NCBI RefSeq assembly: GCF_000186865.1
Contig: NW_008705581.1
Location: forward strand, 522,660 to 568,270
DNA: 45,611 bases
Origin: Aureococcus anophagefferens
Taxonomy: Eukaryota > Sar > Pelagophyceae > Pelagomonadales > Pelagomonadaceae
Direction of reading: 5' to 3'
The notes beneath the pieces were generated by a model, which was not told the DNA's origin, searched no databases, and was given only the letters and a program-made list of their open reading frames with translations. Each line of letters begins with the position of its first letter. Within the stretch, counting starts at the first letter, position 1. Shown here piece after piece: positions 1 through 45,611 of this stretch. The position numbers and the translations under genes are program-made.

Positions 1-173
1 GGCCTGACCAAACTTCAGAATTCTCTAGCTCGGTCGAATCGAAGTCGATTTGGCTGATTTTTGGACGAATCGATTGCTCTCGTCGAGTTCTCGAAGCCCA
101 GCCGAAGAGCTTGCGTCGAAACTTTCGCATACGCGCACATTGAAGTCGGGTTGAAGATTTGGTTTCCACACAG
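1..173 (-). mobile_element. Introner family B, partial copy at the window edge (acts as an intron)
   Basis: This is a family B element in reverse orientation relative to the copy at 2257-2459; roughly the first 30 bases lie outside the window. It ends with the terminal inverted repeat GGTTTCCACACAG at 173, and the shared introner core GGCTGATTTTTGGACGA is at 52-68. Its terminal AG is the inferred 3' splice site. The next eight bases, GTCCTGGA (174-181), are the presumed downstream target duplication, so the unseen upstream copy would supply a GT donor. The downstream exon opens in frame (phase 0). Confidence 0.9.
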
Positions 174-968
174 GTCCTGGAGCTCCCGAAGGACGGCGGC
201 CTCGCGGATCTGGCGTCGGCGACGGCGGCGGACTTCCGCGCGCTCCTCGCGAAACCATCCTTCGGGGGCCTCTCCGTGACCATCCCCCACAAGCAGCTCG
301 TCCAGCCCTTCCTCGACGAGCTCACGGACGCCGCCGAGGCCATCGGCGCGGTGAACACCGTGACGCCCCGCGCGAGGACGGCGGCGATCGACGCCGTGTC
401 GCTCGGCGGCTCGCGGCCCGTGCTCGTCGGCGACAACACGGACTGGATCGGCATCTGCGCGACGCTCGAGGACGCGCTCGCGCGCCGCGGCGCGCGCGCG
501 GCCACGGGCAAAGCGCTCGTCGTCGGCTCGGGCGGCACCGCGCGCGCGGCGTGCTACGCGCTCACGAAGGGCTTCGCGCGGCGGACGGGCGCGGGCTTCG
601 ACCTCCTCGTCTACGCGCGCGACGTCGCCAAGGCCGAGGCCCTCGCGGCCGCGTTCGGCGGCGAGGCCGTCGCGCGGCTCGACGGCGTCGCCGTCGACGC
701 GGTCGTCTCGACCGTGCCCGGCGACGTGGGCTTCGTCGCGCCCGACGGCCTCCTCGACAACGAGCCCGCCGTGCTCGACGTCGCCTACAAGCCCGCGATG
801 ACGGCGCTCCTGGACCAGGCCCTCTCGCGCGGCTGCCCGGTGTCGCAGGGCGCGTCCATGCTCGTCAAGCAGGGCGTCGCCCAGTTCGAGCAGTGGACGC
901 GGCGCGTCGCGCCCGAGCCCGCCATGCGCGCCGCCGTCTTCGAGGGCGTCGACGAGCTCGAGGCCTGA
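174..968 (+). CDS. Shikimate dehydrogenase domain, C-terminal exon (probably AROM or DHQ-SDH fusion)
   Basis: This exon starts right after the introner acceptor at 173 and runs to a TGA at 966-968. It encodes about 264 residues of a shikimate 5-dehydrogenase, which reduces 3-dehydroshikimate to shikimate with NADPH. The substrate and catalytic motif SVTIPHK (catalytic Lys), GAVNT and the GDNTDW motif (catalytic Asp) appear in the usual order, followed by a Rossmann glycine loop VVGSGGTARAA. The C-terminus reads QGASMLVKQGVAQFE, which is typical of the family. The DNTDWIGI form resembles the C-terminal module of multifunctional AROM proteins or plant-type DHQ-SDH fusions. Which one cannot be decided, because the 5' part is outside the window. 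Confidence 0.88.
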   Translation, partial: VLELPKDGGLADLASATAADFRALLAKPSFGGLSVTIPHKQLVQPFLDELTDAAEAIGAVNTVTPRARTAAIDAVSLGGSRPVLVGDNTDWIGICATLEDALARRGARAATGKALVVGSGGTARAACYALTKGFARRTGAGFDLLVYARDVAKAEALAAAFGGEAVARLDGVAVDAVVSTVPGDVGFVAPDGLLDNEPAVLDVAYKPAMTALLDQALSRGCPVSQGASMLVKQGVAQFEQWTRRVAPEPAMRAAVFEGVDELEA

Positions 969-1105
969 CGCGCGTAAGACTTCAAGGTTGGCCGAGTCAT
1001 CGACTCGCGAATATGTTGAAGGGTAATTATGAGGGATATCCGAATACTCCGAGCAGGCAGCCCTCGCGAGGGCGGCCGTGCTGTTAAAGATGGCACCCTG
1101 ACACC
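969..1105. other. Short intergenic spacer with a small hairpin
   Basis: The 137-base spacer separates two co-directional genes. A perfect 6-bp inverted repeat with a 3-base loop, CGAGTC-ATC-GACTCG, lies at 993-1007. It could form a weak hairpin in the 3' UTR of the shikimate dehydrogenase gene. The segment around 1008-1040 is noticeably AT-richer than its surroundings and may hold the promoter of the next gene. No conserved RNA or mobile element was recognised. Confidence 0.4.
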
Positions 1106-2653
1106 ATGGGCAACGCGGCCCTCTCCCCGGCCCCGGCCGAGGCGGCGACGGCGGCCTGGCGCGCGCCGCCGGCCAAGGACAAGGGCCCGCGGCGGCCGCC
1201 GCGCGCCCCGCGGCCCTCGGAGCCCAAGGCCGTCCGCGAGGCCATCCCCCTGCCCGCGGACGTGCTCCCGCACCTCTTCTCCTACAGCTGCGCGCGGGAG
1301 GTCGGGACCTTCCGCTTCCTCGTCTCCCGCGGCGCGAGCGCGCAGCTCATAGCGACGGCGGAGCTCGCGCCGACGCTCGCGGACGCGGAGCGCCGCGGCT
1401 ACTGCGAGTCGCCCGCGTTCCTGCCGCGCGACGCGGACCGGGGCCGCGGCGGGCGCCGGCGGAGCGCGACGCGCCCGCCGGCGGCGCGGCCCGGCTACCG
1501 CTACCGGCCCGCGGGCCCGCTCGGCGCCGGCTGGTACTCGGGTTCTTCTCACGCCGAGACCCCGGCGCTCCGCGACGCGCTCCGCTGGCGCCGCGGCGGC
1601 GACGGCGAGCCGGAGATCGACGTGCGCATCTGCGCACACCCGGCGTCCGACGGCCGCGATGCCCTCGTCGTCGTCCAGTGCTACCTGCCCAAGCCGCCCA
1701 AGCCCGAGACGGTCCGCCTCGCCGACGGCCGCTTCGTCGAACATCAGGAGACGCCCTGGCACCGCTTCCGGCCGCCAAACTTCGAGCCGGGCATGCCCGA
1801 GGGCGCCACCCGGGGCAGGACAAGAGAGCGAAATTCCCAACTTCAAAGCCTCATATCTCGGCCGTTTTCCACTCGTTTCGGCTGATTTTTGGACGAGCGA
1901 TCATCCCTCGGAACGGTCTCGAAGCGTGGATGTTTTTCTCGTGACGCGCGCGCGCGGAACACTCACGTTGAAGCGACGTTGAATCACCCTTGTCCTGCCC
2001 AGGCGCCACCGTGCGCTTCTACGGCGCCGCGTCCTTCGAGGAGGCCCGGGACTACGCGACGCCCGGCGACGACGGTGCCGCGCGCTGGGCGCTCGGCCGC
2101 GTCGCGTTCCACTCCTACGGCTTCGTGCGCGACGCCTGGCCGCCGGAGCGGAGCCCGACGTCCTTTCTGACGAACGCCGACGTGGGCCAGAGCCTCTACC
2201 TCCCCGTGCGCCGCGTCTCCGCGCCGCGGCGCGCGGACCGCCAGTGGCGCGACGACCTGTGTGGAAACCAAATCTTCAACCCGACTTCAATTTGCGCGTA
2301 TGCGACCGTTTCGACGCAAGCTCTTCAGCTGGGCTTCGAGAACTCGACGAGAGCGATCGATCCGTCCAAGAATCAGCCGAATCGACTTCGATGTGACCGA
2401 GCTAGAGAATTCTCAAGTTTGGTCAGGACCACCCAAACCAGTGGTTGGTTTCCACACAGGCGACGACGCCGAGTCCAGGTACGCGACCGACGACTTCCAG
2501 CACCTCTGCGTGCGCGAGCTCGACGGCGCCCTCCGGAGCCACGGGCCCTTCGCCCACGCCAACGACGCGCGCGCGCCCTGGCGCGTCGGCGACGGCGTCG
2601 CCGCGCGCGTGGCGGCGCACGGCGGCCTCTTCGGCTTCGGCCCGCGGCGATGA
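1106..2653 (+). CDS. Hypothetical protein with two introner introns
   Basis: The exons are 1106-1802, 2003-2248 and 2460-2653, and together they encode 378 residues. I do not recognise the family. The N-terminus is Ala/Pro-rich and basic (about residues 1-45), then comes a possible F-box-like stretch (DVLPHLFSYSCAREVGTFRFLV). The rest is globular, with no obvious membrane segment. Removing both introners (GC-AG, phase 1 each) gives an uninterrupted frame from the ATG at 1106 to the TGA at 2651-2653, and none of the three single-exon readings does so alone. The exon between the introners is 246 bases. The high-GC codon use matches the neighbours, so the gene is probably real and expressed, but its function is unknown. 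Confidence 0.75.
1811..2002 (+). mobile_element. Introner family A, copy A1 (intron 1803-2002)
   Basis: This 192-bp element has 12-bp inner inverted repeats GGGCAGGACAAG / CTTGTCCTGCCC. It is flanked by the 8-bp duplication GCGCCACC at 1803-1810 and 2003-2010. The intron runs from the first duplication base (GC donor, host-derived) to the element's terminal CAG. Excision joins codons at phase 1 and restores GGC-GCC-ACC. The interior is in the sense class relative to the gene. The 5' end is CGGGGC instead of the CAGGGC seen in the other A copies. Confidence 0.95.
2257..2459 (+). mobile_element. Introner family B, copy B2 (intron 2249-2459)
   Basis: This 203-bp element has inverted repeats CTGTGTGGAAACC / GGTTTCCACACAG and is flanked by the 8-bp duplication GCGACGAC at 2249-2256 and 2460-2467. 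The intron is 211 nt, GC-AG, phase 1, and splicing restores the Arg-Asp-Asp codons of the host gene. The family B inverted repeats are symmetrical (CTG...CAG), so either orientation offers a terminal AG. Confidence 0.95.
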
Positions 2654-2710
2654 CGGCTAACATTGGAGTGGAACACGGAGCGGCGGGTTAGAAAAAGCGA
2701 ACGGCGGGGC

Positions 2711-3238
2711 CTAGTGCCCGCTCTTCTTGGACTTCTTGCCGGACTTGGTCCGCTTGTCGTCGTCGCCGATGTAGGAGTCGATCCACGCGAGGACCGCGTC
2801 GTCGTCGCCGATGAGCGACGAGTCGATGTCCTGGCAGCAGAAGCAGTCGTCGCCGCTGCCGCAGCCGCTCGAGTTCTTCGTGCCGCCGTACTCGTTGCAG
2901 CTCTTCTTCTCGTACATACAGACGCCGCCGTAGTCCTCCCAGCACGTGCTCGTCTCGTCGGCCGTCTCGTCCGTGCAGATGGCGACCTCGGCGGCGCCGA
3001 TGGTCGACATGCCGCCGTCGGTGCCCTTGGCCTTGGCGGCCAGCGCGCCGCCGAGCGTCGTCGGGGCGACCTTCGCGAACAGGGCCGTCGCGCCCGCCGC
3101 GCCGCCGTTGAGGCCCGCGAAGGCGAAGGCGGCGACGAGGAGCCCCGCGGCGGCGACGGCGCCCGTGCGCTTCGCGAAGCGCTTCGCCTGGGTCGCCTCC
3201 GGCGCCTGCCCCTCGACGTCCGGCACCTCCGAGTACAT
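2711..3238 (-). CDS. Small Cys-rich single-pass membrane protein, unknown function
   Basis: The 175-residue protein has a short cytosolic N-terminus and one hydrophobic Ala/Gly-rich segment at about residues 27-50. A predicted lumenal or extracellular domain follows with about ten cysteines between residues 90 and 140 (CTDE, CWEDYGGVCMYEKKSC, CGSGDDCFCCQD). The tail is lysine-rich (KSGKKSKKSGH). The sequence IGDDD occurs twice near the C-terminus, suggesting a short internal repeat. The cysteine pattern fits a small disulfide-rich secreted fold, but I do not recognise the family. The start ATG at 3238 faces the gene at 3447 across a shared 208-base upstream region. Confidence 0.7.
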   Translation of the reverse strand: MYSEVPDVEGQAPEATQAKRFAKRTGAVAAAGLLVAAFAFAGLNGGAAGATALFAKVAPTTLGGALAAKAKGTDGGMSTIGAAEVAICTDETADETSTCWEDYGGVCMYEKKSCNEYGGTKNSSGCGSGDDCFCCQDIDSSLIGDDDAVLAWIDSYIGDDDKRTKSGKKSKKSGH

Positions 3239-3446
3239 CGCGGCGACGACGACGACGGGGGAGGCGGGGCTGCTAAGACTGTCGTCTCTGAAAGCTGCCC
3301 GCTGACAAGATCCGTGCAGCGGTCGCGGCTAGGCTTGGAGTCCCAGTGCCGCGAGGCCTGGTGCCGCAAACCCCCCGGGTAGGCCCTCTAGCTGTTAACC
3401 TCTCCTAGCCTAGCAGCAACGTTGCAGGTTTACGAAAGGCTCGACG
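3239..3446. promoter_or_regulatory. Divergent promoter region with GTTGCAGG motif
   Basis: This 208-base region separates two divergent start codons and must hold both promoters. On the plus strand GTTGCAGG sits at 3421-3428, 18 bases before the ATG at 3447. The same motif recurs just upstream of several other start codons in this window. No TATA box is obvious. Confidence 0.45.
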
Positions 3447-3956
3447 ATGGTTCGCGCGCCGTGCGGGCAGCCCGCCGCGGCCTCGAGCCCCGGCGCGAGC
3501 TGCCCGTCGTGCGCCCGCGCCGTCGACGCGTCGGACCGCTTCTGCCGCGACTGCGGCGTCCGGCTCCAGGGCGCGCGACCGGCCCGCGCGGGCCGACGGC
3601 GCCGCGTCCCCTGGGCCCTGCGCGCCGCCGCCGCCGCCGCCGCCGCCGCGACCGCGGCGCGCGTGTCCGCCCAGCCCCCGGAGGACGACGTCTTCAGCAT
3701 CGAGCGGCGCCTCGCGCTGGAGCGGGACCGCCAGGCGGCCATCGCTTTGGAGGACGCGTACGACCTCGAGTCCACGCCCAAGGAGATCCACGTGTCGTGC
3801 CCCCAGGTGCCCTTCGTCGAGGTCACGGACCTGCCGGACTACGCCGTCACGGAGCACAACCAGTGCCTCGTCTTCCGGGTCACGGCGCCGGACCTCGAGG
3901 CGAAGCTCACGGTCCGCTGCGACGGCGAGTTCGAGACCGACGGCGCCTTCTATTAA
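3447..3956 (+). CDS. Zinc-ribbon protein with hydrophobic segment, unknown function
   Basis: The 169-residue protein carries an N-terminal zinc-ribbon with two CxxC knuckles (CPSCARAV, then FCRDCGVRL) at about residues 19-42. An Arg-rich stretch and a poly-Ala segment follow that may act as a membrane anchor or linker, then an acidic C-terminal domain of about 95 residues with no family I recognise. The zinc-ribbon resembles those at the N-terminus of many otherwise unrelated membrane-linked proteins. The stop TAA at 3954-3956 overlaps the reversed stop of the convergent gene (3953-3955), so both genes end inside the same TTAA tetranucleotide. Confidence 0.65.
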   Translation: MVRAPCGQPAAASSPGASCPSCARAVDASDRFCRDCGVRLQGARPARAGRRRRVPWALRAAAAAAAAATAARVSAQPPEDDVFSIERRLALERDRQAAIALEDAYDLESTPKEIHVSCPQVPFVEVTDLPDYAVTEHNQCLVFRVTAPDLEAKLTVRCDGEFETDGAFY

Positions 3957-5727
3957 ACGGTCGTGAGCACGGGCACGGGCCCCGCGTCGAGGGAGGGCCG
4001 GCCCTCGGACCCGTCGTCCGACGGCGGCGGCGACGTCGCCAGCGAGAAGTCCGCGTCCTGGAGGTGCACGTAGCCCGACGGCGGCTCCGCGGAGTCGCGC
4101 CGCGGCCGCTTCGGGAAGCAGAGCGCGCCGATGGCGTTGAGGAGGCCGCAGCACGTGAGCACGAGGACGACGAGCGCGAGCTGCCAGAGCAGCTTCAGCC
4201 CCACGTGGTCCGCGTCGACGGAGTCGTAGACGCGGATGAGCGTGTCCTCGTAGGGCGTCCAGAACGCGAAGGCCACGGTCCAGGCCTCGTAGACCTCGTC
4301 GAAGACGGCGTCGTTCGCGCGCCGGAGGTCCTCGGACGTCCGCGCGCGGCGCGTCCGCCGCCGCTTCCGCTCGCGGTTCGCGAGCGCGGCCGCCTGCGTG
4401 GAAATCAAATCTTCAACCCTACTTCAATCTGTGTGTATGCGACAGTTTCGACGCAAGCTCTTTGGCTGTGCTTCGAGAACTCGACGAGAGCAATCGATTC
4501 GTCCAAAAATCAGCCAAATCGACTTCGATTTGACCGAGCTAGAGAGGTTCGAAGTTTTTGCTGGACAGCGTTCCACTGGTTGATTTCCACACAGGCGGCC
4601 GCGGCGACGGCGACGGCGTAGATCCAGAACGCCAGGATCTCCCGGTCCGCGTCCAAGTCCAGCTGCGCCGTGATGAAGAAGTCGACGGCGTCGAAGACGC
4701 CCAGGCACGCGACGACGGCGGCCGTCTTCCGAGCGAGCGCGGGCACGGCGCTCTCCGCGTCCTGGTCCTGGGGCAGCCGCCGCGCCACGGCCCGCGCGCC
4801 GAGAAAAAAGGCGCCGGCCTTGAAGAGCGCGGCGGCGAAGCGCGCGGCCGTGACGGTCCCCAGCGCGGGCGACGCGTCGAAGGGCAAGAAGAGCAGCGAC
4901 GTCAGCACGGTCGAGATGGCCAGCGCGGACACGTAGTGGAGCGAGCCGCGCAGCAGCGCCCAGACCCGCGCCGCGTTCGGGCCCTTGGCCGTCTCCGCGC
5001 GCCGCGTCGCCGTCGCCATCGTCGCGTAGGCGCCGACGAGGACCGACGCGCAGAGCAGAAACCGCACGCAGAAGAGGCGGAAGAGCAGCCCCGTGGGGGG
5101 CGCGTCGTCATTTTCGTCGAGCCGCCGCCCGTGGGCGCCGCCGGGGGGCCGCCGGCGCCGCGGGTGCGCGCCCGTCGGCGGCTGGAAGCTCGCGGCGCCG
5201 CCGCGTTTCCGCGCGCGCGGCGCGGACGGGCCCGTGACGTCCGGCGTCGCCCACTGGCTCGACACCTCCCACTCGACCTCCGCGAGCACGTAGGTGAAGG
5301 TCGTCGACACGCTCACGGAGTAGGCCGACGACGCCGCGCCCGCCGCGAGCGCCGTCAGCGCTTTCGCCGTCTCCGCGCGGAACGACACGCGCCGCTGGGG
5401 CAGGCGCGCGAGCGCCCAGGCGCTCCACCGCTCGAGGGCGGCGGCGGCGCAGGGGATGTAGGCGACGCCCAGGCAGGCGTTGATCCCGAACGCGCCGATC
5501 ATCGACCAGCACTTCCCGCGCATGTCGCCGGGGCACACGGAGTCGGGATCCAGGTCGTCCTGGAGGATGTAGGCCAGCGCGACGGCGCAGAACGTGCCGT
5601 AGACGCAGTTCGCGATCTCCGCGCAGTCGAGGACCACGAAGTCGCTGTTCAAGCGCCGGAAGGGGCGGTGGAGCGCCTCGATGATGCGCGGCGGCGCGAG
5701 CGTGGGCTCGGAGCTCGGGATCTCCAT
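3953..5727 (-). CDS. Polytopic membrane protein with one introner, unknown family
   Basis: The exons on the minus strand are 5727-4603 and 4393-3953, and splicing yields 521 residues. The first in-frame ATG is at 5727; the frame stays open upstream but without an ATG. I count about eight hydrophobic segments, for example around VVLDCAEIANCVYGTFCAVA, FLLCASVLVGAYATM, SALAISTVLTSLLFLPF, AALFKAGAFFLGARAVA, AVVACLGVFDAVDFF, FWIYAVAVAAA, and a last one LLWQLALVVLVLTCCGLL in exon 2. Between the early and middle segments is a basic, Pro-rich cytosolic loop. The tail after the last segment is acidic. No transporter or channel signature was recognised. The GC-AG introner is at phase 0. Confidence 0.72.
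4394..4594 (+). mobile_element. Introner family B, copy B3, antisense to the host gene (intron 4394-4602)
   Basis: The 201-bp element lies forward on the plus strand inside a minus-strand gene. Its palindromic 8-bp duplication GCGGCCGC is at 4386-4393 and 4595-4602. In gene sense the intron opens with the GC at 4602-4601 and closes with the AG at 4395-4394, phase 0. This is the most diverged B copy. Both inverted repeats carry the same change (GGAAATCA instead of GGAAACCA), so the ends still pair. Confidence 0.93.
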
Positions 5728-6054
5728 GGGTTGTTTTCTTCCGGTGATCTCGAGCCGCGTGATCTCGAGCGCGTCCTCGAGCCGAGAAGTAAAACCCTCG
5801 GCGCCGTCGCGCGGACCCGGGTCCAGCCCACGAGCCCGGAACGAGCCGATCGACGAACTCAGCCCTTTGTGGCAATACTGGTTCACTATTAGTTCAACTT
5901 CTTCGGCCGAATGTCAATTTTAGCGCGTGCACCAGAGTACCGGGCGCAGTAAGCCTGATTGAAAGCGAGTCCGACGTCGGCGCCGCGTTCAGACACTGCA
6001 CGGCAGCCCCGCGGCGGTCTCCCGGTGCGGGCCTCGGCCCCGGCGTGCTTCGGC
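5728..6054. promoter_or_regulatory. Divergent intergenic region of 327 bases
   Basis: The region lies between the start codons at 5727 (minus) and 6055 (plus) and presumably contains both promoters and 5' UTRs. It holds two nearby copies of GTGATCTCGAG (from 5744 and 5759) and an AT-richer stretch around 5870-5925. Both flanking frames stay open into it but lack an ATG. I see no RNA gene or mobile element. Confidence 0.45.
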
Positions 6055-7415
6055 ATGGGGTCGTTCGGGCGGTCCAAGGACGACAGCAAGGCCCTCGAGG
6101 CCATGCGGCGCAACACGCGCCTCGGCATCGCCGCCGTCGCCGCCTTCGCCCTCGGCTACGTCGCCTACGCGACGGGCGGCCTCGCGGGCTTCGGCGGCGG
6201 CGGCGCGAACGACGACGAGTACAGCTCCCACATCGTCACGGAGCTCCGGTGCCCGCCGCCGAGCAGCCGCTTCGTCGACGTCGAGAAATTGGGCGCCGTG
6301 AGCACGAAGCGGCTCGTCCGCGCGGCCAGGGCCGCGGGCACGGGCTGCGGGGACCGGCCGCGCACCGTCGTGACCATGAGCTCCTTCTACGGGCGGCACA
6401 CGTCCCTGCCCATGGTCGTGCGGAGCATCCTCGACCAGTCGTGCACGCCGGACGCGATCTACGTCTTCCTGAGCCTCGTGCCGCTCATCGACCGCGAGTT
6501 CCGGCACAACAAGTCGCGCGCCGTCGGCGACGAGATCGGCGCCTTCGAGGACGTGCTCAAGGCGCTGAGCCCGCTCGTGAAGCTGCACATGATCACGCGC
6601 GCGGAGGACGACTTCGGGCCGGCGACGAAGTTGTTGCCCGCGCTCCGCCTCGAGCGCGACGCGCGGACGCACCTCATCACCGTCGACGACGACACGACCT
6701 ACCACGAGGACATGATCCTGGCCCTCTCGCTCACGGCGCAGCACGCGTCCAAGCCCGTGTCCGTGGGCTTCTGGTGCGAGGAGTTCGGGTGGGCGCCGCA
6801 GCAGGGCTACTTCTTCATGCACGCGCAGTACCGGCCAGGGCAGCAAAAGGGTGATTCAACGTCGCTTCAACGTGAGTGTTCCGCGCGCGCGCGTTTCGGA
6901 AACAGCACCCGCGCTTCGAGAGCGCTCCGAGAGATGATCGCTCGTCCAAAAATTAGCCGAAACGAGCGGAAAACGATATGAGCCTCCAAAGTTGGGAATT
7001 TCGCACTCTTTTCCCGCCCAGGTACCGGCGCGAGTGCCTCCGCGTGCCCGTCGAGGGCACCTGCCACGGCTGGCTCTCGGGCGTCTCGGGCGTGCTCTTC
7101 GAGCGCGGGTCCCTCGACGACCAGATCTTCAACTACACGGACCGGCCCAAGGGCTGCTGGCTCCACGACGACGTCTGGTTCGGCGGCCACGTCGTGAGCT
7201 CCCTCGACGCCGTGCCCTACCTCATCGACCCGGGCTTCAAGTCCCGCAAGGTGCGGCGCATCGAGCACGACCGGTCCAAGTCGTCGTCCTACCTCCAGAC
7301 GCTCAAGCTCCGGGAGCACGGCGACGACCCGGAGGCCCAGTGCGCGTCCTCCTTCGACTACATGCGCGACGCCGTCCACCGGGGGCACCACAAGTCCGCC
7401 GGCGGGCACCGCTAG
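6055..7415 (+). CDS. Type II membrane glycosyltransferase-like protein with one introner
   Basis: The exons are 6055-6827 and 7022-7415, giving 388 residues. A single hydrophobic anchor at about residues 23-46 follows a short basic N-terminus, the usual type II topology of Golgi glycosyltransferases. The lumenal part has a GT-A-like start (TVVTMSSFYGR, then SILDQSCTPDAIYVFLS) and a metal-binding acidic triad VDDDT at residues 211-213. After the introner come CHGWLSGVSGVLFERGSLDDQIF and HDDVWFGGHV, which resemble an acceptor-site region with a catalytic acid. Donor and acceptor are not predictable from this. The introner is the GT-AG, phase 2 case; joining restores HAQYRRECLR. Confidence 0.75.
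6836..7021 (-). mobile_element. Introner family A, copy A2 (intron 6828-7021), GT donor
   Basis: At 186 bp this is the shortest and most diverged family A copy. The duplication GTACCGGC is at 6828-6835 and 7022-7029, so here the host supplied a GT donor. The ends are CAGGGCAGCAAAAG and CTTTTCCCGCCCAG. The interior is antisense relative to the gene. Removal of 194 nt at phase 2 restores the frame. Confidence 0.94.
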
Positions 7416-7456
7416 TCCGCGCCTAAAAAAAGCGACGCAGGGGACGCTTATGACCG

Positions 7457-9013
7457 CTAGAAGATGCCCCGCGGGCGCTCGGGGGGGGAGGGCGCGTCGG
7501 ACGGCGCGCACGCCGCGGGCGTGTGGAAGTCGACCGCGTACTTGCAGATGCTCGGCTCGTCGACGTGGCCGAGGGCCTCCTCGGCGCCGCACTTGAGGGC
7601 CACGGTGAGCTCGCGGGCGCCGTGGCCCGCGCAGTACTGGCCGTTCGCGTAGTGCCAGCCGCCGTCCGCCCGCCCGTCCACGTGGCGCCACTCCTTCCAC
7701 GCGCCGAGGTTCGTGTGGTCCTGCTTCGCCTTGCCGAAGGGGCACAGCTCGTAGGTGTACTGGGCGATCTTCTTCGAGTAGCACTGGCCCTTGAGCGGGA
7801 AGTAGGCGCCGTCCGGGCCGGAGTCTTCCTCGAAGGCCCGCCGGTGGTCGTCGATCGTTTTTTGCGCCGCGGTCTTTTGCTCTTTGAGCTTCTGCAGCGC
7901 CTCCTTCGCGGCGGCGGCCTCGGGGAGGGCGTAGGTTTCGACCTTATCGTCGACCTTGGGCACGATGAGCGCGGCGGCGAGGGACGCCTGGTCGCCCTTG
8001 AGCGCCGCGAGGCGCCCCGCGATAGCCTCGCCGTCTTTCCGCAAAGCGGCGCCGCAGGCCTTGGCGACCTCGAGGGCCACGGCCGTCGCGGCGTCCGGCG
8101 ACGCGCCGCCGAGGTGGAGCGCGCCGAAGAGCTTCTCGAGGTGGCCCGCGGCCGCGAGCCGGTGCTCCGCGGCGTCCGGCTCTTTCCCGACGTTGACCAA
8201 GGCTTCCGCGGCGTCGACGCCCAGCGAGAGGACGTCGACGTCGTCGATCTTGTTCGTCAGCTCGTCCGGGAGGCCCGCCTTGTTCATGACGACGTCCAGC
8301 AGCGCCTCGATCTCCATCGCCGCCGCCGCGAGTTCCAAAGCCGCCCTGCTCCTCTCGTCGCCGGCCGCTTTTTCGAGCGCGGGCGCCAACAAACCGTAGG
8401 CCGCGTCGCCCGCGGCGACGGCGGCGTCGCGCCGCTTCACGGCCTCGGCCTCGTGGTCCGCGACCTTCTTCTCGTTCATGTCGATGCCCTTTTGCAGAAA
8501 GTTGATGGTCGACTCCGCCGTCGCGGCCGCGGCGTCGCCCTCGGCCTTGGCCGCCTCGTACTGCGCCACGTAACTTTTGCGCTTCTCGAGCCCGGCCGCG
8601 CGCGCCGCCTCCAGCCGCAGGCGCTCCGCGTGTTTCTCGAGGTATTCGGCCTCGCACGTGTTGCCGCACTTTCCGTTTTCCTCGTCGCTCCCGTCGCAGC
8701 AGTCGCACGCGCCGTCGCGCACGCGGCTCGCCATGATCTTCGCGGCTTCATAATTGACGTTGGCGCACTCGAAGGTCGCGACGCCGATGGTCGCGCCGCT
8801 GCAGGCCGCCGTGCCGGGCTCGTCGGCGCCGTCGCCGCAGTCGCAGTAGTCGTCGTTGATCTGGGTCGCCGGGACGGCGGTGTAGCCGCCGTCGCAGGCG
8901 AGGCCGCCGGGCGGGACCGGCGGCTTCTGTTTGCCCCAGAAGGCAGCGGAAGGGCCCAGGACCAGGGCTGTCGCGACCAGCCATCGCCGGCGAGCAGCCA
9001 TTGCCACTCCCAT
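7457..9013 (-). CDS. PRKCSH: Glucosidase II beta subunit (PRKCSH/GTB1 type)
   Basis: The 518-residue ER protein is the non-catalytic subunit of glucosidase II, which trims the inner glucoses of N-glycans and drives the calnexin cycle. A signal peptide (residues about 1-24) is followed by two LDLa-like cysteine/acidic repeats (CDGGYTAV...YCDCGDGADEPG and CDCCDGSDEENGKC, residues 40-120). A long Ala/Glu-rich coiled coil comes next, then a C-terminal MRH domain at about 404-503 with YELCPF, GGWHYANGQYC and EPSICKY, which binds mannose on glycans. I chose the ATG at 9013 because it precedes the signal peptide; the frame upstream is Arg-rich. The C-terminus ends RPRGIF, without the HDEL-type retention signal common in this family. 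The start faces the selenoprotein start only 71 bases away. Confidence 0.92.
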   Translation of the reverse strand: MGVAMAARRRWLVATALVLGPSAAFWGKQKPPVPPGGLACDGGYTAVPATQINDDYCDCGDGADEPGTAACSGATIGVATFECANVNYEAAKIMASRVRDGACDCCDGSDEENGKCGNTCEAEYLEKHAERLRLEAARAAGLEKRKSYVAQYEAAKAEGDAAAATAESTINFLQKGIDMNEKKVADHEAEAVKRRDAAVAAGDAAYGLLAPALEKAAGDERSRAALELAAAAMEIEALLDVVMNKAGLPDELTNKIDDVDVLSLGVDAAEALVNVGKEPDAAEHRLAAAGHLEKLFGALHLGGASPDAATAVALEVAKACGAALRKDGEAIAGRLAALKGDQASLAAALIVPKVDDKVETYALPEAAAAKEALQKLKEQKTAAQKTIDDHRRAFEEDSGPDGAYFPLKGQCYSKKIAQYTYELCPFGKAKQDHTNLGAWKEWRHVDGRADGGWHYANGQYCAGHGARELTVALKCGAEEALGHVDEPSICKYAVDFHTPAACAPSDAPSPPERPRGIF

Positions 9014-9084
9014 CGTCCTCGCAAAATCACCACAACCACCGGACACGCGGCCAGCTCCGTCGTCGTGCGCGGCTCGTCGCAGCC
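9014..9084. promoter_or_regulatory. 71-base divergent promoter shared by glucosidase II beta and the SelM-like selenoprotein
   Basis: Only 71 bases separate the start codons at 9013 (minus) and 9085 (plus). Both transcription starts and core promoters must lie in this space or overlap the opposite gene. No TATA box is evident. Both products enter the ER, so shared control is plausible but inferred. Confidence 0.5.
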
Positions 9085-9657
9085 ATGCTCCGGTCCATCC
9101 TGCTCGCCGCCGCCGCCGTGGGCGCGCGCGGCGGCCTCTTCTCGTCGAGCGAGCGCACCTGCGAGGTGGAGTCGTGCTCAACGTGATGGACGCAGCGGCT
9201 GCCCGTGGCCGACCAGTTCGTGAAGAACGAGGACGGCGCGGAGTCCTACGGCTGCACGGTGAACTACATCCCGCACCACCCGCCGGAGCTCGTCATCAAG
9301 GCGAACGGCCGCGAGCAGGAGCGCATCTCGCTCGAGCGCTTCCGGAACCCGAACGACATCCGGCGGCTCATGGAGAGCAAGGGCTTCGCGCAGACCGACG
9401 AGTACTTTAAAAAGCAGAAGGACAAGCGCGACGTCGAGTTCGTCGCGGGCCAGGAGGCCGACGTCTACTGGCTCGACGGCGACGGCGGCAAGCACCACAG
9501 CGGCATCGCGGAGGTCGGCGCGCCGCTCATGGTCTCGACGTACGTCGGCCACAACTTCGAGGTCCAGGACGGCTTCGGCGACCCCATCATCATGTACACG
9601 GTGTCGGAGAAGGCGAGGCAACGAGTTAGCATCCCGGCGGAGACGCCGGAGCTCTAG
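9085..9657 (+). CDS. SelM/Sep15-family selenoprotein with in-frame TGA (Sec34)
   Basis: The frame starts at the ATG at 9085, passes one in-frame TGA at 9184-9186 and ends at the TAG at 9655-9657, giving 190 residues if TGA is read as selenocysteine. Residues 1-17 form a signal peptide. The sequence around the TGA is VESC-S-T-U-WTQRLP, a CxxU redox motif followed by RLPVADQFV. This lines up with the redox centre of ER selenoprotein M and Sep15. Further on, PELVIKANGREQERISLERF and a stretch ending LMESKGF match the rest of that thioredoxin-like fold. It lacks the Cys-rich N-terminal module of Sep15, so SelM type is more likely. About 85 extra C-terminal residues (from about 105) with YWLDGDGG and STYVGHNFEV resemble a VHL-beta-like sandwich. 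A SECIS follows at 9671-9742. Confidence 0.88.
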
Positions 9658-9670
9658 GACGAGAGGCCGG

Positions 9671-9742
9671 TCGCGCGGCGCGGACGATGACGGCCGCGGG
9701 CGAATTTGGCCCGCGGCCCGACCACATTCCGCCGGCGCGCAC
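9671..9742 (+). promoter_or_regulatory. SECIS element directing selenocysteine insertion
   Basis: The hairpin begins 13 bases after the stop codon. The quartet strand ATGA is at 9687-9690. A perfect 10-bp helix GGCCGCGGGC (9692-9701) pairs with GCCCGCGGCC (9709-9718), and the apical loop GAATTTG carries the conserved AA at 9703-9704. The opposing GA is at 9720-9721, for the tandem G.A pairs. ATGA and AA are 12 bases apart, as in canonical type I eukaryotic SECIS. A lower helix can form between GCGCG...GCGG upstream and CCGC...CGCGC downstream. It ends just before the stop of the convergent gene at 9752. Confidence 0.9.
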
Positions 9743-9751
9743 ACCCTAATC

Positions 9752-10837
9752 TCACGAGTCCGCTAAAACGCGAAAGAGCGCGTCGGCGACGTCGTCGCTC
9801 GGCGACGGCGCGAGCCAGGCGGGCGCGGGGAGGCCCTGGCCCTCGAGGTAGGCGACGTCGAACATCTTCGACGCGTAGCGGTGCGCGCCGTCGCATAGAA
9901 TGGTCACGACGGTGTGGCCCGGCCCCAGGTCCCTGGCGACCTCCATGGCGCCGGCGACGTTGAGCCCCGAGGAGAGGCCGAGGGCGAGCCCCTCGTTCTG
10001 GAGGAGGTCGTAGGCGCATCGCAGGCTCGCGCCGTCGTCGATCTCGTACTGCGAGTCGGGCGCGAAACCCTCGAGGTTGGCCGTGATGCGGCCCTGGCCG
10101 ACGCCCTCGGTGATACTACTCCCCTCGCTCGCCAGCGCGCCGTCGCGGTAGTAGCGGAAGATTGCCGCGCCGGGAGGATCCGTCAGGCAGATCTTCGTCC
10201 GCGCGTCGCTCGCCTCGCGAAGAAACCGCCCCGTGCCGACGAGCGTCCCGCCCGTGCCGACGGCGCAGCTGAAAGCGTCGACCGCGCCGCCGGTCTGCGC
10301 CCAGATCTCGGGGCCCGTGGACTCGTAGTGCGCGTCGCGATTCGCGGTGTTGTCGAACTGGTTGCCCCAGCACGCGCCGAGCTCCTCCGCGAGGCGGCCC
10401 GAGACCTTGATGTAGTTGTTGGCGTCCTTGTATGGGGCCGCGGGCACCTCGACCAGACGCGCGCCGAGCTGGCGCAGCGCGTCCTTCTTCTCCCGCGTCT
10501 GCGTCTCCGGAATGACAATGATCGTCCGCGCGCCGATGGTGTTGCAGACGGCCGTGAGGCCGATGCCCGTGTTGCCGGCGGTGCCGTCGACGAGCGTCCC
10601 GCCGCGCGCGAGCGCGCCGCGCGCCTGCGCTTCCTGGACTATGCCCAGAGCCGCGCGGTCCTTGACCGAACCTCCAGGATTGAGGAACTCGCACTTGCCG
10701 TAGATCTCGCAGCCCGTAGCTTCCGAAGCTCCGCGCAGGCGAATGAGAGGCGTGTTGCCGATGGCATCGATGAAGTCGCCGTAGACGCCGTTGGCGCTGA
10801 AGCGGCGGCGCGCAATGGCACCGCTGCGGGAGGCCAT
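9752..10837 (-). CDS. Cysteine synthase-like PLP enzyme, probably mitochondrial
   Basis: The 361-residue protein belongs to the fold-type II PLP family that makes cysteine from O-acetylserine and sulfide. The PLP lysine is K59 in NPGGSVKDRAA. The substrate loop GTAGNTGIG is at about 85-93, the phosphate-binding loop is GTGGTLVGTG and a later SSGLNVAGA is typical. The basic, Ser/Arg-rich start MASRSGAIARRRFSANG looks like a mitochondrial presequence. The overall form, without a CBS regulatory domain, resembles the fungal-type mitochondrial cysteine synthase branch; cystathionine beta-synthase is less likely. The ATG at 10837 is preferred to the longer reading, which has no upstream ATG context. 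GTTGCAG lies 22 bases upstream on the minus strand. Confidence 0.88.
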   Translation of the reverse strand: MASRSGAIARRRFSANGVYGDFIDAIGNTPLIRLRGASEATGCEIYGKCEFLNPGGSVKDRAALGIVQEAQARGALARGGTLVDGTAGNTGIGLTAVCNTIGARTIIVIPETQTREKKDALRQLGARLVEVPAAPYKDANNYIKVSGRLAEELGACWGNQFDNTANRDAHYESTGPEIWAQTGGAVDAFSCAVGTGGTLVGTGRFLREASDARTKICLTDPPGAAIFRYYRDGALASEGSSITEGVGQGRITANLEGFAPDSQYEIDDGASLRCAYDLLQNEGLALGLSSGLNVAGAMEVARDLGPGHTVVTILCDGAHRYASKMFDVAYLEGQGLPAPAWLAPSPSDDVADALFRVLADS

Positions 10838-10879
10838 GCTCTCTCTAGCTAAATTGAACTGCAACCCATACGGCACTCA

Positions 10880-11032
10880 AGCGGTTGCAGTGTTCAAACG
10901 TAGCCGCGACGACATGGCCATGGAGCGCGGCGGGCTGCTGCAGTAGGCTGCCCCAGCATTCGAGCGGTTGCAGGGTTCAAACATGGGCCGCGACGAAATG
11001 GAGCGCGGCGGGCTGCTGCAGGAGGCTGCCCC
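10880..11032 (+). repeat. Tandem duplication of a gene 5' end, with a resulting uORF
   Basis: Two similar units of about 70-75 bases lie at 10880-10954 and 10963-11032. Each contains GCGGTTGCAG, TTCAAAC and GAGCGCGGCGGGCTGCTGCAG. The second unit holds the real start codon of the transporter (10983). In the first, ATG at 10914 opens the reading MAMERGGLLQ and stops at TAG 10944-10946. The first unit is therefore a broken copy of the start region and now acts as a possible upstream ORF and duplicate core promoter. Confidence 0.85.
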
Positions 11033-11972
11033 GGAGCCGGCGAAGCAGCACAGAAGCCTCATCTGCACGGGCGTCGGCGCCCTGTTCTACGCGCTGTGCA
11101 ACGTCGCCATCTCGCAGACGACGGGCCGCGTGCCCAACGACCTGCTGCTGCTCTTCCGCTTCGGCGGCTTGTTCCTCGGCAGCGGTCTCGCGACGCTCGT
11201 CGTCGGCCGCGACGCGACGCAGCGGCGGAGCCGCGGCACGACCTTTTGGCTGGTGTTCGCCGGCACCGTCTCCTGGTGCATCAACGTCTTCTTCTTCGAG
11301 GCGCTCAAGCACGCGCCGCCAGGCGTCGCGACGGCCATAGTGTACATATACCCGCTGCTCGGCGCCGTCGGCGCGGCCTGCTTCCTCGGAGAGCCGCTGC
11401 CCGTGCACGCGGCCTTTACCGGCCCCGCGGCGCTCTTCGGACTCGTCGTCTGCGTCCTGGGCTGGCCGCCGGGGAGCGGCACGACGGAGGGCGGCGTCGA
11501 GCCCGTCGGCGTGCTCTGGTCCCTGCTCATCGCCTGGAGCGTGTCGTGCTTCGTGCTCTGCCAGCGCGTGCTCTCGGGCCGCGGCGACAACCCGGGCGCG
11601 CTCACGGGCGTGCGCCTCAACGCGACGCTCGGGCTCTTCGTGCTCAGCCCGTTCTACGTCGCCGTCGCGCGCTACGCGTCCGCGGCGCCGCCCGCGCGCT
11701 CCGCGGCGACGCTCGCGGGCCGCGACTACGCGTGGCTGGCGATCATGAGCCTCGCGACGAACCTGGGCCTCGGCCTCCAGACGTACGGGTTCCAGACGGC
11801 GGCGAGCCTGGAGTCCGTGGCGCTCGTGACCTACGTCGAGGTGCCCTTCGGCTACGTCCTCCAGCTCCTCATCCTCGAAGAGGCGCCGACGGCGTACCAG
11901 TGCGCCGGCTCGGCCGTCATCGTGGGCGCCTGCGCGGCGCACACGCTCCTCGACACTAGGAAAACACATTAG
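10983..11972 (+). CDS. Drug/metabolite transporter (EamA/DMT superfamily)
   Basis: The 329-residue membrane protein has about ten hydrophobic segments arranged as two EamA-like halves. The first half contains LLLLFRFGGLFLGSGLATLVV and a conserved helix with ATAIVYIYPLLGAVGAACFLGEPL. The second contains TNLGLGLQTYGFQTAASLESVALVTYVEVPFGYVLQLLILEE, the usual position of the second signature. Such proteins export or exchange small metabolites; the substrate is unknown. The start ATG 10983 lies in the second unit of the 5' tandem duplication. The stop TAG (11970-11972) overlaps the reversed stop of the convergent EF-hand gene. Confidence 0.85.
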   Translation: MGRDEMERGGLLQEAAPEPAKQHRSLICTGVGALFYALCNVAISQTTGRVPNDLLLLFRFGGLFLGSGLATLVVGRDATQRRSRGTTFWLVFAGTVSWCINVFFFEALKHAPPGVATAIVYIYPLLGAVGAACFLGEPLPVHAAFTGPAALFGLVVCVLGWPPGSGTTEGGVEPVGVLWSLLIAWSVSCFVLCQRVLSGRGDNPGALTGVRLNATLGLFVLSPFYVAVARYASAAPPARSAATLAGRDYAWLAIMSLATNLGLGLQTYGFQTAASLESVALVTYVEVPFGYVLQLLILEEAPTAYQCAGSAVIVGACAAHTLLDTRKTH

Positions 11973-13608
11973 AGGAACGTGTAGGGCGACGGCCGCGCGA
12001 GCGAGCTCGGCGCCCGGACGCGCGCGAGCGACGGCTCCCGGCGCGGCTCGTCCGGGTCGAAGCTCCGGGCCTGCCCCCGCTCGAAGGCCGCCTCGCTGAT
12101 GCCGCGGCCCGGCAGCTCGCCGTGGCGGTGCATGTCCTTGGTGCCGACGGGGTAGGGCAGCCAGGACGTGAGCTTCTCCGGCAGCGGCGGCCCCGCGTAG
12201 ACGTAGTTCGGGTGGAAGACGAGCGTCGGCTTCTCGTACTCGACGACCTCCTCGGGCCTCCGGGCCACGGAGCACAGGTCGTGGTGCTTCGGGTCGAAGA
12301 CGTTCCGCGTGAGCCTGGGCAGGACAAGAGAGCGAAATTCCCAACTTCAAAGGCTCCTAGCTCGGCCGTTTTCCACTCGTTTCGGCTAATTTTTGGACGA
12401 GCGATCATCTCTCGGAGCGCTCTCGACGCGTGGATGCTTTTTCCGGAACGGGCGCGCGCGGAACACTCCCGTTGAAGCGACGTTGAATCACCCTTGTCCT
12501 GCCCTGGCGTGAGCCGGAGCCGCGCGTCCGCGCTGTTCGCGAGCGCGTTGCGCTTTTTGGGAGGCGGCGCCTTCGCGTAGCGCCGCAGGGGCCGCGAGAT
12601 GGCGGCGTTGCGCGCCTCGGCGTGGGCGCGCGCGCGCTCCGCGCGGCCCCGCGCCTCGAGGGCCAGCAGCGAGTCGAAGGGGTCCGCCGGGAGCGCGAAG
12701 ACGTTCGGCGGCCTCCGGTGCCGCGCGGCGCGCCTTCGCAGCTTGTACTCGGGCACGCCGTAGACGCGGTGGTCCAAACCGATCCGATCCCGGAGCTCGA
12801 CGTAGACGAGGTCGACGAACTCCTCAAAGTCCATGGTGCCCGAGCCGTCCTTGTCGACGCGGTCGAAGAGCTTTCTCACCTCGTCGTCGTCGAAGGCCAG
12901 CGGGTGCTTCAGATCCAGCAGCAGCTCCTGGAGCTCCTTGACGTCGATGAACCCGGACCGGTCGTCGTCGACGCGGTCGAAGATCTTGCGGAACTTGGCG
13001 AGCTCCTCGGGGAGCCAGTTGCCGTCGCTCACGAGCTCGACGTCGTAGGTTAACGTGGAAGGCCTCGTCCGGAACCAGCGCGTGGGCTTCACGGCCAAAA
13101 TCTTCGCTTTGCGCCAGATGCCCGCGTGGTGGAGCTCGACCGTGTCGCCGACCTCGGGGAAGTACTCGCGCTCGCACGTCGCGAGCTGCCGCTCGCGCGC
13201 GGCGCGCGTCGACGCGCCCGCGTGGCCGCGCGGGCTCGCGAGCCCGAAGACCCGAGGCTCGGGCTCGGCGAAGGGGCTCTCGCCGGAGTGCGTCGAGTCG
13301 AGGGACTGGTGGCTGCTGCCCTCCTCGGAATCTAAGCCGTAGATGTCCTTCTTCAGCGCGCTCCGGAGGCGCCGCGTCTCCGCCGTGTGCGTGTAGGCCA
13401 GCGCGCCGCTCTGCTGGCTCGTCTGGCTCGCCGTCTCGAACTCGGACGCGTCGCGCACCTCCCAGGACTCGCGCCGACCGTCCCGCGTCTTCGAGTCGCG
13501 CGACGCCCGCTCCGCGTTCGACTCGGCGAGCTCGCTCCGCGACTTGATGGCCGGCCCGCGCACGGCGGCGCGGTTCTCGTACTTGCGGTCCATGACGATG
13601 TGCGCCAT
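11969..13608 (-). CDS. EF-hand calcium-binding protein with one introner
   Basis: The minus-strand exons are 13608-12515 and 12314-11969, which splice to 479 residues. The N-terminal third is charged and low complexity. A tudor/SH3-like stretch (FPEVGDTVELHHAGIWRKAKIL) lies at about 150-195. Two adjacent EF-hands follow, with loops at 214-225 (D214, D216, S218, G219, E225) and 252-263 (D252, D254, S256, G257, E263), so calcium binding is likely. The C-terminal part after the introner (PNYVYAGPPLPEKLTSWLPYPVGTKD in shortened form) has no recognised domain. The introner is GC-AG at phase 2. Confidence 0.82.
12315..12506 (+). mobile_element. Introner family A, copy A3, in a minus-strand gene (intron 12315-12514)
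   Basis: The 192-bp element is flanked by GCGTGAGC at 12307-12314 and 12507-12514. In gene sense the duplication reads GCTCACGC, giving a GC donor. The element starts CAGGGCAGGACAAG and ends with CTTGTCCTGCCCAG. The interior is antisense relative to the gene. Excision of 200 nt at phase 2 restores LRLTRNVFD. Confidence 0.95.
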
Positions 13609-13705
13609 CGTTTTGTGTTCTGTGTTTCAGGCTCGGGCTTCGCGGACGACGCCGCCGAGACCACCTCTATGCACTCATCGTTCCACCATCATCGAGCGCT
13701 AACAA

Positions 13706-13731
13706 AGCGGCAACATTGGCTCATTGCCGCT
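13706..13731. repeat. Perfect 8-bp inverted repeat in a divergent promoter
   Basis: AGCGGCAA (13706-13713) and TTGCCGCT (13724-13731) are separated by ten bases. They lie in the 143-base space between the divergent starts at 13608 and 13752. The pair could be a dimeric regulator site or a 5' UTR hairpin of the plus-strand gene. Confidence 0.4.
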
Positions 13732-13751
13732 AATGAAATGGGCTGCCGCAG

Positions 13752-15238
13752 ATGTCCATGAAGCGCTCCCATGCGCGCCTCGTGTCGCGTGGTCCCAGCC
13801 TCGGCAACGTCGACCCCGAAAGCGCACTCCTCGCGTCGCTCGATCATGTCGACGAGCTCGTGGCGAGCGCCGAGGCACGCTGCGCCGGAGGCTCAGATCT
13901 GACTCCCGATGCACGCGCGAGGATCTCCGGCAGCGTCGCGGGCTTGGCGCGGCTTCTGCGCCTGCGCCCCGCGGACGAGTCCACGACGACGAAACGTGCC
14001 AAGGCGGCTGTGACCGTCGACGACGGCGCGTTCGTTGCCGGTTCCACGCTGCGCTTCCTGCCGCGAGCGTCCTGTCGCAGTCGCTGTCCTACCTATCGGC
14101 GCGCGACTTCATGAATGTAGACTGCGTGAAGCTCTTCCGCGAGGGCGGCGCGGAGGCGGTGTGCGCTCGCGCGGTCGAAAAGGCCTGCAGCGCCGCTCTC
14201 AAACGGCACACGTCGCTGACCTGCTTCGCGGGCCGGATCCTCGAAGACCGCCGCGCATGGATGGTGCTCGCCGCGCTCGAGGGGGCGATCTTGGGCCTCG
14301 TGGCCTTCAAAAAGTCTTTGCCGGAATCTGGAGCGAAGCAGCTGATGACTCGCGCCGAGTGCGAAGCTCACATGGCGGGTCTGGACATTTACTCGGGCCG
14401 CGCGAACGAGTCCTTCATCAGCGCGTACCTTCTATGCCTCGCGGAGCGCCCAGACTGCGTCGCGACCGAGTATCCCAGCTATTATTCCACGACAGGCCTC
14501 CGAATGAAAGAGTTAGAGGATTCTTGCAAGGAGTTCATTCAGTGTGGCGATTCGAGGAATATGCCAGACGATACGCCCGAGGAAATGCGTAAGCGATGCG
14601 AGTCGATACTGTTTTTCGAGTGCATCGCAGCCGCTACTGAGTCGATGACCACCGCGACACTTTCAGATCGCGGAGATGTGCTTACCGCCCTTCTCGAACT
14701 TTTCTGGAATGTCATTTTTGAACTGGAGGACTATCATGACGACGGGTCGGACTCTCTTCGAAGGCGGCGGGACATGACCGCCATCAAATTATTTATCGCG
14801 CTCGCGAAAGTCGCGCGTGCCTTCGCAAATGTGAGCAACAGATTCGCTCTATATTTCCTCCAAGATTTGCCCAGATTCAGCACACTCTGCGGCGGAGGCC
14901 AATGCATACCAGAAATACTCGCGGATCTTGACGTCCAATGGCTCTTGAATGATTTTTTTGTCTCATTTTCCAGGGATAAAACGTCATCCAGGATTGATCT
15001 CATTTTCACATATATGCTCAGTTTGAGACATGAAATAAATATGGACTTCAAATTACTCGTCGAGCTCGGTGCACTCGAGGCCGCTGAGCTTCTCACGCAG
15101 CCCGAGTACCGCATGCAGCACGGATTCAAATGCCGCTCCAGATACGAGGACTTCAAGACGATGCTTCTCGAATCTGTCAATGAGCCCGAGCAGGCTCGGA
15201 GCCCCAGCCCCAGCTACGGGTCCCACGATGACTATTGA
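13752..15238 (+). CDS. Hypothetical protein, AT-richer than neighbours, with a frame break or tiny intron near 14034-14080
   Basis: Two frames must be joined. The first, from ATG 13752 (or 13758), is MKRSHARLVSRG...VDDGAF. The second runs to TGA/TAG-free coding until 15236-15238. One way to join them is a 47-nt GT-AG intron at 14034-14080 (phase 0). Alternatively a one-base slip near 14062 would give the continuous FLPASVLSQSLSYLSARDF, which looks like an F-box core. The protein is roughly 480-495 residues. The second half is Leu/Phe-rich and helical, with many Cys and no recognised domain. From about 14300 on, base composition and codon choice are clearly less GC-biased than in every other gene here. 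A divergent or transferred gene is possible. Function unknown. Confidence 0.6.
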
Positions 15239-15333
15239 GATCGCGTTCTAAGGCATAGGCCTAGACTTCCAGCGAGAAATGGCTCCAAGTGCTCACGAGG
15301 TAAACATGCTGTTCAAAGTAGAAGCCTCTCACG

Positions 15334-18222
15334 ATGGTGGACAGCAGCCCCGGACAGCAGCCCCTAGCCGAGCTCGTCTGCACATACGAGGGCGCGCCGG
15401 GCGGCTTCGCGCTCAAGATGCGGCTGCCGCCGAGGACAACGGCCGGCAAGGTCGTCGACGGCTACTGCAAGCAGTACGCGAAGAAGGGCCACGGCGCGCT
15501 CGCGCCCCAGGCCCTGGTCCTCGACTGCGACGGCGTCCACCTGCCGCGCGAGGCCGCGGTGCCCGCCGGCGCGCGCGTCGCCGTCGTCCGCGCCGGCGGC
15601 GCGGCGGTGTCCGCGTCGTGGCCGGCCGCGGACCGCGTCTTCGACGCCGCGGCCGAGGCCAGCGCCGCGCTGAGCGCCGCGGACGCGTTCGAGGCGAAGA
15701 TCGCCCGCGCGGAGCGCTGCGGCGACTACGCCGGGGCCGTGCACTACTACGGCCGCCTGCTCGCGGCCCTGCGCCGCGGCGCCGGCGCCGGGAGCGCGGA
15801 CGTCGCGCGGCGCGCGAGCGCCGCCCGCCGGAGCTGCCTCGTCGACTTCGCCAAGGCCGTCGTCTACGCCGCGGAGCTCGACCACGACACGCCCGAGGAC
15901 CTGGACCCGGCGCTCCTGCGGCCGGCCTTCTGCACGCGGGCGACGATCGCGGAGGCCCGCGAAGCCTGCGGCGACAAGGCGTCGCCGACGGAGAGCCGCG
16001 AGGCCCTCGTCGCGTCGCGCGAGGCGCCCTTCCGCCCCCTCGTCCGGGCCATGCTCGACGCGTTGGACAGGCGCAACGAGGTCCTGGCGCCGGCCTTCCG
16101 GCAATTGGACGTCGCGCGCGCGCCCTGGGTGCGAGCCGCGGCGGCGGCCGCGGCGCGCGCCGCGCCCGGCGCGGTCGTCGTCGCCCTCGGCGGCGGCCTC
16201 GGCGAGACGGCGCGCGCGGCGTCGGCGACCGCGGCGCGCGTCGTCGTCGTCGAGGAGAACCGCTACGCGCGGCGCGCGCTCGAGAAGAAACTGCCGGGGT
16301 GCGAGGTCGTCGCGCCGCGGGACTTCGCCGGCGTCGCCTGCGACGTCCTCCTCGCCGACGCCCTCCTCGCGCCGGGCCTGCTCGAGCTGCGCCTCGTGCC
16401 GCGGCTGCGCGCCGCGCGGAAGCTCGTCTCCGCGACGACGACGATTCTGCCGAGGACGGCGACGTTGCGAGCCGCGCTCGCGTGGATCGGCTGCGGCGAG
16501 GTGCCGTCCTTCGCGGCCGCGCAGCGCGGCGCCGGCGCCCACCCGACCCCGGCCAACCTCGCGGCCTACGACCTCAGCGTGCTGGACAACGCGCGCTGGG
16601 CGCCGCACCCGGCGTCGGGCCCGCCGGACATCGTGCGCAACGACGCGCACGCCCGCGTGTCCCGCGCCGTGACCGTCGTCGACGTCGACCTCATGGCGAT
16701 CCTGCGCGGGGCGCCGCTTTCGACGCCGGGCGCCGTCGCCTTCCCCTGGCTCGACGGGGCGGAATTCGCGAACGCGGTCGTCACGTGGGTCGACGCGTAC
16801 GAGTCCGACGGCGAGGCCTTCGCGAGCGTCCAGTACGTGGAGCCCTTCCGCGCCGCGGGCCGGGAAGCCGTGCTGCCCTGCGCCGCGTCGTCGACGCGTT
16901 TGTGGTTCGAGGCGCCGGAGCGCGGCGGCGTCGTCTTCCGCCGGCCGGGCGCCGGATGCGACGTGCCCTGGGGCCTGTTCCGCGCGAACGAGTGGCACTT
17001 CGGCATGGTCCGCGACGGCGTGCGCAACGGCGCCTACGAGCGCGCGATCCGGAAGACGCTGGCGGCGCAGCCGCGCGCGCGATTCATGGACATGGGCGCG
17101 GGCTCCGGGCTCCTGTCGATCATGGCCAGGGCCGCGAGCGAAAACGCGACGGTGCTCGCCGTGGAGATGGACAATGCTTTAAGCCGCGTCGCGGCGTCCC
17201 TGGCGACGGACGACGCGGGGCCCAGCGGCGCGAAGACGCCGCTCTCGTTGAAGCCGGGCGCGTCCGCGGTCTACGGCGACAAGATCGAGACGCTGCCCGG
17301 GAAGATCGACGGCGCCTTCGACGTCTTCTGCGCCGAGCTCATGGACACGAGCGGCCTCGGCGAGGCGCTCCTGCCCCTCATGCACGGCGCCCTGGAGCGC
17401 TTCGCGGCGAAATCCGTGAAAACGATCCCGCACCGGCTCCGCGTCTGGGCCGCCCCTTTGCAGCTCGACGCCGTCGTCGGCGAGGGCGAGCGTGTGCCCG
17501 ACCCGCACTGGCTCCCCTTCTGCGAGGAGGGCAAGTACGTCGACCTCTACCGGTCGCGGTTCTCGGTTTTGACGCGCGAGGCGTGCGTGCTGGACGCGAC
17601 GTGCGGTTCGACGCCGCCCGCGGCGGCGCTGCACCTCGACCTCGGCGCCGAGGTCGCCGGCACGTGCAACGGCGTCGCGATCTACTGGGACGCGGACCTC
17701 GTGGAGGGCGCGGACGACGACTGCACGCTGACGAACGCGCCGCACAAGGAGCCGACGTGCTGGCTCCACTCGTTCCACGCGCTGCCGCCGCGGCGCGTCG
17801 CCCCCGGCGGCGACCCCCTCCGCATCTCGATCGCCTTCGACGCGGCCCTGCCCCGCGCGCCCGAAGTCGCGTGGACGGCCGACGACCGCGCGCCGCGCTC
17901 CGTCGTCCGCACGCGCGCCTACGCCGGCCCGCGCGCGCCGCCGGGGCCGGACCCGCCGGACTGGAGCTGCGGCCGCGACGGCACCTGGCTCCGCGACTTC
18001 GCCGCCCACGGCCGCAGGGGCCTCGTCGTCGACGACCTCGTCAAGGCCCACGTCTCCGAGGGCCCGCCGCGCGACGGCGCGCCCATGGACGAGGTCGCGT
18101 CGCGGCTCCACCTCCAGCTCCGCGCGCGCCTCGAGGTCTACGAGGCCTGGATGCTCATCGCCGCCATGCCCGCGGCCTACGGCCTCCACCCGCGCGTCGC
18201 GCTGCTCGACTGCATGCAGTAG
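15334..18222 (+). CDS. PRMT7-like protein arginine methyltransferase with extra N-terminal domains
   Basis: The 962-residue protein has a clear class I methyltransferase near residues 552-760. It contains NEWHFGMVRDGVRNGAYERA, then the SAM loop FMDMGAGSGLLSIMAR (from 584), the acidic ribose-binding VEMDN (about 610) and a double-E-like loop CAELMDTSGLGE (about 667). This order and the WHF..VRD..RN.AY motif fit PRMT7, which monomethylates arginine. Residues about 270-400 look like a second, eroded methyltransferase fold (VVVALGGGLGETARAAS, VVVVEENRYARRAL). The first 80 residues resemble a ubiquitin-like fold (LKMRLPPRTTAGKVVDGYC). PRMT7 normally has two methyltransferase modules, here with the active one second. 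No intron is seen. Confidence 0.8.
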   Translation: MVDSSPGQQPLAELVCTYEGAPGGFALKMRLPPRTTAGKVVDGYCKQYAKKGHGALAPQALVLDCDGVHLPREAAVPAGARVAVVRAGGAAVSASWPAADRVFDAAAEASAALSAADAFEAKIARAERCGDYAGAVHYYGRLLAALRRGAGAGSADVARRASAARRSCLVDFAKAVVYAAELDHDTPEDLDPALLRPAFCTRATIAEAREACGDKASPTESREALVASREAPFRPLVRAMLDALDRRNEVLAPAFRQLDVARAPWVRAAAAAAARAAPGAVVVALGGGLGETARAASATAARVVVVEENRYARRALEKKLPGCEVVAPRDFAGVACDVLLADALLAPGLLELRLVPRLRAARKLVSATTTILPRTATLRAALAWIGCGEVPSFAAAQRGAGAHPTPANLAAYDLSVLDNARWAPHPASGPPDIVRNDAHARVSRAVTVVDVDLMAILRGAPLSTPGAVAFPWLDGAEFANAVVTWVDAYESDGEAFASVQYVEPFRAAGREAVLPCAASSTRLWFEAPERGGVVFRRPGAGCDVPWGLFRANEWHFGMVRDGVRNGAYERAIRKTLAAQPRARFMDMGAGSGLLSIMARAASENATVLAVEMDNALSRVAASLATDDAGPSGAKTPLSLKPGASAVYGDKIETLPGKIDGAFDVFCAELMDTSGLGEALLPLMHGALERFAAKSVKTIPHRLRVWAAPLQLDAVVGEGERVPDPHWLPFCEEGKYVDLYRSRFSVLTREACVLDATCGSTPPAAALHLDLGAEVAGTCNGVAIYWDADLVEGADDDCTLTNAPHKEPTCWLHSFHALPPRRVAPGGDPLRISIAFDAALPRAPEVAWTADDRAPRSVVRTRAYAGPRAPPGPDPPDWSCGRDGTWLRDFAAHGRRGLVVDDLVKAHVSEGPPRDGAPMDEVASRLHLQLRARLEVYEAWMLIAAMPAAYGLHPRVALLDCMQ

Positions 18223-18339
18223 ATGATGCAATGCTTGTTGCACAGGGCTCCCAGACCTGGATGGCGGCGCATGCGCGCAGCTCTGATCCGTGCTCTCGAG
18301 GCGCGGCGACCCTCTGAGGCAGCCCGACGACGTCCGCGG

Positions 18340-19242
18340 ATGGCTGGTGCAGGCGACGGCGCCGTCGAAACGTCGAACGGGTCGTGGCTGAAGAAGCGGA
18401 AGCGATCCGACGGCGACGAGGCCCCGGAAGACGGCGACGGCGACGTGCTCTTGCTGAATGTGGGCGGGCGGAGCTTCGCGACGACCTACGGCACGGTGCG
18501 GAGCGCGCCCGGGTATCTTGCGAACCTCTTCAAGGAGGGCAGCGGCTTCCGCGCGCCGACGCGCGACGCCGACGGCCGGTTCTTCATCGACAAGAACCCG
18601 GACACCTTTGCGGTAATTCTCGAGTGGCTCCGGGATGAGGGCCGCCTGCTCCCGCCGGCGGGGCTAACCGGCGCCATGTGGCTGCGCCTCCGGAGCGAGG
18701 CGGATTTCTTCGGGCTCCAAGACCTCCGGGAGCAGCTCGGCGGCTGCCGGCGGCTCAACTTCGACGGCATCACCTTGGAGCAGGCGGAACGGTTCGAGAA
18801 CGAGCCGCTCGACCTCGTCCGCGTCGGCTTCCCCGTGTCGGCGGAGCTCCTCAAAGACATCAACGTCGAGAACGAGCTGGAAATCTTCTACGAGACGGGC
18901 GTGCCCGCGCACCTGCTCGGGCCCGGGGTGGGCATCGACAAGTTGATCGACGAAGGCTACGGCCTCCACTCGCTCTTCGGACTCAAAATCCAGCTGAGCG
19001 CCTTCGGCTCACACCTGGACAACGGACGCGGCAATCTCCGACGGGGCGAGTGCGGTTACATCGGAAATTTGATGACCCACGCGAACGGAATCATCATCAA
19101 CGTGACCAAGAACCCGTACTGGACCGGCATCCACAAGGCACGCATCGAGCGGGTGCGCGCCGGCCTCGAATCCTATATGGATACGGACGGCACGTGGGAG
19201 TGGAGTAGCCGCTGGGACCCGACCAAACTGATGACCGCGTAA
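18340..19242 (+). CDS. BTB/POZ T1-domain protein (KCTD-like)
   Basis: The 300-residue protein opens with a basic KKRKR stretch (a possible nuclear signal). A potassium-channel tetramerisation type BTB domain follows at about 34-130 (LLLNVGGRSFATTYGTVRSA, then FIDKNPDTFAVILEWLRD and LRSEADFFGLQDL). The C-terminal half carries no ion-channel segments and ends TWEWSSRWDPTKLMTA. Proteins of this form are often adaptors for cullin-3 ubiquitin ligases, which is inference here. The ATG at 18340 is chosen because the frame upstream is Arg-rich. A degenerate copy of the last coding bases lies downstream at 19290-19350. Confidence 0.82.
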   Translation: MAGAGDGAVETSNGSWLKKRKRSDGDEAPEDGDGDVLLLNVGGRSFATTYGTVRSAPGYLANLFKEGSGFRAPTRDADGRFFIDKNPDTFAVILEWLRDEGRLLPPAGLTGAMWLRLRSEADFFGLQDLREQLGGCRRLNFDGITLEQAERFENEPLDLVRVGFPVSAELLKDINVENELEIFYETGVPAHLLGPGVGIDKLIDEGYGLHSLFGLKIQLSAFGSHLDNGRGNLRRGECGYIGNLMTHANGIIINVTKNPYWTGIHKARIERVRAGLESYMDTDGTWEWSSRWDPTKLMTA

Positions 19243-19350
19243 TCTCCTAAATCGCCGCCCCGGCCAGAGCCGGCTTTTTCGCCCCGGGCGGCACGTGGGG
19301 GAGGAGTGGCCTCTGGGACCCGCACAACCTGATCTTAAATCGCCCCCACG
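19189..19350 (+). repeat. Degenerate tandem duplication of a gene 3' end
   Basis: The segment 19189-19261, which covers the last 16 codons and the stop region of the BTB gene, recurs with changes at 19290-19350. Shared blocks are GGCACGTGGG, CTGGGACCCG, CTGAT and TAAATCGCC. The second copy would read GTWGRSGLWDPHNLIL. It runs into the C-terminal codons of the convergent SDR gene. Confidence 0.65.
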
Positions 19351-20551
19351 AGCCGGGCGCAGGCCGCCCAGAGCCGGTCCGCGGCGGCTCGTTCGTCGCG
19401 CGGGAGCCGCGCGAAGGCCGGCCGCGCGCCCGCGAAGACGCTCAGGTACTCGAAGGCGGAGCGGCCGGGCCCCCGCGGCGGCTGCCAGAAGGGCGCGAGG
19501 TACGCCGGCAGGCCGTCGTCGGTCCGCGGCAGACGCGCGGCGGGCGCGGCCGCCGCGAAGACCGACGTCGCGGAGCCCTCGTCGCTCGAGAGGAACCTGG
19601 GCAGGACAAGAGTGCGAAATTCCCAACTTCAAAGGCTCCTCTCTCGGCCATTTTCCACTCGTTTCGGCTGATTTTTGGACGAGCGATCATCTCTCGGAAC
19701 GGTCTCGAAGCATGGATGCTTTTCCCAGAACGCGCGCGCGTGGAACACTCACGTTGAAGCGACGTTGAATCACCCTTGTCCTGCCCTGAGAGGAACGCGA
19801 GCCGCGAGAAGCCCGCGAACAGCGCGCTCGCGGGGAACCAGACGTGGCGCCAGATATGGGAATCGACGGCGCCCGGGTTCACGGCGACGCCCAACAACCC
19901 GGCGCCGAAGTCGCCGCGGCTGATCGCGCGCGCGAGGAGGATCATCGCGAGCTTCGATTCCGCGTAGTCCGCGCCGAGCGTCCCGAAGGTCGCCGCGTCG
20001 GCGCTGTGGTGGCTCACGGACGACAGGCACACGACGCGCGCGCCGGGGCGGAGGTCCAGGAGCTTCAGCAGCAGCCACTGCGCGACGAAGTTGACGCCGA
20101 AGACGAGCGAGCAGCCCGGCAGGTCCGCGTGCTCAGCCGTCGGCACGTTCGCGTTCGTGCCGGCGTTTAGGACGACGACGTCGAACGCGCCGAGCCGCGC
20201 GGCGCAGGCGCGCACGGACGCGAGGGCGCAGAGGTCGAGGACCTCGCCGGTGACGCGGCCGCGGCCGCCGGCGACCGTTTGCACGGCCGCCGCGAGGCGG
20301 GCTTCGTCGCGGCCCGTGACCACGACCTCGGCGCCCATGCGCGCGAGGCGCGCCGCCGTCGCGAGGCCGATGCCGGCCGTGGCGCCCGTCACCAGGACGC
20401 GTTTGCCTCGTAGGTCCTCCTCCGGCGGCGCCGGCGCGGCGAGGAGGCCGGTGGCCTCGAGGAGCGGCTGCGCCAACGACACGACGCCGAGCACCGCGAT
20501 GATCGGCGACTGCAGCGCCGTGCGCAGGCCGTGGCCGAGCTTCGTCGCCAT
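19335..20551 (-). CDS. Short-chain dehydrogenase/reductase, membrane-anchored type, with one introner
   Basis: The minus-strand exons are 20551-19797 and 19596-19335, giving 338 residues. A hydrophobic N-terminal segment (about 14-40) suggests membrane attachment. The Rossmann motif TGATAGIG is at 55-62, NAG at 129-131, catalytic Ser at 177-178 and YAESK with Tyr196 and Lys200. This is the classical SDR active site in the layout of retinol dehydrogenase-like enzymes; the substrate is unknown. The Pro-Gly motif appears as VNPGAVDSHIW. The introner (GT-AG, phase 2) lies after SRLAFLS and splicing continues SSDEGSATSVF. Confidence 0.87.
19597..19788 (+). mobile_element. Introner family A, copy A4, in a minus-strand gene (intron 19597-19796), GT donor
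   Basis: The 192-bp element is flanked by AGAGGAAC at 19589-19596 and 19789-19796. In gene sense the duplication is GTTCCTCT, so the donor is GT. The element ends are CAGGGCAGGACAAG and CTTGTCCTGCCCAG in gene sense, and the interior is antisense. Phase 2. Confidence 0.95.
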
Positions 20552-20741
20552 CTCGGCGCGCTCGGGCAACTATGTGGCAGTGGATGGCAGCGCGAGATCA
20601 GAGCGACGAGCGGCGCATACGCTCCGTGCATGAAGATTCAGCGCTAGCTTCGATGCTTATTACCGTCACGTTGCCGCCGAATATGCCGAAGCTGTACGAA
20701 AGCTGCCCCGATTGGGTGTGTCGACGCTCGACGACGCTAGC

Positions 20742-22771
20742 ATGGCCGACGCGTCGACGCCGCTCATGCCGCCAGGCGAGGGCGTCGCCGCCGCCGTGTC
20801 GGCGAGCGTCGGCGCCGCGGCGCAGCGCAAGCCCTGGTACCTGCAGCCCATCTTCCTCTGCTGCGCCTGCTGCGGCGTCGTCGCCGTCGTCGCCGGCGTC
20901 GTCGTCTTCCTCATGCTCTTCTCGGAGGGCAGCGACGACGACTGGACGAACCCGCTCGACGACAACATGTCGAACTATGTTTCGCCGCTGCAGAACGACA
21001 CGTCGGCCTTCGACGGGTGCGTCGAGAGCGACGGCCAGTTCACGTGCCAGTGGGGGCCCCGCGCGCTGCAGGGCAGGACAAGGGTGATTCAACGTCGCTT
21101 CAACGTGAGTGTTCCGCGCGCGCGCGTTCCGGAAAAAGCATCCACGCTTCGAGACCGTTCCGAGAGATGATCGCTCGTCCAAAAATCAGCCGAAACGAGT
21201 GGAAAATGGCCGAGAGAGGAGCCTTTGAAGTTGGGAATTTCGCACTCTTGTCCTGCCCAGGCGCGCTGCTCGAGTTCGAGAAGGTGCGCCAGTTCGTCCT
21301 CAACGACACGAACACGAGCGACGTGGCCATGGATCTGCTCATCCCCCAGAAGCTCGCGCTCCGCTACTCGCCGCGGCTCATGGCCGCGGAGATCGGCGGC
21401 GCGGCCGTCGGCGGCTACTTCGCCTTCACGCTCTACATGCCCGGCCCGGCGTCCCAAACCACGGGCCTCGCCCCGTCCTACAGCTCCTACATGATCGTCA
21501 TGCACTGGAACGGCACGCTGCGGTCCGTGACGCCGACGTCGTCTTTGGACGACGGTTACGAAAGCACGCACATGGACGCGCTCAAGCTGACGGGCCCGGA
21601 CACCATCCTGACCTACACGAACAACTGGCTCGAGGAGAAGGGCTACCCCTACGAGTGGTCCTGGCGCCAGGAGACGAAGGACACGCGGGACCACCACCTC
21701 AAGCGCCTCTCGAAGAAGAAGCGGTTCAGCTCGCACGACGTCCAGTGGGGCCTCGACAACAAGTCCTACTGGCAGCCCACGGGCGGCGTCAACGAGACGG
21801 TCTTCGCCAAGTTCCACGCCAACGGCACGCAGCAGCGCCAGTGGTACGTGCCCAACTGCGGCGACATCAACCACGTGCAGCTCGTCGAGAACGAGACGCG
21901 CGCGATCATCTCGTGCCGCCTGAGCGACTCCATCGTCAACTACAACATGCTCACGGACCGCGTCGAGTGGGTCGCCGGCGGCGAGAACGGCACCTTCACC
22001 ATCACGGACGGCACGGTGACGCTCGCCGCGGGGCTCTCCTACTGGGCGGGGCAGCACAACGTCGAATACGTCGGCGACGACACCTACCTCATGTTCGACA
22101 ACGCCTACAACTTGTACTCGCCGTCGCGCATCCTCTCCGTGGTCATCAACGAAACCACGCAGGTCGCCTTCGTCGACTTCTCCTACTCGCCGCTCAACGC
22201 GTACCCCCAGGGCTACAGCGAGACGTTCGGCGACAACGACCGCCTCCCGTCCAAGAACCACCTGACGTGCTGGTGGCCGGGGCTCCTCGACCCGGACTTG
22301 GACGTCATGTTCGACGCGCAGATCCAGGAGGTGACGCCGGCCCAGGAGGTGGCCTGGGAGCTGTCGATCTACGGCGGCTCCGACTGCTCGGACACGGCGT
22401 CCTACAGCTGCATCCGGTCCATCAACCAGGGCTGGAAGATCTACAGCGTCGAGCGCTTTTATGATTCGCCCGTGGTCTACAACGCGACGTTCTTCAACGG
22501 GACGCTCGAGTTCCTCGCGCACTCGTCCTTCAAGCTGAGCCACCGGACGACGGGCCGTTGGGATCTGCTCTACGAGGACCGGATCGTCGCCGCGGGCGAG
22601 GTCGTCTTCGACGCCTACTGGAAGCCGTCGACGGTGCTCGCGGAGACGACCTGGGGCCGCAACGACAGCGCGGTGCGCTACCGGAACGTGGGCCTCGTCG
22701 TGACGGACGTCTGGGAGCGAACAACGCACGTCGACGTCGAGTTCACGCCGCCCCACGGGTATTTCACGTAA
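20742..22771 (+). CDS. Arylsulfotransferase-like type II membrane glycoprotein with one introner
   Basis: The exons are 20742-21060 and 21261-22771, giving 609 residues. After about 30 cytosolic residues comes one strong anchor (FLCCACCGVVAVVAGVVVF). The large lumenal domain has the blade-like repeats and His motifs of the arylsulfotransferase family, namely SSHDVQWG, GDINHVQLVEN and AGQHNVEYVGDDTYLMFDN. In bacterial members such His residues carry the sulfate transfer; whether this protein is active is unknown. About ten N-glycosylation sequons (NDT, NTS, NGT, NKS, NET, NAT, NDS) fit a secretory-pathway protein. The introner is GC-AG, phase 1; splicing gives WGPRALLEFEKV. Confidence 0.78.
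21069..21260 (-). mobile_element. Introner family A, copy A5 (intron 21061-21260)
   Basis: The 192-bp element is flanked by GCGCGCTG at 21061-21068 and 21261-21268. GC donor, AG acceptor, phase 1, 200-nt intron. The terminal repeats CAGGGCAGGACAAG / CTTGTCCTGCCCAG match except at the second base. The interior is antisense relative to the gene. Confidence 0.96.
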
Positions 22772-22781
22772 CAAAAGCGCC

Positions 22782-24766
22782 CTAGGCGCCCCGGGGCTGG
22801 CGGAGGAAGATGCAGCCCTGGGCCTGGGAGACGGCCTCGTAGATGGAGAGGCCCGCGAGGTCCGCGCCGAACATGGCCTCGCAGCGCAGGGTCCGGATGT
22901 GGGCGACGTGCTTCGGCGCGCCCTTGCGCTTGCCGCCCTGGGCGTTCTTGGCCGCCTTGGCCGCGATCTTCGGGTTCGCCGCGTCGAGCAGCACGTCGAG
23001 CGGCTTGTCGCGCCAGGCCTCGGGGATCTTGAGGCGCAGGGAGCAGCGGCGCGACGCGTCGACGTGGTCGTGGAAGTGGAGCATGCAGGAGGGCCACTCC
23101 GCGGACACGGCGTCCTTGAGGCGCGCGAACTTGCGCCGGTCGACGTTGAGCACGGCGTCGTCCGCCGCGAGCGTCGCCGCCGCGGCGGCGTGCGCCGCGC
23201 GCGCGGCGCAGGTCAGCGCGCCGTCGCCGGCGGCCCCGAAGCCGTGCTCGAAGGCGGCGCGGATGCGCCGCGCGAGGTCGACCTTGTCAGCCTTCTTGCG
23301 CGCCTTGGCCTCCGTCTTCGCCAAACGGTCCGCCTCGACGGCCTTCTCGGCGACGCGCGCGGCCTCCTCGGCGTCGCGCTTCTTCGCCGACTTCTCCGCG
23401 GCCTCCTCGCGCGCGCGCTTCTCCCGCTCCAGCACCTTGGCCTTGAGGCGCTCCGCGCGCCGCACGTTCTCCTCCTCCGCGGCGCGCGTCGCCTCCGCGG
23501 ACGTCGGCGCCTGGGCAGGACAAGAGAGATTCAACGTCGCTTCAACGTGAGTGTTCCGCGCGCGCGCGTTCCGGAAAAAGCATCCATGCTTCGAGACCGT
23601 TCCGAGAGATGATCGCTCGTCCAAAAGTCAGCCGAAACGAGTGGAAAACGGCCGAGATCGGAGCCTTTGAAGTTGGGAATGTCGCTCTCTTTTCCTGCCC
23701 TGGTCGGCGCCAGGTCCGCCGCGGAAGGCGCCGCGGCCTCGTCCTTCGCGGCGGCCGGCGCTCGTTTCCCCGCGGCCAGGCCCCCGAGCGCGTCGTCGCC
23801 GTCGTCGTCGCCGTCGTCGCCGCCGACGAGTGCGGGCACGCCCAGCAGCACGCCGCAGCGGCCGAGCTCGTCGCGGATATCCGCGGTCGCGTCCGCCTTG
23901 AGCCCGAGGTGCGCCAACGCCTTCTCCGCGACCTCGGACGGCGCGAATCCATCATCCAAACCGAGGTGCGCGGAGATCTCCGCCGCGAGCTCGTCGGCGC
24001 CTTTGCCCGCGAGCCGCGCGAAGGCCTCGTGGCGCCCGAGCTGCACCACGTACGCGTCGCTCCGGCCCGGCGTCGCCTCTTGACAGACCCAGGACTCGTC
24101 GTCGCCGAAACCTAAGAGCAGCTTCGCGAGCTTGCCCACGGCCGCGGTGACGCCCTCGCCGCTCGCGCAGCACGTCGCCGCGAAGTCGGAGCCGGACCGC
24201 TTCCTCGCGGCGTCCCAGACGTCGCCGTCCTTCACCCGCAACTTCGGCGCGTCCGTCTTGTTCCCGAGAAACAGCGCCGGCGGCTTGCCGCCCGCGAGGC
24301 GGTCGAACTCGTGGAAGCGGATGGACAGGTTCTTGAAGCTGTCCGGGTGCGCGTAGGAAAACACGAAGACGCCGCCGTCTTTCGCTCTCGCGAGGTGCGG
24401 CGCCAGGTCCACCTGCTTGACCTGGTACATCTGGTCCCAGGCCCAGTCGACGAGCGTGATGAGCGCGGGCGGGCCCGTCGGGCCCCGGACCGTGACCTCG
24501 ACCTCGCGGGGCCCGGCGTCGTCCATCGTGGGATGGTAGTCCTCGTCGAAGCGTTCGCCGGCCGCGGCGCGGCAGAAGGCCGTCTTGCCGACCTCGGCGT
24601 CGCCGAGGACGGCGACGCGGAAGGCCCGGGGCCGGGCCACGCCCGCGTCGCCGAGGAGCTTCCCCCGCTCGCGCGCCGCCTTGTCGAGCTCGCGGGCGCG
24701 GACGCGCGCCTTGGCGAGCTGCGCCATGTCGTCGCCATCGACCTTGGTCCCCAGGGGGTTGACCAT
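22782..24766 (-). CDS. Ras-like GTPase domain fused to a coiled coil, with one introner
   Basis: The minus-strand exons are 24766-23711 and 23510-22782, joining to 594 residues. After about 50 residues there is a P-loop GDAEVGKTAFC (G1), then a switch region with HPTMDD. The G3 position reads LVDWAWDQM, lacking the usual DxxG. NKTD is a good G4 and CASGEG a possible G5. So nucleotide binding is likely, while the hydrolysis mechanism may differ from Ras. A linker with a Gly/Asp tract follows, and exon 2 encodes a highly charged coiled coil (EEENVRRAERLKAKVLEREK) and a C-terminal globular region. I do not recognise the fusion. Introner: GC-AG, phase 0. Confidence 0.75.
23511..23702 (-). mobile_element. 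Introner family A, copy A6, sense in a minus-strand gene (intron 23511-23710)
   Basis: The 192-bp element is flanked by GTCGGCGC at 23503-23510 and 23703-23710. In gene sense the duplication is GCGCCGAC, a GC donor. The 5' end in gene sense is CAGGGCAGGAAAAG and the 3' end CTTGTCCTGCCCAG. The interior is in the sense class. Phase 0; splicing restores the Ala-Pro-Thr codons. Confidence 0.95.
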
Positions 24767-25035
24767 GGCGGCGCGGCCCGGGCCTGGGGCGGCCTCGGCG
24801 ACGCGGGCCGCGACACCGCGCCGCTGAAGAAGTAGACTACGAGTGGCGGCAGCCCGTCGAGCTCGGGGCCGGGCTGCTCTCGAAGTTCAAGAAACGCGGT
24901 CCTTGAAGAATCACATCCCAACACCAAGACCCGCATCATCTCCCACTCCGGCTCGGCGTCCGTAAGCGACTCCGCCTCCTCAATCGGAAAGGCAACGCAT
25001 CACCCCGCCGCCGCGCGCGGCGGCGCCAAGCAGCG
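24767..25035. promoter_or_regulatory. Divergent promoter region of 269 bases
   Basis: The region separates the starts at 24766 (minus) and 25036 (plus). The plus-strand side (24895-25000) is AT-richer and CA-rich, as expected of a 5' UTR. No repeat, RNA gene or known motif was recognised. Confidence 0.4.
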
Positions 25036-27951
25036 ATGGCAACGCCGTCGCTCGCGCTCGCCGGCGAGCTGGCGACGCTAGACGTCGAGGCGCCGGACCT
25101 CCGCGGCCGCGTCGCGCTGCTCGTCGCGAAGGCGCGCGCCGTCGTCGCCGAGTCGCGCTGCGTGCCCGTGCCACCGCACGCGCTGCTCGCGCCGCCGCCG
25201 CCCGTCGCCGTGCCGCCGCCGGCGCCGCCGGCGCCGAAGCCGCCAAAGGCGAGGGGCCGCAAGGCGGCCGGCCCGGCGCCGGTCCGCGACCCCGTGTCGG
25301 GCAAGTTCAAGTGCGACGCCTGCCCGGCCCTCTTCGACACGTCCGGCGCCCTCAGCGGCCACCGGCGCTTCTGCGACGGCGGCAAGTGGCGCTGCGCCTG
25401 GTGCGAGTGCACGGCGCTCGAGGCCGGCGGCAAGAACCCGGGCCCGGGCGGCGCGGCGACGCTCTGCGGGCCCTGCGGCGGCCGCTACCGCGGCGGCGCG
25501 ACGGGCCCGCCGAAGCGCGACGCCGAGGGCAAGTACCTCTGCGACCACTGCGGGCGGCCCCACGACTCGCTGGGGTCGCTCGCGAGCCACAGCCGGCGCT
25601 GCGACGGCGGGTCGTGGCGCTGCGACTGGTGCAAGTCGACGGACGTCAAGGGCAAGAACCCGGGCCCGCGGGGGCCCGCGACGCTGTGCGGGCCCTGCGG
25701 CGGCCGCTACCGCAGCGGCGCCGACGGCCCGGCGCTCAAGGACGCGGCGACGGGCAAGTACCGCTGCGCGCACTGCCCCGCGCTCTTCGACTCCATCGGC
25801 GCGCTCAGCGGCCACCGGCGCTTCTGCGACGCGGGCTCCTGGCGCTGCGACTGGTGCGAGTGCACGGCCTTGGAGGCCGGCGGCAAGAACCCGGGCCCGC
25901 GCGGCGCGGCGACGCTCTGCGGGCCGTGCGGCGGCCGCTACCGCGGCGGCGCGACGGGCCCGCCGACGAAGACCGCGGACGGCAAGTACCTCTGCGACCA
26001 CTGCGGCCGGTCCCACGACACGCTGGGGTCCCTGGCGAGCCACGCGCGGCGCTGCGACGGCGGCCACTGGCGCTGCGACTGGTGCAAGATCACGGACGTC
26101 AAGGGCAAGAACCCGGGCCCGCGGGGCCCCGCGACGCTCTGCGGGCCCTGCGGGAGCCGCTACCGCGGCGGCGCGACGGGCCCGCCCACGGTCGACGCCG
26201 CGGGCAAGTTCGTCTGCGACGCCTGCGGCCAGAAGTACGACACGCTCGCGGGCCTGAGCGGCCACGCGCGGTTCTGCGTCGGCGGCGTCGTCGACGACGC
26301 GGGCGCGGACGCGGACGTGTGCCCCCTGGGCCTCTGGCTCGCGCCCGCCGCCGGCGACGGCGGCGCCACGGCCGTCTTACCGGAAACCGTCGTCTCGCTC
26401 GGCGACGCGGCGCCGGACGTCGTCGGCGCCGCGCTGAGCACGTGGGATTTCGCGACGTACGTTTGCGCGCGGATCGACGGCGACCCGAAGCCCTGGTCCG
26501 GCGACGACGTCGACGCGGCGCTCGCGGGCGAGGCCTACGTCTGGCTCGGCGCCGGCGACGCCGTCGCCAAGGCCGTGGGCGCCCGGGGCGCCTCGTGGCC
26601 GTCCTACGAGGCGGATTTGACGGAGCGCGGGGGCCGGCCGCGCGGCGCGCTGCACCGCCTCCACGGGACGCTCGTCGCGCTGATCGTCGGCGACGTCGCC
26701 GACGCGCCGGCCCTGCCGCGCACGGCCCACGGCTTCCGCGCGACGAAGGCCGGCGGCGCGGCGGGCAAGCGGAAGCGGGAGGACGACGAGCCCGCAATCG
26801 CGCCGCTGCAGGCGTCCGCGGACGCCGCGGCCGTGCGCGTCGCCGACGCCGTCGAGCTGCTCCGGGAGGCCCAGGGCTCGGGCTGGTACGCAATCTTCGT
26901 CGCCTTCGCGCGCTGCGTGCTCGCGCGGCGGCTCCACGACGCGGCTTCCATGCGCCTCGAGCGCGGCGTCGACGAGAGCGCGGAATTAAGCGACGACCTC
27001 TGGCCCCTGGACGGCGCCGCGGCGCGGGACGCCGCGGCCTACGCGGCGCTCTGGAAGCGGCGCCGGGAGCACGACCACAAGGACCCGTCGCGCCACGAGA
27101 TCGGGGAAGCGGCGGCCGACGAGGCGGCGTGCGCGGCGTGCGAGGCGGCGCTGGCGTGCGCCGGGGTCGACACGGGCGGCGGCGGCGGCGCGCCCTACGA
27201 GGCGCTCGGCGTCGCGGACCGCGTCGGCGTCGGCGCCGCGCTCCGCGACGTGGCGCTGCTCACGGCGGCCGCGCGGACCGACGGTTCACGCGCCGTCGAC
27301 GCGCTGCGGCGCCTCGGCGGCGCGCGGCGCGCGGAGGCGGAAACGCCCCGGGAGCCGCGGCGGCCGCCGGGCGCGCTGCTGGCCGTCTTCGGCGGCGAGC
27401 CCCGCGCGACGAAGCGCGTGGCGCTGGCGCTCGGCGGGTCCCGCGTCGCGCGGCACGTTGTCGACGACGACTCGGACGACGAAGCGGACGACGCGTTGAA
27501 CGGCAAGTACGCGGCGCTCCGGTGCGCCGTCGGCAGCTTCCGCCGGTCGCCCCTGGGCGGCGACGGCGCGGGCCGCACCTACTGGGTCCTCGGCGAGCGC
27601 TGGGACCGCGTCTTCGTCGAGCCCGAGCGGCGGTCCGGCGACCCGTGGCGCGAGGTCGCCGCGCCGGCGGACCTCGACGCGCTCCTCGCGTCCCTCGGCG
27701 ACGGCGCGCTGAAGCGCGTCCTCGGCCGCGTCGAGGGCAAGCTGCGCGGGGCCATGTGTGCGGACCCGATGGCCTGCACGCTCTGCGGCACCGTGCCCGA
27801 CGGCGGGCAGCTCCTGCTCTGCGACGGCGCGGGCGACGGCGAGCCCTGCGCCCAGGAGTGGTGCCTGGCCTGCGCCGGCGTCGCCGACGTCCCCGACGGC
27901 GACTGGTTCTGCGCGAAGCACAAGCCGAGGCCCCGAGAGAAGGAGATCTAG
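25036..27951 (+). CDS. Chromatin-type protein with alternating C2HC and GATA-like zinc fingers, WHIM-like motif and PHD finger
   Basis: The 971-residue protein has a Pro-rich N-terminus, then four tandem units of about 75 residues (89-164, 165-239, 240-315, 316-389) and a half unit (390-417). Each full unit is one C2HC finger (such as CDHC...H...C) followed by a GATA-like finger with WRCDWC, NPGP.G and TLCGPCG.RYR. Units 1 and 3 resemble each other, as do 2 and 4, so a two-unit cassette was duplicated. The C-terminal part holds a WHIM/WSD-like motif (SPLGGDGAGRTYWVLGERWDRV, about 836-858) and a PHD finger (CTLCGTVPDGGQLLLCDG to WFCAKH). PHD plus WHIM suggests histone reading, as in BAZ-type remodelling proteins. 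The combination with a GATA/C2HC array is new to me. Confidence 0.82.
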   Translation: MATPSLALAGELATLDVEAPDLRGRVALLVAKARAVVAESRCVPVPPHALLAPPPPVAVPPPAPPAPKPPKARGRKAAGPAPVRDPVSGKFKCDACPALFDTSGALSGHRRFCDGGKWRCAWCECTALEAGGKNPGPGGAATLCGPCGGRYRGGATGPPKRDAEGKYLCDHCGRPHDSLGSLASHSRRCDGGSWRCDWCKSTDVKGKNPGPRGPATLCGPCGGRYRSGADGPALKDAATGKYRCAHCPALFDSIGALSGHRRFCDAGSWRCDWCECTALEAGGKNPGPRGAATLCGPCGGRYRGGATGPPTKTADGKYLCDHCGRSHDTLGSLASHARRCDGGHWRCDWCKITDVKGKNPGPRGPATLCGPCGSRYRGGATGPPTVDAAGKFVCDACGQKYDTLAGLSGHARFCVGGVVDDAGADADVCPLGLWLAPAAGDGGATAVLPETVVSLGDAAPDVVGAALSTWDFATYVCARIDGDPKPWSGDDVDAALAGEAYVWLGAGDAVAKAVGARGASWPSYEADLTERGGRPRGALHRLHGTLVALIVGDVADAPALPRTAHGFRATKAGGAAGKRKREDDEPAIAPLQASADAAAVRVADAVELLREAQGSGWYAIFVAFARCVLARRLHDAASMRLERGVDESAELSDDLWPLDGAAARDAAAYAALWKRRREHDHKDPSRHEIGEAAADEAACAACEAALACAGVDTGGGGGAPYEALGVADRVGVGAALRDVALLTAAARTDGSRAVDALRRLGGARRAEAETPREPRRPPGALLAVFGGEPRATKRVALALGGSRVARHVVDDDSDDEADDALNGKYAALRCAVGSFRRSPLGGDGAGRTYWVLGERWDRVFVEPERRSGDPWREVAAPADLDALLASLGDGALKRVLGRVEGKLRGAMCADPMACTLCGTVPDGGQLLLCDGAGDGEPCAQEWCLACAGVADVPDGDWFCAKHKPRPREKEI
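25300..26286 (+). repeat. Higher-order tandem repeat encoding the zinc-finger array
   Basis: Units lie at 25300-25527, 25528-25752, 25753-25980 and 25981-26202, with a half unit at 26203-26286. The pair 25300-25752 and the pair 25753-26202 are near copies of each other at DNA level, giving a superperiod of about 450 bases over a basic period of about 225. Confidence 0.85.
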
Positions 27952-28115
27952 GACCTCTTAGCACAGCTCCTTGAATTCAATTCGCTGAAATTGCGCATGC
28001 CGCGGCGCTTTTTGCGCGGCGCGCATGGTTTGTGCGCTAGAGGCAATTTGAGGCGTTTAAACCGGCGCGACACGACCGCGGCGTTTTAAGCGCTTTGAAC
28101 CGCGAACACACCGCC

Positions 28116-28802
28116 ATGGCCGACCCGATCACGGCGCGGCGCCTGAGCGTGGACCTCGAGCGCCTGCTGCCGAAGGTGCTCGAGGCCAAGGACGAGCACC
28201 GCCGCGTGGCCTTCGCGCAGGCCGCCCTCGAAAAGATCGAGGCCTTCGAGTCCGCCGCGGGCGACGACGCCCAGCTCATGGCCAAGGTCGCGACCTACGA
28301 GGAGGCCATGCTGCGCATCATCGCGGCGCTGCGGCCAGCGGACGACGCGCCCGGGGACGCGCCGGCCGCCGCCGCCGCCGCGCCCGCGGACGCGCCGGAG
28401 GACGGCGACGACGACTACAGCCTCCCGTCGGACGACCTCTCGGACGACGGCGCGCCCGCGCCCGCCGCGGCGCCGAAACCGGCGGACACCGCCAAGGTCG
28501 ACGCGGACGAGGCGACGCGGCTGCAGCGGGAGCTGGAATTGATGACGACGCAGATGAAGGCGAGCTCCCTCGCGGTCAACGACAAGCTCAAGCAGCAGAA
28601 CGCGGCCATGGGCAAGCTCGACGACGCGACGGCGGCCAACGAGGAGGCCGTGAAGGCGTCGCGCGCGGCGCTCGACGAGCGGAGCAAGCAGCAGAGCTGG
28701 CAGACGTTCCAGGCCATCGGCGCGCTCGCCGCCGTCGCCGTGTCTTTCGTCGCGACCTACGTCTTCATGTCCATCTTCCCCAAGCACCGCGCGCGGCCCT
28801 AG
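28116..28802 (+). CDS. USE1-like Qc/Qa-type SNARE, tail-anchored
   Basis: The 228-residue protein has a helical N-terminal domain (about 1-75), an acidic Ala/Pro linker and a SNARE-like heptad region from about 130 (LQRELELMTTQMKASSLAVN, then NDKLKQQNAAMGKLDDATAANEEAV). A single C-terminal hydrophobic anchor (FQAIGALAAVAVSFVATYVFM) is followed by a short basic tail. This layout and the SSLAVNDKLKQQN motif fit USE1/SLT1, the SNARE of Golgi-to-ER retrograde fusion. Other Q-SNAREs remain possible. The stop is only six bases from the end of the convergent gene at 28809. Confidence 0.75.
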   Translation: MADPITARRLSVDLERLLPKVLEAKDEHRRVAFAQAALEKIEAFESAAGDDAQLMAKVATYEEAMLRIIAALRPADDAPGDAPAAAAAAPADAPEDGDDDYSLPSDDLSDDGAPAPAAAPKPADTAKVDADEATRLQRELELMTTQMKASSLAVNDKLKQQNAAMGKLDDATAANEEAVKASRAALDERSKQQSWQTFQAIGALAAVAVSFVATYVFMSIFPKHRARP

Positions 28803-28808
28803 ATCTCG

Positions 28809-30878
28809 TTAGCGCGCGTAGGACTTGGCCCACGTCGTGTCGACGTGGGACTGCGGGTCCCACTCGCGGTAGTGCAGGTCGCGCGCCTCGGCGTCGAGGC
28901 CCGCGATGATCTCCTTGTGGCGCAGGATCGACTCGCGCGCGCGGCGCGTCGTCTTGTTCGCCTCGGCCTCGTGGCGGAGCTCCTCCGCGAGCTTCCCGTT
29001 CTCGGCCGCGCGGCGGCCGTCGCCCTTGCGGAGCGGGCGGTAGCCCCGGTCGCGCATGCGCTCCACGCGCGCGCGGCGCGCGGCCTCCGCCGCGCGGGAC
29101 TCCGGCGACGCGCAGCCGCCCAGGCGCGCCTCCTCGTCCGTGGCGACGCGCAGCGACGCGAGCCGCAGGCGCTCGGCCTCGCGCTCGCCCTCGAGGCGCA
29201 GGCGCTCGCGGTCCGCCGCGTCCCGGATCGCGGCGGCCGCCGCCGTCGCCGCCGCCGCGCGGTCCTCGTCCGCCGCGGCCTTGGCCTCGCGCGTTCGCGC
29301 GGCGACGGCCGCGCGGTCCCGCTCCTCCTCGAGGAGCAAGCGCTCGGCCTCGAGCCGGTCCGCCTCGCGCCGGCCCTCCTCGCGGAGCCGCGCGTCCGCC
29401 GCGCGCCGCGCCGCCGCCGCTCGTTTCTGTCGGTCGTCCTCGGCCTTGAGCCGCGCGGCCTCGGCCTCGTTGTCGCGGCGCAGCGCGGCGGCCTCCTCGA
29501 GGAGTTTCTCGGCCTCCGCGCGGTCGCGGTCGGCCTCGCGCCGCTGCGCGGCCGCGGCCATGTCGCGCTGGAGGTCGCGCGCGGCGGCGGCGACGGCCGC
29601 GGCCTCGGCGGCCGCGCGCCGCGCGGCCTCCTCCTCCAAGCGCTCGCGCTCCGCGTCGAGGAACGCGCGCTCCCGGCGGGCCCGTTCGAGCGCGAGGTCG
29701 TCGAGGCGCGCGGCCTCGGCCTCGGCCTCGGCCTCGGCGTCCAACGCGGCCCGGCGCCGGGCCTCGGCCTCCAGAGCTTCGCCGCGCCGCCGCTCGGCCT
29801 CGGCGTCCTCCCGCGCGCGCTCCTCGGCGTCCTCGTCCCGTTTCCGCCCCTCGGACTCGGCGAGCAGCGCCCGCAGGCGGCTCGCGTCGCCGGAGATCTC
29901 GCCGAAGATGCGCAGCGCCTCGACGTTGTAGGCGAAGAACTCGACCTCGCCGTCGCTGCTTGTAGGCAGCGGGAAGAGGTCCTCGTCGGGCGGCCGCGGC
30001 GGCCGCGTCCGCCGAGCTTTTGGAAGGTCGCGTTGCGTCGCCTCGAGCTTGCGCAGGCACGCCTTGGCGTGGATCCTGAGCGACGCCGTGCCGAACTCGC
30101 GGCCGCAGAGGTGGCAGTAGACCTGCTTCGGCTTCGTGAAGGCCTTGCCCTTTGTCGTCCGACGGATCGACGGGTCGAGGTCGAGGTGGTCGAGCTGCGT
30201 CGGGTTCAGGTGCGGGTGCGCGGCGTCGACGAGCGACCGGCGGCGCTCGGGCGGCGCCGGCGCGACGTCGCCGAGCTCGACGCCGCCGCGGGCCGCGCGC
30301 TCGATCGTCGCGGGCGCGGGCTCGGGCTCGGGCTCCGGGTCGGGCCGCGGCTCCGCGCGGTAGCCGCGGAACGCGGAGTGGTCCTCGGCGACGCGGCCGC
30401 CGAAGGCGCCGCTCCGCTGCGTGACGTCGACGGCGACGTCTTCCTCGTCGACCAAGACCGAGCGGCCCTCGGCGACGCGGCCGCCGAAGGCGCCGCTCCG
30501 CTGCGTGATGTCGACGGCGATGTCTTCCTCGTTGACCAAGAACTCGCCTCCGACCGGCGCGGGCGGCGGCGCGCCGCGCCCGAAGTCCTCCTCGGCGGGC
30601 GGCGCGGCCGGCGGCGCCTCGGGCTCCGAGAACACCTCGGGCGCGGGCACCTCCTGCTCCGGGTCCGGCTCGGGCGCGGGCACCGTGAGGGCGTAGGGCG
30701 GCTCCCAGCGCGACTCGCCCGTCTCGACGTGGTAATAATACGTATGGCCCGCGTCGTCGATCTGCGCCGTCCAGTGCAGCGCCAGCGCCGGCCGCTCCCA
30801 GGTCGACTCGTTGAGGCTCGGGCTGTACCAGTAGGGCTGCTGGTGCGTCGGATCGACGGCCTCGATCCAGTCGCCCAT
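28809..30878 (-). CDS. Double WW-domain protein with zinc finger and long coiled coil
   Basis: The 689-residue protein begins with two WW domains (WIEAVDPTHQQPYWYS...STWERP and WTAQIDDAGHTYYYHV...SRWEPP, residues 4-65), which bind Pro-rich ligands. A Pro/Glu-rich linker contains two copies of a 28-residue repeat with ITQRSGAFGGRVAE. At about 255 there is a C2HC finger (CHLCGREFGTASLRIHAKAC). The second half, from about 320, is one long Glu/Arg/Ala-rich coiled coil, ending with REWDPQSHVDTTWAKSYAR. It may be a scaffold or cytoskeletal adaptor; no named family was recognised. Start ATG at 30878. Confidence 0.78.
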   Translation of the reverse strand: MGDWIEAVDPTHQQPYWYSPSLNESTWERPALALHWTAQIDDAGHTYYYHVETGESRWEPPYALTVPAPEPDPEQEVPAPEVFSEPEAPPAAPPAEEDFGRGAPPPAPVGGEFLVNEEDIAVDITQRSGAFGGRVAEGRSVLVDEEDVAVDVTQRSGAFGGRVAEDHSAFRGYRAEPRPDPEPEPEPAPATIERAARGGVELGDVAPAPPERRRSLVDAAHPHLNPTQLDHLDLDPSIRRTTKGKAFTKPKQVYCHLCGREFGTASLRIHAKACLRKLEATQRDLPKARRTRPPRPPDEDLFPLPTSSDGEVEFFAYNVEALRIFGEISGDASRLRALLAESEGRKRDEDAEERAREDAEAERRRGEALEAEARRRAALDAEAEAEAEAARLDDLALERARRERAFLDAERERLEEEAARRAAAEAAAVAAAARDLQRDMAAAAQRREADRDRAEAEKLLEEAAALRRDNEAEAARLKAEDDRQKRAAAARRAADARLREEGRREADRLEAERLLLEEERDRAAVAARTREAKAAADEDRAAAATAAAAAIRDAADRERLRLEGEREAERLRLASLRVATDEEARLGGCASPESRAAEAARRARVERMRDRGYRPLRKGDGRRAAENGKLAEELRHEAEANKTTRRARESILRHKEIIAGLDAEARDLHYREWDPQSHVDTTWAKSYAR
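30383..30550 (+). repeat. Two tandem 84-bp units inside the WW-protein gene
   Basis: The units 30383-30466 and 30467-30550 both contain CCTCGGCGACGCGGCC, CGAAGGCGCCGCTCCGCTGC and TCTTCCTCG. The period is 84 bases, so the protein repeat is 28 residues and the frame is kept. Confidence 0.8.
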
Positions 30879-30978
30879 GGTTGGTTGAGAGAGCGGGCTG
30901 CCCCGTCTCAGTGTTGGACCATCGTTCTCTGCGGACGAAGATGTTTAACTGCAGCGTCGACCTCGTCGACTGAAACAT

Positions 30979-31089
30979 CGGGCATCTACCTCGAGCTGCC
31001 CGAGCGTGCCGCAACGCGATGCGCGTCGGCCTCATCGTGTGAACATAGGGCATACTTAGGGCTGCCCGAAGCGTGCCTGCAACGCGATG
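30979..31089 (+). repeat. Tandem duplication of a gene 5' end, with a short uORF
   Basis: Copies at 30979-31021 and 31047-31089 share GGGCAT, GCTGCCCGA, GCGTGCC and GCAACGCGATG. The second copy holds the real ATG (31087). In the first, ATG at 31019 opens a seven-residue reading MRVGLIV with a stop at 31040-31042. This parallels the 5' duplication at 10880-11032. Confidence 0.75.
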
Positions 31090-32743
31090 AGCGGCAAAGC
31101 GGGCGTCGAGCTCGCGAAGAGCATGTCGGAGCCGAGCGGCGTGGTGGCGGTCGGCGGCGGCGAGCCGGCGGCGAGCGGCGTGGCGGCCGGCGGCGGCGAG
31201 TCGGCGGCGAGCGGCGCGGAGGGGACGATGGAGAGCTTCTTCTTCCAGATGTGCGCGACGCAGAAGGCGCTCGTGGGCGCCGCCGAGGCCGTCGAGGAGG
31301 AGGCGCTGAGCGCCGAGGAGATAGTGCGGCGGCGCGGCGAGCGGCGGAAGAAGATCACGGCCAAGGCGGAGGCGGCCATGGCGCGCTTCGCGTCCCTGAG
31401 CGACGCGGAGAAGTCGGAGCCGCAGAACCAGGGCGACCTCGAGCTGTACAGCGACGAGAACATGGCGCTCCGCGAGGCGCTCCGCGACGACGCGGGCGTC
31501 TGCCGGGCCCTGGACCGCTGGTGGCGCGGCGCCGTCGCGCACGACGACCGCGACAAGAACGCGAGCCTCGACCGGCGCGAGTACGGGGCCTTTTACGCGC
31601 GGCTCCTCAAGCTCGCGGACCCGGGCGACGAGCTCGAGGCCGGCGAGATCGCGGCGGCGCTGGAGGCCGACTTCAAGGCCGACGCGGGCGACGACGGCAA
31701 GGTGACGCGCGACGAGTTCTGCAACAGCGTCTTCGAGCTCGCGGACCAGTGGACGTCGACCACGGACGCGGAGGAGTACCTGAGCTTCCTCGACGTCGGC
31801 TACCGCCAGGTCTTCCAGGTGCGAATCGGCGTCCGGCGGCCGCGACGACTTTCGAGAGATTCTGACCGCGAAAACCACGAAAACTCGTTACCAGGCCCTC
31901 GACGACGCCGACGCGCTGCGCTTCCCGGACGAGTGGGCGCATCTTCTCGGGTCGGCGACGCAGCTCACGCCCATGCCGAAAAACGCGGCGACGGAGCTGT
32001 GCGTCCACTGCCTCGCGCTCCACGCCAAAACGGGCGCCGACGAGTCCCTCGCGGCCCTCGCCGCCAAGGAGCTGCGGGCGCGGGTCCGGGGCCCCGAGAA
32101 GAAGAAGGACAAGCTCCACCGCAAGGCCGTGACGGCGTTCGCCAAGGCCCTCGGCGCCGCCGCGGCCGTCGACGACGCGACGCGCGACGACCTGCTGCTC
32201 CTCTTCGCGCGCCTCGCGGGCTGTTATACTCGAAGCGGCCGAGTGAAGGCCTTCCCGCCGGAGGGCGCGCGCTTCGTCGCCAAGGCCCTCGCCGAGGGCC
32301 TCCAGCCCCTCAACGCGGAGACGTCCGCGACGCTCCCCTCGCGCGTCAAGGCGCCCACGCAAAAGCGCGTCGCGTCCGGATCCTTGAGCGGGCTCGTCGG
32401 CTACGTCGGCCTCTCGCCCTGCACCACGTGGCTCCGGAAGGCCGTCTATAAGGCCGCGGCCGCGAAGAGCCCCGCGCTCCGGAGCGCCGCGGAGCAGATC
32501 CTCGCCAAGCTCGCGATCCCCGTCGCCGCGGTCCTCGCCGCGGCGAACGCGCCCTCCGACGGCGCCCTCGACGGCGACCTCAAGGTCGCGGAGCTCATCC
32601 TCACCGAGGACGTCCTCCTCGTCGTCGCCAACCTCTGGCACGCGACGCACTGGGACGTCCTCGAGAACACGGCCCTCGCGGCCGCCAACGACGCCGCGCA
32701 AAAGGCCCGGCGCGCCACCGAGCGCGCGGCGTCCGAAGCGTAG
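31087..32743 (+). CDS. EF-hand protein with one ordinary intron, unknown family
   Basis: The exons are 31087-31818 and 31895-32743, together 526 residues. The first 45 residues are Gly/Ala/Ser/Val-rich with a near repeat of GGGE.AASG. An EF-hand-like loop is DDRDKNASLDRREY (about 155-168) and a second is DAGDDGKVTRDEF (about 199-211). The C-terminal half is helical, with a Lys/Glu patch (RGPEKKKDKLHRK) and no recognised domain. The intron at 31819-31894 is required to join the two frames. Calcium binding is likely; the role is unknown. No introner is present. Confidence 0.75.
31819..31894 (+). other. Ordinary 76-nt spliceosomal intron (GT-AG)
   Basis: The donor CAG|GTGCGA and acceptor TTACCAG|GCC are canonical. 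A good branch-point candidate CTGAC is at 31862-31866, about 30 bases before the acceptor. It joins phase 0 frames. It has no inverted repeats, target duplication or introner core, so it is an older or ordinary intron and a useful contrast to the introners. Confidence 0.85.
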
Positions 32744-32764
32744 GAACGTCTCCGCGGATTACCC

Positions 32765-33607
32765 TCAGTCCTCCGACGCGGGGAAGATGATCCGCAGGGC
32801 GAGCTGGGCGAGGCCGAGGGCGAGGCCCGCGATGTTCGGGCCGTAGACGTAGACGTCCTTCGCCGCCCAGAGGCCGTAGGCGGCCCACAGGCTGCAGTTC
32901 GCGACTTGTGCGAAGGTGAATGCGGCGAGGATCGACGCCGAATTGCGCTGCCGGATAACCTTGGCGATCGTCGACAGCGGCGACCCGAACAGAATCACGC
33001 AGAACGCCGACGCGTAGAGCCCGAGGATCTGCGACCGCGCGACGGGACTCAGTCCCGCGAAGATCATGTAGGACCACATGAGCAGGTTCGCGACCGTGCC
33101 CGCGACGAGCGTCCATTGGACTTGCCCGAGCTGGGCGTTGCCCTTCATGAGGGGCAGCATCAGGACCGTGCTGAGCATCGCGGCGACGTTCCCCGGCAGA
33201 TTCGAGATGAGCACGAAGGGGTTCTTGACGCTGAGGCTGTATTGCACCCAGGCCATGGTGCTCAGCACGACGAAGGCCGTGGGCAGCGGGTTGAGCTCGC
33301 CGAGGCTGCCCTGTTTCGTTCGCTTGATCACGGCGGGCAGCGAGGCGGCGTACAAAGCCGTGCTCGTGAAGATGCCTACCAGGTGCGTCGATAACGATTT
33401 TTCATCGTTTTCCCGGTCAAAAACCTCTCGGAAATCGGCCACGGGACGCTGGAAGATGCCAAGAGTTGGGGCTACCGTGCCCAGGAGCGCCGCCGCGCCG
33501 CCGTTCATGACAGTCGCGTGCTTCGCGCTTCTCCGCGGGCCGGCGGGCAGCCGGCGTGCAGGCGCGACGAGCGCGGACGCGCCCAGGAAGAGGCTGATGA
33601 GCATCAT
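32765..33607 (-). CDS. SWEET-type sugar transporter with plastid-like presequence
   Basis: The 280-residue protein shows two MtN3/saliva-type triple-helix repeats. The first has PLPTAFVVLSTMAWVQYSL and NPFVLISNLPG. The second has FGSPLSTIAKVIRQRNSASI, WAAYGLWAAKDVYVYGPN and LGLAQLALRIIF, which carry the usual SWEET Pro, Trp and Asn positions. SWEETs facilitate passive sugar movement across membranes. Upstream is a presequence MMLISLFLGASALVAPARRLP, similar to heterokont signal-plus-transit leaders with an ASAFAP-type motif. This hints at a plastid envelope location. The start is at 33607 or 33604. CGTTGCAG lies 18 bases upstream on the minus strand. Confidence 0.85.
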   Translation of the reverse strand: MMLISLFLGASALVAPARRLPAGPRRSAKHATVMNGGAAALLGTVAPTLGIFQRPVADFREVFDRENDEKSLSTHLVGIFTSTALYAASLPAVIKRTKQGSLGELNPLPTAFVVLSTMAWVQYSLSVKNPFVLISNLPGNVAAMLSTVLMLPLMKGNAQLGQVQWTLVAGTVANLLMWSYMIFAGLSPVARSQILGLYASAFCVILFGSPLSTIAKVIRQRNSASILAAFTFAQVANCSLWAAYGLWAAKDVYVYGPNIAGLALGLAQLALRIIFPASED

Positions 33608-33833
33608 CGCTTCGATATTCTGGAGCTGCAACGCGATTGTTGACCAAGTTATTGAAGGGGGTGCACACCCGAGGATCCCGCCCGGAGGCTCAACTGGAGG
33701 CTCAGACGGATTGTTGACCCTATCGAGCAGTGCCGTTGCACACACAGCTGATTGGCCAGCAAATCACAGACGTCGACGCTGGTCATCCCGAAGGACACAG
33801 CCGCGGGAGCAGGCGCGCGGTGCCCGAGCCACG
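33608..33833. promoter_or_regulatory. Divergent promoter region of 226 bases
   Basis: The region lies between the SWEET start (33607, minus) and the P450 start (33834, plus). It contains CGTTGCAG on the minus strand (33626-33633) close to the SWEET start and GTTGCACACA on the plus strand near 33734. No other structure was recognised. Confidence 0.4.
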
Positions 33834-35731
33834 ATGCTGCCACCCATCCTCTCCGCGTCGAAGCTCGATGAGCTCGAAATCATGGGCCGCGGCAAGCAAA
33901 ACCCCGCGCCGCCGTCCCTGCAGACGACCACGAAGAGCCTCTGCGGCTCCCTGCGGCGCGCGGCGGCGCGGCGCGGGGGCGAAGCGGTCGCCGTCGCCGC
34001 CGTCGTCGCCGCGATCGCCGCCACGCACGACGTCGGCGCCTGCGCGACGTGGGCCGCGGCGATGGCGCCGCCCGCGGTCGCCGCGGCGGTCGCGTACCAG
34101 TACTTTTTGCGGTTCCGCGTCTACGGCGCGTGGCCGAGCGCGCCGTTCCCGACGACGTTGCCGCTGCTCGGCAACGCCGTCGTCGCCGCGCCGGCCTTCA
34201 TGCGGTTTCTGTTGCGGGAGGCGAAGAAGCGCGACGGCCTGTTCCTCTTCTGGCCGGGCGGCGTGCGGCCCATGTGCGTCGTCGCGACTCCCGCGGCGGC
34301 CAAGGCCGTGCTCGGGTCGTCGCGGGCCTTCCCCAAGGGCGAGGACTACCGCGACAAGTTCGGGTTGGTGTTCGGCGACGGCCTCGTGACGAGCATGGGC
34401 GAGAAGCACGCGCGCGCGCGCCGCGTTTTGGGAAAGTACTTCGCGAAGCCGCGCTTGGAGGCCCACGCGCCGTCCATCGCCGCCATCTTCGACTCGACGG
34501 CCGACGAGCTCTGGGACGCGCGCCTCGCCGACGGGCCCTGCGACATCGACGTGCAGGAGTTCTTCCACATCGCGACGCTGCGCGCGTTCTGTTCTGCGAT
34601 GATCGGCGAGGACATTTTGACCTGGAAGCTCGAGGGCTACGAGGCGCGGGGCGCCGTGGCCAAGTACGTGGCCACGGAGGTGAGCTTCGGGTCCAACGTC
34701 GTGGGCGAGCACATGCTCTACAACATCCCGATGTCGCGGGCGTTCCCGCGCGTGCGGCGCCTCGCGGCGTCGTGCGCGGCCGTGCGGCGCCAGGTCTTCA
34801 TGCCCTTGATCGAGCGGCGGCGGGCCATGGTGCGGGCGGGCGCGGCGCCCGACGACTGCCTCACGGCGCTCGTCGCGAGCGACGGCGACGAGGCGTTCTC
34901 GGACGACGATTTGCTAGATCAGTTGGTCACCCTGGTCGGCGCGGGCCACGACACGTCGGCCTACTTTTGCTGCTACGGCGCGTTGATGCTCGCGAAGCAC
35001 CCGGACGTGCAGGCGCGGCTCCGCGCGGAGCTCTCGGAGGGAAAGAGCGACTGGTCGGACTCTCTCCTGAAACGCGTCGTCATGGAGGTGCTCCGGTTGT
35101 ACCCCGTGATCCCCATGGTCACGCGCCAGTGCGCGAAGGCGACGGACCTGGTCGACGACCACGGCGCGAAGAAGCGCGTGCCCCAGGGGTCGCGCGTGCT
35201 CGTGCCCTTCTTTTTGATGAACCGGCTCCCGCGGCTCTGGGGCGACGACGCCGCGGCCTTCGACCCGGACCGCTGGCTGCCCCACCAGCGGGCGCACCGC
35301 TCCGACGGCGTCATGCTCGCGAGCCAGGGTTTTTTGCCGTTCGGCTACGGCGGCCGCACGCAGGGCAGCAAAAGAGAGCGAAATTCCCACCTTCAAAGGC
35401 TCCGATCTCGGCCGTTTTCCACTCGTTTCGGCTGATTTTTGGACGAGCGATCATCTCTCGGAACGGTCTCGAAGCGTGGATGCTTTTTCCAGAACGCGCG
35501 CGCGCGGAACACTCACGTTGAAGCGACGTTGAATCACCCTTTTGCTGCCCAGGCCGCACGTGCATCGGCTACGCGCTCGCGCTCCTCGAGATGCGCGTCT
35601 TCTTCGGCCGGCTCCTGGACCGCTACGTCCTCGAGGACGTCCCCGGCTTCGCGCCGACGATCAAGGCCGGCGTCTCGCTCACCGTCGAGAACCCCAAGGG
35701 CATCAAGGTCCGCTTCCGCAAGCGGGTCTAG
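33834..35731 (+). CDS. Cytochrome P450 with an introner inside the heme-binding signature
   Basis: The exons are 33834-35352 and 35553-35731, giving 565 residues. Hydrophobic N-terminal helices (about 45-90) anchor it to membrane and precede PFPTTLPLLGNAV, a Pro-rich hinge. The I-helix has AGHDTS (from 370), the K-helix EVLR (418) and the heme loop FGYGGRTCIG with the iron-ligating Cys510. It is a microsomal-type monooxygenase of unknown substrate; the general form resembles CYP4/CYP97-like clans, a weak guess. The introner splits the heme loop after the first base of a Gly codon and must be removed for any functional enzyme. GC-AG, phase 1. Confidence 0.92.
35361..35552 (+). mobile_element. 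Introner family A, copy A7 (intron 35353-35552), variant terminal repeats
   Basis: The 192-bp element is flanked by GCCGCACG at 35353-35360 and 35553-35560. GC donor, AG acceptor, phase 1. The inner repeats are GGGCAGCAAAAG / CTTTTGCTGCCC, differing from other copies by matched changes on both sides. The interior is in the sense class. Confidence 0.96.
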
Positions 35732-35879
35732 GTGCGGCTCGGCTTTTATATACACAGTATGGTGCTCTTAAAACGAGAGAGGCGGGGTGGTCTTCTTGCC
35801 GCGGCCGCTCGAAGCGGCGGCGGGGACCGGCGCCAGGGTGAAGCGTCGGAGCGAACGGGGCGAGCGCGGCGCGGGTCGA

Positions 35880-36938
35880 TCAGTACGTCTTCTTCGGGTC
35901 GATTTTCTCGCCGGTCTTGGGGTCGAAGCCGTAGACGGCGAGCTTGGCCTTGTGCATGATGTTGGGCCCCCGGAAGACGCCGAGCTTGAGCATGGGCCAG
36001 ATGCCCAAAAAGTAGGGCAGGTCGATGCCCGGGCGCCAGTGCGCGCGCGGGTGGATGTGGTGCCACGCGTGGTAGGCCTCGCCGAAGACGTTCGACAGGG
36101 GGTCCAGGGGGATGTCGCGGGCGTGGCACTCGCCGTTGGCCTCGTGGGCGCCGCCGTCCTCGGGCGTGTGGAAGGCGACGTTGAAGTACATCGTCGCGAG
36201 CTGGCAGACCATGCCGCTGAGCATGGAGATGTAGATCGCGTAGGGCGCGCCGCCGAGCTTGTAGCAGATCGCGTGCGTCACGAAGACGGGCACCATGTGG
36301 AAGGTCTCGCCGTAGACCAGTTCCGGGAACTTCATGTGGTCCCCGACGTACTCCTCGTCGATGCCGCGGCCGAAGGGGCCCTCCGCGCCCGGTAAATAAG
36401 TCCAGCCGACCCAGGCGTAGAGCGGGTTGAAGCAGACGGGCGTGTGGGGGTCCTCCTCCGTGTCGCACTTGGCGTGGTGCCGCCGGTGCTTCGACGCCCA
36501 CCAGAGCGGCGGGCCCTGGGAAGCCATGCAGCCCAGCCACCAGAGCACGAACTGCGCGGCCCGGCCGCACTGGAAGCCCTTGTGGGAGAAGTAGCGGTGC
36601 AGGCTCAAAGACATGCCGAAGCACTCGCGGAAGAGGTAGAGCGCGAACATGGGCTTGAGCATCCACGTCCGGAACTCGGCGCGGTACGCGTAGGCGAGGT
36701 ACGCGAAGATGGGCAGCTCCAGCAGGTAGAGCGGGCTCAGCTGGACGCCCGGCAGGTCCTCGAAGAGGAGGTTCAGGCGCTTGTCCAGGGGGTAGGGCTT
36801 GTGGGCGGCGTTGAAGCGCGGCATGGGCAGGTCCCAGCGGCCCCGCTTCGCCGCCGGCGCCGCGGCCTGCGTCTCCGGGGCGCCGTCGGAGTCGTCATCG
36901 GCCACGACGGCCGACTTGGGGTCCGGGGGCAGGCACAT
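35880..36938 (-). CDS. Delta-9-type acyl desaturase
   Basis: The 352-residue membrane di-iron desaturase has all three His boxes: HRYFSH (114-119), HRRHH (151-155) and HAWHH (290-294). Hydrophobic pairs lie between them. Spacing and sequence (SLHRYFSHKGF, WWASKHRRHH, EAYHAWHHIHPR) fit stearoyl/acyl-lipid delta-9 desaturases, which introduce the first double bond in saturated fatty acids. There is no fused cytochrome b5 domain. ATG 36938 is the first in frame; the open frame to 36992 begins without ATG. The protein lacks an obvious plastid leader, so an ER location is likelier. Confidence 0.9.
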   Translation of the reverse strand: MCLPPDPKSAVVADDDSDGAPETQAAAPAAKRGRWDLPMPRFNAAHKPYPLDKRLNLLFEDLPGVQLSPLYLLELPIFAYLAYAYRAEFRTWMLKPMFALYLFRECFGMSLSLHRYFSHKGFQCGRAAQFVLWWLGCMASQGPPLWWASKHRRHHAKCDTEEDPHTPVCFNPLYAWVGWTYLPGAEGPFGRGIDEEYVGDHMKFPELVYGETFHMVPVFVTHAICYKLGGAPYAIYISMLSGMVCQLATMYFNVAFHTPEDGGAHEANGECHARDIPLDPLSNVFGEAYHAWHHIHPRAHWRPGIDLPYFLGIWPMLKLGVFRGPNIMHKAKLAVYGFDPKTGEKIDPKKTY

Positions 36939-37139
36939 GCCTGCGACTGCGCACGGGGTCGGCTCGGGGCTGTGCGGATTCGTGCGCGCCACTGAAAAGC
37001 TGCCCAGCGTTTTTCTACCACCGTGGCGCCGCGTCGATTATCGACGAGCGCTCGGCGGATCGGAGCCAGCTCGTGGTCGACCTTGCCGTTGGGGCAGCAT
37101 GGGAAGCATGGGAACTCCGTAGCGCGCGAGTGCTTACTC

Positions 37140-39003
37140 ATGCACCCCTGGTCGGGCGGCCCCAATGGCCGAGCCGCGAGCGGCATGATCACGCCGTCGC
37201 GGCGCCTCGAATTGGCCCAGGAGCGGCTGCTCCTGAAGCGCCAGCCCGAGCTCTGCGTCGTCGGCAAGGGCGCCGTCGTCCGCGCGGGCGTGGAGCTCGA
37301 CAGCGAGGTCCTGGTCACGCTGCCGCGGGGCGACGTCGTCGTCGTCGCCGAGGAGCGCTACCTCGGGTCGAAGCAGCGGGCGCGCATCGTGAAGCCCGTG
37401 TGCGGCTGGGTGAGCCGCCGCTGCGTCGGCGTCAACGAGGAGATCGAGCACGAGGACGACGTGCAGGTCTGCGTCGCCTTCGACGGCGCCTACGCGCCGC
37501 TGCTGGAGCTGTGGCTGGAGCACTTTGAGCCCATCGCCCTCGCGCGGCCGGCGACGATGCTCCACGTGCTGTGCCTCGACGAGGCCGCGGAGGACGCGCT
37601 CCGGGGCATCCGGCTCCGCTTTTCGCGGCTGCGCGTCGGCGCGTACCGCGCGGACCTCCCGAACGACGCGTTGCTCAACGAGCAGGCCATCGGCAGGCAG
37701 ATGCGCCGGCTCGCCCACATCTGGCGCGCGCGCCTCGACTTCGTGACGGCCGTCGCGCTCGCCTGTGCCGAAACCAAATCTTCAACCCGACTTCAATGTG
37801 AGCATATTCGAATGTTTTGACACAAGCTCTTCGGCCGTGCTTCGAGAACTCGACGAGAGCGATCGATCCGTCCAAAAATCAGCCGAATCGACTTCGATTT
37901 GACCGAGCTAGAGAATTCTCAAGTTTGGTCGGGACCACCCAAACCAGTGGTTGGTTTCCACACAGGCGCTCGCGGCGCCCGTGGGCGCTCCGGTCATCCA
38001 CAGCGACGTCGACGCGTTCTGGATTTCGGACCCCATCCCCGACCTCCAGCGCCGGCGGAAGCGCAAGCTCAAGGCCGGCGTCCAGCTCGCGACGGAGCGG
38101 CCCGTCGCGGCCTTCTCCCGCGACTTCGGCGCGTGGTTCCAGGGCGCCAAGTCGTTCGGCCTCTGCCCCGGATTCTATTGTATTTGGCGCACGGACAAGG
38201 GCGTGGACCTCCTCCGCGAGTGGCGCGACAAGCTCGGCCCGGAGACCATCGTGTCCGACGACCAGAAGGCCATCAACGACGTCTACGACGCGGACACGAT
38301 CCGCGCGCACCGGGACTTCATCGTCCTCCCCTACGACAAGTACGCGCGGTGCAAGCGGGGCCACCCGACCAGAGGCGTGCCCTGCGTCTGGCACCCCTAC
38401 ATGGAGCGCACGTTCCCGCCGACGCCAGTCGCCGACAAGGTCGCGGTCATGGGCTCGATCTCGCGCCAGCTCCGGTCGGGCGACACGTCGACGCTCGACG
38501 CGTTCCACGGGCTACTGGAGGCGGGCGACGACAAGGCGTCGGCGGCGCGCCTCGAGCGGGAGAAGCTCACGGGCCGGCGGCCCTTCCTGACGGCGGATTT
38601 CTTGTTCAACGGGGCGTCGGGCGCGCCGGAGTTCGGGCTGCGATCTTCCGTGCCTTTGAAGAAGCAGCCCAAGCCGAAGGGCGCCCGGCTCAGCCACCTC
38701 GACTCCATGCTCTTCGAGAAGTCCATGGGCGCGCGCATGCAGGCGCGCCTCTTCCAGAAGGTGAACCGCATCCGCGACGAGAAGCAGAAGATCGCCGACG
38801 AGGCGCGGCGCGCGGCCGAGGCCGAGGAGGCCGCCGCGGCGGAGGCGCGGCGCCAGGAGGAGGAGGCCAGCGCCATCAACGCCTGGGGCAGCGGCGACGA
38901 CGACCAGTCCTACGACGAGCTCAAGCACCTCAACGAGCGGTCCGCGCTCTCGCTCAAAGGCCGCGCGACGTCCACGGACCACCTGGCCCGCCTTTACGGG
39001 TGA
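37140..39003 (+). CDS. GT77/DUF271-like nucleotide-diphospho-sugar transferase with one introner
   Basis: The exons are 37140 (or 37185)-37754 and 37966-39003, giving 550 or 535 residues. The N-terminal region (about 20-90) is a compact unknown domain with GKGAVVRAG and GWVSRR, like an SH3-type fold. The transferase part has the pattern of the Nucleotid_trans family: VCVAFDGAYAPLLELWLEHF, then IWRARLDFVTAV, and after the introner GAPVIHSDVDAFWISDP with the metal-binding DVD. CIWRTDKGVDLLREW and SDDQKAIND follow. The C-terminus is a coiled coil (EARRAAEAEEAAAAEARRQE). No signal peptide or anchor is clear. Introner: GC-AG, phase 0. Confidence 0.78.
37763..37965 (+). mobile_element. Introner family B, copy B4 (intron 37755-37965)
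   Basis: The 203-bp element is flanked by GCGCTCGC at 37755-37762 and 37966-37973. GC donor, AG acceptor, phase 0, 211-nt intron. The left end CTGTGCCGAAACC has two changes against the right end GGTTTCCACACAG. The interior is very close to copy B2 and in the same, sense, orientation. Confidence 0.95.
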
Positions 39004-39006
39004 GAA

Positions 39007-39909
39007 TTACATCTTCCCGAACGCGTCGATGAACTTGCCGAGGCCGTCGAAGAGGCCCGCGACGGGGTCGCCCTCGCCCTCGACGGGGTTGCACTCGAAG
39101 TAGAGGTCCTCGAGCTCCTCCGAGTTGGGCTGGCGGTCGAAGTTGCGCAGGAAGCGGTAGCCGTCGGGCACGCTCGAGTCCTCCTGCCAGACCGTGTACC
39201 GCTGCGGGTACGTCCGCGCCAGCGCGCCCCAGTCCAGCGTCCGCAGGTAGTAGCACGGCGCGAGCTTGTCCAAGAGCCGCTCCTTGAACATGCGGCCGGC
39301 CATGCCGTAGCCCGTCGTGCCCATGTCCACGAGCTCCGGATTCAACAAGGCGATCGGCAAATTCTTCTCGCCGCAGTCGAGCACGAGCGCCTCGCACGCG
39401 TCGCGCTCCGGCGCGCGCGGGCAGAGCACGAAGACCGCGGCGTCGCCCTTCTCGAGCTTGTCGCGGGGAAACCCGGCGAGCCGCACGTTCGGCGGCACGA
39501 GCGCCTCGTCCAAATCGTCGAGCTTCCAGTCCTTCTTCGCCAGCGCCGCCGCGCCCGCGTCGGGGAAGAAGAGGCACAGCGTCTCGTCCTCCTCGAGCTC
39601 CAGCGCCCACTCGATGGCGACGTCGCGCGCGAAGTCGAGGCTCAGCTTCAGCTGCGTGTACGTCGCGTCGCCCATGGACGTGTCGAAGTCGAGGCGCAGC
39701 ATGCGGTTGCCGTCGCCGATGGACTTGAGCAGGCCCTGGCTCGCGTCCTGCACCGCGCCGTCGAAGCTGTCGGAGAGCGCCGTCGCGTCCGCGAGCTCGG
39801 AAGTCGTGGGCTCGCTCGTCGTCGACGAGCGCGGGAGCGTGGGCTGGCGCGCGGGCGCGCGCAGGAACGCGACCGCCGGCGCGAGCAGCAGCGCTGCGCG
39901 CATGATCAT
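39007..39909 (-). CDS. DUF1995 (LPA3-like) plastid protein
   Basis: The 300-residue protein starts at ATG 39909 (39903 also possible). The leader MRAALLLAPAVAFLRAPARQP has the Phe after a signal cleavage site and an AP motif, as in heterokont plastid proteins. The body shows DUF1995 features: ETLCLFFPDAGAAALAKKDW, LLNPELVDMGTTGYGMAGRMF and a C-terminal aromatic segment CYYLRTLDWGALARTYPQRY. Plant relatives such as LPA3 assist photosystem II assembly; that role is inferred here. The stop lies three bases from the end of the convergent gene at 39003. Confidence 0.8.
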   Translation of the reverse strand: MIMRAALLLAPAVAFLRAPARQPTLPRSSTTSEPTTSELADATALSDSFDGAVQDASQGLLKSIGDGNRMLRLDFDTSMGDATYTQLKLSLDFARDVAIEWALELEEDETLCLFFPDAGAAALAKKDWKLDDLDEALVPPNVRLAGFPRDKLEKGDAAVFVLCPRAPERDACEALVLDCGEKNLPIALLNPELVDMGTTGYGMAGRMFKERLLDKLAPCYYLRTLDWGALARTYPQRYTVWQEDSSVPDGYRFLRNFDRQPNSEELEDLYFECNPVEGEGDPVAGLFDGLGKFIDAFGKM

Positions 39910-40124
39910 GCTGCCGCAGAACTGAGTCGAGCTGCGGCGACGCGCGGCTCGCCGTACGCGGCGCTGCGCGCGCCTCGCGAGGCGCCGACACACGCGTGCG
40001 CAAACGGCCTCCCGCCGGGAAAGGAAAGAAAACGACAAAGCCTCGGGTAACACAGACAGCCTCGGGTCGCGGGCGAGCGGGGCGGGGCGGAAGGCGGGCG
40101 CGCCGCCGCGCGGGGCGACGGGGA
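39910..40124. other. Intergenic spacer of 215 bases between two minus-strand genes
   Basis: The region lies downstream of the heat-shock factor gene (stop at 40125) and upstream of the DUF1995 gene. It should contain the HSF 3' end and the DUF1995 promoter. A short direct repeat ACAGCCTCGGGT / AAGCCTCGGGTAAC occurs near 40035-40070. No gene or mobile element was recognised. Confidence 0.4.
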
Positions 40125-40637
40125 TCAGTGGGTCCGCGTCTTCTTCGCCGGCGGCGCGTCCTCGGCCGGCGCCTCGGCCGGCGCCGGCGCCTCGGCCGCC
40201 GCGGCGCCCGCGGGCGCCGCGAACGCGGCCGCGTCGAGCGTCGGCGCGCCGTTGGGGAACTGGACGTCGGTCTGGTTCTGGAGCGTCTGCTGCATGGCGT
40301 TGGTCATCATGGACATCATCATCATCATGGGCCCGCCCATGGTCGACATGGCCTCCTCGAGGCCCTCGGGCGGCGGCGGGAGGCCCGCGGCCGCGGCGTC
40401 GTCGGCCGTGCCCGGGAAGAGGTCCGCGAGGGACGGCTGGGCCGGCGCGCTGGCGCGGAGGGACGCGATTAGATCGTCGTTGGCCTTGATCTGCTCCTTG
40501 AGGAGCTTCGTCTCCTCCTCGATCTTCCGGAGCCGGTCGTTCTCCGCCTTGAGCGTCCGGACCTCCGCCTCGAGCTCGGACATGCGGCGCATCCAGGAGC
40601 CCGGGTTCGACGCGTCGCCGGGCTGGCCCATGGACGC

Positions 40638-40668
<31 letters not shown>

Positions 40669-41408
40669 ATCATCGGGTGGATCGGGTTGAGCGCGGCGTC
40701 GAGCGGCCCGCCGGCCATGCCGCCGAGCGCGGACCGCTCCCACATCTCGCGGGCCATCAGCTCCTCGCGCATGGTCTGGGCGCCCTTGCGCTGGACGAGG
40801 GGCAGCAGGTCGTCGCGGCCGCGCTGGAAGTGCGGGTGCTCGAAGCAGACGTCCTTCGAGTCGCGCTGCACCGAGGGCACCTTGTGGAACTGGTACATGT
40901 TGAGGAGGCGCGTGAAGGAGTTGAAGTTGCGGTGGCGGAAGAACTTGGGGCAGATCTCCGACGCGAAGCGCTCCGCCTCCTTGATGACGATCTGCGTGCC
41001 GTCCTCGGACCACGCGATGATCTCCGGGTCGCAGACGCGCAGGAGCGTGTAGACCGTGCGCACGAAGCCGGGCACCTCGTCGACGGCGACGATGCAGCGC
41101 CGGCGCTTCATGACCATGGCCGCGTTGTGGAGCATCTCCGCCGCGTCCTTCATGCCGCGCTCGCTGTCGCCGGGCTTCATCATCTGCATGCCCGGGCTCA
41201 TGCCCGGCGGCATGGGGCCGCCGGCCATCTGGCCCATCATGGTCGCGCCGCCGCACTGGGCCGCGAGGAACGCGGCCTCGGGCGTGCCGGGCATGGGCAT
41301 GCCCATGGGCGGCATGCCGGGCATGCCGCCGGGCATGCCCCGCGGCGCCATGGGCATCATGGGCTGCTGCATGCCGTTGGGCCCCATGGGCGGCGGCATG
41401 GGCTGCAT
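40125..41408 (-). CDS. Heat-shock factor-type transcription factor
   Basis: The 427-residue protein has a Met/Pro/Gly-rich N-terminus (about 1-85). The HSF DNA-binding domain follows at about 108-205, with VPGFVRTVYTLLRV, IIAWSEDGTQIVI, CPKFFRHRNFNSFTRLLNMY and FEHPHFQRGRDDLL. A Gln/Met tract leads into an oligomerisation coiled coil (MSELEAEVRTLKAENDRLRK). The C-terminal region is acidic/Ala-rich, with a Met-rich patch and a basic end PAKKTRTH that may be a nuclear signal. HSFs bind nGAAn repeats as trimers. I saw no clear canonical heat-shock element in its own upstream region. Confidence 0.9.
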
Positions 41409-41757
41409 GGCGGTCGGTGCTCGGTGCCGCGCGTGCGACGACGCGGCGCTGGGCGACGGCGCGAGAGAACGGTTCGGCCGAGTTTGGGCTGCTCCTAGGC
41501 TTCCGGCAACCCTTTTCCAGCAATTGCACGTTCGGAACGCTGCAGACTTCACGTCATTTACAGTCGTGGGAAACGTCGCCCCGGGCTTTCCGTATCTTTC
41601 TCGACGGCGGCCCGTATCCCATGACGCGGCTTTCGATATCTGCTCCGTGCTGTAACCACCGTCTCCCAATTTTGCTCGAGTGGTGGAACATCCCCGTGGG
41701 CCCGCCGCGCCGCACCCGGTTCCAGCGCGCAGCCTTGTTCGCGAAAGCGGCTGCCCG
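41409..41757. promoter_or_regulatory. Divergent intergenic region of 349 bases
   Basis: The region lies between the HSF start (41408, minus) and the coiled-coil gene start (41758, plus). The middle (41500-41690) is AT-richer. It contains a bZIP/CRE-like ACGTCA at 41551-41556 and isolated GAA/TTC words (for example TTCGGAA at 41531), but no properly spaced heat-shock element. No RNA gene or repeat was seen. Confidence 0.45.
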
Positions 41758-43011
41758 ATGGTCTTCGCCGTGCGCTGCACGCCGCGCGTGGACCCCTACC
41801 TGGTCCAGCAGTTCATGGTCGCCCTCGACAGCGCCCTCATCCGCGTGAGCAACAGCGCCCACATGCTCGAGCGCGGCGAGCTCGAGGCCCACGTGCCCGA
41901 CGTGGGCCACGGGTCCCTCATGGCGAAGCTGCCCCAGCGCGGGGGCGCCCAGGTGCCGCGGCAGCACTTCGTGTCCGTCGTCGGCACGGAGCTCGAGGAT
42001 TTGGACACGGAGCACTGCGTGCTCAAGTGCGGCGAGCTGCTCCAGATGGTCATGAACGTCGAGGGCGACCGGGCCGAGGCGGCCTGCCGCGAGCGGCTCA
42101 ACGCCCAGCGGGCCGAGCACGACATGTTCTGCCTCGACCTGAGGGCGCGCTTCGACGTCCAAAAGGCCGAGCTCGCGCGCGTCAACGACGACCTGCGCAA
42201 GGAGATCGCGCGCCTCAATTTGGAGCTCGAGGACGCCGCGCGGACCGCCGCCGAGGCGCACGCGAAGATCGTCGAGGCCAACGAGAAGGCGGAGGACTAC
42301 CGCCGGAAGTGGGTCGAGGCGCAGGACGACAAGTTCAACAAGGAGCGCGCGGCGCTCGAGCGCGAGAACTACGCGACGCGGCTGCTGGCCCAGCGCCGCG
42401 AGATCGACGAGCTCGAGCGCGTCGCCAAGGGCCACGCGGAAGAGAAGCAGCTGCTGGAGAACGAGATCCAGCACCTCAACGAGCGCATCCGCCTCATCAA
42501 GCTCAAGAAGAACACGTCCTTCGTCGCCATGTGCGCGTCGGACGTCTTCTGCGGCCAGTTCGACGACGATGGCGACCTGCTGGACAAGCACGGCCTCGCG
42601 CCCGAGGAGTACGACCCGAAGCTCCGCGGCGTGAAAAACGGCGACGGCTACGACCAGTCCGAGCTCAACGGCGTGTCCGAGTTCGTGAACCGGGCCATCG
42701 ACGGCGGCTTCCAGGAGGAACTGATGCCCAAGGCCATGCGCAAGCCCAAGGAGGCGTCGATGACGGACCCCGCGCCCGCGCCGCCGCGCGACGCGCCCGC
42801 GTCCTCGGGCCGCGAGGCGCCGCTCGGCCGCGTGGACGAGAACTTCCCGCCGGAGCCGGCGGGGCCGTCGGCGTCGGCGTTCCTCGAGGAGATGCTCCCG
42901 CCGCCCGTGGAGCCCCTGCGCCCGGGCCCGACGAAGCACGAGCAGAGCGCGCGCGGCCGCCTCTTCGGCGGCGTCTCCGACGACGACAACTCCACCGTGA
43001 CGACGCAGTAG
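41758..43011 (+). CDS. Coiled-coil protein, unknown function
   Basis: The 417-residue protein starts at ATG 41758 with a globular N-terminus of about 105 residues (RVDPYLVQQFMVALDSALIR, HFVSVVGTELEDLDTEH). A long coiled coil runs from about 105 to 255 (RLNAQRAEHDMFCLDLRARF, RVNDDLRKEIARLNLELEDA, RREIDELERVAKGHAEEKQL). A conserved-looking segment NTSFVAMCASDVFCGQFDDDG follows the coil, and the last 120 residues are Pro-rich and disordered. I do not recognise the family. Confidence 0.65.
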   Translation: MVFAVRCTPRVDPYLVQQFMVALDSALIRVSNSAHMLERGELEAHVPDVGHGSLMAKLPQRGGAQVPRQHFVSVVGTELEDLDTEHCVLKCGELLQMVMNVEGDRAEAACRERLNAQRAEHDMFCLDLRARFDVQKAELARVNDDLRKEIARLNLELEDAARTAAEAHAKIVEANEKAEDYRRKWVEAQDDKFNKERAALERENYATRLLAQRREIDELERVAKGHAEEKQLLENEIQHLNERIRLIKLKKNTSFVAMCASDVFCGQFDDDGDLLDKHGLAPEEYDPKLRGVKNGDGYDQSELNGVSEFVNRAIDGGFQEELMPKAMRKPKEASMTDPAPAPPRDAPASSGREAPLGRVDENFPPEPAGPSASAFLEEMLPPPVEPLRPGPTKHEQSARGRLFGGVSDDDNSTVTTQ

Positions 43012-43032
43012 CTTTGGGCCCTAAGTCGAGCG

Positions 43033-44400
43033 TTACGTGTCCTTCCAGTGCGCGCGCACGGGCAGGTCCGGGAGCATGAAGCTGCCCGTCGACCAGCCCG
43101 CGGCGCGGAGCGCCTCCCGCAGGTTCGCGGGCGTGCGGTCGCCCGCGGCCTCGCCGCGGAGCGCCAGGGCCCGCGCGAGGAGGCCGTCGAGGACGGCGTC
43201 GTCGTCGGCGTCGCGGCCCAGGATCACCACGCGCGTGTCGCCGCCGCCGCGCGACGACGGCGCGCGGAGCACGAGGAACTCGTCGCCGCCGGACGCCTCG
43301 ACGGCGTCCCTGAGCTCCTCCGTCCCGACGTGCAACGCCACGTCGGCGGCCGGGCGGAAGACGTCGCGCCGGCGCACGGCCGCGCTCAGCAGGATGCGCT
43401 CCGTCCGCGCGGACTCTTCCGGCGAGAGAATTCTTTCCCCGGCCACGAACGCGTCGCACGCGGCGAGCGCCCGGTCCAGGTTCAGCTGGCGGAAGACGAC
43501 GCAGCGAATCTCCCGGTACATGGCGGCGATCTCCGCCAGGGAGAGTATAGCATAAATGCCCAGCAGCAGCCGCCGGTTCGCGAGCGCCGTGCCCAGGCCG
43601 AAGGCCTTCGAGATCCCCAGACCCACGGACAGCCCCACCAAGTCCACCACCGCGATCTGCGCCTCGCCCTTGGCCGTGATGTCGCCGAGGTTGTTCGTCG
43701 CCTCCGTCGCCGCGAAGGAGCGGTAGATGGCCGACCGCGTCGCGGTCGACGTGAGCATCGAAATCTGCTTCAAACAATTCGCGAACGTCGCGAGCGCGAG
43801 GAAGGCCCCGGGGAAGGCGAAGGTCGCGATCTGCAGGCCGTTGCCCGTCGCGTAGAGGAGGGAGCTCCTAAAACGCCAGCGCTTCGCGTCGCCGTCGAAC
43901 TCGCGGCCCATCTTCCCCGCCCAGCAGAGCCGCGTGACCTTGCCGAGCGCGTCCTTGAGGACCCAGTCGATGGCCGCGGCGGCGCCGACGACCTTGCCCG
44001 ACGTGACGGCCCGCGAATCCCGCAGGCCGACGGCCATGATCATGGCCTGGAGGCCGAAGACGTTGACCGTCGCGGACAGGAGTCGCTGCAGCGCGCGCCA
44101 CTTCGTGTAGCTCAGGTACTCCGGGTTGACGGACGCCGGCAGGAAGACGCGGCTCAGGCGCGTGCCCGCGCGGGTCGCGGCGAGGTACGTGCTCCACTGC
44201 TCCGTGTTGATGGTCTCGTAGGCCGTCGTCCCGACGGCCCAGGGCTTGCCGTTGGCGCCGGCGACGGGGAAGGACTTGCCGTCGGCGTCGATCTGGACGA
44301 CCTGGGCATGGCGCCGGAGCTGGGGTCGTGCCAAAGAGCGGCGCGGCGCCCACGAGAGGCCGCGCGCCGCGATGAAAGCGAGCCAAAGGACGGTGCGCAT
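43033..44400 (-). CDS. RUS family (DUF647) protein, probably plastid-targeted
   Basis: The 455-residue protein begins MRTVLWLAFIAARGLSWAPRR, a signal-like stretch followed by WAP, as expected of a heterokont plastid leader. The DUF647 core includes FLPASVNPEYLSYTKWRALQ, NVFGLQAMIMAVGLRDSRA, IDWVLKDALGKVTRLCWAGK, FDGDAKRWRFRSSLLY and NNLGDITAKGEAQIAVVDLVG. Plant RUS proteins act in UV-B sensing and vitamin B6-linked signalling; the algal role is unknown. The C-terminal 150 residues are a separate, poorly conserved domain. ATG 44400 is chosen because the leader starts there. Confidence 0.85.
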   Translation of the reverse strand: MRTVLWLAFIAARGLSWAPRRSLARPQLRRHAQVVQIDADGKSFPVAGANGKPWAVGTTAYETINTEQWSTYLAATRAGTRLSRVFLPASVNPEYLSYTKWRALQRLLSATVNVFGLQAMIMAVGLRDSRAVTSGKVVGAAAAIDWVLKDALGKVTRLCWAGKMGREFDGDAKRWRFRSSLLYATGNGLQIATFAFPGAFLALATFANCLKQISMLTSTATRSAIYRSFAATEATNNLGDITAKGEAQIAVVDLVGLSVGLGISKAFGLGTALANRRLLLGIYAILSLAEIAAMYREIRCVVFRQLNLDRALAACDAFVAGERILSPEESARTERILLSAAVRRRDVFRPAADVALHVGTEELRDAVEASGGDEFLVLRAPSSRGGGDTRVVILGRDADDDAVLDGLLARALALRGEAAGDRTPANLREALRAAGWSTGSFMLPDLPVRAHWKDT

Positions 44401-44516
44401 TGCGCACTTGCGGCTGGTGCGTCGCGGCGAGACTGCTCGTTGAAGTCGTCGAGGCGCTGCCACTTTGCCCGCGTCCCGCCGCGCTGGTGCTGCCCACCCG
44501 CGGTCGAACTTCGACG

Positions 44517-45611
44517 ATGCCGGGGCTCGGGTACGGCGGCCACGGCCAGCACTTCGTGGACTACGGCCACTACGAGGAGTTCGAGGACCTCGGCGTGGGC
44601 CCCGCGGAGTACGGCGACGTGTCGCTGTCGTTCCGGGGGCTGCCCATGGTCTTCGTCTTCGCGGCGGCCTTCGTCGCCACGGGCTACTACCTCCTCTTCG
44701 TCTTCGACCCGCGCGGGAAGAAGCGGGCCTACGCGGAGACGGCGAAGGCGCAGCTCGAGAGCGCCTGGCCGGCGGCGAAGGAGGAGGAGGAGGAGGACGG
44801 CGGCGGCGGCGACCGGGAGGCCGCGGACCCGCGGACGCGCGCGATCGTGAGCTGCATGCTCATGGACAACCCCCAGGGCCGCATCGGCGGGTCCATGGTC
44901 TTCAACGACGCGTCGGGGGACGTGTGCCTCTACGGCGGGCTGGGCGGCGACGGGTTCCTCGACGACGAGCACGTCTACGACGGCGAGGACGGCGCGTGGG
45001 TGGCCATGTCGCAGAACAAGGGCGGCCCGGAGGCGCCGGGGCCCCGGGCCTTCCACGCCATGCTCTACCTGGGCTCCGTCGTCCTCGTCTACGGCGGCGC
45101 GACGGAGGCGCGGCGCACGTACAAGGGGAACCGGAAGGTCGAGGACTACGACGAGGCCGCGTACCTGCTGAATTTGGAGTCGGGCGAGTGGTTCAAGCCC
45201 GAGATCGCCGGCGCGCCGCCGCCGGCGCGCGCGGCGCCGGCGCTGGCCGTCTACAAGGACGAGGCCGTCGTCGTCTTCGGCGGGCGGACGGCCTCGGGCT
45301 TCGCGAACGACGTCTGGAAGCTCCAGTTCCCGCGGCCCGAGGACCCGGACGAGGCCGCGACGCTCGCCTGGAAACGCGTACACATCGACGACCCGAAGCC
45401 GCCCGGCCGCGACGGCCACGCGGCGGTGATCGTCGAGGAGCAGCTCGTCGTCTTCGGCGGCGGCGACGAGGCGGGCGGGGCGCTGTGCCCGCCGGACGCG
45501 TTGGAGGTGCTGGACCTGTCGCGGAACACCTGGGGCCTCGTCGAGTGCGGCGGCGAGGGCCCGCGGGCCCAGCGGGGCCTGCAGGCGCACGCGGTCGGCG
45601 ACGCGGGCGAC
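44517..45611 (+). CDS. Kelch-repeat membrane protein, 3' end outside the window
   Basis: The frame is open from ATG 44517 to the window end (365 codons). A single hydrophobic segment LPMVFVFAAAFVATGYYLLFVF is at about residues 43-64, followed by an acidic linker. From about 115 come Kelch repeats with the Gly-Gly and spaced aromatic pattern: DVCLYGGLGGDGFLDDEHVY, SVVLVYGGATEARR, AVVVFGGRTASGFANDVWKL and LVVFGGGDEAGGALCPP with NTWGLVE. Such repeats form a beta-propeller that binds other proteins. Ligand and function are unknown. Confidence 0.82.
   Translation, partial: MPGLGYGGHGQHFVDYGHYEEFEDLGVGPAEYGDVSLSFRGLPMVFVFAAAFVATGYYLLFVFDPRGKKRAYAETAKAQLESAWPAAKEEEEEDGGGGDREAADPRTRAIVSCMLMDNPQGRIGGSMVFNDASGDVCLYGGLGGDGFLDDEHVYDGEDGAWVAMSQNKGGPEAPGPRAFHAMLYLGSVVLVYGGATEARRTYKGNRKVEDYDEAAYLLNLESGEWFKPEIAGAPPPARAAPALAVYKDEAVVVFGGRTASGFANDVWKLQFPRPEDPDEAATLAWKRVHIDDPKPPGRDGHAAVIVEEQLVVFGGGDEAGGALCPPDALEVLDLSRNTWGLVECGGEGPRAQRGLQAHAVGDAGD

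Follow-up and report, generated by a model that had tools for sequence, protein, structure and literature searches.

Short transposon-like elements of Aureococcus anophagefferens as candidate exactly excised introns with a splice site taken from the duplicated target

Eleven short elements interrupt genes in the window (the whole 45,611-nt stretch of Aureococcus anophagefferens DNA that we analysed), and we judge, at a probability of about 0.92, that such Aureococcus introners are non-autonomous transposons that create an 8-bp duplication on insertion and are subsequently excised by the spliceosome. One splice site is co-opted from the duplicated gene sequence and the other is carried by the element. 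An inserting element would duplicate 8 bp of its target, GT or GC (gene sense) at the start of the duplicated target would then serve as a donor provided by the host gene, and the last bases of the element (CAG) would provide the acceptor, such that an intron composed of one duplication copy plus the element could be spliced out to leave the mRNA unchanged. Mobilisation would presumably occur in trans by a transposase (none turned up in the searches described below), and insertions that lack GT/GC or that face the wrong way would probably be lost by selection. Introners are the clearest case of bulk intron making, and this genome lends strong statistical support to splice-site co-option from sequence alone.

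The phenomenon is already known in this species. Huff, Zilberman and Roy reportedly described the A. anophagefferens introners in Nature in 2016 as short non-autonomous DNA transposons that are said to carry one splice site, to co-opt the other from the duplicated target and to be excised exactly. The elements analysed here share with Aureococcus-type introners the short non-autonomous form, the many near-identical copies, the 8-bp duplication and the inverted repeats. PMC7789003 likewise states that the introners of A. anophagefferens in every case carry direct repeats and canonical splice motifs, and that their terminal inverted repeats do not vary in length. Pelagomonas calceolata, a member of the same algal class, has introns measuring about 210 bp, a length similar to that seen here, and the authors of PMC9481584 liken them to the A. 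anophagefferens introners, a likeness that we take from their description.

Elements in the window and the proteins encoded across them

Boundary mapping bore out the preliminary description of eleven elements (seven of family A and four of family B) in ten genes, nine of which house the ten complete elements while the tenth carries a family B copy cut off at the window edge. The elements and the introns that they would form are listed below in window coordinates.

1..173, plus strand: B0, family B element cut off by the window start; the acceptor CACACAG ends at 173 and the downstream exon seems to resume at GTCCTGGA
1803..2002, plus strand: A1 intron; duplication GCGCCACC at 1803-1810, 192-bp element at 1811-2002, second copy at 2003-2010
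2249..2459, plus strand: B1 intron, in the same gene as A1; duplication GCGACGAC at 2249-2256, 203-bp element, second copy at 2460-2467
4394..4602, minus strand: B2 intron; 201-bp element at 4394-4594, duplication GCGGCCGC at 4595-4602, other copy at 4386-4393
6828..7021, plus strand: A2 intron, in a gene without Pfam match; duplication GTACCGGC, 186-bp element at 6836-7021, second copy at 7022-7029
12315..12514, minus strand: A3 intron, in an EF-hand gene; 192-bp element, duplication GCTCACGC (gene sense), other copy at 12307-12314
19597..19796, minus strand: A4 intron (also L001:1508), in a short-chain dehydrogenase gene; duplication GTTCCTCT (gene sense), other copy at 19589-19596
21061..21260, plus strand: A5 intron (also L001:2980), in an arylsulfotransferase-like gene (Pfam match below cut-off); duplication GCGCGCTG, 192-bp element, second copy at 21261-21268
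23511..23710, minus strand: A6 intron, in a Ras-like gene; duplication GCGCCGAC (gene sense), other copy at 23503-23510
35353..35552, plus strand: A7 intron, in a cytochrome P450 gene; duplication GCCGCACG, 192-bp element, second copy at 35553-35560
37755..37965, plus strand: B3 intron, within a Nucleotid_trans domain; duplication GCGCTCGC, 203-bp element, second copy at 37966-37973

Six of the family A elements are 192 bp long and one is 186 bp, and the complete family B elements measure 203 bp (two copies) and 201 bp (one copy). As described earlier, all ten complete copies have terminal inverted repeats (the first 14 bases agree with the reverse-complemented last 14 at 11-14 positions) and an exact 8-bp target duplication; the left duplication of B0 is unreadable because the 1,000 bases preceding the window are N. 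Duplication plus element amounts to 200, 194, 211 or 209 bp, lengths that are never divisible by 3, and excision of one duplication copy with the element yields long open frames in the window genes, including a joint frame of 384 residues for the gene shared by A1 and B1, in keeping with the earlier claim that this removal restores the reading frame. Eight of the nine spliced proteins (all except that of B2) were scanned against Pfam, and six had a match at E up to 0.001 (EF-hand, SDR, arylsulfotransferase [below the curated cut-off], Ras, P450 and Nucleotid_trans) while the other two had none.

Known proteins provide a reference for two of these junctions. First, A7 lies in the heme motif FGYGGRTCIG of the P450, within the codon for the final G preceding R, and protein P0003 (98% identical over 565 aa) has this motif intact. 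P0006, P0010, P0011 (from Chrysophaeum taylorii) and P0012 are also contiguous at the junction, and P0005, a named A. anophagefferens P450 that matches at 88% over 69% of the A7 protein (96% in the alignment), ends upstream of it. Second, P0040 (98%) and P0042 (56%) are without extra residues at the B3 junction. P0003 and P0040 may derive from cDNA or from insert-free alleles or genomic copies, and either origin supports exactness. The exact excision claimed for all ten junctions agrees with the uninterrupted near-identical proteins at A7 and B3, and is left unconfirmed by P0001 and P0002 for A1 and B1: at A1 the match to P0001 stops a few residues before the junction and P0002 differs just upstream of it, and at B1 P0002, an annotated protein from another A. 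anophagefferens record that matches the A1/B1 protein at 95% over 36% of the query, retains four residues, equivalent to 12 extra bases.

These four residues are exactly what would be expected if both splice sites resided in the element, with a donor at element positions 5-6 (GT in family B, GC in family A) that leaves 12 bases in the mRNA. According to the legend of Fig. 2F in PMC9860276, 12 bases are indeed left in the mRNA by introner family 4 of Aureococcus sp., whose depicted stretch (3289-3365, 77 bp) resembles the elements described here in its 8-bp duplication and in the 4 element bases that precede the reported donor. The reading frame is blind to the distinction, as it is the same for exact excision and for a splice retaining 12 extra bases, including in family B. 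However, the near-identical proteins at A7 and B3 lack the four residues, which points to exact excision at these two junctions as opposed to the retention reported for family 4, and those at B1 of P0002 may reflect a gene-caller's preference for GT over GC. A donor within the element would also leave the sequence at the start of the duplication, described in the next section, unexplained. On these grounds we regard retention of 12 bases as improbable in general and favour exact excision from the first base of the duplication, although either outcome may hold at B1.

Splice signals and reading frame across sampled copies

The splice signals were analysed in copies from twenty 10-kb tiles, eight loci and the window; most tiles had been preselected for a family A motif and the sampled copies were reached mostly via family A motifs. 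After removal of duplicates, 59 places gave 45 family A and 10 family B copies. Four of these 55 rows were dropped: B0 of the window and one tile-edge copy (both cut off at an edge), a family A copy that starts with AAG (duplication GCTCGGGC) and the family B copy L004:151, which has a 9-bp repeat starting with GT. The duplication is exact in 44 of the remaining 51 copies (43 of family A and 8 of family B), and retains 7 of 8 bases in five and 6 of 8 in two. Element ends had to fit C.G, with the middle base (position 2) left free. Gene direction was called from the codon usage of the flanks, using neither the duplication nor the element ends, with a codon model trained on nine window genes, of which the copies elsewhere are independent and the window copies are not.

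Read in the gene sense, 50 of 51 copies have GT or GC as the first two duplication bases, compared to a background of 19.5% (P about 1e-34). The same duplications read on the other strand start with GT or GC in 13 of 51 copies (P 0.38). AG ends the element in the gene sense in 51/51 copies. The lone exception at the donor, with CG, is copy L013:4026, at a site with little coding signal. The codon frame, with upstream and downstream frames judged separately, runs on in 48 of 50 copies once the intron is removed exactly (one of the 51 was skipped because its flank is too short), and the two misses, L013:4026 and L019:3989, both have little coding signal. On the basis of these donor, acceptor and frame counts, and of the two junctions matched by uninterrupted proteins, the earlier proposal that the elements act as introns gains support, and non-autonomous DNA transposons that would work as exactly excised introns are the best supported reading of the sequences.

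GT and GC share the donor position equally (25 copies each), a point absent from the preliminary description and one that distinguishes these elements from the introners attributed above to Huff and colleagues. With a GT:GC ratio of 1:3.3 in the flanks, GT is over-represented as donor (P 3.6e-5).

The same counts bear on the view that the elements are unspliced miniature transposons that disrupt genes, leaving pseudogenes or recent damage. While duplications and inverted ends are typical of any such transposon, transposition alone offers no reason for a polar GT/GC or for an AG locked to the orientation of the gene, and the coding frame continues across the site in 48/50 copies. We therefore consider unspliced insertions to be very improbable and retain the reading as spliced introns.

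Interior direction, relatives and abundance

To the inverted ends and duplications the element interiors add a second argument about the mode of spread. Among the 43 family A copies, 24 interiors run with the gene and 19 against it; if the count is taken over copies that retain 7 or 8 of the 8 duplication bases, including one with the AAG start, the numbers are 25 and 18, respectively. Family B has five interiors with the gene and three against. Reverse splicing, with spread through RNA, has been proposed for fungal introner-like elements and would account for copies that are located in genes and behave like introns. On the other hand, it does not account for 8-bp duplications and inverted ends, and intron RNA would not give rise to interiors in both directions, making this route close to negligible in our estimation compared to DNA transposition. 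Interiors in both directions may result from inversion between the arms or from two source lineages: a tree of 44 family A interiors has 5 direction changes (bootstrap 5-7; the starred branches force 2), and a single clade per direction is compatible with the data (p-AU 0.425).

The consensus sequences of families A and B align over about 55 middle bases (local score 51, versus 24 for the best of 300 shuffles), suggesting that the two families are relatives with different ends. Matching to this core outside the known copies, with up to 5 mismatches allowed, gave no sign of a third family in either the tiles or the window, with 8 scattered matches at 3-5 mismatches, and a 21-mer taken from the family A core had no exact match in viral and genome contig collections that may omit the records of this genome or of a very close one. 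The core contains GATTTTTGGA, which we take to resemble an Sm site. Similarity of the core to an snRNA was considered and rejected, as Rfam returned nothing for the whole window (at the gathering score) or for the A4 stretch (E up to 10).

A longer autonomous partner was sought in the genome through end patterns without the interior of the short elements. The first search gave no match (one for the reversed-pattern control), the second gave one match in coding-like sequence that we take as chance (two for the control), and the third gave one mutated family B copy only (none for the control). If even base use is assumed, about 42% (family A) and about 25% (family B) of unrelated continuations would pass these patterns, and given these partial pass rates and the need for exact ends, a single longer partner could be missed. 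The hAT transposase families PF05699 and PF14372 gave no match either, nor did PF18758, but the controls were likewise silent.

The preliminary description had suggested a search of the genome for further copies, and such copies are abundant. A 31-base family A pattern with one free base has 315 matches on 86 contigs (49.05 Mb), four of which are in the window, and a 27-base pattern for the family A start, in which two bases are free, has 348 matches genome-wide; the reversed control gave 0 in both cases. The 20 tiles picked for the 31-base pattern contain 14 more copies without it in 200 kb. Five tiles chosen regardless of elements hold 5 copies, one of them truncated by the tile border, over 42.1 kb of readable sequence. 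A density of about one element per 4 kb thus holds for the window (11 in 45.6 kb), which is two to three times denser than the sampled tiles, and does not extend to the genome. The very recent activity that had been deduced from this density fits the near-identical interiors of some copies, for that group, whereas the density of the window by itself is no proof of it.

Position 2 of the family A ends

In the gene sense, the 5' ends of the 43 family A copies read CAG (34 copies) or CGG (9 copies), and the 3' end reads CAG in all 43. Position 2 therefore pairs between the arms in 0/43 copies, being A or G and never T in the 5' arm and A in the 3' arm, while positions 5, 6, 10, 13, 14 and 16 pair in 43/43 even though no rule required pairing. 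As a consequence of the unpaired position 2, the acceptor AG is always on the 3' side of the gene, whatever the direction of the interior. A change at position 2 that affected one of the two inverted ends and not the other is the probable origin of the family A acceptor; if so, splicing of each family A copy would be confined to one strand, and copies in the other orientation would go unseen. Family B ends mostly pair (CTG..CAG in 7 and CCG..CAG in 1 of 8 copies).

We extended this comparison by joining end-pattern matches on shared contigs. Of the 348 5' places, the 100 listed served as input, and of the 179 3' places, 100 were listed and 51 of these were used. Among the matches listed, the 35 joined copies read CTG..CTG (19), CAG..CAG (14), CTG..CGG (1) and CGG..CAG (1), and none had CTG..CAG or CAG..CTG ends. 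Gene direction was called for the sampled set rather than for these 35 as a set, one of which would carry C at position 2 in the 5' arm when read in the gene sense.

The two ends can also be compared with those of hAT transposons, which have the form CAGNG at both sides. The 8-bp duplication is shared with hAT miniature transposons, as is CAGGG at one family A end, whereas CTG is found at the remaining family A end and at either end of family B, so that CAG is present at one end at most in family A and at neither in family B.

We tentatively propose, at somewhat less than even odds, that the acceptor A of family A copies is obligatorily mismatched, which makes these copies polar and allows them to splice on one strand only, and that their ends reflect a conflict between jumping and splicing. 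Either one end keeps a CAG preferred by the transposase, like that of hAT elements, while the other has been traded for the splice acceptor, or the mismatch would keep the AG free of a strong GC-rich RNA hairpin. When T was placed in silico at position 2 of the 5' arm, the mean predicted chance that the AG is unpaired fell from 0.63 to 0.03, with a drop in 43/43 family A copies. Folding thus favours the hairpin reading for family A, but an unpaired AG would not be a general need, since the AG of family B is predicted to be mostly paired (unpaired chance 0.07, 8 copies). A one-base rule of this kind at transposon ends could distinguish selective pressure on splicing from that on transposition. 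Among the papers listed by a literature search, no title or abstract opening describes the rule; the search did not cover the text of Huff and colleagues, and we claim no novelty.

The choice between A and G at position 2 varies frequently, with 8 changes on the tree for 9 G copies. All nine have interiors that run with the gene (9/25, versus 0/18 against the gene, P 0.006), and some CCG ends occur among the listed 3'-end matches, which would equal the same change in copies with interiors against the gene.

Pairing within the inverted arms of family A

Comparison of the inverted arms of 43 family A introners, sampled from the window and elsewhere in the genome, revealed that arm position 11 is paired in 38 copies and that the two arms mostly vary jointly at this position. 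Arm position 9 is paired in 33 of the 43, joint change of the arms being less usual here than at position 11. Both positions are variable among family A copies, with arms of the GACAAG and CAAAAG types.

Family B copies: one incomplete, one with an apparently longer target repeat

The family B copy at the window start (1-173) cannot be completed because the preceding bases, immediately upstream of window base 1 (L031:1-1000), are all N. Another family B copy, at a sampled locus outside the window (L004:151-353), is flanked by an apparent 9-bp rather than 8-bp target repeat, with GT at the repeat start.

Database proteins related to introner-bearing genes

The product of the Nucleotid_trans gene carrying family B introner B3 (window about 37,700-39,000) is 96% identical to P0041, a protein from a public contig whose N-terminus begins with a differing stretch, MWSPTYS, directly ahead of WFQGAK. 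It looks as if an intron that is absent from the present genome ended right before WFQGAK, and the difference could reflect either intron presence/absence between close relatives or an effect of the gene-caller. A second database protein, P0001, is 99% identical to the product of the gene containing introners A1 and B1, the match breaking off a few residues upstream of the A1 junction (A1, 1803-2002) and giving way to an unrelated C-terminal tail; the break may lie at a further intron boundary or stem from a contig that is itself broken.

Other direct repeats in the window

Besides the introners, the window contains:
25257-26286, direct repeats spaced about 222-231 bp apart, within long open frames
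30376-30541, two direct repeats of 82 bp that share 94% identity, at a spacing of 84 bp
The repeats at 25257-26286 apparently have no kinship with the introners.
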